From Adineta ricciae (lineage: Eukaryota; Rotifera; Eurotatoria; Adinetida; Adinetidae), in NCBI GenBank assembly GCA_905250025.1, contig CAJNOJ010000098.1, positions 27,123 to 91,122 of the forward strand: DNA of 64,000 bases, written 5' to 3'. This document shows positions 1-64,000 of this stretch, in pieces (position 1 is the stretch's first letter; the number at the start of each line of letters is the position of its first letter). The notes below the pieces were generated by a model. That model saw nothing but the letters and a program-made list of their open reading frames with translations. It made no database searches and had not been told where the DNA came from. The translations under genes and the position numbers were made by a program.

Positions 1-195
1 AAACTATATACATGATAACGAAATTCTGTACGTAGAACAAACAACGAAAAAAAAACATTTTATTACAATCGGTTGGGCACCTTTGGACGGTTAGCGACAA
101 GGTAGACACATACGCACACATTTTCACGAACAAAATACTGTACAAAAGCAAACTATATGAAGTGTATGATTGAGTATGCTCTCATATTCAAATGT
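1..195. other. Left edge, 3' flank of the death-domain gene
   Basis: No open frame worth calling is seen. The stretch lies downstream of the stop codon of the minus-strand death-domain gene and probably holds its 3' untranslated region; an A-run (47-56) is the only notable low-complexity tract. Confidence 0.5.
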
Positions 196-1389
196 CTATT
201 TACATGTCAATAGTTTCCTAATTTCGTCATGAATTTTGACGATGGCATCGAATGTCAGCTTGAATTTAGTCATTAAAAAACGAACGTCCGCTTGATGCGG
301 TTTACGTATGTACCATTCTCGTAATAATTGATAAGCGCATTCATGGTTTCCATCGGCAAGAAAATATTTTTCATGAATATCGAGTAAATCAACTTCAGAG
401 AAGCAGGGGGCTAGTTCACGACCAATAGTCTTCCATTGACAACGAATAGGCTCGGCAAGACGATGAATAAGTTTCGTATCACTTAATTTCAACTAATCAA
501 AGAGAAATAAAAGCATTTCATTGACAAAGATAAAAATCTTACGTTGCATTGATCACTAATTATTAGGCAGGATTCGTCAGATGAAAGAATACATCCACAA
601 GTTTCGGTATGAGCATCTTTCTGAAAGAAATCAAACGAGTTCCTTTATCTCTATTGACGTTATAGATCAGATATCGCACTTGAGGAAATGAAGCTGGGAC
701 GATTTGATACTCTGACGATAAGCTAAGATTGAGTTCGTATATAGGCGATTCGTTGTTATACGACCCATTGGATGGATCCAATGATTCAAGAAATAATTTA
801 CCAATTACACCAGGACCAATTTGATTATTCTAATAGAATATATCGAAATAAATTAAAGTAGATTTTCATAACTAAATACTTTTAATTGCAGGGCAAATTG
901 CTTGTCAAAACTATGATTGGAATGTTCTTTCTTTACTATTTCTAATTTTGTTAAAGATGGATCTTCATGCACATCCGTATCAGCAGTAAATAATGATGAA
1001 ACAAGACGAACTCGCACTACTCCTATGAAATTCCAATGACAAATCGATTCTCATAAAATAAGATATTCTACCTGGCTTGATCACTTTGCCCAATCGACTT
1101 CTTGCTAACAAAATCGATTGATTATCACTGATGATCTCATTTGTAGAGTTAACAATCACATCCAAAGTACATTTACACGTTGTTGGATATAGTTTTAAAT
1201 AAACTTGACAATGATATTCTTTTCTCCGATCTTTCTTTTTGAGTATCTTCTTTGTATATTGTATTGAACACTGTTTAATTCTCTTTCTTGAAAAGAAATC
1301 GTCTTCGTCACCATCAGGATAAAGTCGCTTTAAACCTTGATGATATGCAGCCATCGTAAGCAAGGCAAACCAAGTACATGCCAACAAAT
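196..1389 (-). CDS. Death-domain-containing protein, five exons recognised, 5' end incomplete
   Basis: The last exon (196-492) encodes a death-fold domain: LAEPIRCQWKTIGREL, then an acidic 'DLLDIH' helix and 'AYQLLREWYI'. This is the usual Trp/Gly-Arg core and late Trp of adaptor death domains. Upstream exons by GT-AG boundaries are 543-620, 680-829, 880-1022 and 1072-1389, all joining in frame. They encode a Cys-containing, beta-rich region and a short hydrophobic stretch (LLACTWFALLTMAA) followed by a Lys/Arg-rich segment, suggesting a membrane anchor near the N-terminus. Death domains form homotypic complexes in innate immune and apoptotic signalling; the partner here cannot be read. The exon at 1389 begins at a clear acceptor (TTTCATTTCAG), so a start exon lies further upstream and was not found. 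A decayed relative of exon 880-1022 lies at about 19,745-19,830. Confidence 0.7.
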
Positions 1390-1453
1390 CTGAAATGAAA
1401 ATAAAAAAATAATTCAAGTACTTTATCATCACTCTTTCTATATGTCTAATCAT

Positions 1454-3382
1454 GATGACAAAATGCCACTTAAGTCTTATCTTGTCCTATTCTTCTCGTT
1501 TGTGTTCGATGATATCTTTATCTTTTATGATGATGTGATTAACTGTTTCAAATAAAACGCGTTTCTCCTCGAATTCTGCACTCACCTGTTACACATCAAT
1601 CGTCCAAACATGAAATGCTGTTAGTAAGACATTTTGTTAGTTCGAAAAAAATGTAATGTAAGATGATGATGAAAACAAAAGAAAACGCCTTTTTCTCTTC
1701 CGTCTGCTGTACGTGTGTTCTCTTATTGAAGTCAGGCAACGAATTTATCTTTGACAACAACAACTATTCTTATTTTTATGCACACATGTGTATGCAAATT
1801 CTATTCTCTTCCACTTCAGAGCATGTCAGAGAAAAGATAAAAAAAATCAACTAACTAGAAGTACCCGATCAGTGAAACTATGTCAGTTCATTAAATTGTT
1901 TTAACAGTAGATTTATATCACAGAGAAATCAATGATACAAACCTGACTCTATTGATTTAGTCTGTAATGTCACATGAAAGTGAATAATGACTATTTGTTT
2001 CCCGTCAGACATCGAGCGTGCATTTTTGTTCTAATGTCTTTATCATACCTCTCATTACACATTCAAAAGAGAAGAAAAAATTGAGTGTCTATATCTTTAC
2101 TCGCTACGTTCTTTTCTCTTTGTATGTTTTCTAAGATAATTATCATCTTCAAACTTCGCTTGCTGTCTCGCATTTCTTGTGTCAATACCGAAGGGTTCAA
2201 TTTTTAACTTTTTTTTTTCCTTTCTCTTTATATGTGTTTGATAGAAAAGCGACAATGTGAAGAACAAAGCAAAACCGGAACGCATATGAACGTGTGCGAG
2301 TTAAAGGAAAAGAAAAGCGGTAGACAAGATGATGAGATAAAGACGTCATAGTTTACGCTCGAACAGCTCATTTGTTCTCTTCCGTTGCAAGACTTTTGCT
2401 TTTCATTTTCTTTGCTCTATGACGTTCTTTCTTCTTTTTTTTCAGATAAAATAATTGTACTTCACTAAGCCTTATTGAAAGAACAGAATAGAATGGAATC
2501 GACACAGGAAAAAGAAAAAGTGTTACTCTAGGGACAGGAAACATAGGTAACACTTCACTACTAAACTTTGATAGAATGTACATAGCTGTTTGTTCAAGAA
2601 AAGTGCATGACAAATCTATACCAGTCCTTAAGTTATCAGGAGTTGTGTTGTATAGAAATTGAATTCTACCGAATCATGTAGCAATTTTGAAAATGAAGAT
2701 CGTTGAAGACACGAACAATGCTAGGATCAGATTTGGAATCGACCTAGTGATAAATTTAGCCCTCTAAAAAACCAGGAATTTAAAATAAAAGTAAAATCTT
2801 GTTTTTCTAATAGCAAATATCACATTCTATCAGTGAAAACAAGTAACGTTTGCCATTTCGACTGGAGAAGAGGTTCATTTTTTGTCGGTGTAAAAGTAGC
2901 ACCAAAGAAGAAAAACCTAGAGACGTAATTTGATTCTGCATCGAACGAATACTATCCTCATTCAAAATTCTGTGTGTTGAATGATTTTCTCGAAATATAG
3001 CAACAATCATATTTTGTCAACATATGTAATATTCATTACATTGGAGAAATCTCTGAGTCTTTTCGTTTTTTGTAGAGTAACGAGTAGCTGATGAAACAGA
3101 AGCCTGATGGGGAACTTTCTATTGATAAGACAGCTAGAAGAATATCAATAGAAGTCCAACGCATTTGTCGATCGGATATTTCTCCGATAGTACCTTTCTC
3201 AGAAATACTTATCACTAAGATGATGGTAAGTGCCGACGCTACGATATACCAAAAAACCTTCAGTCTTACGATCACTCTCACCCGTTGAAATAAATAGAAG
3301 TGACGTATTATTTAGTGAGTCATAGTATAATTATGAAAAATCGCAATATTTCGACAGAAAAAATTGTTTTTGATAACGTTCA
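1454..3382. other. Gene-poor interval between the death-domain and Kelch genes
   Basis: Only short frames without family resemblance are seen. One minus-strand frame (3036-3281, ATG start) has a hydrophobic N-terminal segment (VFWYIVASALTIILVISI) and could be a first exon with a signal anchor, but I found no matching following exon. AT-rich tracts and T-runs (for example 2209-2220) are present. The 5' exon(s) of the death-domain gene probably lie just beyond 1454. Confidence 0.4.
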
Positions 3383-4230
3383 TTAGTACAATTCAGCAGT
3401 ATTGAGAGAGACAGAACCAGTAAATCCTCCAGCAACCAAAACTCGCCCATTCAATAGTGTGGTTGCTGAATGTCCTCCTCGTATGGAATTCATGCTTGGA
3501 ATTAACGTCCGTGTGTTCGCCGTTGGATCGTATATCTCAGCGCTTTTAATATAACCACCACTATTTCTGCCGCCAGAAACTAATATATTTTTACTTGGTA
3601 GGATGGATACCGCGTGCCGAGTTCGCCGAACATTCATACTTTGTTTCGTTGACCATGTATTTGTTGAAGGATCATACAGGTTAACATCATTGAGAAAGTT
3701 ACTACTATCTTGCCCACCGACAACCAGTATTGTTCCATCCGATAACGTGACTGCCACATGTTCGAATCGTGCGCTTGGCAGGCTTGCTTTGATTGACCAT
3801 GTATTTGCTGCTGGATCATACAGCTCAACGCTATCGAGATTACCACTGTTACCTACTCCACCTATAATGAGTATTTGTCCATTTGATAATGTTGATGCAG
3901 CATGACTCGATCGCGCCATATTCATATTTGCTCTTGGGGTCCAAGTATTTGCCCATGGATTATACACTTCAACAATATTGAGATAGTCACTGCTGCCTCG
4001 TCCACCAGTAATTAACACCGTTGCATCTAGTAGTAACGATCCTGTGTGAAGCCATCGTGGAATACTAATAGGAGCTTTTGATGTCCAAGTGCCTGTTCCT
4101 GGATTATACGATTCAGTAAGACTGGCAAAACCTGAACTAGATCCACTAATAATCAACAAAGTTCCATCGAATAATAAGACCGCTGTATGTGAATCGCGTG
4201 CGATACTCATGCTTCCTGTTGTTATCCATC
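3383..4230 (-). CDS. Kelch-repeat beta-propeller protein (5' exon not found)
   Basis: This exon encodes about six tandem Kelch-type repeats of about 47 residues. Each has the pattern 'H.A..L..G..L..GG', then an acidic/aromatic 'xxLYDPxxNTW' strand (for example VELYDPAANTWSIKASLPSA, VNLYDPSTNTWSTKQSMNVR). Such repeats fold as blades of a propeller used for protein binding, or in galactose-oxidase-like secreted proteins. The exon starts at an acceptor (ATTTATTTAG before GATGGATAAC), so codons upstream of 4230 are intronic and the N-terminus, where a signal or transmembrane segment would be expected, is missing or unrecognised. No catalytic galactose-oxidase residues were recognised. The gene may be a truncated member of a large Kelch family. 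Confidence 0.75.
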
Positions 4231-4754
4231 CTAAATAAATGTAAACAGTAAGAAAAAGGTTTCTTTCTAAAAGTGTGACGGCCGGTATAACATAAGTCAT
4301 TCAAAAACAGACCTAGAACTGTAATTCGAGTATGATTCATAGCATACATGAGCTAATTGCAAGCTTACTGAGTGCTTCGGATTTTGGGGTGTGAGATCGC
4401 AGTATCTCTGGTTCTACGTATAGCTAATCTTTGTGATTTTTCCGCATGGGTTCCACTTAGATGTCCTCAATTAGCTCTAAGAGAACGACTAAATACAGCT
4501 CAAAATGCATTCTCTGTTACCATCTTTCGAGTAAAACGCTATAAGACCACGTTGTTGATTGACTTTTATTTTAATAGCCGATGACATTCACAGCATACAG
4601 TGCACGTATCTTCCATATAAAGCTCATTCTTTCTAACGACGTGCTTTTTAATCTGTTTTTTCTCGAAATACTATGTACAAACAATTCTCAATTTTCTCGT
4701 GCGTAAAATCGAAATCCGTTCTGAAACACAACCGTTCATCAAAAGGAGTAGCTG
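4231..4754. other. Interval upstream of the Kelch exon
   Basis: The interval should contain the missing 5' exon(s) of the Kelch gene. No convincing exon with a start codon and a matching splice phase was found. Nothing else is recognised. Confidence 0.35.
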
Positions 4755-5128
4755 CCTAATTCGACTTATAATATAAGTGATGAATTCCTAATACACTCCA
4801 AATCTGATCTAGATATAGATAGGAATATATTTAGTTGTAAATATACCCCCACATCCATATGGCTTAAGGAATAGACACCAAATAGCTTTAATTATGCATG
4901 TACGCTCACAATCATGTAGGTTTAGGAATAGATTTAGTTTTAATCACATCCTCACTCTCAGCTATAGTGATTCTCTGATACTCATGCCACAGTTTAGGAA
5001 TAGATTGAGGGTGAGGGTTTTGACTATAACTAAAACTATTCCTATACTTTCAAAGCTATAAGTGCCTATTTATATTCGAATTGATATTAGTCTGTTGGAT
5101 GTCCATTTATAATATAAGTCGAATTAAG
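4755..5128. repeat. AT-rich inverted-repeat (MITE-like) element
   Basis: The left end carries AATTCGACTTATAATATAAG and the right end carries the inverse, TTATAATATAAGTCGAATT, so about 20 of 24 bp match as terminal inverted repeats around about 330 bp. The interior has three variants of the phrase (t)ttaggaataga and a short G/T-rich stretch, with no coding frame. No clear target duplication was identified, so the boundaries are approximate. The element abuts the truncated 5' end of the transposase-like fragment. Confidence 0.45.
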
Positions 5129-5141
5129 CAACTCATGAGCT

Positions 5142-5841
5142 TTGCATTGGTGCATATTGGCTTTGCCGAAAATTACAAGTTTGTTCGACAACGAGAACCG
5201 CAAGGTGCACATTGATCAAGCTACGCTATTTACAGCGCATGTCAAAATAGGTAAAAAGCATCACTGTATGGCGTTCATAAGCGATTATATGGATCATAAT
5301 TCAACATTTGTTTACGCGGCTCAACGGAGAATTGTTGAATTTCTAAAAGAAAACTATTCGCGCGTGAAAAAAATAAACTACGTCAGGTATATGTGAGTTT
5401 TCTATTTATCATCGCTATCAGACTTCGTTTGCTTTTAGTGACGGTGCTGTTAGTCATTTTAAGAATAATAATACAATCAAGAATCTGATTTATCACAAAA
5501 AGGATTTCGGCCTGCAGACAGCCTGGACATTTTCTGCAGCAGGCCATGGCAAAAGTCAGTGCGACGGAATCGGTGCAATGGTAAAAGCAACGGCAACACG
5601 CGCTGCTCTACAAGGTAGCTCAGGTGCTAATATTCAAACAGCTCTCGACTTTTGGAATTTTACTTTTGATGCAAATGATCGATCTGAACTTAATGAGCCC
5701 AGTCCTATTGAAAGTTATTTTATACCAACAGAACGTGTTGATAAGTTATTCAAAGAAAAATTAGAAAAACGATGGAAAGACGATGCTAACAGCAAGTTTC
5801 TTAATCAAGAGTTAACGAAAATACTAAACCTTCCATTTTAG
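5142..5841 (+). pseudogene. C-terminal part of a DDE-transposase-like protein
   Basis: Two exons join in frame across a 55-59 bp intron near 5395-5455 (donor after TACGTCAG, acceptor TTTGCTTTTAG). The joined frame reads ...INYV-SDGAVSHFKN..., then AAGHGKSQCDGIGAMVK, and ends at a stop at 5841. The 'ISD...SDG...F+.......HGK..CDG.G' layout is that of a family of uncharacterised, probably transposon-derived proteins common in invertebrate genomes. The first and second Asp of a DDE triad would be in ISDY and SDGA. An in-frame stop lies just upstream, at the edge of the AT-rich inverted-repeat element, and no start codon is available, so the N-terminal half is absent. I treat it as a remnant. Family assignment is by pattern memory only. 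Confidence 0.55.
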
Positions 5842-6652
5842 TAAAATTGACTGGCATCCGAAAATATCATCAATTCAATTCTCTGCCGGGTGGAAGGCTA
5901 TCCTGTAGAACGGTATCCACATCATCGAAAGAGTTTTATTTCCGTTTTAAATCATAGTGTCTTTTATTAAACAGTTCTTTTAACCTACAGATAAAACGAT
6001 CGTGTTTTGTTTCTTCGAAAGTTTTACGATTTCTCAGTGAAAAGTCATTGGAGAATATTAACCGTAAGATGATTAGATGTCACTAACGTAAGACCATCAG
6101 TTTCCAATCTAACGACTGTTTTGAGCAATCTCTCAATTTTTTATCGCTTGCCATTTTCATATATCGAAATGCCCCGAGAAACTAAATATGTCATCTTGTA
6201 GAGCAAGTTCTGCTCTATCTTTTCCTATATGTCCGGTATTCTACGAATTCCAAAAAGTGCGGTTTTCTTTTACAAAAATGTGCATGACTTTGTAGTGTTT
6301 TTAGATGCTATACGAGAAGATTTATGAGTTTGCATTTTTCTCAGGAGTATCCTGAGATCTGAAACAATATTACTTCAAATACTACAAACAAAACTGGGCT
6401 ATTGAGAGCACTTAAGCATTGGAAAATGTATGAAAAATTATAGCTGAGAAAAAAGTTTGCGAAAACTTGATAGCAAGAGATATACGAGGTTTTGCACGAA
6501 AAGTCGACCTTTCTAAGATATAGATGCTGCAATATTTTCTGAAATCTAAATTGGCGAAAATGATCGCCTCACCGAGTTCTACAAACCCTGAAATGCTCAC
6601 GTTGTTAGGAGATACTTTTGTATAACATGGTAGGAACCCCATGGAAACACCC
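5842..6652. other. Non-coding interval outside the left inverted-repeat arm
   Basis: Short frames on the minus strand (6341-6654) lack family resemblance or splice support. The right end at 6653 is where similarity to the inverted copy at 53,431 starts abruptly. Confidence 0.4.
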
Positions 6653-8080
6653 ACGGAGACTAAATGTGCACAAATATCTTGATTAAAAGTAAAATTATTT
6701 GTACTTAGATGATGATACGTTGCATACTTTCAGTCCATTCGATTTATATGAGTGTACTTTGACTAAGTATTGTTAACCCCTTGCAAAAAGGCGGTATATA
6801 TATACATACCATTTCAGATACATCTCAAAACCTAGCAACACTACAGACACAAGATCAGTTTGGAGTGACTTCTGATAGCCAAAATCCACTTCTCTTCAAT
6901 GATCATCATCTCGTGCGAGTTTTCAATTACCGATACGTGCAGAGAACTTAAAGACAGGTACTCAAATCAAACGAAATCTACGTTCTCTTACAGTGTAATG
7001 TTAAGGGATGCTACGAATATATCATATCTCAGCGCACAGGCTATGATGTTGAATAATGCATAGCTAACTGATTTCAGTTTTGTCATCATTCGAAAAATAG
7101 ATCTTAGAGCAAGGGTACAATAGCTGCCTATCATTAGACACCAAATGTACCAGTCCGAATCTGATTGAGAAAATTTGTCAAGCTGGTTATCCTCCGCTTT
7201 TTTACGGCCTCCAATTTGCTATCGTTTCAAGCAGTGTACAGATTTTACATGTAAGCAAGCCATAAACGAAAAACCCTGTTATCAGAGTAATATACAAACA
7301 AGTTCGAGAGTATGCTCCACTGCTTTTTCCCCGATAAAATGTTACAACAAATACTTCCCTGATATTTTCCTGTAGATCAACACTGAGAGTGAATGGAGCT
7401 GATCATAATCGACCAAATAGTTTCTTCTCAGACTACGCTGATCGAGGGAAATGATTAGTCTAACATCGCGATTTGGTGCGCTACTTTTTGACCATTCTCT
7501 CCTCACTGTGCCATTTCAGTCACTTCATTCTACATTGTTTCTTTCCAATGCACCACAGAATTCATAGATAACGGATACATACTATCCTCTCCAAAAACAA
7601 ACTACAAACAAACATAAAAATCCATTATCAAGCTCTCAATACATTTAGGCTTTCGAATCAAGCATAAAACAGCTAGATAATAATGAAACATCGCTCCCAT
7701 TCAATGTACCACGGTCTGATTACCTTCCCTTTGCCAGAACTGACATGTAACATGCATAGGTGCTGTACTCCTGTCGATTCAATTCTGCCGTATCTCCAAT
7801 ATACTCGAGCACTCTGCAGCAATCTTATCTTGTCAATCACACACTTTCAGAAACAAATTCCAATCCAAGAGAACCCCTCATAAACGCACCCTACCATGGC
7901 ACCTCTTCCATCAAACACTCCTCTGTTACACCTTTCTAACTAAACCATTCACTTCCACTATTACACACATATTTTCCCACCACGAAAAGCATTCTCGTTC
8001 AGGTCACATCAACTTCTCGGAACACAATCCATTTTTAATTCATTCACTTTCTCTCAATGTCACCCAAATCACACACCGAA
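6653..8080. other. Left-arm outer flank, no gene recognised
   Basis: The sequence matches 52,000-53,431 in inverse orientation. Small frames in it are not conserved as frames in the other arm, so it looks like 3' flank or decayed sequence. Confidence 0.5.
8073..8080. repeat. Left target-site duplication of the hAT-like element
   Basis: ACACCGAA, repeated at 9169-9176; the same octamer occurs once at the empty site in the right arm. Confidence 0.9.
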
Positions 8081-9168
8081 CAGGGTTACCAACTGTTCAG
8101 GTCTCGAATGGGGTATCAGAGAGAAGAAATGGGGTGCACGAGAGGTACAGCTTTCGTTCAAATAGGGTACACACGTGAGGTACAAAATTTCTTCAAAAAT
8201 ATATTAGATCTATCTGAAGAAGAAGTTCACAAAAAGAGTTATTATTACCGGAAAACCATTTTCTCTTCTCTCTCTGCACGATATGTTGTGAGATGCTTGT
8301 TTTCAGACGAAAAAAGGTCATATAAACAAAATCGAAAAGCACAATAGTTTTTCGATTTTCTTCAAACCAGTTAAAATAGCGGCATGTAAATTTCTCAAAT
8401 GTATGGAGTTTAATCGATTTATGATCGACTGTGACTTCTAGGACGTCGTGAGAAATGTTTATCAAGAAGACTAGTCAATGACAAACGATGCTGCTTTATT
8501 CATAGTTCACTCATCAGATGATGGAATTCCCGTATTGTCGCAACTACGATAATAGTGCCAGAAAACCACGGTTTCGTTTTTAATTGTTTTGCTTTAATCA
8601 ACAATCAATAGTACTTTCACTGTCAAAACCGTACACCGTTCACGATCTTGTAGTGAAAATCAATGAAAGTCATCAGCTTTAGCAACATATATATTTATAG
8701 TTTTATAATTAGTCTAATTACTGACTTGCAGAAGAATCATCGACTCTTTTTTAACTGCTGAGAGAGAATAGTTTAATACGGTCAGTTTGTTTAACTAAAG
8801 CGACATGATCGGTTAATTGTTACCACCTTGTTGAAAGAGTTCCAGAAAATTGTCGATCCTGGAAATAACTCGCGAAATCATCTCTTTAAGAATTCAACCA
8901 AATTCCACGATAAATTTGTGAACTGTTAGGCGATTTTGACGACGTGGTTTTACATTTCTCTTCTCCGCGAAATTCAGGATAGAAGTTGTAGCAAAAAATC
9001 TGTTCTAGTTTTTAATAAAAAGATGCTGTACGTATTGTTTATAAGAGTGTATAGAAGAATGTCGAAATGGGGTACAAAATGCGTACCCCAAAGGTACAAA
9101 TTTTCTTGGGGTGCAAAATAGCGAAATGGGGTGCTGTACCCCCAAATGGGGTACAGTTGGTAACCCTG
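8081..9168. mobile_element. Non-autonomous hAT-like DNA transposon
   Basis: The element has perfect 16-bp terminal inverted repeats: CAGGGTTACCAACTGT at the left end and its reverse complement at the right end. It is flanked by an 8-bp direct repeat, ACACCGAA (8073-8080 and 9169-9176). CAGGG-type ends and an 8-bp duplication are hallmarks of the hAT superfamily. The right arm has the undisturbed empty site with one copy of ACACCGAA. Subterminal zones are rich in GGGGTAC/GGGGTGC motifs in both orientations, as expected for transposase-binding sites. Internal frames are short and resemble no transposase, so it would depend on a transposase in trans. It lies 18 bp beyond the stop codon of the left F-box/LRR gene. 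Confidence 0.92.
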
Positions 9169-9176
9169 ACACCGAA
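9169..9176. repeat. Right target-site duplication of the hAT-like element
   Basis: ACACCGAA, the partner of 8073-8080. Confidence 0.9.
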
Positions 9177-9193
9177 TGATATCCACGAAGTAC

Positions 9194-10956
9194 TCAAACG
9201 AAAAACATCGTTTCTACGAAAAGAGCCACCAGATCAACTATCACTTGTTCTCCCATTCCATTCAGCGCAAGATCTACACCATATTGACGCTCTAAGAATT
9301 AGATAAATGAGATATTCCAAATTTTGTTCCAGCAAAGCATCAGTCTTACTACATTTCTACGCAACGCATCCGCAATGAGTTGCGCTCCTTCATCACCGAT
9401 TTCGTTCCAATCGAGGCTTAGTGTGGTGAGTATCTATAAGCGTGATAGAGACTGAGTTCTTCACCTTCCGTGAAATGAGATCAATATTACCGTGTTCGTT
9501 CGCATCGAATCCGCAATGTGTTCTGCTCCTTTCTCACCGATTCCGTTCCAATAGAGGCTTAGTGTAGTGAGTGTCTGCAGGAGTGATAGAGACTGAGTTC
9601 TTCACCTTCCATGAAAAGGGATCAATATTACCGTGTTCGTTCGCAACGCATCCGCAAGGTGTTGTGCTCCTTCAGCACCGATACTGTTGCTATGGAGGTT
9701 TAGTGTGGTGAGTGTCTGCAGGTGTGATAGAGACTGAGTTCTTCACCTTCTGTGAAATGAGATCAATATTACCGTGTTCGTTCGCAACGCATCCGCAATG
9801 TGTTCTGCTCCTTCAGCACCGATTCTGTTGCCATTTAGGTATAGTGTGGTGAGTGTCTGTAAGTGTGATAGAGATTGAGTTCTTCACCTTCTGTGAAATG
9901 AGATCAATATTACCGTGTTCGTTCGCAACGCATCCGCAAGGTGTTGTGCTCCTTCAGCACCGATTCCGTTCCAACTGAGGTCTAGTGTGGTGAGTGTCTG
10001 CAGGTGTGATAGAGACTGAGTTCTTCACCTTCCATGAAATCAGAACAATATTACCGTGTTCGTTCGCAACGCATCCGCAAGGTGTTGTGCTCCTTCAGCA
10101 CCGATTCTGTTTGAATTGAGGTTTAGTGTGGTGAGTGTCTACATGAAAGCAATATATTATGAGCAGGACAAGTAGCAAAGAGAACCTTTGATGACTCTGT
10201 TGAATGTATATGTGTGAAATGAAATAGTGATGCTTGGGGATGATTTTTAGGGAGCGGTTGGGTCTAGATGTTAGTTTTTTTGTGTGGATGATGATGTTAG
10301 TTGTGGCGCAGGAAAGACTGCGTTCAGAGAAGATGTGCTGTGTTGGCAATATGGAGAGAAGATTACCATGAGCTGATCGATTGGAAACAGTAAGATATAA
10401 TTATTAATAGTTATGGAATGTAGCGAGATATCTCTTTTGAGGGCGGCCTCCAATGAAATTGACATCCTACTCTTGTGATATGTGGGAGTTGGATTAGGTG
10501 TGGATCATAGTGAGAATGAATATAGACGTAGGTCCAGAAATTGTGGATGTTAGTTTGCTGCATTTGAAAAGTGTCATCAAAAGTGATAGTTGATGCACTT
10601 CTGGATCCAATAGTTCAACAGACATATCAGAAAGGCGAGATAGTGGAGGAATGCTTGATTTTATATGAATTCGCACTGTGATTGTCCTATTCGATCAAAT
10701 TGTTCGTGGATTATGAGATTACTCTACCTCTTCCTATGAGGAAATTTACGGCATGAAATATCATTAGGTTTATGTGTAGCACAGCCGACGAGAGTGTTAA
10801 GTTGGCAAGTGAACTTACTCGATATCGCTCATAGGTGTTCAGGATCTTGTTGAGCCGTCGGGAAATATTTTGCATTGAACAAAATAGCGTCTGCTCATTT
10901 TGATGATCCATAATTCGATAAACAAGTTCGACGGGTAATGTGGAAAATGTGTGCAT
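9194..10956 (-). CDS. F-box / leucine-rich-repeat protein, left-arm copy
   Basis: Exon 1 (10,728-10,956, ATG at 10,956) encodes an F-box: FSTLPVELVYRIMDH... followed by SMQNISRRLNKIL. F-box proteins dock substrates to SCF ubiquitin ligases. The C-terminal half is an array of six LRR exons at 10,055-10,138, 9,914-9,997, 9,773-9,856, 9,632-9,715, 9,491-9,574 and 9,350-9,433. Each is exactly 84 nt (28 residues, phase 0, ribonuclease-inhibitor type: LxxLxLxxNxIGxxGAxxLADALRTNT) and they are separated by near-identical 57-bp introns. The last exon (9,194-9,289) ends ...DLVALFVETMFFV-stop. Exon 2 starts at 10,675; its 3' boundary and the segment 10,139-10,490 are unclear, so the central part may be degraded. 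The hAT-like element begins 18 bp past the stop. The paralogue is at 49,942-51,987. Confidence 0.75.
9350..10138 (-). repeat. Tandem array of six LRR exon-intron units (141 bp)
   Basis: Six 84-nt exons with 57-bp introns, starts spaced exactly 141 bp apart (9,350; 9,491; 9,632; 9,773; 9,914; 10,055). It is the counterpart of the eight-unit array in the right arm. Confidence 0.93.
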
Positions 10957-12365
10957 GTCGTATTTCAAATGTGCAGCAGACCGTACCGTAGAGACGTGAA
11001 GCGATGAAAACTGTTTGACTTTGTTCGTTATGAATAGTAACTCATGGTGGTGATGTATTTATATATATTTTTGACGAAAACAAATGACGTGTAATCATTT
11101 CAACAGTTACGAATTGTTGGCGTGCGCAGAAAGATGGCGTTAGAATACACATGCTCATTGAATTCTGTTTTGACATTTAAAATAGAAGTTTTAAGAATTA
11201 AAAGTAGGAAATCTTTTATGCCTTTGACTCCTTTGCAAGCCGATTCGATTTTCTTCAAAAGAAATTGACACCTCTAAATTAATCTTTTTAGCTAAAAAGT
11301 ATAGTGGAAGATAATAAACTCTACAGCGTATACATTATAGATTTATTTTGATTATGTAAATTTTGTTTTCAAGAACGCTAAATACTAACCAGTCAGTTTT
11401 CACTGATTGATTTGCACTATTTGACTTTTTTCAGTAAAAAAAACACATGACTGTATAAGTTTCACGATATAGTTTGCTGAGAGCTTCATGCAGCATCTCT
11501 CAGTGTGTTCGTTTCATTCTTCCCAAGTCTTATTCGATGATAGATAAAAGAAAGAAGAAAAAATGATCGTTTGTCAACCTGAAAAACTAGTCACATGATC
11601 TTTTATTTCTTTTTGAAGTCACAAAATATAAAATTGAGCTATATGGTTTACCGCAGGGGTGACGTTAACTTGAACACTAAAAGTTAAGTTAAATTGCCAC
11701 TCCTAACATATATATCTGTTTTTTGTGTTGAAGAGTGAGTTAGAACACTCAGCAGCATCTTTTACATAAATAGAATGCCAACTCCCTCACTGAGGTGCTC
11801 TAACAATTTGTTGTGAATTCATTTTGATGAATTAATTACCCCATGTCTTTTTAGTAAATAAGAAAACGTGGAAAAACTTCGAAAACAAGGCGTTTAGCTT
11901 ATTGGAAAAGCTAAGCCGCTTTTCAATATGCCCAACAGATGGCTTTAAAGACAGTCATCAAATCTACAAGAACGCTGTAATATCTTACTTTAAAACACTC
12001 GTAGTTCTGTTAACAGGTAACTACCGATTAGTTTCTTACAATACAATAACCATGTCATACATATGCGAGCATTTACAACGAAGAGCAAAAATAGTACCCG
12101 ATTTATTATTTGGCTGTGGAGGATAGTGTTTTATGTAATGTGTGGTATATGTTATATCGATCCATTGTATTTTATTCTGTGCTTTCTGCAATAAATTATG
12201 AAACGAATGGAACTACATGGCTCTAGTGCTTCAGCATCGTTTTTTTTTTACTGAAATACATATTGCTCATATAATTTATCTGAAGATCTATTTTATTGCT
12301 TAATTGATGCGCATTCATATTCTCTCTTATTAGAATTATTTTCCACGATTTGGTTCCGCTGATAA
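10957..12365. other. Left-arm sequence upstream of the F-box gene
   Basis: A TATA-like string (tatatatt near 11,062) lies about 100 bp upstream of the F-box start and is shared with the right arm, so it is a promoter candidate. A 74-codon frame at 11,902-12,126 lacks an ATG and is interrupted in the right arm. No other gene is recognised. Confidence 0.45.
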
Positions 12366-12852
12366 CAACAAGTAACGCTCGTCATTAGACTCGCTCAGCT
12401 CTTTGTCGTAGAAATCTTGATTTCAGATGTCATAGTTTTAATGCATTATTGAGTGTATGTGACAACAGCTACGTTACTTCAGAGTTCGTTTATGAAGATC
12501 AATAATTAACTATTAGATCACAAGAGACTGACGAGAATATTTCATTTACCATACTTATACACTTGACTATATCCGATATCATATGGTTATACATGTTTTT
12601 TTCTTAGAATGGGTACCCTTTGTTTCAAATTTTTTTTTTGTAACTCTCAAAAAAACCCTTTGGTCAATTTTTAGAAAAGAAATTTTTATAAAAAATTCGA
12701 AGAACGAACATCCGATTCGACGTCTCCGCAATGAAGTACCTCTGAAAATATCTTTCTCGAAAAATCGATTTTCGATGTTTTTTTTACCCTGCGGACATAC
12801 AAGCAAGCAAGTAGACAATTTATGTTTGTAAGACTCTTCTCTACGAGAAGGA
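12366..12852 (-). repeat. Dispersed repeat copy C (inner end of the left arm)
   Basis: One of three related copies in the window (also 48,064-48,550 and 54,606-55,332). All share a start resembling CTCTTTCTCGTAGAGAAGAG, itself a near-perfect small hairpin. They also share TTTGTATGTCCGCAGGG with AAACATCGA soon after it, and an end of the form CTACGASAAAGAGCTGAGCGAGTC followed by GAGCGTTAC. The first and last about 14 bp are inverted relatives (CTCTTTCTCGTAGA), suggesting a non-autonomous terminal-repeat element. No coding capacity is seen. Confidence 0.7.
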
Positions 12853-12863
12853 GAATATACGCT

Positions 12864-13169
12864 CTAACCCTTTCTTTCGGAAAAGGGAATATAGGTTGAT
12901 GGTACCATCAGATTGCCGATTACTGTTATATTGTCAGCATACATATGATAACATGTTTCCTGTTGATATCCCAAAATATTGACGGAGCCGCGTTCAATAA
13001 ATAGTGATGGAGATTCAAGTGTACGAGAAATACTCTTCGTAATATCATAACTGCGGCGTATACGTTTAGAACCAAATCTTTTCATATCAATGTCCGCCGA
13101 ATTAGTTGGATAGGCTTCAAGTCGAATATTAATAATACTAAGTACATCACTGGAAATAAATATGTTCTC
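12864..13169 (-). pseudogene. Single exon truncated next to the left arm boundary
   Basis: A clear acceptor (TTCTTATTTTAG) opens an exon encoding ...NIFISSDVLSIINIRLEAYP... and ending ...YIPFSERKG-stop at 12,864, only a few bases from the inner edge of the inverted-repeat arm. The protein has no recognised domain. The stop falls at the junction, so the real C-terminus may have been lost when the arm or its terminal repeat arrived. No upstream exon was identified with confidence. Confidence 0.45.
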
Positions 13170-13741
13170 CTAAAATAAGAAGAATTAGAAAAATTTAAAT
13201 ATACATCTTCAACGAAGTTAAGGCCTAGATCTTATAGAGAAATAGCCGTGGAAAATAGATCGTAAGAACTTCCTTTGCAATAAAATCGATTGAAGTCATG
13301 CAAAATATCTTGGACACCGATTCGACTTTTTCTTGAGCCGATTTGTTCAATATGTGTTCTAACCGAGCTTAAACTGGTTCCGGTCATAAAACTTTTCACC
13401 CTCACCCATACCCTTTCGGTATGATTTTTGGAAGACTATATCAGAGGTTGTCAGATGTATCTATGTCCTCTCCTCCACTAGCGTTTGGAATCTCTATAGC
13501 TGAGATATTTTAGTATTTCGTGAACAATATGGTCAATGGAAGTTATCGGCAATGACATCTTTCATGAATATGGTTCGAGGAATTATGCCGTTTGTCACAA
13601 TTCTAACTGTGAAGGGAATTCTAACTATTACATTTGTTAGCTATGATCCCGTCATTTCTTTAAGCATCATCGAAAGTTTTCGTGATGAGACAATGCAGAG
13701 ACTACATCAAATGATTGCAAGCTGACAATATCAAGCGTATT
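13170..13741. other. Interval between the truncated exon and the receptor gene
   Basis: No coding exon could be supported. It may contain degraded exons of the gene whose last exon is at 12,864-13,169, and the 3' region of the receptor gene. Confidence 0.35.
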
Positions 13742-16700
13742 TTATTCTGACGAACGAAAATATAAACGTCTTCGTAGAATAATGCGATAACGAGTGAGCG
13801 ACTTGTTGAATTGTTTCTTATAAAATTTCGATGGTAATACGAATATAACGAAAGTTAACATCGGAGGAATAAGTGATATGAAATACCCGACGAGAAATAC
13901 CCACATATCATCGATGGATTCCATGCATCGCGATACGTAGGAAATGATCAAACGTGGGAGTGCGAGAACAATTAATGCAATTGGAGCAATTAGTAGATGC
14001 TGATGTTGATGAATTTGTTCTCGAAAAAGATGGAGAAAGCGTTTACGAGTTTGCGTACTGGCCTGTAGATAGGACTTTTTGATGATCAGAATGGCAACAG
14101 AAACAAAGTTTATCACAAATGGTACGAAAAAATTGCATGTATTCATAAAATGATCAAATGTTTGCAGTCTCGATGGGTAAGTAGTAATACACCAAATGCG
14201 TTTCTCGCCACTTTCATTGTCTTCCTCGTCAATTAAACGTCGATGTATAGGATCATGTATCGTTGTACCAATATTAAATATCAAAAGAATGATAATAATT
14301 ATCTTAGCGGTTTGTGTACTTTTATGTTTAATAAAACGAACACCCTGTATTGCAGTCACTGCCCGCTCACAGGCCACACATGCAGCAAGCCATTGATCCA
14401 TATTGAGACAAATGCGAAGAACAAAATCCAGAGTTATGCATTGAATTTGCAAGAACGACCGATTGGATATTGAATTGACCTGCGCAAGGTAAAGTATGAA
14501 GAATTTACATCCTAGCACAGATATTAGGAGTAAAGTCGTAATCGAAGAACACAAGAGATACAAACCACAACCAACCTCACGTACAGCTTTGCTTTGGAAT
14601 GTGATTAACGAAAGAATACCGTCGATAAATCCGATGATAGTGAACATGATGATCAGAATTAAACTCAATTGGACACTAGTTGATTGCTGCAGAATGCTGA
14701 CGTCTGGTCGAATATGATATCCTATAATGGCATCTAATGACAAACCAAACCCACGTGCACTGAATTGACATCGATATCCGTAGAAACAGGATGGACAGAT
14801 GCAAGTTGAATGCCGTGGACAACCTTGAAATTCTTGAAAACAACGACCTTCGTTTTCACAAACGCTTTCACCAGCACAATCAAATTTCATTTGATAATCG
14901 AATTCGAAACAATTGGCCAAACGTTTATCGTTATAATCGTAGCACAGACAAAAATGAACATCATCGTAAAAACACGATCGTTCTGATTGGCATGCCAGGT
15001 GATAAGATTTGATCCGACGGAGTAGATGCCATTGACTGAAGCTTTTATTGAATATTTCACTGACATGTGGACAATAATTTGATGAATTGATCATTCGAGT
15101 TAACATTGTCGATTGTCGGTAGTTGCTTTGAACAAGAGCTAGATAGTAAAGTTTCTCTGGAAAAAATTCAATGAAAACGATATGAAATGGTTGCGACCAA
15201 CGAATAGAAATTGAATCTCGTTGAGAGTGAATTATTTTCGAAGTAGTTGCTGTCACCGGTGTGTTATTCTTGATAATTTCGATGAAATGTATAAGTATCG
15301 ATTTCGTTAACACAATATTTTCAGCAAATGACAAAACAAATTGACTATCTTCGGTCTCACAACGCTCGCCGCTAAAACCTTGCTTGCAGATGCATCGAAA
15401 CTTTCGATCCGACATCATATAGTCATCTGTAGGGACGCACTGGCCTTGATGTTGGCACATGGAATTCTTCTCGGTCGTTTGACATACGGTGTTAATAAGA
15501 CATCGAGGACCAAATTTATTCACGTCGCAAACACATATTGATTGATTGTGAGCCGATGTACCGATACACATGGTTCCCGATTACTTTTGAAAGTGGTGGG
15601 GGCTAAATTTTGCCAGAAAGTCTTTCTGTCAATATTTGATAATAATAACGATAGGCTCTTATTTCAAATGATAATATCTAAGTGAAGCTTCATTTAAAAA
15701 AAAAGAAAAACTACAAATGAATACGTCAATGGCAATATGAAAACTAATGTGTAACAGAAAGTAAAAAGAAAGTTCATAAACGACTCAAANGAAATGTATC
15801 GTTCCGAAAATAACAAACTGTGTTATTGATATGAATTTTGAATGCTTTTTGAAAATAACGATCATAACGAGAATTATTGTAGCATATGTATGGGTATCGA
15901 AAGTCTTGTGATTGATTTTTAATAAAAGCAAAGTAGATATGACTAAATAGGACTGGGACAGCAGGAAAGAAAACCAAATTAGAACATTCGTCGTTTATAA
16001 TTTCAATACAGTCGTCAAGTAGACAAAATCGTGAACAGTACGTGTAATTAAGAAGTTCGAAATCAATTCTACACTTAAGTGCATTCCAACAGGAATCAGA
16101 TATAGAATTGCCTTGAACGGAAAAGATTGATTTGAGAACATTGCTTTGGCGAGACCTACAATCACTTGTTAGAGCGTTCTGTTGACATCGGATATCTTCA
16201 CAATCAAATGACGGTTCATGCAACATACATAGTTTTTGTCTGAACACATCGTAATAACTGTCAAATTCATCAAGACATTCGACAACATTAATGTTATCTT
16301 GAACAAATATTCGAGGAACACACTGACCATTTGGACATTGAAATTCCGTATCTTTACATTGATTCATTTCTAATTGCCAACAATGTTCTTCATCGATTTC
16401 ACTGTCAATGCAGTCAACTTGTCTATTACAAATTTCAGTCCAATCCAAACAAATCGGGTAAGGACCGCGATTACATTGTAAATGTTCGTAGCAGGTCACA
16501 CTGTCCGTTGGGAAAAGATATCGTTTATAAATATCATAAATAATCTCGTGTAATGATGAATAGTTCGAGTTGAAATCATAGAATTCATATTGGCACATAG
16601 GGCCAAACCTGGGAAGTGTACAATTATAGAAAGTTTTTTCTCTTAATGTTGTTGATTTGTATAATTGATTTAAGTACAATTGATAATTTTCGACGGTGTC

Positions 16701-17018
16701 AATTGGTGCTGACCAGAGATACAACTGATCGCTTGTTATATTTTGTTTTGCTAGATCAACAAAACTAAATTTCGAAGAGGAATCATCGTTTATCACGTGG
16801 ACTTTTTCGGACAACTCGTCCATACAGTATGAGATCATTTGATAATAAAACTCCTTGTTATCAACAGTGGCAAGAACGCGTAAGCAATTGTGTTTCACTG
16901 TAATTTTATTGTTTTCTTCAATACTACTTACCGAATCTGTATGATAAAGATTGATTTGAGGTGTAGCAGCAGTCAAATGTACGAACATTGCACATATACA
17001 TAACCCTATGTGTGTCAT
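13742..17018 (-). CDS. LDLa/EGF seven-transmembrane receptor, interrupted by an N at 15,790
   Basis: Two long frames belong to one receptor. The N-terminal piece (17,018 down to 15,791) starts at ATG with a signal peptide (MTHIGLCICAMFVHLTAATP). It continues with an EGF-like end (FGPMCQYEF) and two LDL-receptor class A modules (CLDWTEICNRQVDC...DEEHC, then CKDTEFQCPNGQCVP). The C-terminal piece (15,571 down to 13,742) has EGF-like modules (CVCDVNKFGPRC; CICKQGFSGERC; CICPSCFYGYRC) and seven hydrophobic helices. ACERAVTAIQGVRF stands at the place of the rhodopsin-class DRY region. The single N at 15,790 plus about 200 bp with stops separates the pieces, so sequence is probably missing or misjoined there; I cannot say whether the natural gene is intact. 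Such receptors are abundant in bdelloid rotifers; the ligand is unknown. Confidence 0.75.
15572..15790. other. Assembly gap position and unexplained spacer inside the receptor gene
   Basis: Position 15,790 is N. The 218 bp on its left have stops in the receptor frame and an A-rich tract (15,693-15,706). The in-frame stop 12 nt before the C-terminal piece shows that this spacer is not coding as assembled. Confidence 0.7.
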
Positions 17019-17504
17019 TTTTTGAATGGAAAGCTAAACTGCTCACAATACGCTACGTAAAAATGGAAATGTAGGAGATATTAAATCTATGTTTAAATGC
17101 ATGACAAAATATAAAATAAAATTGTTAGTTCCTGCTTTATATAGTTACTGACGTAAATCCCATTTTAACGACAAAAAAAATCATAAACCAGGTGCGTTGT
17201 CATTATAGAATGGAAATAGTTCAGCGAAATAAGGGTAATAACAATTGTTCTTGTGACGTAGGAGAATTTATTAATACCGTAGAAATTTCGTGCAAATTGA
17301 AGCATATTGTGAAACACAAACGTAATCGTACAACCGCTAGATAGCGACATCAGGTCAGAAAAAAAGATTGTATGAGATTATAGAACACTATGTGCCAATG
17401 GATATTTTTTCTCTCAATTGTTTTCATTAGACGCTCCATCATAAAAACAATAATCATGCTTTTATTCACATGTTGTACTTCAACTAGTTAAGAACATTTC
17501 TACA
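17019..17504. promoter_or_regulatory. Divergent intergenic region
   Basis: The receptor gene (minus) and the intronless gene at 17,505 (plus) diverge here, so the 486 bp should contain both promoters. No unambiguous TATA box at a standard distance was found for either gene. Confidence 0.4.
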
Positions 17505-18251
17505 ATGAATATCGACCATAAAATCATTCAAAACTTGACCTCGTTGTTTGTCAATAGTAGTGAATCTGCAGAAACTCAAGTGTATGTACTGGCAGTAGGT
17601 ACTATAAAGCGTGATTTAGAACGTGCATCAACATCCATTCAAAGTCAAACTGTACACAAACGTATACTTGATAAAAACATTGAAATTATTGATGGTGTCG
17701 AATATCTACGGATTTTACTTGATCATCATATCAAGCATGAGGTTTTGCTTCATGACGCCTTTTCCAGGACGCAGGAATGGGGATCTATACATACGTTCTA
17801 CGTCAAAGTAATAGGTTCACACACTGTTGCTTATGGTGCAGCGGCTCTACTTGGTCAGATACTTCAACAATATGCTATTGGAATCTATCATCCTATCACC
17901 GACGAAGATCGCCAAATGGTAAATTCAAAGCAAGATGAAAAATTATCAGAAACTCTACATCAGTATTTTGCAGTACATTCAGATAGTGTTCTTTCGGACG
18001 ATAAAATTCTGACGATAACCAAACGAGTTTGCGAACGGTTTCCACAATTGTCTGGACAGCTCGATTTCCTGGGACAATCAATTGAGTTCCATGATTTTCA
18101 TTCATCATTCAAAGGTACAGGTGCACAAATAGAAGAGATTCTACAAGACAATTTTCAAGAGATCTTTCAAGTTAAAAGACAATTGTCGAAAAGTACTGTT
18201 TTGACAAAATACGATTACCAAGAAGCAATCAACGCACTGAGTGCTTCTTAA
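17505..18251 (+). CDS. Intronless gene for an unrecognised 248-residue protein
   Basis: The ATG at 17,505 opens a frame of 248 codons without introns, which is unusual here for a gene of this size. The protein is soluble, mixed alpha-helical and without a signal peptide. The only hydrophobic patch is VKVIGSHTVAYGAAALLGQI near residue 100, which looks amphipathic rather than membrane-spanning. The frame's length, codon use and clean start support a real gene. I do not recognise a family and infer no function. It diverges from the receptor gene. Confidence 0.7.
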   Translation: MNIDHKIIQNLTSLFVNSSESAETQVYVLAVGTIKRDLERASTSIQSQTVHKRILDKNIEIIDGVEYLRILLDHHIKHEVLLHDAFSRTQEWGSIHTFYVKVIGSHTVAYGAAALLGQILQQYAIGIYHPITDEDRQMVNSKQDEKLSETLHQYFAVHSDSVLSDDKILTITKRVCERFPQLSGQLDFLGQSIEFHDFHSSFKGTGAQIEEILQDNFQEIFQVKRQLSKSTVLTKYDYQEAINALSAS

Positions 18252-18487
18252 GAACGTGCGAACTTTACACTTTTCAACGTTTTTTATTTTCGATACAAGA
18301 ACTACACACTTCGACTACTGTTTAGAATTAGTCCACAGTAGTTCCTATTTGAATGTATACCATGTTATCTTTTCTTTCGTCATTTTCATAAAGAAAGAAA
18401 TAAGGAATTAACAGTAACACTTTCATTTAACACGAATAAAAGTAGGTAAATTCATCTAGATAATGACGCAGTTCTCAGAGCATGTCT

Positions 18488-18916
18488 TTATCGTAACAAA
18501 GCTTGTTTGAATTTTTTATATTCAAATAAGTCTGGATGATGTGTATCGATGACATACATATTTGTAGGCAGAATTTCATTCCCATTCAAATTTTTTCTAA
18601 TATTCTTTTTAACTTCGGATTCTTCTATTTTTCGACGTTTCCAACTCTCACAATCTATTTTCGCTTTACTACGAACGAGGAAAACCGGAACGTTCCAATC
18701 TGTGGTTTCTTTAACGATGTTATGTTCGGCTTCTGTAAGTCTTCCGGCTGCCAGTATAAAATCAGGAATGCCACGAAGTAAGTTGTTGGGTAATGACTTT
18801 TCCGCACCACTATTACTCGTCATTACTGTCTGATTTTGAGAATTGTTCAAACTAAATTTTGTTCGATTCTCACGCTTTTCATGTGTTTTGCTATGCGAAC
18901 GTGAATATGATCCCAT
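18488..18916 (-). CDS. IRG-like GTPase, C-terminal half of the G domain
   Basis: The segment PDFILAAGRLTEAEHNIVKE, followed by VPVFLVRSKAKID and later NMYVIDTHHPDLFEYKKFKQ, matches the second half of an immunity-related GTPase (IRG/IIGP) G domain. It covers the helix after switch II, the 'FVRSK.D' segment (the G4-equivalent) and the terminal 'ISS..L..YDF..L...L' strand. The P-loop (GxxxxGKS) and switch regions should lie upstream but are absent. The N-terminal 45 residues are polar and unlike IRG. IRG proteins act at intracellular membranes in defence or autophagy; this copy lacks the nucleotide-binding loop and is probably a fragment or a mis-spliced chimera. A possible upstream exon is at 18,968-19,094. 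Confidence 0.55.
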   Translation of the reverse strand: MGSYSRSHSKTHEKRENRTKFSLNNSQNQTVMTSNSGAEKSLPNNLLRGIPDFILAAGRLTEAEHNIVKETTDWNVPVFLVRSKAKIDCESWKRRKIEESEVKKNIRKNLNGNEILPTNMYVIDTHHPDLFEYKKFKQALLR

Positions 18917-18967
18917 CCATATACCTGTGCAGCCGTAACATGCTCTTCATTCTAAAAATGAACGTAC

Positions 18968-19094
18968 CTATTGTGATATAAATCGGTAGTAATATCTACA
19001 TACAGCGGTGAAGTTCGTTTAATGTGCATCTTATTCCATATTACACGAGCCCAATGTTCTTGGCCACCGAGTGAAATTGCATAATATTCGCTTC
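18968..19094 (-). CDS. Candidate exon upstream of the IRG-like fragment
   Basis: A 42-codon open stretch (EYYAISLGGQEHWARVIWNK...) is bounded by a plausible acceptor (CTGTTTCAAG) and donor (GTACGTTC). It has coding-like composition but no recognised domain. Whether it belongs to the IRG-like gene or to another broken gene is unclear. Confidence 0.3.
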
Positions 19095-19982
19095 CTTGAA
19101 ACAGAGTCGAGATATATTCAAATATATTACTATTTTTAACTGAACCAAAAATAGTTTCGAACAGATTACGTCAGTGACAGACGAATCTGCAGCAAGAACA
19201 AGCATTTAGAAGTCGTTTCCTGCTACAGAAAACTATTTGACTCGTTCAGTCATCATTGTCAACATAGTTTTCTTCAATGAATGTCTAAAATTAATCAATC
19301 TCGCTCTCATCGATCACTTACGCCTAACCAACTCTATGGGTACCCTCAATATATAATCCATTTTTTATTTTCATTTGAAGCAAAAATATGAGTTGACTTT
19401 CAATCTGCCCAAGAGGTTCACAGACAATGATCGGACGAAAATAGATCGAAACAAGTTCTCTTCGTGCTCGATGGATGTCCGTAGAGACATATAAGGAGCA
19501 TTTGATTAATTATTGTCACTATTGGCATACAGAATAGCACTGACTATTCGTTTTTTATTCGAAATGAAGTGAAGCTTAATATGATTGTTTATATTGAAAA
19601 TGAGTTTAAATCAAGCTTGTGTGGTAGGTGATTGATTGTTAAAATACTCATTACAACGATTCATTGATTCCATTAGCTATTTCTCAATAGTGTCCTATGT
19701 ACATTGGTGAAATAGATTGATTCTGGTTTTTTTATATTCTTTGGCAATTATTTCTGATTTAACCAAAGACGAATTTTCATGTTCATCGTTGCAAGCGGTG
19801 AATAATAATGAAACAGGACGAACTTATAATTTATAAACGAGTAATCTACGATTCAAAAATTGTATTGTATCAAAAACGTCCTATAAAATGAATATAAAAA
19901 AAGAGGCAGCAAGATATCCAGCACGCTCAATTCAATTCCTGATTGATAAAAGCTGCACAAAAAAAATAACGAGAAAATGATT
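19095..19982. other. Mostly non-coding interval upstream of the IRG-like fragment
   Basis: Apart from the death-domain-family scrap at 19,745-19,830, no gene is supported. Confidence 0.4.
19745..19830 (-). pseudogene. Scrap of a second death-domain-family gene
   Basis: The minus-strand translation VRPVSLLFTACNDEHENSSL resembles VRLVSSLFTADTDVHEDPSL from exon 880-1022 of the death-domain gene at the left edge. At DNA level both contain ...AATGATGAAACARGACGAACT on the plus strand. Neighbouring exons are not recognisable. I infer a degraded paralogous exon. Confidence 0.55.
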
Positions 19983-20856
19983 TTAGAATAGATCTATGAT
20001 GCGTTTAAAAATGTTACGTGTTTCTGTCGGCGGGTAATGAACGCATGAACGATGGTGGAGATAAGCACCATGCCTTTTAATACCTGCATAAGATACCAAG
20101 CATTGCCAACAAAATTCATGTTTACATTTAGCACATGTCATATGATCGCAACCTTCATTCTTTTCGATATGTGCATGGCATTTTGGACATGCTTTTGTAT
20201 TGCCATTGATCCAACGTTCACTAGCGTGTTGTTGACCAGCATTCCGAGGCATGTCATACTCTTCACAAGTCATTCCTTCGTGCCACGGAGATCGATGTTT
20301 GAAACAAGTTGATTTCTGACAATTAGTACATATGACAGTCATATTCATAGTGCCACCTTCATTTAATTGACCGGAACCACATCCATGAGCACACCAAATG
20401 AATTCCGGATGTTGTTCGAGTGATCGATCAAGATTTAATTTGGCGAAACGTTCATAGAGAGCATCATCATCGTTGCAAATAAGTATTTGTTTAACTGTAA
20501 CATGTGGTAAAGGGGCAGAACATTCTGGACATTGGATATCTATGGCAATATTCCAAGTATTGCGTACATATTCATACATGCAAATATCACATATTGTCCG
20601 AGTTGGATGTGAGCAGTTCGTACTAGCATATACTTCGTATTCTTGTATTGGTTTTAGTTCCAAACAAACAGTACATGATCGTTCAGATAAGGCTGCGACA
20701 GATTTTTTCGATCTGTACAGAGAAAAGAAGCGATTTCGTTGACTATTAAGTACTGAACATAACTTACATTTGCGTTTCGTAGGGAATTGGAACTTCTACG
20801 GGATTTTGAAGTTTTTCAAATGATTCTGAGATTGGTGATAATTGTGATATAGCCAT
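19983..20856 (-). CDS. RBR-type (RING-IBR-RING) E3 ubiquitin ligase
   Basis: There are two exons: 20,768-20,856 (ATG at 20,856, MAISQLSPISESFEK...) and 19,983-20,712. They join in frame over a 55-bp intron to give about 272 residues. RING1 is CTVCLELKP...CSHPTRTICDIC...IQCPEC. The IBR is WCAHGCGSGQ...VICTNCQKSTCFKH. RING2/Rcat is ACPKCHAHIEKNEGCDHMTC...KHEFCWQC, in which the Cys of NEGC is the expected thioester residue. RBR ligases take ubiquitin from an E2 onto that Cys before passing it to a substrate. The protein is a minimal RBR without an added UBA, Ubl or ariadne domain, and all key Cys/His appear present. It is a free-standing minus-strand gene upstream of the IRG-like fragment. Confidence 0.9.
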
Positions 20857-21450
20857 AAGTAAAATTGATTGATGATTTCTGTTGAGTAGTCGACCTTATT
20901 TAAATCATCTTGCATCATTTTGTATATGCGTCACCGATTCATTTTTTTCGTTTTCTCTATGTTCGGTATGCAAAAAAGTAAAACATTTGTCAATGTGACT
21001 CATTTTTCGTTAGAATATGCCACATTGGCAAAGAACAATCATTCCTTATGCATTCATATTGATTGAATTACTCAGCAATGATTTACTACGTCAGTACGAA
21101 AGAAATCGATCGAATTTCTTGAATACAAATCCTGTAACATCTCGAATGTCACGTACTAAAAATGAGTTTTGCTCTACATAGCTCACAATATAGTTCTAGC
21201 AAGTCTAATCTTATCAGTTTGACTCATATTTAGTAAGCAATATGGAAAAAACCTCATTTCATATGCCTTTGCATTTCAGCATTCGTGCAATAGGATCGAA
21301 CTATAAAAGTTAAATTCCATTTGGAATTCGACGTGAGCGTAACATAAAATTGTTCCTGAAAATATTATCACATTCTCATTTTATTTTCAAAAGATTAAAA
21401 AAGAAATGCACGATGATTTGAAATTACTTGAAGGAGAAAAAATCGAACAA
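20857..21450. other. Intergenic interval between the RBR and VAMP genes
   Basis: No gene is recognised. It should hold the RBR promoter at its left end and the VAMP 3' region at its right end. Confidence 0.4.
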
Positions 21451-21815
21451 TTATTTTTTCCATGGGCGTACTGCCAGTAAAACAATGAAAACAATAACAA
21501 CCAAAACAATTAGAACTAAATTCAATGATCAAACGAGCACGAATTTCTTTTTTTGGTTGTAAGAAAAGCCAACTTACTTATGAAAATTGTTAGTTTGCGA
21601 TTTTTCCATTTCATTCGTTGTTGTACATGTCTGCCTGAATCGTGAAAATGGTGCGATGATGCACTCAAATCATGAGCACGTTCAGTTAACACATCTAACC
21701 GATCATCGCGATCGACTAGTTTCTCAATAGTGACTTTTAACACATTGGTAGTTTTTGTTACATCAGTACGTAAGGCAATTAGGTTATCCGCTGCACTATA
21801 GCGTGAATCAGTCAT
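21451..21815 (-). CDS. VAMP/synaptobrevin-like R-SNARE
   Basis: Exons 21,578-21,815 (ATG at 21,815, MTDSRYSAADN) and 21,451-21,515 join in frame across a 62-bp intron. The SNARE motif runs from LIALRTDVTKTTNVLKVTIE through VDRDDRLDVLTERAHDLSAS. The Arg in TERAHD is the expected zero-layer residue of an R-SNARE. The motif is followed by a basic MKWKNRK linker and a C-terminal helix encoded by exon 2 (IIL then a Val/Ile-rich span), ending in VRPWKK. The length (about 100 residues) is that of short VAMPs (VAMP1-5/8 type), tail-anchored in vesicle membranes for fusion. It lies about 230 bp downstream of the LMBRD2 stop on the same strand. Confidence 0.85.
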
Positions 21816-22045
21816 CTCAAAAGGAAAAGTAGACAAATGTATCACAAAGAATAAGGAGAGTACGAATGATGACGAAAGATAAGAATTGATAAAGAATAAA
21901 TAAATTTCGTGATGATATAATTTGAAGCAAAATATAGAGGCAAAAAAAGACAGTGTAAAGTCTATTTATTACTCATAGGACATTATGAATAATGATGAAA
22001 GAAAAAACAAACTTTTGAGATCAATTTACATGGTATTTTCAATAA

Positions 22046-24786
22046 TTATGCATCGATTATTATAGTTGAACTAAGATCGGCTGGATCCGACGAGTCTAAA
22101 AGAAAATATCAATCGAATTGTTTTTGGAAAAAAGTATATAAACAAGAATTGCCTTGCAAAGACTTTTCCTCAAAGAGCAAAGCGATAATCAACAAAAAGA
22201 AACTACCTTTGAAAAAATCGTCTCGCTATGAAAAATATTTCAGGTTATTGTTAGTAAGAAAATATTTTATATTTACCTGGACGAACAGACGGTTCAGGCT
22301 GAGTATCTATCAGAGGATCGTCAGTATTGGAAATCAGTGGACGAGTTTCTATAGAAGTCAATGTATTTCTTTCCAGACGAAATTCTTTTGACGCCATCAA
22401 ATTTACAAACCTGAAATCATTGGATCATCACTATAGAGATTATTTGCTGCCATTGCTCTTGCTGATCTTAAACCATATTTCTCTTCCAGTTCTCTTCTTC
22501 GATCTCGACGTTGCGTTGCCGTGGTTGTATTCGCCAACGTATCAACTCCACCATAATTTCGACGCTCTGAACAAAATACAATCTTCAAGTATACAAAACT
22601 GCTCCTGAGATCTGATAATGTCACCTCTTGCCATTAAGCTCTTTCCATCTTCAACATATTCAGTTGAAACATCGTCATCATCGAAAAATTGTCGAAAACC
22701 ACAAGCATGTAAACATCTTGAACCCAGTCGAAAAAACGTTCCAAAACTTAATAGACATATTAACATTGGAAAGTAAAAGTTGAATCCGACCGACACAATT
22801 TTGATTGCTGTCAAATGGCCCATAATCTATCAAATAAAAACAGGCATGAAAGAAATTCCATGTTTTTCAATCTACCGATGTGAATGCTGTTTCTTCGTGG
22901 TCAATTTTATGTGTGATAGCTTGGTCCAAATGAATCATACCAAGAAAATTATAGCACAATGGTGCAGTTAAACGGCAAAGAAATGTTGCTGCAAATATCA
23001 AACTGTTTTCATCCGTTAAATGGTACAATGACAGATAGAAATAATTTAATATACGAATACGAAAGATTGTATAATATGCACATAAACATAAATATGCAAT
23101 ACTTAAACAACAGAATATCTAAAGCAAAGAAAACAATCGATTTCAATTTTCAATGATTGATTTCTTACTTCGATCGTCAAATATGAATAATGTCGACTTG
23201 CAGCTGTAACACATTGTGCGAAGATAGACAGAACAGGTGAAGTACTGAAAAAGGTCATTTCCGACCAGATCACCAACAATGATATTATGCCGAGTCCAAT
23301 ACCAAGAAGGCGAAGTCCCCACGGACGGAGAAAACAATGAGTGTACCATTCTAAAAACAGCAAGTACAAAACAGAGTGTTCATTTTTGGTTAATTGACTT
23401 ACCTAGTTTAGGATGTTTATCGAATAATTTTCGTCTTAACCATGTGGCTGATGATGGATTGGTTCGAACGAATTCATGATTCGTATTTTCAGCGTTTTTG
23501 ACAATATCCTCAAAATAGAAGGCCTCATTGATTTGTCGAGTCCATGATACTTGTACACGATTATGGACGTGAATATTGGTTTTTAATCGTTCGTGTAACT
23601 TAATTCATTGTTTTTCTTTTTCATTATCATCAGTAAAACGATTCGGAATCGATATACGATTATTTGCGTAATCATTCAGTGTCAATTGAATTCGATTGGA
23701 ATATTGTTCAGGTACGATTTGGATTATCTGTTCGAGACATGGACGTAATGGATCAGTAGTTTTGATTTGCATACAAAATTTGATGACATCATCGATCAAC
23801 GAATCTAAACGCTCTTCAACATCCACTTTTTCATTGTAAAGTCGGGATAACTTAAATTGTGTGTGTGCAAGCATATAACTTGTTCGAGAATGATTGTAAA
23901 TATTCTTCGGAACTTGAACAAGACCATAGCCAAGCATCAAAACAAGAAGAAATAAACCCCAAGTTGTACTAGCCGCAACCAATGTTGCCTAAATTGAGCA
24001 GAGGAAAAGAACGATTTGGGGAATACTGAATAGTTATGTGTACCGTAAAACTTGACGAATCCATTGTAACTTTTGTTGCTACATAAATTACGAGAACAAT
24101 GAAAATCAATAGTAGCGTTCCATAGAAAATTAAATTTGCTTTGATTGCATATCGAATTTTTCCTTTAATGGAAAATTCTCCTAGACATCATACGAAACAT
24201 TATCGAACAGAAACATATTTCATCAAACTGACCTGTCTCACGGAATGATTGCATCAATGGCAAGATCAGCCTATAAGAGAAAACAAATTTTCGTACTAAA
24301 AGAATGTTTTTGTGTTTCTAAGTACCAAGTTAACACTTGTGATGTCCAAAACACGACTTGCCATAACACCGCATAGACATTCCGATCAACATAGGACCAT
24401 GGTCGAGGACAAACTATAACTGTTGAATTATTCTGAAAAAGAAATATGTACTTTCAAACTTCAACCAGAATACCAAAGTTTACTATCAATGAGTTGTTGC
24501 TGGTCGGTGGTTTGACGGTGATTGGTTCTGGGTGCGTGACACAATCTCGATATATTGCCTAAGGATAATGAAGATAAGAATTAAAATCAATCAAAAAAGA
24601 AAATTCAATTACAAGCGATATGTCCAATGGAAGGATGAAAATAGTCAGTGTAGAAAAGAACCAAGCAATAAATACAGCGATGGTTGTAACTACATGCTGT
24701 CGACGATAGTTACCACAACGATAAAGGAAGATTAATGTGATTATCAGTGAAAAAATTATATTAAAAATAAATGCAATACTAGACAT
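22046..24786 (-). CDS. LMBRD2: LMBR1 domain-containing protein 2 (LMBRD2)
   Basis: This multi-exon minus-strand gene has short introns, with ATG at 24,786 (MSSIAFIFNIIFSL...) and stop at 22,046-22,048. Translation across the exons gives the LMBRD2 order. The N-terminal helix pair is RCGNYRRQHV...FILPLDISL. WQVVFWTSQVLTWLILPLMQ and TWGLFLLVLMLGYGLVQVPK follow. A coiled coil (VDVEERLDSLIDDV) comes next, then WSEMTFFSTSPVLSIF, FRIRIFNYFYL, LCRLTAPLCYNFLG and LTAIKIVSVGFNFYFPML. The cytoplasmic tail is DEGKSLM...RRDRRRELEEKYG. LMBRD2 is a nine-helix plasma-membrane protein linked in animals to beta-adrenergic receptor regulation. Its start lies only 41 bp after the RPP25-like stop, so the two may be co-transcribed. 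Confidence 0.9.
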
Positions 24787-24827
24787 TTTGGTTTTGATCT
24801 GAAAACAAAGAGTGAGTATCTTTGATA

Positions 24828-25199
24828 TTATACTGAGTTCAAAGGAACTTTTGATAGAAGAACACAAATTGACGGAATATCTTTATTCAATTTGATCTTT
24901 TTTGTTATCGAGATTTTTTCATCTTTTGCCTTATAACCAATTTGTACATATTCATGAAATGTAAGATTAGATTCACGTTTGAGCATTTCAGCACATGCAA
25001 TCGCTTTTGATATGCCATCGCCCGTTGCATTCCATGTGATTTGTTCAATTGAATTATCTGCTGAAGACAATTTACGTCGAACATAAGCAACCAAGTTTTT
25101 CGTTCTCGAACCAGCTTTAACTTGCATATGAAGACACGATGAATGAAGAATGTATGGTAATGGTAACGACTCTTTTAATGAATGCTGCTCATTAGACAT
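24828..25199 (-). CDS. RNase P/MRP subunit p25-like (Alba domain) protein
   Basis: An intronless frame of 123 codons has its ATG at 25,199. The Alba fold is recognisable: MQVKAGSRTKNLVAYVRRKL is the basic RNA-binding strand and helix. ITWNATGDGISKAIACAEML contains the G(D/N)xISKAI signature, followed by the YVQIGYKAKDEKIS strand and the terminal PSICVLLSKVPL typical of RPP25 and MDP2/C9orf23. These proteins bind the P3 domain of RNase P/MRP RNA in the nucleolus. The gene is immediately followed by LMBRD2 on the same strand (41-bp gap). Confidence 0.88.
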   Translation of the reverse strand: MSNEQHSLKESLPLPYILHSSCLHMQVKAGSRTKNLVAYVRRKLSSADNSIEQITWNATGDGISKAIACAEMLKRESNLTFHEYVQIGYKAKDEKISITKKIKLNKDIPSICVLLSKVPLNSV

Positions 25200-26064
25200 G
25201 ATTTAACGAAGACAAAAGATCTAAAATCGAATCGATTGTCAAGAAACGTAGTAGTGAGAAGTGAGTGTTCTTATTTTCAGTTAGGAGAACAAGTTGAAAT
25301 GGAATCGAAGCTGTGAAGTACAACAAACTCTGATAAGAAAGTAGTTGCAATGTTAGTTTATCTTAAAATTCACCAATTCAGTGCAACACATCACGCGTAC
25401 TGCGTATACGCATGAAGCGATGACTCATATCTCTACTCGAACAACCAATCAGTGAATATCTTGAATGTATTCCAACAAAATTGTCATAATTCACAGTTTT
25501 TTAAAGAAAAGACATGTATAGCAGATTATTCGAACATTTCGCAACGCTGATATTTGCAATCGAATAGATGGCGGTATCGAATGAGAACGATTTTTAATAA
25601 GCGTGTGGAGATTCTAAAATTTGCTTTGTGAATAAATATCATGGGAAACGAACATCTTTTTCCTCACGAATCAGTTGTGATCGCTGGAAGTGAAGAGTTC
25701 GTATTTGGATTACAATTGGTGTATCGCACAATCTGAGAATGTATTGAAATTAAATCGAACAAAAAACGTCGTTGGTATACTTTTCAACTGGACACGAATT
25801 TTCTTTTTGATATACTTTGTAGAAATATCTTCTCAGTCAGACTATGCAAACGATATTCATCCATTTAATTGAAAAAATGAGCATTTTTGTGAACAATTCT
25901 ATTGGAACATCATACAGTAATAGATGCTTATAATGATGGAATTGCAATCTGTAAAGTCAAATTGAAAATTAGTCTAACAGCTTTTTTTATTGTAAATCAA
26001 TATAACAAGAAAAATGAGAAGAAAAAGACAACGATTATATACGATTTTTAATTTACGACATCGT
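25200..26064. other. Intergenic interval upstream of the RPP25-like gene
   Basis: No gene is supported. A 60-codon plus-strand frame at 25,690 has no family resemblance. Confidence 0.4.
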
Positions 26065-26433
26065 CTATATAAAATCAATGATAATATCGTTACTATCAAA
26101 GCCTAATGTAGAATGCAATTGTTCACCACTTCCAATCCATGAATTGAACTGTTTGAATTCCCATGGATCATAGAATTGTGTTGGATTTGGTGCGCCTAGA
26201 TCAATAAAGATATTTTCTTGGTAATTATAATAATCAGATGCAGCTTCGAAGTTCAATGGCACAGCTTTCAATGAGTCAACTGCTTTTTGAAATTTTGGAT
26301 CAAGGATTTGGCATTGCATAAGAAACTCGGGATCAATTTTTCCACCTACTCGTGCAGCAAATGCGACAACACTGCAAGCACATGGACATGCACTCGAGAA
26401 TTGGTATGGTTCACAATGATATTGAGCAAACAT
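26065..26433 (-). CDS. Unrecognised 122-residue protein with Cys-rich N-terminus
   Basis: The ATG at 26,433 begins MFAQYHCEPYQFSSACPCAC, with four Cys in the first 20 residues. The rest is acidic and aromatic, ending in DSNDIIIDFI. There is no signal peptide or membrane helix. A TATA-like tract (tttatatatatat, about 26,528-26,541) lies about 100 bp upstream, at a distance that fits a promoter with a short leader. The family is not recognised. The gene appears intronless. Confidence 0.55.
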   Translation of the reverse strand: MFAQYHCEPYQFSSACPCACSVVAFAARVGGKIDPEFLMQCQILDPKFQKAVDSLKAVPLNFEAASDYYNYQENIFIDLGAPNPTQFYDPWEFKQFNSWIGSGEQLHSTLGFDSNDIIIDFI

Positions 26434-26527
26434 GGTATGAATCTTGGTAGGATAGAGAGGTGTTAGCAGTATAAAGAAAAATCAAGGTAAGAATCGGTGA
26501 ATGATGACAAAACGAACGGATATGTGT

Positions 26528-26541
26528 ATTTATATATATAT
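26528..26541 (-). promoter_or_regulatory. TATA-like element upstream of the 122-residue gene
   Basis: An alternating TA tract, reading tatatatata on the minus strand, sits roughly 95-110 bp before the ATG at 26,433. Function is inferred from position only. Confidence 0.3.
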
Positions 26542-27283
26542 GTACATGTCTGTTGATCATTACCCTTTTGTACTGTTCGCTTCAATGACAAGAGATATGG
26601 ACAAATCAAGAACGATACGCTTCATATATCTTCTTGATTTAAAATATTGATAGAAGATTTCGACTATTAACTTGTAAATGATAGTATAAGCGTCGTGCGT
26701 ATGCGAGCCTTTGATATATGAACTGATATTCTTCCTCCGTCGTAGAAGAGCATTGATACCTCCAATCAAAAAACTTAATCTTGATATTCATCTTGAAAGA
26801 GATGAATGATTACTTGACGATTGAACACATTAGATTAGTGATCGTCAAGGCTATTTGCAAAGACTTTCTTGCGCGAACATATTCCTCTTCTGTTGTACAA
26901 AAGAACTAGTCGAACACGCTAAGAGCTGTTACCTAGACATGTCTATCTAATTAAAACAACACGAAATAAACAATATTCTATATTTCTCCAATCAGCCTGT
27001 TAAATTACTGACCTTGATATGCCGTATACTTGACTATATCATAACACCTTTAGACAAAACATAGTGAAGGTCGATACATCAACATTATAGAAAAAAAACA
27101 TTTTTCTAGATAACTATCAAGGTTGAACAAATCGATGTTATTTATTAACGAACATTCTGTCGGAAATGCTTTCAACCAAGTGTAATAAGATGATGGATAA
27201 AAATCATTGATCTATTTTTCATTGGTAAATATTAAAGCGAAGCCCCGCAAGTCAAATACATTTATTTATATCAAACAAGTATA
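26542..27283. other. Intergenic interval
   Basis: No gene is recognised. The right end should contain the TTLL7 3' untranslated region. Confidence 0.4.
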
Positions 27284-30200
27284 TCAAGATTTAATCATTA
27301 ATGTTACATGAGAATTTAATTGTTTTTGTTTTTGAAATTTTTCATCATTGGAATATCGATAAACAATAAATAACGCTTCTTTGCACATATCAACGAAGCG
27401 ATAGCAACACTTCAGCTCAATATCAGACAATGGATTGTTGCCTTTCATGAACAACAATTCCCATGAACTAGTATGACAATTGAATCGGACAAAATTTAGT
27501 GCATAGTAATGTAAACAACTTACTTATGTCGATTTTGACATGTTTCCCACATGCATTGTCCATGATTCGCCAGTAATCGTCGCTCAATTTTTGACAAATG
27601 ACGATTCAACGGTAAATGTTGAGCCAGCTCATCGATGATACATATTTTTTTTATTATTTGTTGAACATTGATCCAAACCATTTGAATAATGGATTCTCTT
27701 TTGTTTGCGTCTAATTCAACTAACCAAAACCGACCGATATCTGCTTTGTATTCAGCCCAATTTTCCGTGATCTATAGTGTGATTTATTAGTCAACATATA
27801 CGTAGTTTTTTTTTAATGACAATTAACAAACCGTAATGCAAAGTCGATTGGTTTCTTGATCAGTTCTGTTTGGGTAATGAATACGCAATTTATTCATTTC
27901 GTTGAAGATTAATTCACTTAGGCGACACAAATCATCGTTCGTCAAGTGATATTCCTAATAAGCGAACATTTAATGAACAAGTAATGGAAACTTTGTTTTT
28001 TATACTTTTGTAATGTCAATTGTAGTGGGTGTAGTTTGATTGAGTGATTGCTGCTGCTGTAGATTCGCGTGTAGAATAGCTGATTGTGTCACCATTTGAG
28101 ATTTATTATTTGATCTTCGAACTTTAGGTGAAGGTACTCGTTGTTCTTGTTCACGATATTCTGATGACGATGATGTTGTGTAGAACTTTTTCTCTGTGAT
28201 TCGACTAGCAGAAACACCTGGCAGAGTTTGATGCGAATCTGATTCTGATCGACTGACACGTCCTGTTGAAACCAATGAATTGGATCGTTTTTTCGTCTTC
28301 GGTGCTGCCGATGTTGTTCGAAGAATATCTGCTGGCGTTTGCGTTCCCACTCTTTTGCTAAATGTATCTTCTTTTAGAGAAGATTGTTGAGTTCGATTGG
28401 GAGATGGTGAAGATTCTCGCGGCTTTTCCTCTTCATCATCGCCAAAACCGTATGTAAACGTAGTCAATGACGATGCACGATACAATCCCGCAGACTTAAT
28501 TGATGCCTGAAACAACGTTTCTCTCACACAGACTGTTTTGTATAAAAAAAAAGCTTACTGGTCGTTTAGTCGTTTCTAACTGTTCGATTTTTTGTATTAA
28601 CTCTCGTTCATCATACTGTTGAGTATAGTTCACATATCTGGATAGATTATATGGAGTAGGAGATAAAATATGAAAACACTTGGATAATGTATGCATTAGT
28701 CCATTCATACGTTTGTCATCATCAACTGGAAACAAACGAACGAAACCACCACAATGATGACTCTCGAATATGTCTCGTGCTCTTTCTCGGCGAAGAAGAA
28801 ATAATATTTCTTTCTATGGACAAAGAAGAATTAGACTTAATAATCGGAATAAGAAATAATCCATCATACCAATTGTTCTACTTGATCTCGTTGAGTATTG
28901 AATGGTTTTCCTATACTTAAATACAATCGACGTTGTGCTTCAACTTTCTCGATTGCATCACTCTTTTCGCGATCGGATACTTGAAAGTGAAGTAAATTCA
29001 GTGTATCACATAGTAATTTCATTTTAATGTCAAATTCAATTTGTTCACTTGTGTCAAAACTTGGACAACGATTGACCTTAAATTAGACAATAGTAATCAC
29101 CGCGATGAACTCTTTCATCGAAAAAAAAGTATTACCTCAATAATCCAAGGTTTGAGATTCTTATCAATCAAAATATCGAAACCAAGCAATTCAAAACAGA
29201 CACTTTCGCTTGTTGGCAAAGCTGCTGGACGACACGTTCGATATGCAGATGACATATGTGGTTCAGCAAGAAAGATTGTTTTAGTAATAATATTCTTAAA
29301 GAAAACCGAGAAAAACTATTGTTTTACTTGACTGTTTGAATATTTACTTTGATTTCAGTCCATAATTTTTCAACATCATGATTATCCCGTTTTAAATAAT
29401 CGAATAACTGTTGCAATGATCTTCTTTTACTACTGTCGAGATCTAAATCATCCGGATTCTTCTTAGTTATCGAATAATTTGTTAAATGCATTGCATAATC
29501 CAACTAAAATAAATTCAATTTTGTCAATGGTCTATTCGCTTCTCAAAGAAAAAACGTACAACGTTTATTGGAGTCGGTAATTGATATTTTTTCGAACTTA
29601 GTCGAACAAGACCGTTGTTGAAAATAAAAACACGTAATGGATCACAAGATGTTATCAGGGCATAAATACGTAGATCTTGAAGGAGAAACTATTGCAAGAG
29701 TTTTGATATTGAGAAATATCTTACCAAATTTGAAACCATCGAGGAGATACGGTTCTCGTATATATTCTTGAATTATGTAATTATCTAATTTCTTCACCTG
29801 TTTGTAATTACAATGAATTGCGATTCTAAAAATGCCGATCGTCTTAAAAAAAACAGGTTTTTGTATGTGAATTACCCGTGTCCCATTGCCGTATTATTAG
29901 GTTTCATAATATAAGTTGCTGAATCTTTGTGTGGTCGATTGGTCGCATATGAATACCAGAGATTGTAATCATTGGGTAGAGTCCATGTTTTTGGGGCGAA
30001 ATTATATTCTTTTGGAAGAAAACTTCGTATTCTACTCGAAGAAAAAGTACAAGTTTATCCGCAGTAGGATTGACTTACTGATCATAGTTTTTCGCTAATA
30101 AATCCTTTCGCGAGATTTCATTCATAGTTGGAAAATGATTCACTTTCTGATAAGGTTTGAGTGCAGAGACAATATCCATCGAGATTAATGTATCATTCCA

Positions 30201-31911
30201 TAAAAGATTACAAGTAAAATCAGAAGCTGGGGTAATGTAAAAACCTGCGACATCCATTGCTTCACAAACTAAAATAACAAGAACATGAAGGTCATTCTCG
30301 AACAAGAATATACATTTGTTATTAGAAAAACGAATAGAACTTCCCAAAGGTCACCACATCATTTCACATGTCCACAGTTATTTTATTTATATTCCATTAA
30401 TTCAAGGTATATTTTTTGCACCTTTATCAATTGTACATATATAAACAAAACAACTGTTTATTTCAATAAACTCGTATACAAGTCAGCCTCTTTCGAGAAA
30501 AAAAACATTTTCTAGAACCAATTACACCCGCGCATCATACGTCCTCGCTCGTTGTATATAAATAGACACGTACCCTGGAGCTGTCACATCGTTAGTTTTC
30601 TCAGCAACATGGCAATCCATAACAAATGTCCACTACTCAGAGCTATATTTGGCTGTGGAAGTTCATCCCAGCACGACTATCTAAGTCAGTCAGTAGATGT
30701 ACCGTCGACGGAATTCCTGGAATATGACATGCAGACAATTCCACTGAATCCACCTTCGCAACGATTGAGGACTCGATATGTTGAATATTACATTCCGACA
30801 CTGGAAATTATTCGAACGGCACGTGAATTATCATCAACACAATTTTTTTAACGTATTTAGAAAAAGAACTTCTTTTTTTTCTAAGATGACAGTCTTTTAT
30901 TATTATTATTATTATTATTTCAGCTAAGTCAGAGGAAATTGACTTACTCAAACGAAATTTTGTACCGGTTACATTTGCATGAAGGCCTTGTTTTTTTCTT
31001 CGTTTGTATGGTAATCTTTTTCTATCAATAAATTGTTGTTCTTCTTTTTCTCGTAACTTTTGTTCACGTAAGAATTTCACCATATATTGAAACGCTTGGA
31101 AAGATGTGTGAATTGAACGAATATCGAATTCATTCTTATCGATACCCAGTTTATTTCCCAATCGTAATAGATCAGATCGTTTACGAAGAGTTACTAAAGA
31201 GGCGTGAACAGCAATTTGAAGTATATGATCATTAGGTGTACGAATTAGTTGATTGATCGCTTGTACATAAGATATTAATGGTTGAGATTCGGTAGATCGT
31301 TCCAACGGACGAGGATTTCGAACATGTTCAGAAGCTTCACGCCAAATACGTACAAGTTGAGCCATGCTCACATCAGTTGATACAGCTTCATAAACAATTG
31401 TCATGAGATCAAATAGATGTGCACGATTCAGGGCGGATCGGTCAGCACTTGTTAATTTTTTATATGCATCTAATCTGATCACTGGTAAACCGTTGCTTGT
31501 CACAGGTGATTTCGCTCGTCGGTCGTCTTTTCGATGAGATATTTCTGTTTTACTTTTCATTATATCATGGCAAACACGAACTAGATGTTCAATTCCAAGT
31601 GATTGTAATCGCAATCGATTTACTTCATCATTATCGTCGTCGCTACCATCATTTGCACGGTATTTCCATCGCCCATCGATAACCATTGATTTCAATGAAG
31701 TTGTACTTGATGTGTAATTTCGAGATGGGTTCATCGGTTGATGAGAAACTAATTTTCTTATAGTTCGATTATTATTATCTTCATCATCTTGTCGAGAAGA
31801 TAATTGGTGCGATGTTCGAGTGGGAGTTGGTGATCGCATTCCTAATTCACTCAATGTTCGATAATTATCGACATTCAACGCTGATTGACGACTCTTTGGC
31901 GAACGAAGCAT
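27284..31911 (-). CDS. TTLL7: Tubulin polyglutamylase TTLL7 orthologue
   Basis: A multi-exon minus-strand gene runs from ATG at 31,911 to stop at 27,284-27,286. Landmarks in order are: HANVTGTKF at the start of the TTL core; [20 protein letters not shown]; the grasp segment [25 protein letters not shown]; and ...[23 protein letters not shown], the ATP/Mg-binding end of the ligase. Next comes a microtubule-binding extension ([10 protein letters not shown]). The TTLL7-specific C-terminal part ([15 protein letters not shown]... and SWELLFM...[19 protein letters not shown]) follows. TTLL7 initiates and extends glutamate chains on beta-tubulin. The first exon (30,948-31,911) adds about 320 residues of Ser/Arg-rich and helical sequence before the catalytic core, longer than I expect for TTLL7. 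One intron, 30,269-30,947, is far larger than the others and contains a plus-strand small gene. Confidence 0.9.
30552..30562 (+). promoter_or_regulatory. TATA box for the nested small gene
   Basis: TTGTATATAAATAG spans this position, a canonical TATA box 45-57 bp upstream of the ATG at 30,609. That leaves room for a start site near 30,585 and a short leader. Confidence 0.5.
30609..30851 (+). CDS. Small gene nested antisense in a TTLL7 intron
   Basis: An 80-codon intronless frame ([20 protein letters not shown] ... ELSSTQFF, stop at 30,849-30,851) lies wholly inside the 679-bp TTLL7 intron 30,269-30,947, on the opposite strand. A TATA box (30,552-30,562) precedes it, and a (TTA)n tract follows at about 30,896. 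The encoded protein is hydrophilic, rich in Ser/Pro/Arg in its second half, without a signal or membrane segment, and of no recognised family. The start at 30,609 is preferred over an upstream ATG at 30,552 because the latter lies in the TATA box. Confidence 0.5.
   Translation: MAIHNKCPLLRAIFGCGSSSQHDYLSQSVDVPSTEFLEYDMQTIPLNPPSQRLRTRYVEYYIPTLEIIRTARELSSTQFF
30896..30921. repeat. (TTA)n microsatellite
   Basis: About eight TTA units in the large TTLL7 intron just beyond the nested gene. Confidence 0.85.
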
Positions 31912-32195
31912 ACTTTTTCGTATTTCTCAATAGATATAACACTGTTAAATTATCTTTCAAACTACCATTTGATATTAAGAAATGCTAGGTAACCAACCTC
32001 ACGTAAATATGTGAACCAATGTAAATGGTAATAGATGTCGCCAGTGAGAGCTGTGTTGAAATGATAACTGTCACAGTTTCATAGAATTTGTAAGACTGGT
32101 ATGAATTTAATATGTAGTTTTATTTGAGAAAGAATGAGAACGATTTTCACTGTTATTATGATAAATGAAGCAGAGGAAGAAGAAGAAAAAGAAAT

Positions 32196-33179
32196 TTATT
32201 GTTTATCAACAACCTCTCGTCGAAGTTTTGCAGCCATTGCTCTTCGTTTTTCTAACTCATCGTTGGATATCTGTTGCTCCTTTTCCATTGCTTTTCTCGC
32301 CACATTCGCCGCTGATTGAGGTCGAGCATCGATTGTTTCATTTTCCAATTCTCGTGCACGTTCATGCCGTTGCTTACTAATGATTAAGTCACGTTGTTGT
32401 TTGAGAAAATTTTGTCGTGAAGACACCATAGATGCCGTTGTCTCATCATTGGCTGTACTAATGGTTAATTCACGTAGTTTTTCACGTAGAATATCCTCAG
32501 GGACAGAATCGATTGTCTCTGGCTCCTTCATTATCTAAAGAAGATAGATATGACATTCAATCCGTTGAAAACATCAATGAGTTACTTTAGACTCGCGCAC
32601 TTCTCGTTGTCGACCGCCGGGTTGAACTTCAACATTGTCCCGTTGTTTTGAATTTGGTAAAACAGTCGATGCTGGACTTGCAGTTGTTGTTTTTGTTGCT
32701 GGTCTATTCGCTGCCGAAGTTGCTTGTAGAACTAATTGTAAAACTCGGTCATCGTTTGCATCCGATGGTTTTAAAATTCCGTGTTCTAACTGAAGATTGA
32801 CCAGTGCTTGTAATTGAAGAATTAAATTTTTCCGTTTCATCATTTCTGTAAATAATTCAAAATCATCCGCAGAATACAATTGTTCATAAGACTCATTCAT
32901 TGCTACGGATGAATTTCTTTGATAAATATTTTTCAGAGCATTCTTCTCGAGATTAAAATCATCACTAAGACTTGTTAACAATGAATCGACTAATCTTTGG
33001 TATTGCCTATAGATACTCTTTTGTTCAGTGAGCAACGATGATGATGGATGATTATCATCCTCATAATCAAAACAAGCGCAATGTGTATCGATAAATGTTT
33101 GAACTGGTGCTAACCATATTGATGAATGAACAAAATCATGAATGAGATCATTAATCCAACTTTCGTCCCCCGAAGCCAT
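32196..33179 (-). CDS. CFAP36: Cilia- and flagella-associated protein 36 (BART domain)
   Basis: Two exons, 32,586-33,179 (ATG at 33,179) and 32,196-32,534, join in frame over a 51-bp intron. The N-terminal BART domain reads DLIHDFVHSSIWLAPVQTFI, then DTHCACFDYEDDN and YQRLVDSLLTSLSDDFN. This matches the CFAP36/BARTL1 pattern (IW..P...FI...C..FD.EEEN). The C-terminal half is a charged coiled coil with FLKQQRDLIISKQRHERARE and EKRRAMAAKLRREVV, also typical of CFAP36/CCDC104. The protein binds ARL3-type GTPases and acts in ciliary traffic. It lies 285 bp upstream of TTLL7 on the same strand, and its promoter faces that of the filamin-repeat gene. Confidence 0.88.
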
Positions 33180-33679
33180 TTTGTAAATAAATCTGTGTTT
33201 TACTTTTATTTTTCTACTACCATAGACTGTGAGCATCGGTTGGAAACAACACCTGTTATCTCATGAACGCGTTTTCTCAAATAATTAGCGGCATCTATTT
33301 GGAAATGTTAAAATCGACAATTCAAATTGCGGCATGAAACGATTACAGTTAACTCGCACGAAAAGACATCACTGGCTCTTCCTTAAGATCAATTGAGTGG
33401 ACAAATAAATGAAAATAAAGCTCACGATTCGATTCCATGTGGAAAACTGTATGGTTTTAGATTTATTCAGTAGCTGTTCCTGATGTCTGACAGTATAACT
33501 TTCTCATATCCTTGAAGAAGAAAAAAGAAAGCACTAATCTGTTTGATTGTCTAGTGACATCTTTTGAATTCGAGCTTTACGAAGATTTATTCTAATCGAA
33601 TTATATATAAATCGAACGAACTAACTTTGTAAAGAAGAAAGAAACGTGCTTGTTGCTTGTGTTGCACATTTTATTTGTT
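33180..33679. promoter_or_regulatory. Divergent promoter region, CFAP36 / filamin-repeat gene
   Basis: 500 bp separate the two divergent start codons. A TATA-like TTATATATAAATCG lies near 33,600, about 80 bp upstream of the plus-strand ATG at 33,680. No coding sequence is seen. Confidence 0.45.
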
Positions 33680-36196
33680 ATGCTATCAAAGGTTCATCGA
33701 TTTATTAATACTAATCATGATCATTCTTACACGACTAATAATCGATTAACCTCATCACTTGATCGCATAGATCATATCACAAGTTCTGACGATGAAAACA
33801 ATGGTATGTTCAAACGATTTGATCTGTAGGAAAAATTTTTCTTCTGTAATTCAAATAGTTTATACTCAAACTCTACTGTATATCGTTCATGTTGACGAGA
33901 TTGAATCGACAACAGTCGATGGACAACAGTCAAATAAACCTATACGAAAAGTGTCGAAACGAACAACGGCTAGTTTTAATGAGCAACAGGAACAGCAGCA
34001 ACAACGACATTTTCATACACCAAAATTGCCACCGTCAACACCACCATCATTTAGTTTTTCCAATCCATTTCGACGTTTAAATAGTTAGTAGTTCTAATTC
34101 ATTGTTTCTTGTCATTATACAATTTTTCTTTGAAGATTTATTAAAAGCTGCTGATAAATCGACACAAAGTACATCGACACCGAACTTGAATGGTAAACTA
34201 TTCGTGAACAATTTCACTGGTAATTCTTAATACGTCTTTGACCTTTAGTGACGCCATTGAGTTCATCGACGACGAAAAAGTCGTCGCTAAACAGTCAACT
34301 TCGTTCACAAAATCAACGAAGTACTGAACGATTTCCTCCACCACCACCAGAATTTTTCGCGGATCATTCGATGCCCACGAAAAACAAACAAATGATTATT
34401 CGCGCTAGTGGTCCTGGCCTAAAAGATGGATATGTTGATGATCACTGTAAGTGCATTTTGGTTTCTAATATGCGCTAAACAATTCGTTGTAATCGAAAGG
34501 CCATTTCGATTTGAATGCACGCGACGCTGAGTTACAAAAACTCGTCATTGCAATTGATGGTCCATCGAAAGCTGATATTCAAATTCAAATTGTCGAAACG
34601 GGAATCTATCGGGTGTACTATAAGTGTCAATTGCCTGGTATAGTAATACTCATCGATATAAACGAATTCTTTTCTTGTCTTTAGGTAATTATCATCTTTC
34701 GTTAACATACGATGGTCACCATATCGATAGATCACCTTATCATCTAATCTTACATACACGGCCATCTCAAGAACAAATCGTTCCGCCTGCTAATACTCCA
34801 GTACGTGCAAAAATTGAACCTGCTGAATTTTGTGTAAGACGAATGAATAGTTTTAGAACGTCTCGAGTCGTTTTTCAAAATCTTTAGGTAAATACTCCAT
34901 GTATAGTCAATATTTATCCCGAAGTAGCTTGCAATGTCTTTCAAGCTTATGTACAAGCACCACAGGGAAATATTAATTTACCCATTATAGTCCATAAATC
35001 AGCAAAAACAGGTACGGTCGATCGAATATCAGAACGAAGAAGAGAACAACAAAAGCTTACATTTTATTTCGTTATTTAGAACGTTACGAAGTCTATTTTA
35101 TCCCAAAGACTTGTGGTAATCATTGGCTAAACGTCAATCTCAATCATACACCAATTGTCGACAATCCTTATCGACTAGTAGTTCAATCGTGTGCTACTAA
35201 GAAGTCAATGCTGAACAGTAAAGAAGAACTTTTCCATGCCTACACAGGTGAGAATCACTGTGTGGTTAAGGTGTTGGATTAGAAATCTAATGGGATCTTC
35301 CTATGTAGGTTCGCATCCTACTTGTGGCGCTTGATTTTCTCCCATTCTGTTCTGAGCTTGCATAGAAAATGGAAAGAAGAAAGAGCATGGGCACAGAATG
35401 TTCTGTAAATGCAACTTATTTTTATTTAGGTGAATTGAGTCAATTTTTCGTATCGAAATCACCCTCATCGAAAACCGGACCATTTTCTGTGGGCATCAGT
35501 GGACCATCAACAGTTTTTCTCGATGCAAATGAAACTGAATATGGCTATGAGGTAACAGATATTCTCCTCGGAAAATAAGCAGCTTATTGTTCATTTAGTT
35601 TCATTACAAACCGATTCGATCCGGGAAATATTTAATTGCGATGAAAACTGCTGGTAATCATATTCAAGGAAGTCCATTCCTTTGCCGTGTTTATGGTAAT
35701 TAGCATAAAAAAATCATGATACTTCTCCCTGAAAACTATCCTTTTAGATAAGGCCAATGATACTCTACTAGCAAGTCCTTCGAGATTACATCAAAGTACT
35801 ACTCCGACTGAACTCGAGATTATTCGTTCGTCAATGACTGGTAAAGCTTCTCAAATATGTGTTTTTGGTGCAGGTTTATACGAAGCCAAAAAGCAACACA
35901 AAGCAACGTTTAAAATCGATGCAAGTCAAGCAGGTTAAACTGAAAGAAAAACGGCAGCATTTCATTCCTCGTTAACAACGTTTTATTTAGGTCCAGGTTT
36001 ACTTTCAGTTGGCCTATACTCACCGCTCGGAGTATGCGAACGTCTTGTAATTAAACGTATTATTCCATCGTCACCTGGTTTTATTTATAAAGTTTCTTAT
36101 CGAGTGCGAACACGTGGTCAATACATGTTAACAATTGTTTATGGAGCCGATATGGAACATGTGCCTGGTAGTCCTTACCTTGTTCTCGTTGAGTAA
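33680..36196 (+). CDS. Filamin-type Ig-repeat protein
   Basis: A multi-exon gene with ATG at 33,680 (MLSKVHRFINTNHDHSY) and stop at 36,194-36,196. The N-terminus is low-complexity (poly-Gln, Pro-rich, PPPPPEFF). About four to five filamin/ABP280 repeats follow. The first is seen clearly: ASGPGLKDGYV ... AIDGPSKADIQIQIVETGIY ... YRVYYKCQLPGNYHLSLTYD ... GHHIDRSPYHLIL. Later ones include GPFSVGISGPSTVFLDANET, KTAGNHIQGSPFLCRVY and a final YGADMEHVPGSPYLVLVE. There is no actin-binding calponin-homology pair, so this is not a true filamin; it resembles short filamin-repeat scaffolds. Introns are 50-60 bp except 35,248-35,429 (182 bp), which begins with a tRNA-Ser-like sequence. Confidence 0.8.
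35248..35329 (+). tRNA. tRNA-Ser(AGA)-like sequence at the 5' end of an intron (probable pseudogene)
   Basis: The 82-nt sequence folds as a class II tRNA. It has a D-arm (ACT...GGT around TGTGGTTAA) and an anticodon arm TTGGA-TTAGAAA-TCTAA with anticodon AGA. A variable arm (GGGATCTTCCT), a perfect T-stem GTAGG-TTCGCAT-CCTAC and a TTTT terminator at 35,335-35,338 follow. The acceptor stem (GTGAGAA/TTGTGGC) has two G-G mismatches, and the T-loop has C at the normally invariant A58 position, so a working tRNA is unlikely. Its first bases GTGAG coincide exactly with the splice donor of the host intron in the filamin-repeat gene. Confidence 0.6.
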
Positions 36197-36535
36197 AACG
36201 AATTTCAAACGATGCATTTCACGTTCTTATTGTTATTTTGTTGTTTTTATGTGCATTAAATGTGACTTATTTGTTTTTCATTTGAACGTTCTTTCGATTG
36301 TAATGAAACAGTGTGCGTGCGTGTGAATTGCAAAAAACATGAAAAAGATTGATGCAGAATAAATGAAAAAGTGAATGAAAACAGGATTCGTCGCTTTTAA
36401 TAGATGACTCTTGAGAACAAACACAAAAAGAAATATTTCTCATGTTTTCAGTTGTTAAGTTTCACTAACAACAGTTTTGTGTTAAGTCAACGAATTTGAA
36501 TAGCAAACAAAATTCATTCTCTAGAACCAATTTCA

Positions 36536-36850
36536 ATGAGTAACTACAATCCAAAAACTCCGATGCAAACAGCAAGACCAAAAAATGAACATTTCTATAC
36601 AAAATTTCAAGTTCATTATGCAGGTGACATCCATGAAATCGTTTTGAAGACTAATCAAGAACCAACATGTGGTGATCTAGCAAAAGCTTTACAGCAAACA
36701 TATCGTGTTCCAATGGATAAACAAATGGTGTACTATCGTGGCCAGCCACTTCATCATCATAGTCCTAGTGGTTATGAACGTCCTCTAGCAAGATATGGCA
36801 TGTTTTCGGGAAATTTAATTCGCTTGGTTGGTAAACGCGGATTGATTTAA
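36536..36850 (+). CDS. Small ubiquitin-like-domain protein
   Basis: An intronless frame of 104 codons has its ATG at 36,536. After a polar N-terminus, KFQVHYAGDIHEIVLKTNQE..., DLAKALQQTYRVPMDKQMVY, YRGQPL and RYGMFSGNLIRLVGKRG give the beta-grasp ubiquitin-fold order. It is closest in feel to the Ubl of BAG1-type proteins (ending in LVGKRG, compare L.GKK). No Gly-Gly tail is present, so it is not a conjugated modifier. No BAG domain follows. It lies 340 bp downstream of the filamin-repeat gene. Confidence 0.65.
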   Translation: MSNYNPKTPMQTARPKNEHFYTKFQVHYAGDIHEIVLKTNQEPTCGDLAKALQQTYRVPMDKQMVYYRGQPLHHHSPSGYERPLARYGMFSGNLIRLVGKRGLI

Positions 36851-36971
36851 GCGAATGAATACGTATTTTTATTCAGACAGAAAAACACCTATTTATCCCG
36901 ATTTTTTTTTCGTTTGGAATGAAAATAAATAACTTAATAAATATGGAAGACACCGAAAAGGAAAAATATTC

Positions 36972-37819
36972 TTATGTACGTAGATTCGTTGTCGAAGAAG
37001 AAGCATTCTCTGATGGACGTATTGAAACAACTGATGCATCACATTGTAATAGACGAGCAATGGATGGATCTGATTTAGCACCTATTCAACGAATAGAAGT
37101 AGGGTTCTTCGTTTTTTTTATTAGTAGCAAATCAAAAGAAAAACTACCTTCAATAAATTCTTCACGTGTCAATTTCCCATCATGATCAGTATCAAATATG
37201 TTGAAAATCTAATCGAAACAACATACAATGACTGAAGATTACCTATTCGATTTTACCTTGTCAGTTCGTTTTTCCGGTGTTGACTCATCTTCTGGCATTT
37301 GCATAATAGTTCCAACCATTTGATAGATTGCCTAGAAAAATAACTTTAATCGAAATCTTTTCAGATCCGTTCAAATCAACTTACAGTAACAATTTCGAGC
37401 ATTTCATCTTTCGTTATAAATCCATCACCATTTGTATCATAAAGACCGAACGCCCAATTTAATTTTTGTTCGAGATTTCCCTTTGATGTGATACTCAATG
37501 CAGTGAGAAATTCTCGAAATGATATTCGTTGATTACGATCAGCATCAAAACGTCGAAAAACATGTTCAGCAAAAGCTGATGAATTACCTGCTGGAAATAC
37601 TTGAGCATAGATTTTTTTAAACTCATCCGATGTTAATTGTCCACTTGGACAATCCTTATGAAAACATTTGTACCAGTCTTCTGTGAAATTCAAATAAGGC
37701 AAGTTTTTCTTTAAATCGAATCTGTGTTACATACGAATTTCAGTATCAGTAAATGTAGTTAGATGACGGAAATAATCGAGATCCGCTTGTCGAAGTTTAC
37801 CAGGAGGTTTATTACCCAT
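36972..37819 (-). CDS. Neuronal calcium sensor (visinin/neurocalcin/hippocalcin type)
   Basis: There are five exons: 37,735-37,819, 37,385-37,680, 37,257-37,331, 37,148-37,208 and 36,972-37,081. The start [13 protein letters not shown] carries the N-terminal Gly used for myristoylation in this family, although Pro at position 6 is not the usual Ser/Thr. [15 protein letters not shown] is the degenerate first EF-hand with its Cys-Pro. Calcium-type loops follow: [24 protein letters not shown] and [12 protein letters not shown]. The C-terminus [16 protein letters not shown] is the neurocalcin/visinin-like signature, followed by an extra 18-residue tail. The protein is a calcium-myristoyl switch acting on membrane signalling. 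Confidence 0.9.
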
Positions 37820-38094
37820 TGAAAAACAAATCTACTTTTACAGATTCACATTCGTTCTCAGCAAAATTGAAATATACAATCAGGAGAAATTATCGAATTG
37901 AATAAAGAACAAATGATATGATAATATCGTAGAACGCAGTGCACTCTGTCTTATTTTCCTATTGGTTACTCACATCAACCAGTTAAGATTATGTTTATTT
38001 TTTTCTATAGTGGTTAAATCGAATGTGTACATATAGCATGTAGTCGCAGGATTGTATCTTTCATAAATTCCTTTTTTTCTAGATATCTATTAAG
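37820..38094. promoter_or_regulatory. Divergent intergenic region, calcium sensor / CX9C gene
   Basis: 275 bp lie between divergent start codons. No clear TATA box was identified. Confidence 0.35.
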
Positions 38095-38902
38095 ATGGTC
38101 GAAGATATGAAAGCAGATGAGAAGAACGAGCCCAAGGCTCCTCTTCTGTCAGCTAAATTATCGTACCCGACACGTCCCTATGTCGCTCAAATGCCTGCAT
38201 TGATGCGTCTTATTGGTCATTACACTGATGCTGGTCGACCGATGCCAGCACCTGGTTCACCTCAAGCTGAAACAGCTCTTCGTAGTTATCAAGAGGATGA
38301 ACAAGAACAGAAACTTGTTTATAATCAGGATACTCAACCAATCGAAAAAGTCAATCCATTTGTTCGTTGGCATCGACGATGGTATCGTAGTAAAATCGTT
38401 GAGCCAACACCAGTAGTCGGTGCATTATATTCATCATATAATATGGCTCTTGAACCTTGGGCTATGGGTCTTGGTGATAATGCTTGTACCAAATTATTCA
38501 AACAGTATCGAATGTGCACTCATATGGTCAGTAGTTTTTGAACAATCCTATGTCCTGATCGAGTGCTATTCAAAATATGTTCTTTTTCATTGATAGATGC
38601 CGAGTACTCGCCGTTCTTTATGCGAAGATGAAAGAGAAGATGTTCGTGAATGTCTCCATGGACAGAAACGAGTAAGTATACATATCAAATATGAAAAGAA
38701 TACATTCTATACACTTTTCTTTTATTTAGTTTCTTCGTCAACAATACATGTATCAACACCGGTAAGTAACGCCTCTTTTTGTTGAACATGGATTATACTG
38801 AATTATGCATTTTTCATTGACAGTGTTAAGAAAAGCCTTCCATTTCCAGAAGATCCGATCATCGACGGTTATAATTGGCCTTCATTTAAATATTTGAACT
38901 AA
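38095..38902 (+). CDS. Twin-CX9C mitochondrial protein, NDUFS5-like with N-terminal extension
   Basis: Exons are 38,095-38,526, 38,597-38,671, 38,730-38,761 and 38,824-38,902, joined in frame to give about 205 residues. The twin CX9C (CHCH) module is CTKLFKQYRMC ... CEDEREDVREC, followed by LHGQKRFLRQ. This matches the complex I 15-kDa subunit NDUFS5 (C..F...W..C ... R ... C..E.DD..ECL..QK..RR). CX9C proteins are imported into the intermembrane space by Mia40 oxidation. About 135 residues precede the module (PTRPYVAQMPALMRLIGHYT and PFVRWHRRWYRSKIVEPTPV), far more than in animal NDUFS5. A different CX9C subunit is therefore possible. Confidence 0.6.
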
Positions 38903-39064
38903 ACCATTTTTCTCTTCTCTCTTTTATTTTCATCTTTCATCCTATCCTCTTCATTTTGTACTTAGTTTTTGTTTTCTCTCTTCCTCTCCATCAAATAAAC
39001 TACCAAAAGTCCTTTTAATTGCTATCATTGCAAAAATATTCTTCGTCATTTATAGAATATAATT

Positions 39065-39963
39065 ATGGTATCATTGATACTCAAACAAGCCCTTCAACGA
39101 ACATGTAGTTTTAGTCGATCAACTTTTCGATATGCCTCTTCATCGCCCGTTGTTCAACGACATATTATTCAAGAAGATGGTAACGTTCTTTCTTATAACA
39201 TCAAATCTTGCTATTGTTGCTTTACTCGTGAATTCGACAGATGTGACACGACCAAGAAACGATAATAACAGTACACCGATCACACCAGATGACCCAATGA
39301 ATCACGATGATTATTTCAATGTCCGTTCAATGGTCACACTCGAAGATCTTTTCAAGTAGGTATGTTTAAGTGCACCTCTGTATGACTGACTTTCCTTCGT
39401 ACTTTAGAAATCGCGCACATTATGGTCATGTCACTGGAATGAGAAATCCTTGGATGTCTCAGTACATCTATGGCCATCGACTAGATGTGGATATCATCGA
39501 TTTAGACAAAACGTTACCAATGCTTCATTCAGCATTGAACTTTCTTGCCCATATTGCTTATCGTCAAGGTATTATTTTGTTTCTCACACGGTATCCAGCT
39601 CATGTACCGTTGGTTGAACGCGCCGCACGTGATTGTGGTGAATATGCACATTGTCGAACATGGGATCACCCATTTACGAACACCCAAACATTATTCGGAT
39701 ATGATATTCGTCTACCAGATGTATGCATCTTCACTCATACATTGGCACCACCAAATCAACTCCATCCAGCCATAAGCGATTCAAATAAACTGTTAATACC
39801 AACGATTGCATTGTGCGACACAGACTGTAATCCAAACATTATCACATATCCAGTTCCAAGCAATGATGATACAACGAAACTAGTTGAATTCTATTTGACA
39901 TTGTTTCAGCAAGCCATCATGGCTGGAAAAGAGAAAAGACGTGAAAAGGATTCGTCTAATTAG
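39065..39963 (+). CDS. MRPS2: Mitochondrial small-subunit ribosomal protein uS2m
   Basis: Three exons, 39,065-39,179, 39,241-39,355 and 39,408-39,963, join in frame to about 261 residues. The N-terminus (MVSLILKQALQRTCSFSRST) is a basic, Ser-rich mitochondrial presequence. The uS2 core follows: LEDLFKNRAHYGHVTGMRNP (the L....FG...G pattern), YIYGHRLDVDIIDLDKTLPM, ILFLTRYPAHVPLVERAARD, and PDVCIFTHTL with LLIPTIALCDTDCNPNIITY (the uS2 'P.i.l.Dt..dP' strand and turn). It belongs to the mitoribosome. Confidence 0.93.
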
Positions 39964-40133
39964 TTAAAAATAAAAACGAAATACATCTTGTATCTATTGT
40001 TTTCTTTTGATTAAGAAATCAGATTAAAAAATGACGAAGAAAAAGTTCTTGATAGTTAACATAACAAACAAAGATCGTCAGACACTCGTCACAGTTATAT
40101 CTTCTGGTAGAACATTGGATTAAACTCATTTTC

Positions 40134-40367
40134 TCACGCAGCAGTCGATGAACATGCGCTTTCCTGTATTCGTTGAGCGTTTAATGTGTCGACGTTTTGT
40201 ACAAATCGCTCTGTAGCATCATTAATTATCTTTATTCGCTTTTCTATACGAAACAAAAAATTGAATTCATCCGATTTCAATCGATTATGAAGAAGGGGAA
40301 ATGGAACGAACAATGACTTTGTCATAAAAATCAAGAGCATTTACCTTTCGTTGAATGTCTGAATACA
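40134..40367 (-). CDS. Possible two-exon small gene
   Basis: Exons 40,345-40,367 or slightly longer (starting MHYSMYSDIQRK) and 40,134-40,316 (SLFVPFPLLHNRLKSDEFNF ... QESACSSTAA) join in phase 0 over a 28-bp gap of GT...AG form. That gap is shorter than other introns here. The second exon is helical and Lys/Arg/Asn-rich, with a heptad-like pattern, and no family is recognised. A different upstream exon is possible. Confidence 0.3.
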
Positions 40368-40405
40368 TCGAATAATGCATATCGATCAATTTCGTTGTTT
40401 GTCAT

Positions 40406-41772
40406 GCGACTCCCCCAGTGATGAATAAAAATACCATAGCAAATGATTTCATTGATGTCTTTACCGTTTAAATGAATGAATTGTCAAACAATTATATCTA
40501 TGCGAGGTTATTGGAAAAAAAAAACTTTTTCAATTTTTTCAGTATTGTGAGTGATGTTCTCGAGCAACGTTATAGTCTCTCCTTCATCCCCCTTTTTATA
40601 CAGCTCAATATCGTTTCTGTGCTCTATCATCACTGCACTGTCAGTGAATACAATGATCACAGTATTTTTCACATCTAAGTAAAAAGACACCAATAGATGA
40701 GTCTGACTGATCCAACACAATCGTTTAGTTGATGAATTCCAACAGGTAAATAGTCATTACCTAATTTTGAAAGCAATGAAAGGATTGATTGCGCTATAGC
40801 TTTGTCGCATTTTTCGTACACCGAGTTTCACATTTGAACTCGTCATTCTCTTCAGCTTCTTCTCGATGATGACATACAAAAACATTTGAAAACCTAGGCA
40901 CTGCACTTGTTTATGCTGTATATGTCTGTAGAAAATTGCCATTAACTTAATAAATTCTTTCATTATATAAGACGATAATTCCGCTGGATTACTGGCGAAA
41001 CAACAATGTATTCGACTTGGATTGATTCAAATGGTGATAAAATGATTTCCAAGAATGATTTCAATTTTAATTTCCTCGACTGAAAGGAGAGTCATACGAA
41101 AAAAAATAGTTTGTATGTTTGTCTGTTTCTGTCAGGGTCAGAGGTCAAAAAAAACATTTTTTTCGAAAATGCTCACAACTTCATGAAACATCGTTTGGGA
41201 GGACTCCTGAAGCTCGAGGTTGGCTGAAGGAGGGGTGAAGGGGCAGGGACGTGACAGAAATGAAGAAAACATCTCATCCACGCCTGAGAGGAGGGCTACA
41301 TGGAAGAGTTGATTACGAAAAAGTAAAAACATACTCGGTTGACTGTCGCATACCAAAGGCCAGTAATCCAAAAACACATTCATTCACAAATTACATACTG
41401 GAGAGCAATCTTAAATGCTGACCTTCGATATATTGAAACTTTTTGTAGGCCTGGCCTTTAAGCTTTTTAATTAAGGAGATAGTCTCAAATGTTCGGACGC
41501 GGATAATTTTATCTATGAGATGCTGAGGGAATGCTAATTAATTTTCGATACTTTTTAGTGGCACACGGGTAATTATCTGATATATAGGGATAGCTTTGGA
41601 GCGGCGAGTTGTGAGTGGCGCCTGGTAATCTAGCCAGTTACCAAAGTATCAACAATCCGACACGTTCGAATGCGAAATATATACAGAGTCTCATTTGGTC
41701 TCACTGAAATTATCTTTCTTTTAGAAAAAGGAGGACATGTTTAAAGGTGCAAGTCCATAATAGTCATTTATA
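40406..41772. other. Gene-poor interval left of the foldback element
   Basis: No supported gene. Part of it (about 41,105-41,170: TTTGTATGTTTGTCTGT, CAGGGTCAGAGGTC, runs of A) resembles the start of the dispersed repeat seen at 48,064 and 54,606, suggesting a divergent copy. 41,440-41,760 is slightly more GC-rich and unrecognised. Confidence 0.4.
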
Positions 41773-42420
41773 GACGTTGGTGAAGTTAGCACCATATTCG
41801 AGTAAAAGCTTTCCATATTCGTTTAGGAATGCGTTCCAACCGTTCCAATCAGCGTTCCAAGTAGAACTCGGCGAGCTCTATCTAATGGTGTATTTATATT
41901 TTCCATAGTTCAAACGATGGTTAAAAAAATTAAAAAATACTTCATTTTTTTACTAAAATGCTGGCACCATATTCGAGTAAAAGCTTTCCATATTCGTTCN
42001 GAACTCGGCGAGCTCTATCTAATGGTGTATTTATATTTTCCATAGTTCAAACGATGGTTAAAAAAATTAAAAAATACTTCATTTTTTTACTAAAATGCTG
42101 GCACCATATTCGAGTAAAAGCTTTCCATATTCGTTCAGGAATGCGTTCCAACCGTTCCAAACAGTGTTCCACGTAGAACTCAACGAGCTCTATCTAGTGG
42201 TATGCTCAGTTTCCCCCATAACTCGAGTTTTTATTTTTAGGCTTCTAATAACGGCAGTACTGATCCAAAAAACCAAAGTTGGGACTAGGTCGCGACTGAG
42301 CATACCACTAGATAGAGCTCGCTGAGTTCTACTTGGAACGCTGTTTGGAACCGTTGGAACGCATTCTTGAACGAATATGGAAAGCTTTTACTCGAATATG
42401 GTGCTAATTTCACCGACGTC
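41773..42420. mobile_element. Foldback-type element with long terminal inverted repeats
   Basis: The left end, starting GACGTTGGTGAAGTTAGC, and the right end, whose complement starts GACGTCGGTGAAATTAGC, match as inverted repeats for about 120 bp (both include ATTCGAGTAAAAGCTTTCC and GCGTTCCAAC). The element is flanked by ATTTATA on both sides (41,766-41,772 and 42,421-42,427), extendable to GTCATTTATA. The left repeat unit is present three times in tandem, two copies being an identical 136-bp block split by an N at 42,000. There is no coding capacity. Long terminal repeats and a 7-10 bp duplication fit a Mutator- or foldback-like non-autonomous element; the superfamily is uncertain. Confidence 0.8.
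41864..42136. repeat. Identical 136-bp tandem duplication separated by an N
   Basis: 41,864-41,999 and 42,001-42,136 are identical as far as I can read (both GAACTCGGCGAGC... to ...CCATATTCGTTC), with the single N at 42,000 between them. This could be a scaffolding artefact or a collapsed longer array. Confidence 0.85.
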
Positions 42421-42427
42421 ATTTATA

Positions 42428-42873
42428 GCGAACTTCTGCTTCCTGTGAAGAGTAATTATCAGTCAGGAATATAGAATAATTAAAAGCAACACAAGTAGTC
42501 CTTTGACTCTTTTGAAGACTGTGAGGCGAATGAAGATCAGTCTCTGGGGACCCTTTCAAAGGTTATACTTCTGTCTTTTTTTTTCATAGAACGCACATAA
42601 GACTATTTTATTTTCAGTCAGTGGTTCAGTCGAGGGCATAGCGAGTCTGCCTCTGTTAGGAACCGTAACGAGCCAAGAAGGAAGAAAACTGTGAACGGGA
42701 CTTCACGAAGAGTTGTATGAAAACCTTTATTGACCAAAAAATGAAAGGAAGAAAAAAAAAGAAAAACAACAACAGGAAGAAAGAACGAGAGCCTAAACGA
42801 AGGATCGTCCATCTATTTAATATAGATGGCGATTCTGACAGTCTCGACGAACGTTACTAGTATTTAAAATAAT
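42428..42873. other. Interval between the foldback element and the SDR gene
   Basis: No gene is seen. A perfect 8-bp hairpin (CCATCTAT-ttaat-ATAGATGG) lies at about 42,809-42,829, just past the SDR stop on its strand, and may mark the 3' end of that gene. Confidence 0.35.
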
Positions 42874-43961
42874 TTATAAATGTTTGGTTTTTTCATTAAT
42901 AATCTTTTCGCTTAATTCCCATAATTCTCGTGCTTTTTTCGAATCATAAGCAATTGAACTTGGTTGGGCTACTCGACAATTAGAATGATATTTTCCAGGT
43001 TGAGCTTCATCTGATAAAGCACAATACAAAGTTGTCATTGCTCCTTGACGTATAGATTTAGAAATTATTTTTGAAAGAAGCGATATAATTAACATCTTAT
43101 AAGATTTGTTATCACGACTTAAGCCTGTTGTTCTAACTCCACCAGGATGAAGTGAATAAGCTTTAATACCTTGATTGCCATAACGTCTTTGTAATTCATT
43201 TACATGTAGAATATTCGCTAATTTTGACTCAGAAACAGCTCGAAAAGGATCATATGAATTACTATGAATAAAATCAGTATTTTCTTTAGCATAAACATGT
43301 CCTTGACTGCTGACATTAACAATACGTCCATTTGATTTGATTAATAATGGTAGAAGAAGTTGAGTTAAATAAAAATGACCAACTAAATAAAAACATACGA
43401 ATATAAATATCTCATTAAATGATATAACATACTATGATTTGTTCCAAAAGTACTTTCTAATCCATCTTTAGTAAATTCTTTATGTTCTTTGATAACACCA
43501 GCATTATTAATTAAAATATCAACTTTATCAATTTTTTCAGCGAACGCTTTTACACTTGCTAAATCAGTTAAATCTAAATTATAACCAATAACATTTCCAT
43601 TTGATTCTTTACTTAATTCTTGAGCAACACGTTCTGCTCGCATTTGATTACGTATACCAACAATAACACGCGCATGAAGTTTAGCTAATTCAATTGCTGT
43701 CATTCGACCAATTCCAGAAGCGGCACCAGTAACAATAACAGTTTGATTATTTAAATTCTTTGTCGATGTATATGAATGACCAGATCTTAATCGTTCATTT
43801 ATTATTCGAAAGATAAAAATTTGAATAATTATATAAATGAATGTATAAGTCCCTGAATGAACAAAAAATATTATAAATATGAATAATAATATATTTCCGA
43901 AGACAAATAGTGCTGATTTAGTCTCTGGTTCTTTTAATGCAATTTTCAATGAAAAAGCCAT
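42874..43961 (-). CDS. Short-chain dehydrogenase/reductase, retinol-dehydrogenase-like, catalytic Tyr absent
   Basis: Exons 43,433-43,961 (ATG at 43,961) and 42,874-43,382 join in frame over a 50-bp intron (...FGTNH-IGHFYLTQLLLPLL...). Two hydrophobic N-terminal segments precede the Rossmann fold. The cofactor motif is VTGAASGIG, followed by LDLTDLASV and ILINNAGV. The family layout is that of RDH11-14/WWOX-type membrane SDRs acting on retinoids or lipids with NADP(H). At the active site, where YxxxK is expected before LAN, the sequence is AVSESKLANIL: Val replaces the catalytic Tyr while Lys is kept. LHPGGVRT follows normally. Either the enzyme is inactive or has a changed role, or a base is wrong. 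The rest of the frame is intact. Confidence 0.88.
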
Positions 43962-46900
43962 TTGACGTATAATAGTTCTTTATTCAACAAAGACAAAGAA
44001 TATGAACGATAAATTAGTCATATGTTTGGTAAGTAGAATACACCACTGAGTTGCCAGTGAAAATATAAGCTTGTTATAGAGGACGCTAATAAAAATTTTT
44101 GACATAACGTAGAATGTCTTAACGTCCATGACTTGTTCTATGATTTATTCGTTCTGATATACTTTTCAAATCTGATCTTACTGACTCTAAATAGAATTTT
44201 ACAACTATAATTAACTAAAAGCAAAATATTCCGTATTTCCCAAGATTAAGAGTCATTGTTAAAGAAGATGTATTTATGAATGAAGAATAGGTCCTCATTC
44301 ACATTTTCTGTTCGATTAGAACGATCTAGGTTATAACGTTAATGTTGATGTACCAGTCACATATTGAATCGTTTCCTCCATAAAATTATTTAACAACAAA
44401 CATATTAACTTTTCATATTTACTTATTCAATGAATTTTACGTCTCTGGAAAGTTTTTTTGAGTATAACTGTTATTAAATGCATCCCGATGATAATGATAT
44501 ATGACAGTGCATTTTGATGCATCATTAAGGAGACTTTATCTTTCATTCTGATGGATTATTTAGTCTTTCAATGTAAAAAAAACAGTCTGGAATCCAGACT
44601 CTGGAGGTTATACATAATTAAAGCGTTATATTTTTTGTAAGATACATGACATGAAATCGTTAACATAAAATATGTATGAACTCAATGATAATGAAGAATC
44701 GATTTATTTTTGAGTAAACTATAGAATGAAAAATTTTATTGCGCATCTCGAAAATAAGCGCAGGAATTCCTTTTTTTATGAGTTAAAGTTTTGACGAAAT
44801 GAGCCATCGAAATTTTATTCTTATTCACAGTATAAAGGAGAAAACGATATATACAAAACTTGACAAGGTGAAACAACGAGTAGTCATCCTATTCCGCGAA
44901 AATACATATTTGGGCATGTCCATGTAAAGTGACACTTCGCTGATTAAGTTTTGAAAACTTGCTTTTCGATAACAGCGTTTCTAAACACTGTTTCAGATGT
45001 AGTTTTTAGCGCTGATTACGAATCTGACGTCTATTTTGTTCGTAGCCGACTTTTTTCTCTAAGAAAATATTTTTTCAGCTTTTTGAGAATCGTATTTTGG
45101 GTTGTCTCAGCAAAAAATTTTCTTAAAACATGTTCTTTTACATGTCATTCGATGCAAAATTTAATTCTCTACAAAATGACATATTAAGGTTTGGGTTTTG
45201 TAGCAAAAGGCGGTTCGTGAGCTCCTTACAAGTTCTCGACTTGTTGCTTCTAATATGAGCTTCTACATGAATATACTGATTGCATTTCCAGATATAAGTC
45301 ATCCCAGCACCGAGTAGACTTACACTTTAAAAAATCACTTCATTCTAAGCATCTTAAGGGTGTGAAAAATGATCAGCAAAAAACTGTGTCACAACGTTAC
45401 GTTTGTATGTCGTATTTTCTGTACGAAATAAAACAGTGAGAAGAAAATCTTTCTTAGCAACACAAAGTCCTTTGAAAGCTCTACAAAACACTGCTTTGTT
45501 ATATTTAATTTGAATAGTATCTTATGAAAGAGTTAACAACGAAAATGATGTACTGCAAGATCAGGGTCCTTTTATGTCACGCGACCCTAAAATAATCGCA
45601 GAAATACAAGAGCTCAACCAAAATCTTTGATTTTTTTATCATTGATAGACTTTAACGAGCTGCATTTACAAGTGTTTGAACGGGATCCGTAACTTTTATA
45701 GTCTTCGAAAAAATCGAAAAATACTTTGTCAAAATTTCACAACGTTACGTTTAGACAAGCCCTACATTGGTGAAATATTAGGCAAAGTTGCTTTGTCGCC
45801 TATTACGTTCCACCAGCTACTGCCAATAGAAGTACGTAAATTCTGTATGACATCGTTCGTACTACCGTTATACTTCACAAACGTATATCTAGATCATTGT
45901 ACCTTGTCAATGTTTTGGCCTTTTGATTTGCCCATATTCGAAGAAATTCCTCCATTCTTTGAATCATTTTTTGCAACAAAAATTAGAATTGGTCGTTATT
46001 TGAATATATATCATGTCACAAAAACATATCAATTTTAAAGCATCCAATAGATAACTAATATATTTCAAAAATGAATTTATAAAGAACACAACTAATAGAT
46101 TTTTCATGGAAATTAGTGATTTTTTAATCTGCAACTGATAGAAAATGAGTGCGTATTGTTAGGTAATATGGCAGAGATAAATCAACGCGATACTAAAAGC
46201 TGCTTATAACTCTAGTCAGCCGTTCCATCACCGATAGCTCAACTTTCTCGATTCTTATGATAAACGAATGTTTGTTTCTCTTGCCCACAGGCACAGTGAT
46301 CACTTTGACGAAACCTTGTATTATCATTACACATTCATACTACATGTTGAGTAAAGCTATTTCTATTCGATTAATATCAAGGAATATTTCCATAGTATAG
46401 TTGTGAACTTATGATACACCAGAAACGACTATTACATCAGTGTTCATCAAGGAGAAATCCGACGAGACACATTTTTAAATGATGAAATTTACTTTTGAGA
46501 AATATAACTATTACATCATGAGACTATGCATCAACACAAAATCTTTGTTAAAATTTTCCAACTGACAGAATCCTTGTTTATCCATCGTAAGTAAATGATT
46601 ATACCATTTAAAATACGTCCGTAGAACATATTTATATAACTTCGAGTGTTCTCTGATATAATGACGCAGTGCCATCGCGAATTGATTATGCTTTCGAGTT
46701 TTTGATCGTTAATTATTGCAATAGTCTACAGAGTGCTACTTGCCAAAAGAGGATAACAACTTAAATACTGTGCTATACTTTAAAGACATTTATATATATA
46801 TATATATATATTTAATAACTTATATCAAGAGATACTTCTAGTTACTAGTACCCAGGTTCAAGTGGATACATCGAAACTGATCGATTCCGTTGAATTTGGA

Positions 46901-48060
46901 TGAGTTCATAACCACAGCATTCCGCTTCGATTTCCGTCGGATAAGTGCCGATCGGTTCCCGTTAGTTCCGGCAGTCGAATCAATTAATCTAGGTATATCT
47001 GAAGACAATTCTTTTTATTGTTGAACATGCTTTTGTGAATGAATGAAATCAAGATAAAAAAAGAAAAAAAATTATACCTCTTCGATATTTGACTTTACAG
47101 ATATATTGCTTGGTATAGAGTCTGATATTCATCAATTTCTTTTACACTTAATTCTGCCATATTTTTTATAAAATGTTTATTTACATGACGCAGGTCGAAC
47201 GATCCGGCACGGAAACGGCCGGTTCCGCCCGAAAATGGTCAGTTTCCTCCGGGACTTGGTCGAAAATTCATGGAATCCTACTTCAGAAACCATCGTCCTG
47301 GAGAACAGCTCTCTATTTTGCTTATCCTTCATAAAAGAGAAAAGAACAAAAAGTATTAAAGTACTACTTCATTTTTCAAATATTTACAGCAAAAACAAAA
47401 GCTTTCAGCGCAATCCCTAACGGGATTAAAAATGTAAAACACGATCCAGCCAGACAAACTTTGAACACATAGAATGCTCAATTTATTTCCCAGTCTGCAT
47501 TCTCATTTATCTAAACTTAAGCTGTTGAAAGCAACATATCATTATCAATAGCGATGTCTGCTGCCTTTTAAGAAATTTTTGCTTCATCGGTCACAATATG
47601 TGATCCTTCTTATCGTGCTTCCATTAACCGATCTCGATCTGGAACGCGAACTACACGTGTCGATGTAATGAAGTTGAGAACGAACCTGTCTGTGAGACAA
47701 TGATACACAGTTCATCTGCCTTTTCCTCTATAAACCTCTATCTCTCCCTCCCCCTCTCTCTCTTTCTTCATTTTTTATGTGTCCACTTTTACAGATATCA
47801 ATGAATAACGGTATCGGCCTGTCGGTAACAGTCTGTGACATGATCTTTGGGCTTGTTTATAAGGGTATTTGACCGGATTTTGGGCCTGTCTGTGATAGGG
47901 TTTTCCCAGCGTCTGTAACGTCTGTGGAGGGGATCCAAATTTCTGCCCCTACACACTTCAACAGTCTCTTTCAGATAGTGTTTCACAAAAAACAGTATCA
48001 TTTTCTGTCAGTTCTCGTCGAGCTTGACATCTTTTCTATGCTCTGATACGCATACACATA
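43962..48060. other. Four-kilobase gene-poor region between the SDR gene and the right arm
   Basis: No gene with family resemblance is seen. A 120-codon plus-strand frame (45,676-46,038) lacks an ATG at its start. Low-complexity features include a (TA)n tract at 46,789-46,811 and a CT-rich tract at 47,735-47,771. GC-richer patches near 46,900-47,000, 47,190-47,270 and 47,800-47,950 carry repeated GTCTGTRA phrases and look like fragments of old mobile elements. Confidence 0.45.
46789..46811. repeat. (TA)n microsatellite
   Basis: About 11 TA units in an intergenic region. Confidence 0.85.
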
Positions 48061-48063
48061 TAA

Positions 48064-48550
48064 TTCTCTTTCTCGTAGAGAAGAGTCTTACAAGGATAAA
48101 TTGTCTACTTGCTTGTTTGTATGTCCGCAGGGTCAAAAAAACATCGAAAATCGATTTTTCGGGAAAGATATTTCCAGAGGTACTTCATTGCGGAGACTTC
48201 GAATCTGATGTTCGTTCTTCGAATTTTTTATAAAAAAATTTGTTTCTAAAAATTGACCAAAGGGTTTTTTGAGAGTTACAAAAAAAATTTGAAACAAAGG
48301 GTACCCATTCTCGGAAAAAAACATGTATAACCATATGATATCGGATATAGTCAAATGTATAAGTATGGTAAATGAAATATTCTCGTCAGTCTCTTGTGAT
48401 CTAATAGTTAATTATTGACCTTCATAAACGAACTCTGAAGTAACGTAGCTGTTGTCACATACACTCAATAATGCATTAAAACTATGACATCTGAAATCAA
48501 GATTTCTACGACAAAGAGCTGAGCGAGTCTAATGACGAGCGTTACCTGTT
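48064..48550 (+). repeat. Dispersed repeat copy B (inner end of the right arm)
   Basis: The counterpart of 12,366-12,852 and a relative of 54,606-55,332. It starts TCTCTTTCTCGTAGAGAAGA and ends near GAGCGTTACC. It lies in the same orientation as the copy at 54,606, so the right arm is bracketed by direct copies. Confidence 0.7.
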
Positions 48551-49941
48551 GTTATCAGCGGAACCAAATCGTGGAAAATAATTCTAGTAAGAGAGAATAT
48601 GAATGCGCATCAATTAAGCAATAAAATAGATTTTCAGACAAATTATATGAGCAATATGTATTTCAGTAAAAGAAAACCGATGCTGAATAACTAGAGCCAT
48701 GTAGTTCCATTCGTTTCATAATTTATTGCAGAAAGCACAGAGTAAAATCCTATGGAACGATACAACATATACCACGCGTATTACATAAAATACTATCCTC
48801 CACAGCCAAATAATAAATCGGGTACTATTTTTGCTCTTCGTTGTAAATGCTCGCATATGTATGACATGGTTATTGTATTGTAAGAAACTAATCGGTAGTT
48901 ATCTGTTAACAGAACTACGAGTGTTTTAAAGTAAGATATTACAGCGTTCTTGTAGATTTGATGATTGTCCTTAAAGCCATCTGTTTATGGGCATATCGAA
49001 AAGCGGCTTCGCTTTTCCAATAAGCTAAACGTCTTGTTTTCGAAGTTTTCCCACGTTTTCTTATTTACTAAAAAGCCATGGGGTAATTAATTCATCAAAA
49101 TGAATTCACAACCAATTGTTAGAGCACCTCAGTGAGGGAGTTGGCATTCTATTTATGTAAAAGATGCTGAGTGTTCTGGCTCACTCTTCAACACAAAAAA
49201 CAGATATATATGTTAGGAGTGGCAAGTTAACGTCACCCCTGCGGTAAATCGTAGCTCAATTTTATATTTTGTGGCTTCAAAAAGAAATAAAAGATCATGT
49301 GACTAGTTTTTCAGGTTGACAAACGATCATTTTTTCTTGTTTCTTTTATCTATCATCGAATAAAACTTAGGAATAACGAAACGAACACACTGAGAGAGCG
49401 AGATGCTGCATGAAGCTCTCAGCAAACTATATCGTGAAACTTTTTACAGTCATGTGTTTTTTTTACTGAAAAAAGTCAAATAGTGCAAATCAATCAGTGA
49501 AAACTGACTGGTTAGTATTTAGCGTTCTTGAAAACAAAATTTACATAATCAAAATAAATCTCTAATGTAAGCTGTAGAGTTTTTTATCTTCCACTATACT
49601 TTTTAGCTAAAAAGATTAATTTAGAGGTGTCCATTTCTTTTGAAGAAAATCGAATCGGCTTGCAAAAGAGTCAAAGGCATAAAAGATTTCCTACTTTTAA
49701 TTCTTAAAACTTCTATTTTAAATGTCAAAACAGAATTCAATGAGCATGTGTATTCTAACGCCATCTTTCTGCGCGCGTCAACAATTCGTAACTGTTGAAA
49801 TGATTACACGTCATTTGTTCTCGTCAAAAATATATATAAATACATCACCACCATGAGTTACTATTCATAACGAACAAAGTCAAACAGTTTTCATCGCTTC
49901 ACGTCTCTACGGTACGGTCTGCTGCACATTTGAAATACGAC
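48551..49941. other. Right-arm sequence upstream of the F-box gene
   Basis: Matches 10,957-12,365 in inverse orientation. It includes the shared TATATATAAATAC string at about 49,830-49,842, about 100 bp before the ATG, a promoter candidate conserved in both arms. No other gene is seen. Confidence 0.5.
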
Positions 49942-51987
49942 ATGCACACATTTTCCACATTACCCGTCGAACTTGTTTATCGAATTATGGATCATCAAAA
50001 TGAGCAGACGCTATTTTGTTCAATGCAAAATATTTCCCGACGGCTCAACAAGATCCTGAACACCTATGAGCGATATCGAGTAAGTTCACTTGCCACCTTA
50101 ACACTCTCGTCGGCTGTGCTACACATAAGCCTAATGATATTTCACGCCGTAAATTTCCTCATGGGAAGAGGTAGAGTAATCTCATAATCCATAAACAATT
50201 TGATCGAATAAGACAATCACAGTGCGAATTCATATAAAATCAAGCATTCCTCCACTATCTCGCCTTTCTGATATGTCTGTTGAACTATTGGATCCAGAAG
50301 TGCATCAACTATCACTTTTGATGACACTTTTCAAATGCAGCGAACTGACATTGACAATTTCTGGACCTACGCCTATATTCATTCTCATTATCATCCACAC
50401 CTAATCCAACTCCCACATATCACAAGAGTAGGATGTCAATTTCATTGGAGGGCGCCCTAAAAAGAGATATCTTGGTACAATCACTAACTATTAATAATTA
50501 TATCTTACTGTTTTCAATCGATCAGCTCACGGTAATCTCCTGTCCATTTTGCCAACACAGCACATCTTCTCTGAACGCAGTCTTTCCTGCGCCACAACTA
50601 ACATCATCATCCACACAAAAAAACTGATATCTAGATCCAACTCCTCTCTAAAAAATCGTCCCCAAACATGAGTATTTCATATCACTCATATACAATCAGA
50701 AATGTAATCAAAGGTTCTCTTTGCTACTTGTCCTTTTCATAATATATTGCTTTCATGTAGACACTCACCGCACTATATCTCGACGCTAACAGAACCGCTG
50801 CTGAAGGAGTACAACACCTTGCGGATGTGTTGCGAAAGAACACGGTAATATCGATTTCATTGCACGGAAGTTGAAGCACTCAGTCTCTCTCACACCTACA
50901 GACACTCATCATACTAACCCTCCGATATGACGGAATCGATGATAAAGGAGCACAACACCTTGCGGATGCGTTGCGAACGAACACGGTAATGCTGATCGCA
51001 TTTGACAGAAGGCGAAGTACTTAGTGTCTCTCACACCTACAGACACTCACCATACTAGATCTCGGCAGTAACGGAATCGGTGCTGAAGGAGCAGAACACA
51101 TTGCGGATGCGTTACGAACGAACGCGGTAATGCTGATCGCATTTGACAGAAGGCGAAGTACTTAGTGTCTCTCACACCTACAGACACTCACCGCACTAGA
51201 TCTCGGCAATAACGAAATCGATGATAAAGGAGCACAACACATTGCGGATGCGTTGCGAACGAACGCGGTAATATTGACCTGATTTCATGGAAGGTGAAGA
51301 ACTCAGTCTCTATCACACCTGCAGACACTCACCACACTAAACCTCTATCGGAACAAAATCGGTGCTGAAGGAGCACAACACCTTGCGGATGCGTTGCGAA
51401 CGAACACGGTAATATCGATCTCATTGCACGGAAGTTGAAGCACTCAGTCTCTCTCACACTTACAGACACTCACCAGACTAACCCTCCGATATGACGGAAT
51501 CGGTGATAAAGGAGCACAACACCTTGCGGATGCGTTGCGAACGAACACGGTAATATTGATCTCATTTCAGAGAAGATGAAGAACTCAGTCTCTCTCACGC
51601 CTGCAGACACTCACCGCACTAAACCTAAATGGTAACAGAATCGGTGATAAAGGAGCAGAACACATCGTGGATGCGTTGCGAACGAACACGGTAATATCGA
51701 TCTCATTTCGTGGAAGGTGATGTAGTCAGTCTCTCTCACACTTACAGACACTCACCTCACTGGAACTCGGCAATAACGAAATCAGTGCTGAAGGAGCACA
51801 ACTCATTGCGGACGCCTTGCGGAGAAATGTAGTAAGACTGATGCTTTGCTGGAACAAAATTTGGAATATCTCATTTATCTAATTCTTACAGCGCCAATAT
51901 GGTGTAGATCTTGCGCTGAATGGAATGGGAAAACAAGTGATAGTTGATCTGATGGCTTTTCTCGTAGAAACGATGTTTTTCGCTTGA
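49942..51987 (+). CDS. F-box / leucine-rich-repeat protein, right-arm copy
   Basis: Exon 1 (49,942-50,170) encodes the same F-box as the left copy; I see three substitutions in the 81 codons from ATG to the frame end (Asn/Thr, Asn/Ser, Ile/Met). A 52-bp intron leads into exon 2 at 50,223 (VRIHIKSSIPPLSRLS...). Eight LRR exons follow at 50,761, 50,902, 51,043, 51,184, 51,325, 51,466, 51,607 and 51,748, each 84 nt with 57-bp introns, giving an exact 141-bp period. A last exon at 51,892-51,987 ends ...VDLMAFLVETMFFA-stop. Each LRR is a 28-residue ribonuclease-inhibitor-type repeat, a curved binding surface that would select substrates for an SCF ubiquitin ligase. The segment 50,405-50,760 has stops in the expected frames; it may be intron or decay. 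Confidence 0.75.
50761..51831 (+). repeat. Tandem array of eight LRR exon-intron units (141 bp)
   Basis: Eight exons of 84 nt separated by seven introns of 57 bp. The introns are as similar between units as the exons (GTAATATYGATYTSATTT ... CACACYTRCAG), so whole exon-plus-intron units were duplicated. The left arm has six such units at 9,350-10,138. Confidence 0.93.
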
Positions 51988-53431
51988 GTACTTCGTGGAT
52001 ATCATTCGGTGTGTGATTTGGGTGACATTGAGAGAAAGTAAATGAATTAAAAATGAATTGTGTTGTGAGAAGTTGATGTGACCTGAACGAGAATGCTTTT
52101 TGTGGTGGGAAAATATGTGTGTAATAGTGGAAGTGAATGCTTTCGTTAGGAAGGTGTAGCAGAGGAGTGTTTGATGGAAGAGGTGCCATGGTAGGGTGCG
52201 TTTATGAGGGGTTCTCTTGGATTGAAATTTGTTTGTGAAAGTGTGTGATTGACAAGATAAGATTACTGCGGACTGCTCGAGTATATTGGAGATATCGCAG
52301 AATTGAACCGATAGGAGTACGGCAGGTATGCATTTTACATGTCAGTTCTGGTAAAGGCAAGGTGATCAGACTATGGTATATTGAATGAGAGTGGTGATTC
52401 ATTAGTGTCGAGCTTTTTTATGTTTGATTCTAGAGCCTAAATGTATTGGGAGCTTGATAATGAAGTGATATGTTTGTTTGTAATTTGTTTTTGGAGAGGA
52501 TAGTATGTATCCGTTATCTATGAATTCTGTGGTGCATTGGAAAGAAACAATGTAGTATAAAGTGACTAAAATGGCACAGTGAAGAGAGAATGGTCAAAAA
52601 GTAGCGCACCAAAACGCGCTGTTAGACTAATCATTTCCCTCGATCAGCGTAGTCCGAGAAGAAGCTATTTTGTCGATTATGATCAGCTCCATTCACTCTC
52701 AGTGTTGATCCACAGGAAAATATCAGGGAAGTATTTGTTGTAACATTTTATCGAGGAAAAAGCAGTGGAGCATACTCTCGAACTTGTTTGTATATTACTC
52801 TGATAACAGGGTTTTTCGTTTATGGCTTGCTTACATGTAAAATTTATACACTGCTTGAAACGATAGCAAATTGGAGGCCGTAAGAAAAGCGGAGGATAAC
52901 CAGCTTGACAAATTTTCTCAATCAGATTCGGACTGGTACATTTGGTGTCTAATGATAGGCAGCTATTGTACCCTTGCTCTAAGATCTATTTTTCGAATGA
53001 TGACAAAACTGAAATCAGTTAGCTATGCATTATTCAACATCATAGCCTGTGCGCTGAGATATGATATATTCGTAGCATCCCTTAACATTACACTGTAAGA
53101 GAACGTAGATTTCGTTTGATTTGAGTACCTGTCTTTGAGTTCTCTGCACGTATCGGTGATTGAAACCTCGCACGAAATGATGATCATTGAAGAGAAGTGG
53201 ATTTTGGCTATCAGAAGTCACTCCAAACTGATCTTGTGTCTGTAGTGTTGCTAGGTTTTGAGATGTATCTGAAATGGTATGTATATACACCGCCTTTTTG
53301 CAAAAGATTAACAGTACTTAGTCAAAGTACACTCATATAAATCGAATGGACTGAAAGTATGCAAAGTGTCATCATTTAAGTACAAATAATTTTACTCTTA
53401 ATCAAGATATTTGTACACATTTAGTCTCCGT
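51988..53431. other. Right-arm outer flank, no gene recognised
   Basis: Matches the left-arm outer flank. It contains the uninterrupted hAT target site shortly after the F-box/LRR stop. Small frames differ between arms and are not supported. Confidence 0.5.
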
Positions 53432-54605
53432 TCGTTTATCAATACGGCATCCTCGACGAATACAACCGTTTAGTAATAGTCTGTACGTGACGTAGATAAA
53501 AAGTAGATTTTGCAACAACCAGTGCTGGTATCCGCGAAGTCCGATATAATGCTATCGACAGAATTTGTATATACGGATATATAAAACAGTCAAAGAAACA
53601 AGATATGTGCATTTTGTTTTCAGTAAATAAAATCACGCCATGCAACATTGAAACTTTTTAGCTGAGTATACAGTCACTTTTTATTGTCATTGTTAAAATG
53701 AGGTAAATATGCTTAGATTAATTATGTTCTTTACTTTTCAGTAGTTCCAGAAGCGTCTCTTAACACACGAAAAAATACCCTCCCACGTTTGTTCCGAATA
53801 GAGCGTTCACGCTCCAGAGCATCATCTTCTGACGGTAAATCTTGTTGTATTTTCAGTTTGGATCTAATATTTCCAACAAAAGCGAAGACCCAGTTCAGGA
53901 TAACGAATACATGCACAGTGAAACTTATTTCAATATACATATGTAATTTATAAGTAATGCCCGCCCATTGAACTCTCTGATCTGATACTAAAATGGTAGA
54001 ACTATATCTTTCAGCATACTTGAAACACCATAGAGGCTTGTTTTACTTCATAAACGAAACCAATTGTCTCTTTGTAAAAAGCTGTTGTTGTCTAGCCTAT
54101 TATAATGATCTATCCACAATATCCGTCGTTTTTCTATTCCTACTCGAATTCAATGAATATGTTTAGCTTTATACCATGTTTAACACCAATGACATCCTAC
54201 TGTACGTCACATGATGTTCGTTTTTTCAGCATAGAATTGGGCAAGGAGTTTACGCATACTTATAATGGATCGAAAAGATTTCATTTCAAATAGACTATAT
54301 ATCGAATAAGATTGTAAAAAAGGGTGCACCAGAAGAAATCGACGTCGAGTTTGCGGTTCTCAACCTTAATTACGCTTTACGGGATGGTTGCTTAGAGTGA
54401 GTACATTCAATCGGATTCGATGGGAATTCTGCATGATCTGATAGCCGGATTACTCGTTTCAGTGGCCCAACCAGGGGAGGGACAAATGAGCAATTATCCA
54501 TTCCATTTTGAGTTTTGCCCACTCAAATTTTACTTCTTAAAATTGATATATTGATCTATGAGTTAGATAGCAGCTATATATTTTTCGTCTTGATTTTGAT
54601 ATTCG
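53432..54605. other. Interval outside the right arm
   Basis: A 69-codon minus-strand frame with ATG at 53,940 (MYIEISFTVHVFVILNWVFA...) has a hydrophobic N-terminal helix and then a charged tail. It could be an exon of a small membrane protein, but no partner exon or family is recognised. Nothing else is supported. Confidence 0.3.
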
Positions 54606-55332
54606 ATTTTCTCTTTCTCGTAGAGAAGAGTCTTAGAGACATAAATTGTTTGCTTGTATGTCCGCAGGGCCAAAGAAACATCGAACATCGATTTTTCCGA
54701 AAAGACATTTCCAGAGGTATTTCGGTGCGGAGACTTCGAATCTGATGTTAGTTTTTTCAAAATTAAAAAAAATTGTTCAAATCAAGGATACCGATTTTCA
54801 GAAAAACATTTATAACTTGTTTACAAGTTCGACCCTCTCCTGCTCAAGATGATGAACTTGACAAAAAGACAAAACGAGAATGTACCGCTTCCGCTTTTTG
54901 AACGTATATAAATCGATATGCTGTTAAGAGTTTAGTGTTATTACAAGCATATAAAATGTATATTCATTTTTCAAATTGTCTTAAAATAATTATTCGTATA
55001 TGTTCATTTTTTTACCTCTTTCTTTACATTTATCTTAATTATTGTAGTAATCGTTTCTTTTCTCTCATTGTAGCAGATATTTCCTATCGTGTTTTCTTAT
55101 TTTCTTTTTTCATATAATAACTCATAATCTACTTAATTGTATTGATACCTATTTAGAATATCTGGTTCTCAATTTGATATTTGGTATAAATATCTAATAC
55201 TGCTTTTGTGAAAATATCTAATCTATACTAAAAATAAATTAATATACACAATAATAGTTTTAAAGTGTAATCTCTGAAGGCACGATTTCTACGAGAAAGA
55301 GCTGAGCGAGTCGCTAGACGAGCGTTACTTGT
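54606..55332 (+). repeat. Dispersed repeat copy A
   Basis: Starts CTCTTTCTCGTAGAGAAGAG and ends ...CTACGAGAAAGAGCTGAGCG plus GAGCGTTACTTG. The first and last 14 bp are perfect inverted relatives (CTCTTTCTCGTAGA). Internal similarity to copies B and C covers the first about 200 bp and the end; the middle differs. No coding frame and no clear target duplication. Confidence 0.65.
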
Positions 55333-55959
55333 ATTTATATTCCAAAGGAAAGAGAGGCAGAGACATAGAGAAATGAACACTAACTGTCGTCAACATTTCC
55401 GTTCATAAATTGGTGTCTTCTATAAAAATCTATTGAGATACGTCAGGTAACATGTAAATAGGTTTTACTTTTGTTTCCACTACATGATAAAAAAATACCA
55501 TATCAAAGCATTTTCCAAGGTGTAATCGGTGTTTACTAAATCAGTAGACTACCATACAGTCAAAGATTCCACCTTTCCGTCTACGTGAATGATCGTCATA
55601 TCATTCAATGCTTTATGGCTTCCGTGTAGTTCTGTTTCTTTTCGTGATCGATCATAAAGTCATAAAAAATTTAATCGCGTTGATCAGACTTTACATCGAA
55701 TGCTTTACTAATGGTTGGTCATCATTGTTTTCGGAAAATGTTCTTTCAATGCAACGACTTCATCTACTGACCAATTATACTTCGCTGAATTGGAAGAATG
55801 CCGTATTTCGAATGCTCACCATAAACACTCTTTAACAGTATATCTTATCTTCTTCATATCTACTTTCAGAAGCCAGAATCTTTTTGATTTTTAAAAGAAT
55901 TTGTCTGTCAAAGCATTGGCTGTATTTTTCGACTGTTTTCAGTATTGTTGAATTGGAGA
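55333..55959. other. Interval without recognised gene
   Basis: Open stretches near 55,680-55,830 look weakly coding-like (TDQLYFAELEECRISNAHHK on the plus strand) but have stops nearby. They may belong to decayed genes. Confidence 0.3.
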
Positions 55960-56260
55960 GTAGAATCCAAGTGTTTGACTATTCCAGTGAAATATGGGAA
56001 TACATGCATTTAACAAACGGAGTTGACTACGTTTGCCTGGCATGATATTGTCGACTGGCACAGTGTATTTCTTCTTCAAATAGCCATTCAGTATTTGATT
56101 GTTTAGCTTTGTTTGATAGTGCATTGATCAAAGATCTTTCTGAGTTATCATATTCTTCTTGTGCTTTCACTTCTTTATGGTCATTAAATAGATTGTGTAA
56201 AAGATGCTATAAAAACAATTCCTCTTCTTTTTTGTTCATTAAGCGCCGACAATAAATACA
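55960..56260 (-). pseudogene. Decayed coding fragment, family unknown
   Basis: Reading the minus strand gives ECIYCRRLMNKKEEELFL, stop, HLLHNLFNDHKEVKAQEEYD, then SNKAKQSNTEWLFEEEIHCA. This is coding-like, charged sequence with a C-x2-C pair, broken by at least three stops. I cannot name the family. Confidence 0.4.
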
Positions 56261-56879
56261 TTCCTGACCCTAAATAAATAATGAAATGAATAAAACAAAT
56301 ATCTTATTTAAAAAAGCAGCGAACCTCATCAAGTCAAGATCTTTTTTTGCATGTCATCATCTTCTCATACCTTCCTGTTAGTATAATACGATATCTACAT
56401 CTATCGAAACTATTAGGATCAAAGTTTTCATTCTACTTTCTTTTCTACTAAGAAAAACCACACTCACCGATTGGCTCTTTGTCGTTTTTTTAAAGTTTGC
56501 AAATGCAGTTATACTCGATAATTATCAAACTGAAAAGCCCATTTCATATTTACATCTCACAAAGAGTGCCTGAAGAAAGAGTTCCAGAGAGTGCTATTGC
56601 GTCTACCGATGTATATCTGAAGAGAGAAAATCATATTTATCTTGAAAAGCTCAAAATAAAGTATTTAGTGTGTATCGTCCTTTGTTGACATAAAACAGGG
56701 ACTATATCGATTCGATTAGATTTGATTATAGTTTTCATTATACTTTCGCCATTATTGGGCTTTAACTGTTGCACACGAAACTAGTATATATTCTGATATG
56801 ATGGTGATTTTTATTCCTTAGAGTTACTGCCTATGATGTTGCCGTTTACCATATACTAAAAATAATGTTTCTGATAAAG
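56261..56879. other. Interval without recognised gene
   Basis: A 63-codon plus-strand frame at 56,497 has no resemblance to known families. Otherwise AT-rich non-coding sequence. Confidence 0.35.
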
Positions 56880-57890
56880 ACGGGTCGATTCGCTGATAAA
56901 AAGTTCGAAAATAAACGACTTGCGCCTATTTATGGTTACTGAAGTGATCATCTTGTTCCAGTTGACGACGCATTAAAACCTATCTCACCGAAAATTCCAA
57001 ATGTGGACTGTTACGTAAAAGTGGATGAAGATACTTTTTATCCTGTGTTAAAAAAAACATTGCGAAATGAAGATCTGTCAACATCGATCCTCTGATTTTC
57101 GTTTTTGAAATTATTTGGTACAACACTTAGAAAATTACCAAGTTTTTAAAAATTTACTTGGCGTGGAGTGACTGTTAATACTAGTGATCAATTTAAAGAT
57201 AATCAAGGAACTACACAGTGGAATGTGAATTCTTGTCTAGCATCTCTCCATGCTGTTAAATTTTTTGATCGAGGCTAAGAATGAAAAAGATGTTTCAGAT
57301 TATACTAATTATCCAAGCGAACATGAGGTTTTGTTCGGCCCCAGGCACTCAGTTTCGCGTGGTAGGCAGTGACTTCGATCAAATTGGCGGACTGCATGTT
57401 GTGCATTTAGAAGAAATCACAAAAGATAATATAGGTAAATAATCCTAGCGCATGGTTTCATTTGACGTTTAACGTCCTTCTTGTTATTTTCCCTTCAGAA
57501 ATGGCTTAGGCTAAACTGTTATCAGTTGGCGATGTCGAGTTACCTAAAACAAGACGAAACACAATATGTGGCATGCCTATGATTATTTAAATGAAGCAGT
57601 TACGACGGAATGATAAAAGATTGTAAAAAAAACACGGCTATGGAATATGTTATTTCTTAAATGGAGACAGATATACGGGAGACTGGAATAATAACATAGG
57701 AAATGGTCGTGAAGTTTATTCTCGACTGAATGAAGATATCTATGAAGGTGAACATAAAAATAATGCTTTCCATGATCAAGGTAAACATGCATTTGCCAAT
57801 GGACAAATGCGAAAAAGCTCTTGGAAGGATAATATGCATATTGACAAGAATTCTCCTCACATCTGTAGAACAATTGTTCTAATCAAATAA
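56880..57890 (+). pseudogene. ADP-ribosyltransferase (ART) plus MORN-repeat pseudogene
   Basis: Pieces of an arginine-type mono-ADP-ribosyltransferase are readable in shifting frames: RFADKKFENKRLAPIYGY (stop) then VPVDDALKPISPKIPNVDCY; FTWRGVTVNTSDQFKDNQGT; WNVNSCLASLHAV; IEAKNEKDVSDYTNYPSEHE. The last leads into the catalytic-loop region VLFGPGTQFRV and ends VVHLEEITKDN. The R...S...E core of the fold is partly recognisable, but stops and frameshifts (for example near 57,275 and an extra C near 57,340) break it. MORN-type repeats follow (GDRYTGDWNNNIGNGREVYS, IYEGEHKNNAFHDQGKHAFA). ART-plus-repeat fusions are a common bdelloid family. This copy cannot make a full protein as read. Confidence 0.75.
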
Positions 57891-58089
57891 ACTATAGTTT
57901 CATTAAAATTGTATACGTATCGCTATGCGCAAAATCTTTTACCGAATATATTCTACTAGTTTATCATTTATTATCATAAATTCACTAAAGAGAACAAATA
58001 TACAAACAACTAACTAATCACGATAATATATATATATGCACACACTACACACAAATATCTAAATGAGTCATGATGATCGAGTATTTTGT

Positions 58090-59379
58090 TCAACGAGCAG
58101 CAACAAGACCAACAAATTTACCATCGTCGCCATCGATGTTGTAATTTGGAACAGCCCATTGAATGATTGTGATTATATGAAATCCAGCCGATCGCAATTC
58201 ATCTGCTAAGACATCGATACCTGTTGGTGAAACAAATAAACGACAAATATTATCCGTATTGTCGCGAACAAGAGCACCAGCTGCCGTTTCTTCGACTAAG
58301 GTACCACGTTTATGTAATGCATCACCTCTCATCTTGAATGAGACAGCAACAATACCACCAGCAATCAGTGCTTTGTATGCTTTTCGATAGACATCTTCAC
58401 GTTCTTGTGGTGTAAGAAAATGGAGAACAGAATTGGCATATATACCATGGATAGAATCAGCTTCGAGCTTGTTCATGAATGTGAACAAGTCATTGCATTC
58501 AATACTAAGTCGAGATTGAACACCAGCATCTAGTGCAACCGATCGTTGACGAGCTGATTCAACTGCCGTTTCACTATATTCGACAGCAGTCACATGTTCA
58601 ATGATGATATCTTCCTTGGCCATGCGAAAGGCATGATCATACGAACCAGCACCGAGTTCGACAACACGACAACCATCTGTTGGTAATTGTTCAATAAAAG
58701 TGTCCAAGAAAGGCGTTTTGCTTTCACCAGGCGTTCGATGACTGAAACCTTTGTATATGTTTTCCTTCCAAACTTTATCGAACAATTGCGCTGGAGTTGT
58801 TTCCTGTATAAAATTATAAGGGAATGTCAAAAGAACCGTTCAATAACAAGTTTGCTAAACGATTAAGCAAACTAGTGGAGAATATATGAAACAAAAGAGT
58901 ATGGCATAGTCTACTCAAACCATCAGAGGTATGTAAGACGTATATAGAAACGATGTTATTTTCTCTTTCGACTTAACAAATGTAAGACGTGGCAATAGTG
59001 TTTCATCATATACTATTAAAGTAGCTATATCATAATCGCGATTTCTCTTCGAATGTGTCCCAGTATATGCTATATTAAACAAAAAATTGAGACGTCTATC
59101 AGAAATACGAATATAAGACGATAATACTTCTTCCTGGCTACCACTACGAATAAAGTAGATGATCAACAGAAGTGAGCATTTATATGTACTGGAAAGATAA
59201 ATGAAAGAAAGCAAGTAGAAACATATGATTATGTTTGAATAGAACAGAAAAGTCGAGTCTACACCACTTACATCTGTTACACACGAATTGTTTGAAACCA
59301 AGCCTTTAGTCGTATTGCCATGTTGATCAAATTTATCATTCAAACCAAGCGATTGTGCCTTTTTAATATTTTGTGTCAT
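58090..59379 (-). CDS. SAM-dependent methyltransferase (class I)
   Basis: Exon 1 is 59,272-59,379 (ATG at 59,379, MTQNIKKAQSLGLNDKFDQH) and exon 2 is 58,090-58,803, joined in phase 0 (...SCVTD-ETTPAQLFDKVW...), giving about 273 residues. Class I motifs are CRVVELGAGSYDHAF (SAM-binding glycine loop), VTAVEYSETAVESARQRS (acidic end of strand 2), IECNDLFTF, GIYANSVLHFLTPQEREDVY (motif IV region) and AGGIVAVSFKMRGDA. The substrate cannot be inferred. The catalytic exon is intronless and bacterial in style (TehB-like), so horizontal origin is possible. The single 468-bp intron is unusually long for this window and open in frame for about 120 codons on the exon 1 side; a retained-intron form would be a different, hydrophobic product. 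Confidence 0.8.
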
Positions 59380-60834
59380 CTTGATTGAAATTAACTATTA
59401 TGATAGTAGATAAATTCCTTGAAATAGAAGAAAAAATATATTCGATTAATAACTTGTTCTTGATGCATCTCCAACACCGAATATAAAACATAATGTCCAA
59501 AAGTTCTGTTACACTCACCTTATCTGTCTTATTCAACGTTGTAGTTTGATAAAAAGAAAAAATATACGAATGAAAATTACTTACAGACACTCCTCTATTT
59601 ATACCCCCAACGAATGATACGGTGACCGCATTTGAACTCGGAGCGAGAATATTCTTTTCCAATGTCCTTATTGACCCTTTTTTGTTGTAGTGCTCAAATC
59701 TTGGTACGAACAGCAACGTGAACGCGTTATTGGTTCAATCTCTTGACGATGAATGAATATAAGGAAAAAGAATGGATACTCTCTCTCGTCAGACCTCTCA
59801 ATGACCTCACACGCTCATTTTCCACTTTTTCGCAGGTATCTTTGATTTCTCTTTGTCTTTGCTTAAAAATTATTCAAATCAAACATGTTTTTATTATGTT
59901 GCAGAAACTTCCAACATATTTCGTATACTTTAATTTTGTCAAATTCTGACATAGCATCAATTATTTGCTGAATTTTACTGGAAATATTTTGGAAAGCGAG
60001 TAATTATTCTTTATAGTGCTGGTACTCGTATCGTTTCTTTGGCCTTTTTTTAAGAGAAGGAGTATCATAGACTCCTAAGTTTGAAAATTTATAATAATAC
60101 ACGAGCATGTTTCAAAGTATGAATGCTAACATAAGATGAAAACGTGATAATCAAGTGTTTATTTGTCTAAATGTAGCGATTACAAAAAGTTTCCTATTTT
60201 CTTTACGCAACAATTACGTGTAATAGCGTCTATTTTCCAAATGTTGTAGTTGATCTCTTAATGATTTAATTGCAATAGCGTCGCATCAGTGGATCGATAC
60301 TCTGTTCGTCGAATCTTCTTTTGTATGGAACGAAGGTTGTTTGAGGAAAAAATCACTCTGAATATGATGCTCTACTAATGAAGTGACAGTTCGCTCGTCT
60401 TTGTTAACAGGAATTACGGTGATATTCGAAGTTGCATGTTCCATTCTAGATAGAAGACACATTTATCTACTCTTTCTCGTGTTATGGGTAGTGAACCGAA
60501 AATAAATCGTTAGAAGAAAACCGTTCATACTACTCAGTCTTTTTAAAAAAAGAGCTTCAATGAAATTCAGTAGTCTTGCAAGCTACGTGACGTGAGATAC
60601 TGATAAAAGTTATAATTTATTAACCTTTTATCGCAATGGCATGAACGACTTTTCAAGGAGACCACGTGCATTTGAATTCATTGTCCATAAACAAAATAGG
60701 ATGCGATTAAAACGCCGGACAGAGATAGATGATAAATATAATTCATCATGGTTATGATTTTATCAAAGGAAAAAGATTGAAAATCACGGAGTATAAATTT
60801 GTATCAAATTTCAACTCACACAAGCTGATCTAAT
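59380..60834. other. Intergenic interval upstream of the methyltransferase
   Basis: No gene is supported. Short frames around the methyltransferase start are promoter-region shadows. Confidence 0.4.
60791..60797 (+). promoter_or_regulatory. TATA box candidate
   Basis: GTATAAATTT lies about 42 bp upstream of the ATG at 60,835, suitable for a very short leader. Confidence 0.35.
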
Positions 60835-61050
60835 ATGAACAATTCCCTATTGTTCCTATTGATAGTTTTTGTTTCTTTATCTGAACATCTCTCAGTTCTC
60901 CCATCTTTTTATTTATTTAGAAAGTATCTTCGTTTATGGTTCAGCTGCGAATCGTGCACCAAAGACAACACTGCTTATTTTGCCGATAACATTATAAATT
61001 ATTTGTTCTCTGTATTTCTTACATCCATTTCATTATTTAAGCTTGAGTGA
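60835..61050 (+). CDS. Candidate short secreted or membrane protein
   Basis: A 71-codon frame begins MNNSLLFLLIVFVSLSEHLS, a convincing signal-peptide-like hydrophobic start. It continues with RLWFSCESCTKDNTAYFADN and a second hydrophobic stretch at the C-terminus. A TATA-like box precedes it. No family is recognised, and at this length and base composition chance is possible. Confidence 0.35.
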   Translation: MNNSLLFLLIVFVSLSEHLSVLPSFYLFRKYLRLWFSCESCTKDNTAYFADNIINYLFSVFLTSISLFKLE

Positions 61051-62090
61051 GATCACTATTTTGTGAGACATTAGTGCCAGTCTGCGTATCATTGAATAAT
61101 CTAACGTATTAAATCAATTCTCAAAACTGATTTGATCTGAACTCGATCGTTATTATTCTAGCCATTGTGAACCAATTCAAATTGCACTGCAGAAGAATAA
61201 CTTCAACCACCAATGAAAGCGTGCATTAGGTACGCGATGAACAAAGATTGGCGATGATTCATTCGCCTAGCAAAGAAAACAAGCAGACAGAAGAACAAGA
61301 AATATCGAATGAATTAGTTTCTAAGTCTCCCGTGTATCAAAAATGCAATCTTTGTTGTGTTTCTACATAGGAATGAGCATCGTACTCGCGAAAAAAAGAG
61401 ATGATCTGCATAGAACATCATACTTTTCTATTTCGTTCACAAGGTCAATCGAATTTCCTTCATTTCACCTTCAATGATTCGTCTAGGTTTTCTCCGTTTC
61501 AAACTGAAATCATTCTTTTTTTCTTATATACACATCTATGCGCACATTCTAAGGTCAACCCACGCTGACGCTGAAAACAAGTTGATTCTTCTTCTTCTTC
61601 TGCTTCTCTTTCGACTTATTTTTCTTCGCGAGAAAGAGAAAAGAAAAAGAAAACATTGAACACTACAGCTAGCGCACGCAATTGTCGTCATTCGTCTCTC
61701 GACTGTTTTCCCTTCTCATATTCCTTTCTATCTGCTTATTTTGCCTTCATCTTTTTCTTTTTTTCCCGTTATTCGGTTGTCAGTCATATGTGCGATATTG
61801 CCTGCTAAAGAAAGTATTCATAAATGCTAAAATACCATCGCTACTCTCATTAAACTAGTGGATGAAGTCAACTGTGAACGTTTCCTTTACACTGCGAGTA
61901 ATAAAGTATGAGCATTTTTATTTGCTTTGCTTGATTCTATTTTCGTTAGACCAATCAGGATAATTAGTTTTTCTCCGCTTTTGATCTTTCATTTTGATGA
62001 AAAAACAAATAGAACTAATGTCGATGTTTACAACGACGAAACATGTGTTTTTCTCTTTTTATATTTAAGATCATTTAAGAAGAAAAAACA
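61051..62090. promoter_or_regulatory. Upstream region of the kinesin-13 gene
   Basis: No coding sequence is supported. Pyrimidine-rich tracts (about 61,588-61,625 and 61,745-61,765) and a TATA-like TTTATATTTAAG at about 62,058-62,069 precede the ATG at 62,091. Confidence 0.4.

Positions 62091-64000
<1,910 letters not shown>

Follow-up and report, generated by a model that had tools for sequence, protein, structure and literature searches.

Long persistence without ordinary sex has its textbook example in the bdelloid rotifers, and the template used in their DNA repair is an open question. Four described systems resemble the locus analyzed here. The flip/flop inverted repeats of Saccharomyces chromosome XIV have left and right copies that mostly cluster by strain and not by position, a pattern read in that report as homogenization (PMC9731477). 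Helentrons and HINEs such as DINE-1 are described as carrying subterminal inverted repeats and a 3' palindrome and as inserting at a T without target-site duplication, and capture of host sequence by composite elements or by bypass of an end has been suggested for Helentrons (PMC4067079). In Adineta vaga, NRPS and LRR genes are reported to have been spread by Penelope elements (PMC3846280). The palindromes of the 2013 A. vaga assembly are described as allelic gene blocks, with none detected in A. ricciae according to the same text, which gives the published A. ricciae assembly a GC content of 35.6% and a mean KS between homologues of 0.135 (PMC5916493).

The window is a stretch of 64 kb (positions 27,123 to 91,122 of contig C98), and the assembly searched comprises 130 Mb in 1,033 contigs. 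The GC content of the window is 35.4%, which, like the scaffold gaps and the high divergence between alleles, is in keeping with the published A. ricciae assembly. Two facing arms in the window probably represent two Helentron-type insertions, opposite in orientation, that were in place before the haplotypes found at this locus separated and that would since have been homogenized on each chromosome by gene conversion. The observed part of this explanation comprises the copies, their termini, the junctions shared between haplotypes, the pairing of arms within haplotypes and the tracts free of mismatches.

Facing arms and their element family

Self-comparison of the window gives reverse-complement arms at 6,653-12,857 and 48,061-53,431, with refined inner edges at 12,854 and 48,065. 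Long arms had been placed nearly there by a preliminary description of this DNA, and their identity is 95-96% outside the LRR array. Arm 1 (6,653-12,854, minus strand) is a 3'-truncated composite Helentron-type element, with its 5' terminus at 12,854, toward the spacer, and its other end cut off at 6,653. Arm 2 (48,065-55,331, plus strand) is a complete composite element, with its 5' terminus at 48,065, also toward the spacer, and its 3' terminus, ACTTG|T, at 55,331. The inner edges described earlier are thus element 5' termini. On the outer side, the right arm as first drawn (to 53,431) is part of an element that runs on to 55,331, and the left arm is a truncation.

Ungapped identity between the arms is 94.95% (1,426 bp), 95.8% (191 bp) and 96.0% (2,680 bp) in three blocks, which leave out the LRR array and an insert in arm 1. 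Identity is lower in the LRR array, at 74-89% per 100-column step (9,337-10,236). Over the F-box exon region, the arms align for 333 bp and differ at 4 positions, close to the earlier estimate of about seven in 290 bp. The insert is a hAT-like insertion of 1,088 bp (8,081-9,168) that has the terminal inverted repeat CAGGGTTACCAACTG and an 8-bp flanking duplication, ACACCGAA, on both sides. It is absent from arm 2 and from C239a, the counterpart of arm 1 on another contig, and because arm 1 carries it, the arm length that is shared is about 5.1-5.4 kb.

The spacer (12,855-48,064, about 35 kb) lies between the two facing 5' ends and is joined across two single-N gaps. These Ns, at 15,790 and 42,000, are the only ones in the window, and none lies inside either arm or in the immediate flanks. 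The N at 42,000 is flanked by an unmerged, identical duplication of 136 bp. The spacer had been described as a block of single-copy genes, which does not hold for at least one of them (about 13,800-15,380), whose relatives are found at 64-70% on more than 10 other contigs.

Nor is the repeat private to the two arms, as had been supposed. Matching stretches in the genome number at least 65 for the left part and at least 71 for the right part, arms included; 43 copies, distributed over 38 contigs, were listed by hand from these. A second subfamily (74-85%; for example, on C152, C172, C104, C322 and C745) was omitted from this list and from the trees described below. To judge from these copies and their ends, both arms belong to a dispersed family of composite elements whose ends are of the Helentron type (rolling-circle transposons). 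The composite unit consists of a 5' HINE, an F-box-like/LRR gene region and a 3' HINE.

The 5' HINE, termed HINE1, is a short non-autonomous Helentron-type element at 12,369-12,854 in arm 1 (minus strand) and at 48,065-48,548 in arm 2 (plus strand, 484 bp). HINE2 forms the 3' end of the complete element (54,610-55,331, plus strand, 722 bp). Nine copies related to HINE2 were fetched from other places, one of which (on C21) adjoins a gene-bearing copy. The common inner (5') terminus of the element, TCTCTTTCTCGTAGAGAAGAGTC, is preceded by a host T in 11 of the 11 gene-bearing copies shown, and the 5' flanks differ between loci, except in three same-site pairs. The 3' end ACTTG|T is present in 9 of the 11 left ends tested, those on C1 and C627 being without a match. 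Assembly-wide, 61 exact 5' termini and 48 3' termini with at most one mismatch were found, versus 0 with a reversed-pattern control. Six solo HINEs measure 0.75-1.5 kb, and a T precedes the 5' end in five of them; in the exception, L052, the T is not directly before TCTC.

The ends of HINE2 share a subterminal inverted repeat, with TCTCTTTCTCGTAGAGA on the 5' side and TCTACGAGAAAGAG on the 3' side, where it lies 30 nt short of the terminus. When mismatches are allowed, the 5' part is found in eight and the 3' part in all of the nine short copies fetched. HINE2 also contains the 3' palindrome AGCGAGTCGCT, which ends 16 nt before the 3' end and has substitutions in some other copies. Empty sites were sought by joining the flanks of the six solo HINEs, and this search gave matches for the one on C79 and none for the other five. 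Twenty copies matching the joined C79 flanks run across the insertion point, and all four that were fetched have a single T; for this one insertion, there is no target-site duplication beyond one T. The two direct terminal repeats were also considered as LTR-like, a reading that was rejected, as the ends and the empty site fit a Helentron.

A search for Rep/helicase sequences gave 37 matches to PF14214 on 29 contigs, none of which is among the 52 contigs that carry the 61 exact 5' ends. Two of the 29 also hold a 3' end, which is on the opposite strand in C676 and about 26 kb away in C167. Because the assembly-wide search of both ends yielded no Rep/helicase copy tied to the termini, the assignment to the Helentron class rests on structure.

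The mobile unit might instead derive from a Penelope-type event, in which an intron-bearing LRR gene lies between direct pseudo-LTRs with a palindrome (PMC3846280). The element indeed has an intron-bearing LRR gene between two direct repeats and a hairpin at its outer end. However, its target-site duplication is no longer than one T in the single empty-site comparison, and the inverted copy of the 5' end in the 3' subterminal region, together with the 3' palindrome, fits Helentron ends, so a Penelope origin is improbable. The question concerns the class of the element only and leaves the argument for conversion unaffected. For a Helentron-type element, the copies would have spread by rolling-circle transposition, and the cargo may have been captured by run-through from the first HINE to the second.

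The F-box-like/LRR cargo

The F-box-like first exon has 46 codons and is located at 10,819-10,956 in arm 1 (minus strand), inside a 275-bp tract that is identical between the arms, and at 49,942-50,079 in arm 2 (plus strand), where it encodes the same protein. Its Pfam F-box-like score is 13.3 bits, below the cut-off of 24.3, and the F-box name is therefore tentative. The duplicated unit had been described as an F-box/LRR gene with its flanks; the content was recovered, subject to that reservation about the F-box label, whereas the boundaries proved to be Helentron-type ends.

The LRR array follows at 9,360-10,143 in arm 1 (minus strand, 6 LRR exons found) and at 50,756-51,821 in arm 2 (plus strand, 8 LRR exons found). 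Each LRR unit of 141 bp comprises an 84-bp exon, which encodes a 28-amino-acid LRR, and a putative 57-bp intron, deduced from the reading frame. The joined LRR exons of arm 2 match Pfam LRR_6 with E = 6e-40. An exon model for the region between the F-box-like exon and the array was attempted, and the reading frames yielded none.

Both the F-box-like exon and the LRR exons are open in 22 of the 22 copies examined for coding. The pooled dN/dS of the F-box-like exon is about 0.22 over all pairs, which are not independent. Among the LRR exon matches, 156 of 207 were scored as full exons (84 bp, 28 amino acids), and all 156 are without stops. Their variation is concentrated at positions 6, 8, 9 and 11 (entropy 2.3-3.5 bits), which we take to be the exposed strand residues of LRR proteins. 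The number of LRR exon matches per copy ranges from 4 to 18, and the low counts may be partial, because some of the fetched loci end inside the array. These data suggest that Helentron-type elements have multiplied an apparently open LRR gene family.

The allelic contig and the likeness of arms within haplotypes

Contig C239 is collinear with the window over the left flank (88-94% identity), the start of the spacer (91-96%) and the right flank (87-93%), and it carries both insertions, C239a and C239b. C239a has its 5' junction and flank in common with arm 1, and C239b has its 3' junction and flank in common with arm 2. Since the junctions are common to both haplotypes, both insertions are older than the split between the C98 and C239 haplotypes. 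Collinearity on both sides also supports linkage across the N-gapped spacer. The spacer has the same orientation in the two contigs, so the inversion of the block that had been envisaged as possible is not seen between them; homogenization does not depend on such an inversion.

The preliminary description had compared the arms with palindromes in A. vaga, and an inverted segmental duplication, that is, an allelic palindrome of the kind seen in the 2013 A. vaga assembly, would account for two arms that face each other on one scaffold in a bdelloid-like genome. Such a duplication is most improbable here, because transposon termini bound arm 2 as well as arm 1 on its inner side, because the element to which the arms belong is dispersed and has dozens of relatives, and because the alleles of both arms are found, in unchanged order, on a separate contig, C239.

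Allelic divergence at the arm locus is high and uneven, with flank identities of 88.9% and 92.2% near the arms. Because this identity is itself low, the cross-haplotype identity of the arms, about 88%, is only slightly under the level of the allelic flanks. C239a and C239b are 90% identical over longer stretches that include the array and 94% identical in the right block. C239, whose copies of the element contain Ns, has single Ns at 106,821 and 140,037, and the assembly appears to be scaffolded, given the single Ns in both contigs. A segment of C239b (140,038-141,099) looks like a patch, with 99.6% identity to C239a; because it is bounded by Ns and duplicates its neighbor, it was left out of the site counts. 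An identity of 99.7% between C239a and C239b in the left block was likewise dropped as evidence, since the C239b stretch lies between Ns and is patch-like.

In the N-free pieces, 137 sites divide arm 1, arm 2, C239a and C239b two against two. The pairing is by haplotype (AABB) at 134 of these, by insertion site (ABAB) at 2 and by the third pattern (ABBA) at 1. The right block accounts for 85, 1 and 1 of these sites, respectively, and the left block for 49, 1 and 0. Further segments agree: arms 1 and 2 are alike at 32 sites of the flank-anchored 5' segment, versus 10 and 11 for the other two pairings, and C239a and C239b are alike at 45 sites of the outer extension (versus 16 and 16) and at 23 sites of HINE2 (versus 12 and 10).

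The main tree has 23 rows; C627, C188 and C100 were dropped from it as their aligned piece was too short. A second tree, of 26 rows, restores C627 and C188, adds a third copy from C239 (C239c) and leaves out C100. Arms 1 and 2 are joined with support of 100/99, as are C239a and C239b, and the AU test rejects the pairing of arm 1 with C239a (p = 1e-5) and of arm 2 with C239b (p = 7e-78). As a positive control, two unpaired same-site pairs that have 5' flanks in common, C255/C157 and C103/C563, are sisters in the tree, so the method recovers ordinary orthology there.

Some of the shared variants lie very close to unique sequence. TTAC and GTCTACT are common to arms 1 and 2, at 45 bp or less from 5' flanks that differ, and are absent from the nine other copies shown. 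At the opposite end, C239a and C239b have in common a base (GAGTCTCTAG) that lies 18 nt before the 3' terminus and is absent from the other 46 of the 48 ends. Such variants, 18-45 bp from unique flanks, make misjoined arms unlikely. More broadly, the pattern could be an artifact of assembly, in which arms were misplaced or misphased and two apparent arms are the two alleles of one insertion, and the single-N joins in both contigs and the duplicated patch in C239b lend some substance to this idea. It is nonetheless unlikely: the arms of the window and their immediate flanks are free of Ns, the diagnostic bases fall within the length of a short read from different unique flanks, the pattern occurs in both haplotypes and similar pairs occur on two other contigs, and two unpaired allelic insertions behave normally in the tree.

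Two candidate conversion tracts are longer than scattered mismatches would be expected to leave. The first (6,950-7,238, 289 bp) has no mismatch between the arms and one 1-bp gap, at 7,202, and its length was reached in 0 of 5,000 permutations. The second (10,803-11,077, 275 bp) is identical between the arms, and its length was reached in 5 of 5,000 permutations. Constraint does not explain these tracts, because other copies are only 86-93% identical there (89-93% in 14 copies for the first tract, 86-93% in 19 for the second). Both are probably tracts of recent conversion.

From the pairing by haplotype, the rejection of site-pair trees and the mismatch-free tracts, we infer concerted evolution of the arms, separately in each haplotype. 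The simplest account of this likeness would be gene conversion from arm to arm, and the earlier proposal that the arms could convert each other is thus supported, both by haplotype-specific homogenization and by the long tracts. In the explanation we prefer, two copies of one composite Helentron-type family would have inserted about 35 kb apart in opposite orientation, and the C98 and C239 haplotypes would have split later. The arms on each chromosome would since have copied sequence to each other repeatedly while the haplotypes drifted apart, with the sister chromatid or the same chromatid presumably serving as the repair template.

Other inverted pairs and comparison with known systems

Two other contigs hold inverted pairs. 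The copies on C7 are about 50 kb apart, are 95.6% identical in the left block and are sisters in the tree (C7a/C7b, 100/99). Those on C440 are about 47 kb apart and 95.5% identical in the left block. Each of these copies is 85-90% identical to the other copies compared. No unique allelic flank was found for C7, where the flank is itself repeated. Because an allelic contig was identified for neither pair, conversion at C7 and C440 is a possible reading. In the hand-compiled list of 43 copies, six same-contig pairs lie within 55 kb of each other, five of them inverted, versus about 0.8 expected; the C98 and C239 pairs are not independent in this count, because they are allelic.

This excess, and the likeness of about 95% within each of the C98, C7 and C440 pairs, would also fit a history without conversion, in which a nearby copy transposed locally and in inverted orientation, recently and on each haplotype independently. 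That is quite unlikely for the locus in the window, because both junctions are common to the two haplotypes, which makes the insertions older than the split, and because the identity between arms, 95-96%, exceeds that of the allelic flanks, 89-92%.

Conversion between facing arms may be part of a wider exchange. A single clade of the four arms is rejected (p = 0.0002), and the copy on C28 is placed with arms 1 and 2. This placement fits either an element that moved out of the C98 lineage at a later time or exchange with copies elsewhere. Some copies look like mosaics: those on C774 and C28 are 96.0% identical in the left block and 89.5% in the right, and those on C627 and C187 are 93.2% and 87.7% identical. 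C239c (155,185-157,435) is 88% identical to C239a and C239b, yet it groups with them in the 26-row tree. Because of the mosaic copies and this grouping, exchange may reach beyond facing pairs.

A broader proposal can be made only tentatively. At several loci (C98/C239, C7 and C440), inverted transposon copies that lie 30-50 kb from each other on one chromosome might exchange sequence faster than homologous chromosomes do. The transposon-borne LRR repertoire, in which the ligand-side residues vary and the LRR exons number as many as 18, might then be kept and reshuffled by copying from arm to arm, possibly with an occasional flip of a block. If the genome is that of a bdelloid, a pair of insertions present in two haplotypes provides four sequences that measure repair from the inverted partner versus repair from the homologue. 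At this locus, the partner on the same chromosome appears to be favored, by 134 informative sites to 2.

Among the matches listed from the open-licence literature (titles and openings of abstracts), none describes inverted pairs carried by Helentrons in a bdelloid. With Helentrons and HINEs as described in PMC4067079, the element shares subterminal inverted repeats, the 3' palindrome, insertion at T and a composite structure; it differs in its F-box-like/LRR cargo, its many open exons and its tens of copies, with no autonomous partner identified. As in the Penelope case reported for A. vaga (PMC3846280), a class of transposon multiplies an intron-bearing LRR gene in a bdelloid, but here the ends are different, there is no target-site duplication and the copies are many more. 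Like the A. vaga palindromes described in PMC5916493, the arms are facing duplicated blocks on one scaffold, but they are transposon-type copies whose alleles are on a separate contig.

The closest parallel, going by the published account, is the flip/flop inverted repeat of yeast (PMC9731477). In both cases, inverted copies of several kilobases flank a few tens of kilobases of genes. In yeast, however, the repeats consist of native gene pairs, and the segment that they enclose does flip. Here the arms are insertions of transposon type that have numerous relatives, and what is compared is two haplotypes from a single animal genome, between which no flip is seen.

The scaffold join and the stretch beside arm 2

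The segment at window 41,773-42,420 is an unmerged scaffold join, located at a palindromic repeat. Identical sequences of 136 bp (41,864-41,999 and 42,001-42,136) flank a single N at position 42,000, and the duplicate is adjoined by a self-complementary stretch (42,101-42,404) that has 83% identity to its own reverse complement.

Dispersed repeats are abundant at 43,000-48,060, beside arm 2, and similar stretches (72-95%) occur on dozens of contigs. The genome search found no counterpart of this region on the allelic contig C239, and another comparison yielded a single match there, of 253 bp (83%).

Changes in arm 1

Arm 1 contains a hAT-like insertion of 1,088 bp (8,081-9,168) with the terminal inverted repeat CAGGGTTACCAACTG and the 8-bp duplication ACACCGAA; the insertion is confined to this arm. 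The truncated end of arm 1 is adjoined by approximately 525 bp (6,127-6,652) that are 92% similar to C723:15,103-15,640, on another contig of the same genome, and that may have caused the truncation.

Other copies of the element

This Helentron-type element also forms inverted pairs on two other contigs, at C7:1,018,264-1,023,234 with C7:1,072,933-1,077,142, and at C440:13,055-20,458 with C440:67,582-68,951. Partners are roughly 95% identical and separated by 47-50 kb. Their 3' ends point toward each other, which is the opposite of the layout of the window arms.

A third copy on C239 (155,185-157,435) clusters with the alleles of the two arm insertions (support 96/95), despite its long branch. 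Some copies on separate contigs look mosaic in their history; their similarity is close in the left aligned block of the element and not in the right: 96.0% and 89.5%, respectively, for L029 (C774) and L031 (C28), and 93.2% and 87.7% for L027 (C627) and L039 (C187).

Variability of the LRR exons

Among LRR exons from 21 copies, variability is high at repeat positions 6, 8, 9, and 11, while the frame is open in all full LRR units (156 of 156). Judged from this sequence pattern, variable positions within a frame that stays open, the transposon-carried LRR exons look like a diversifying recognition repertoire.
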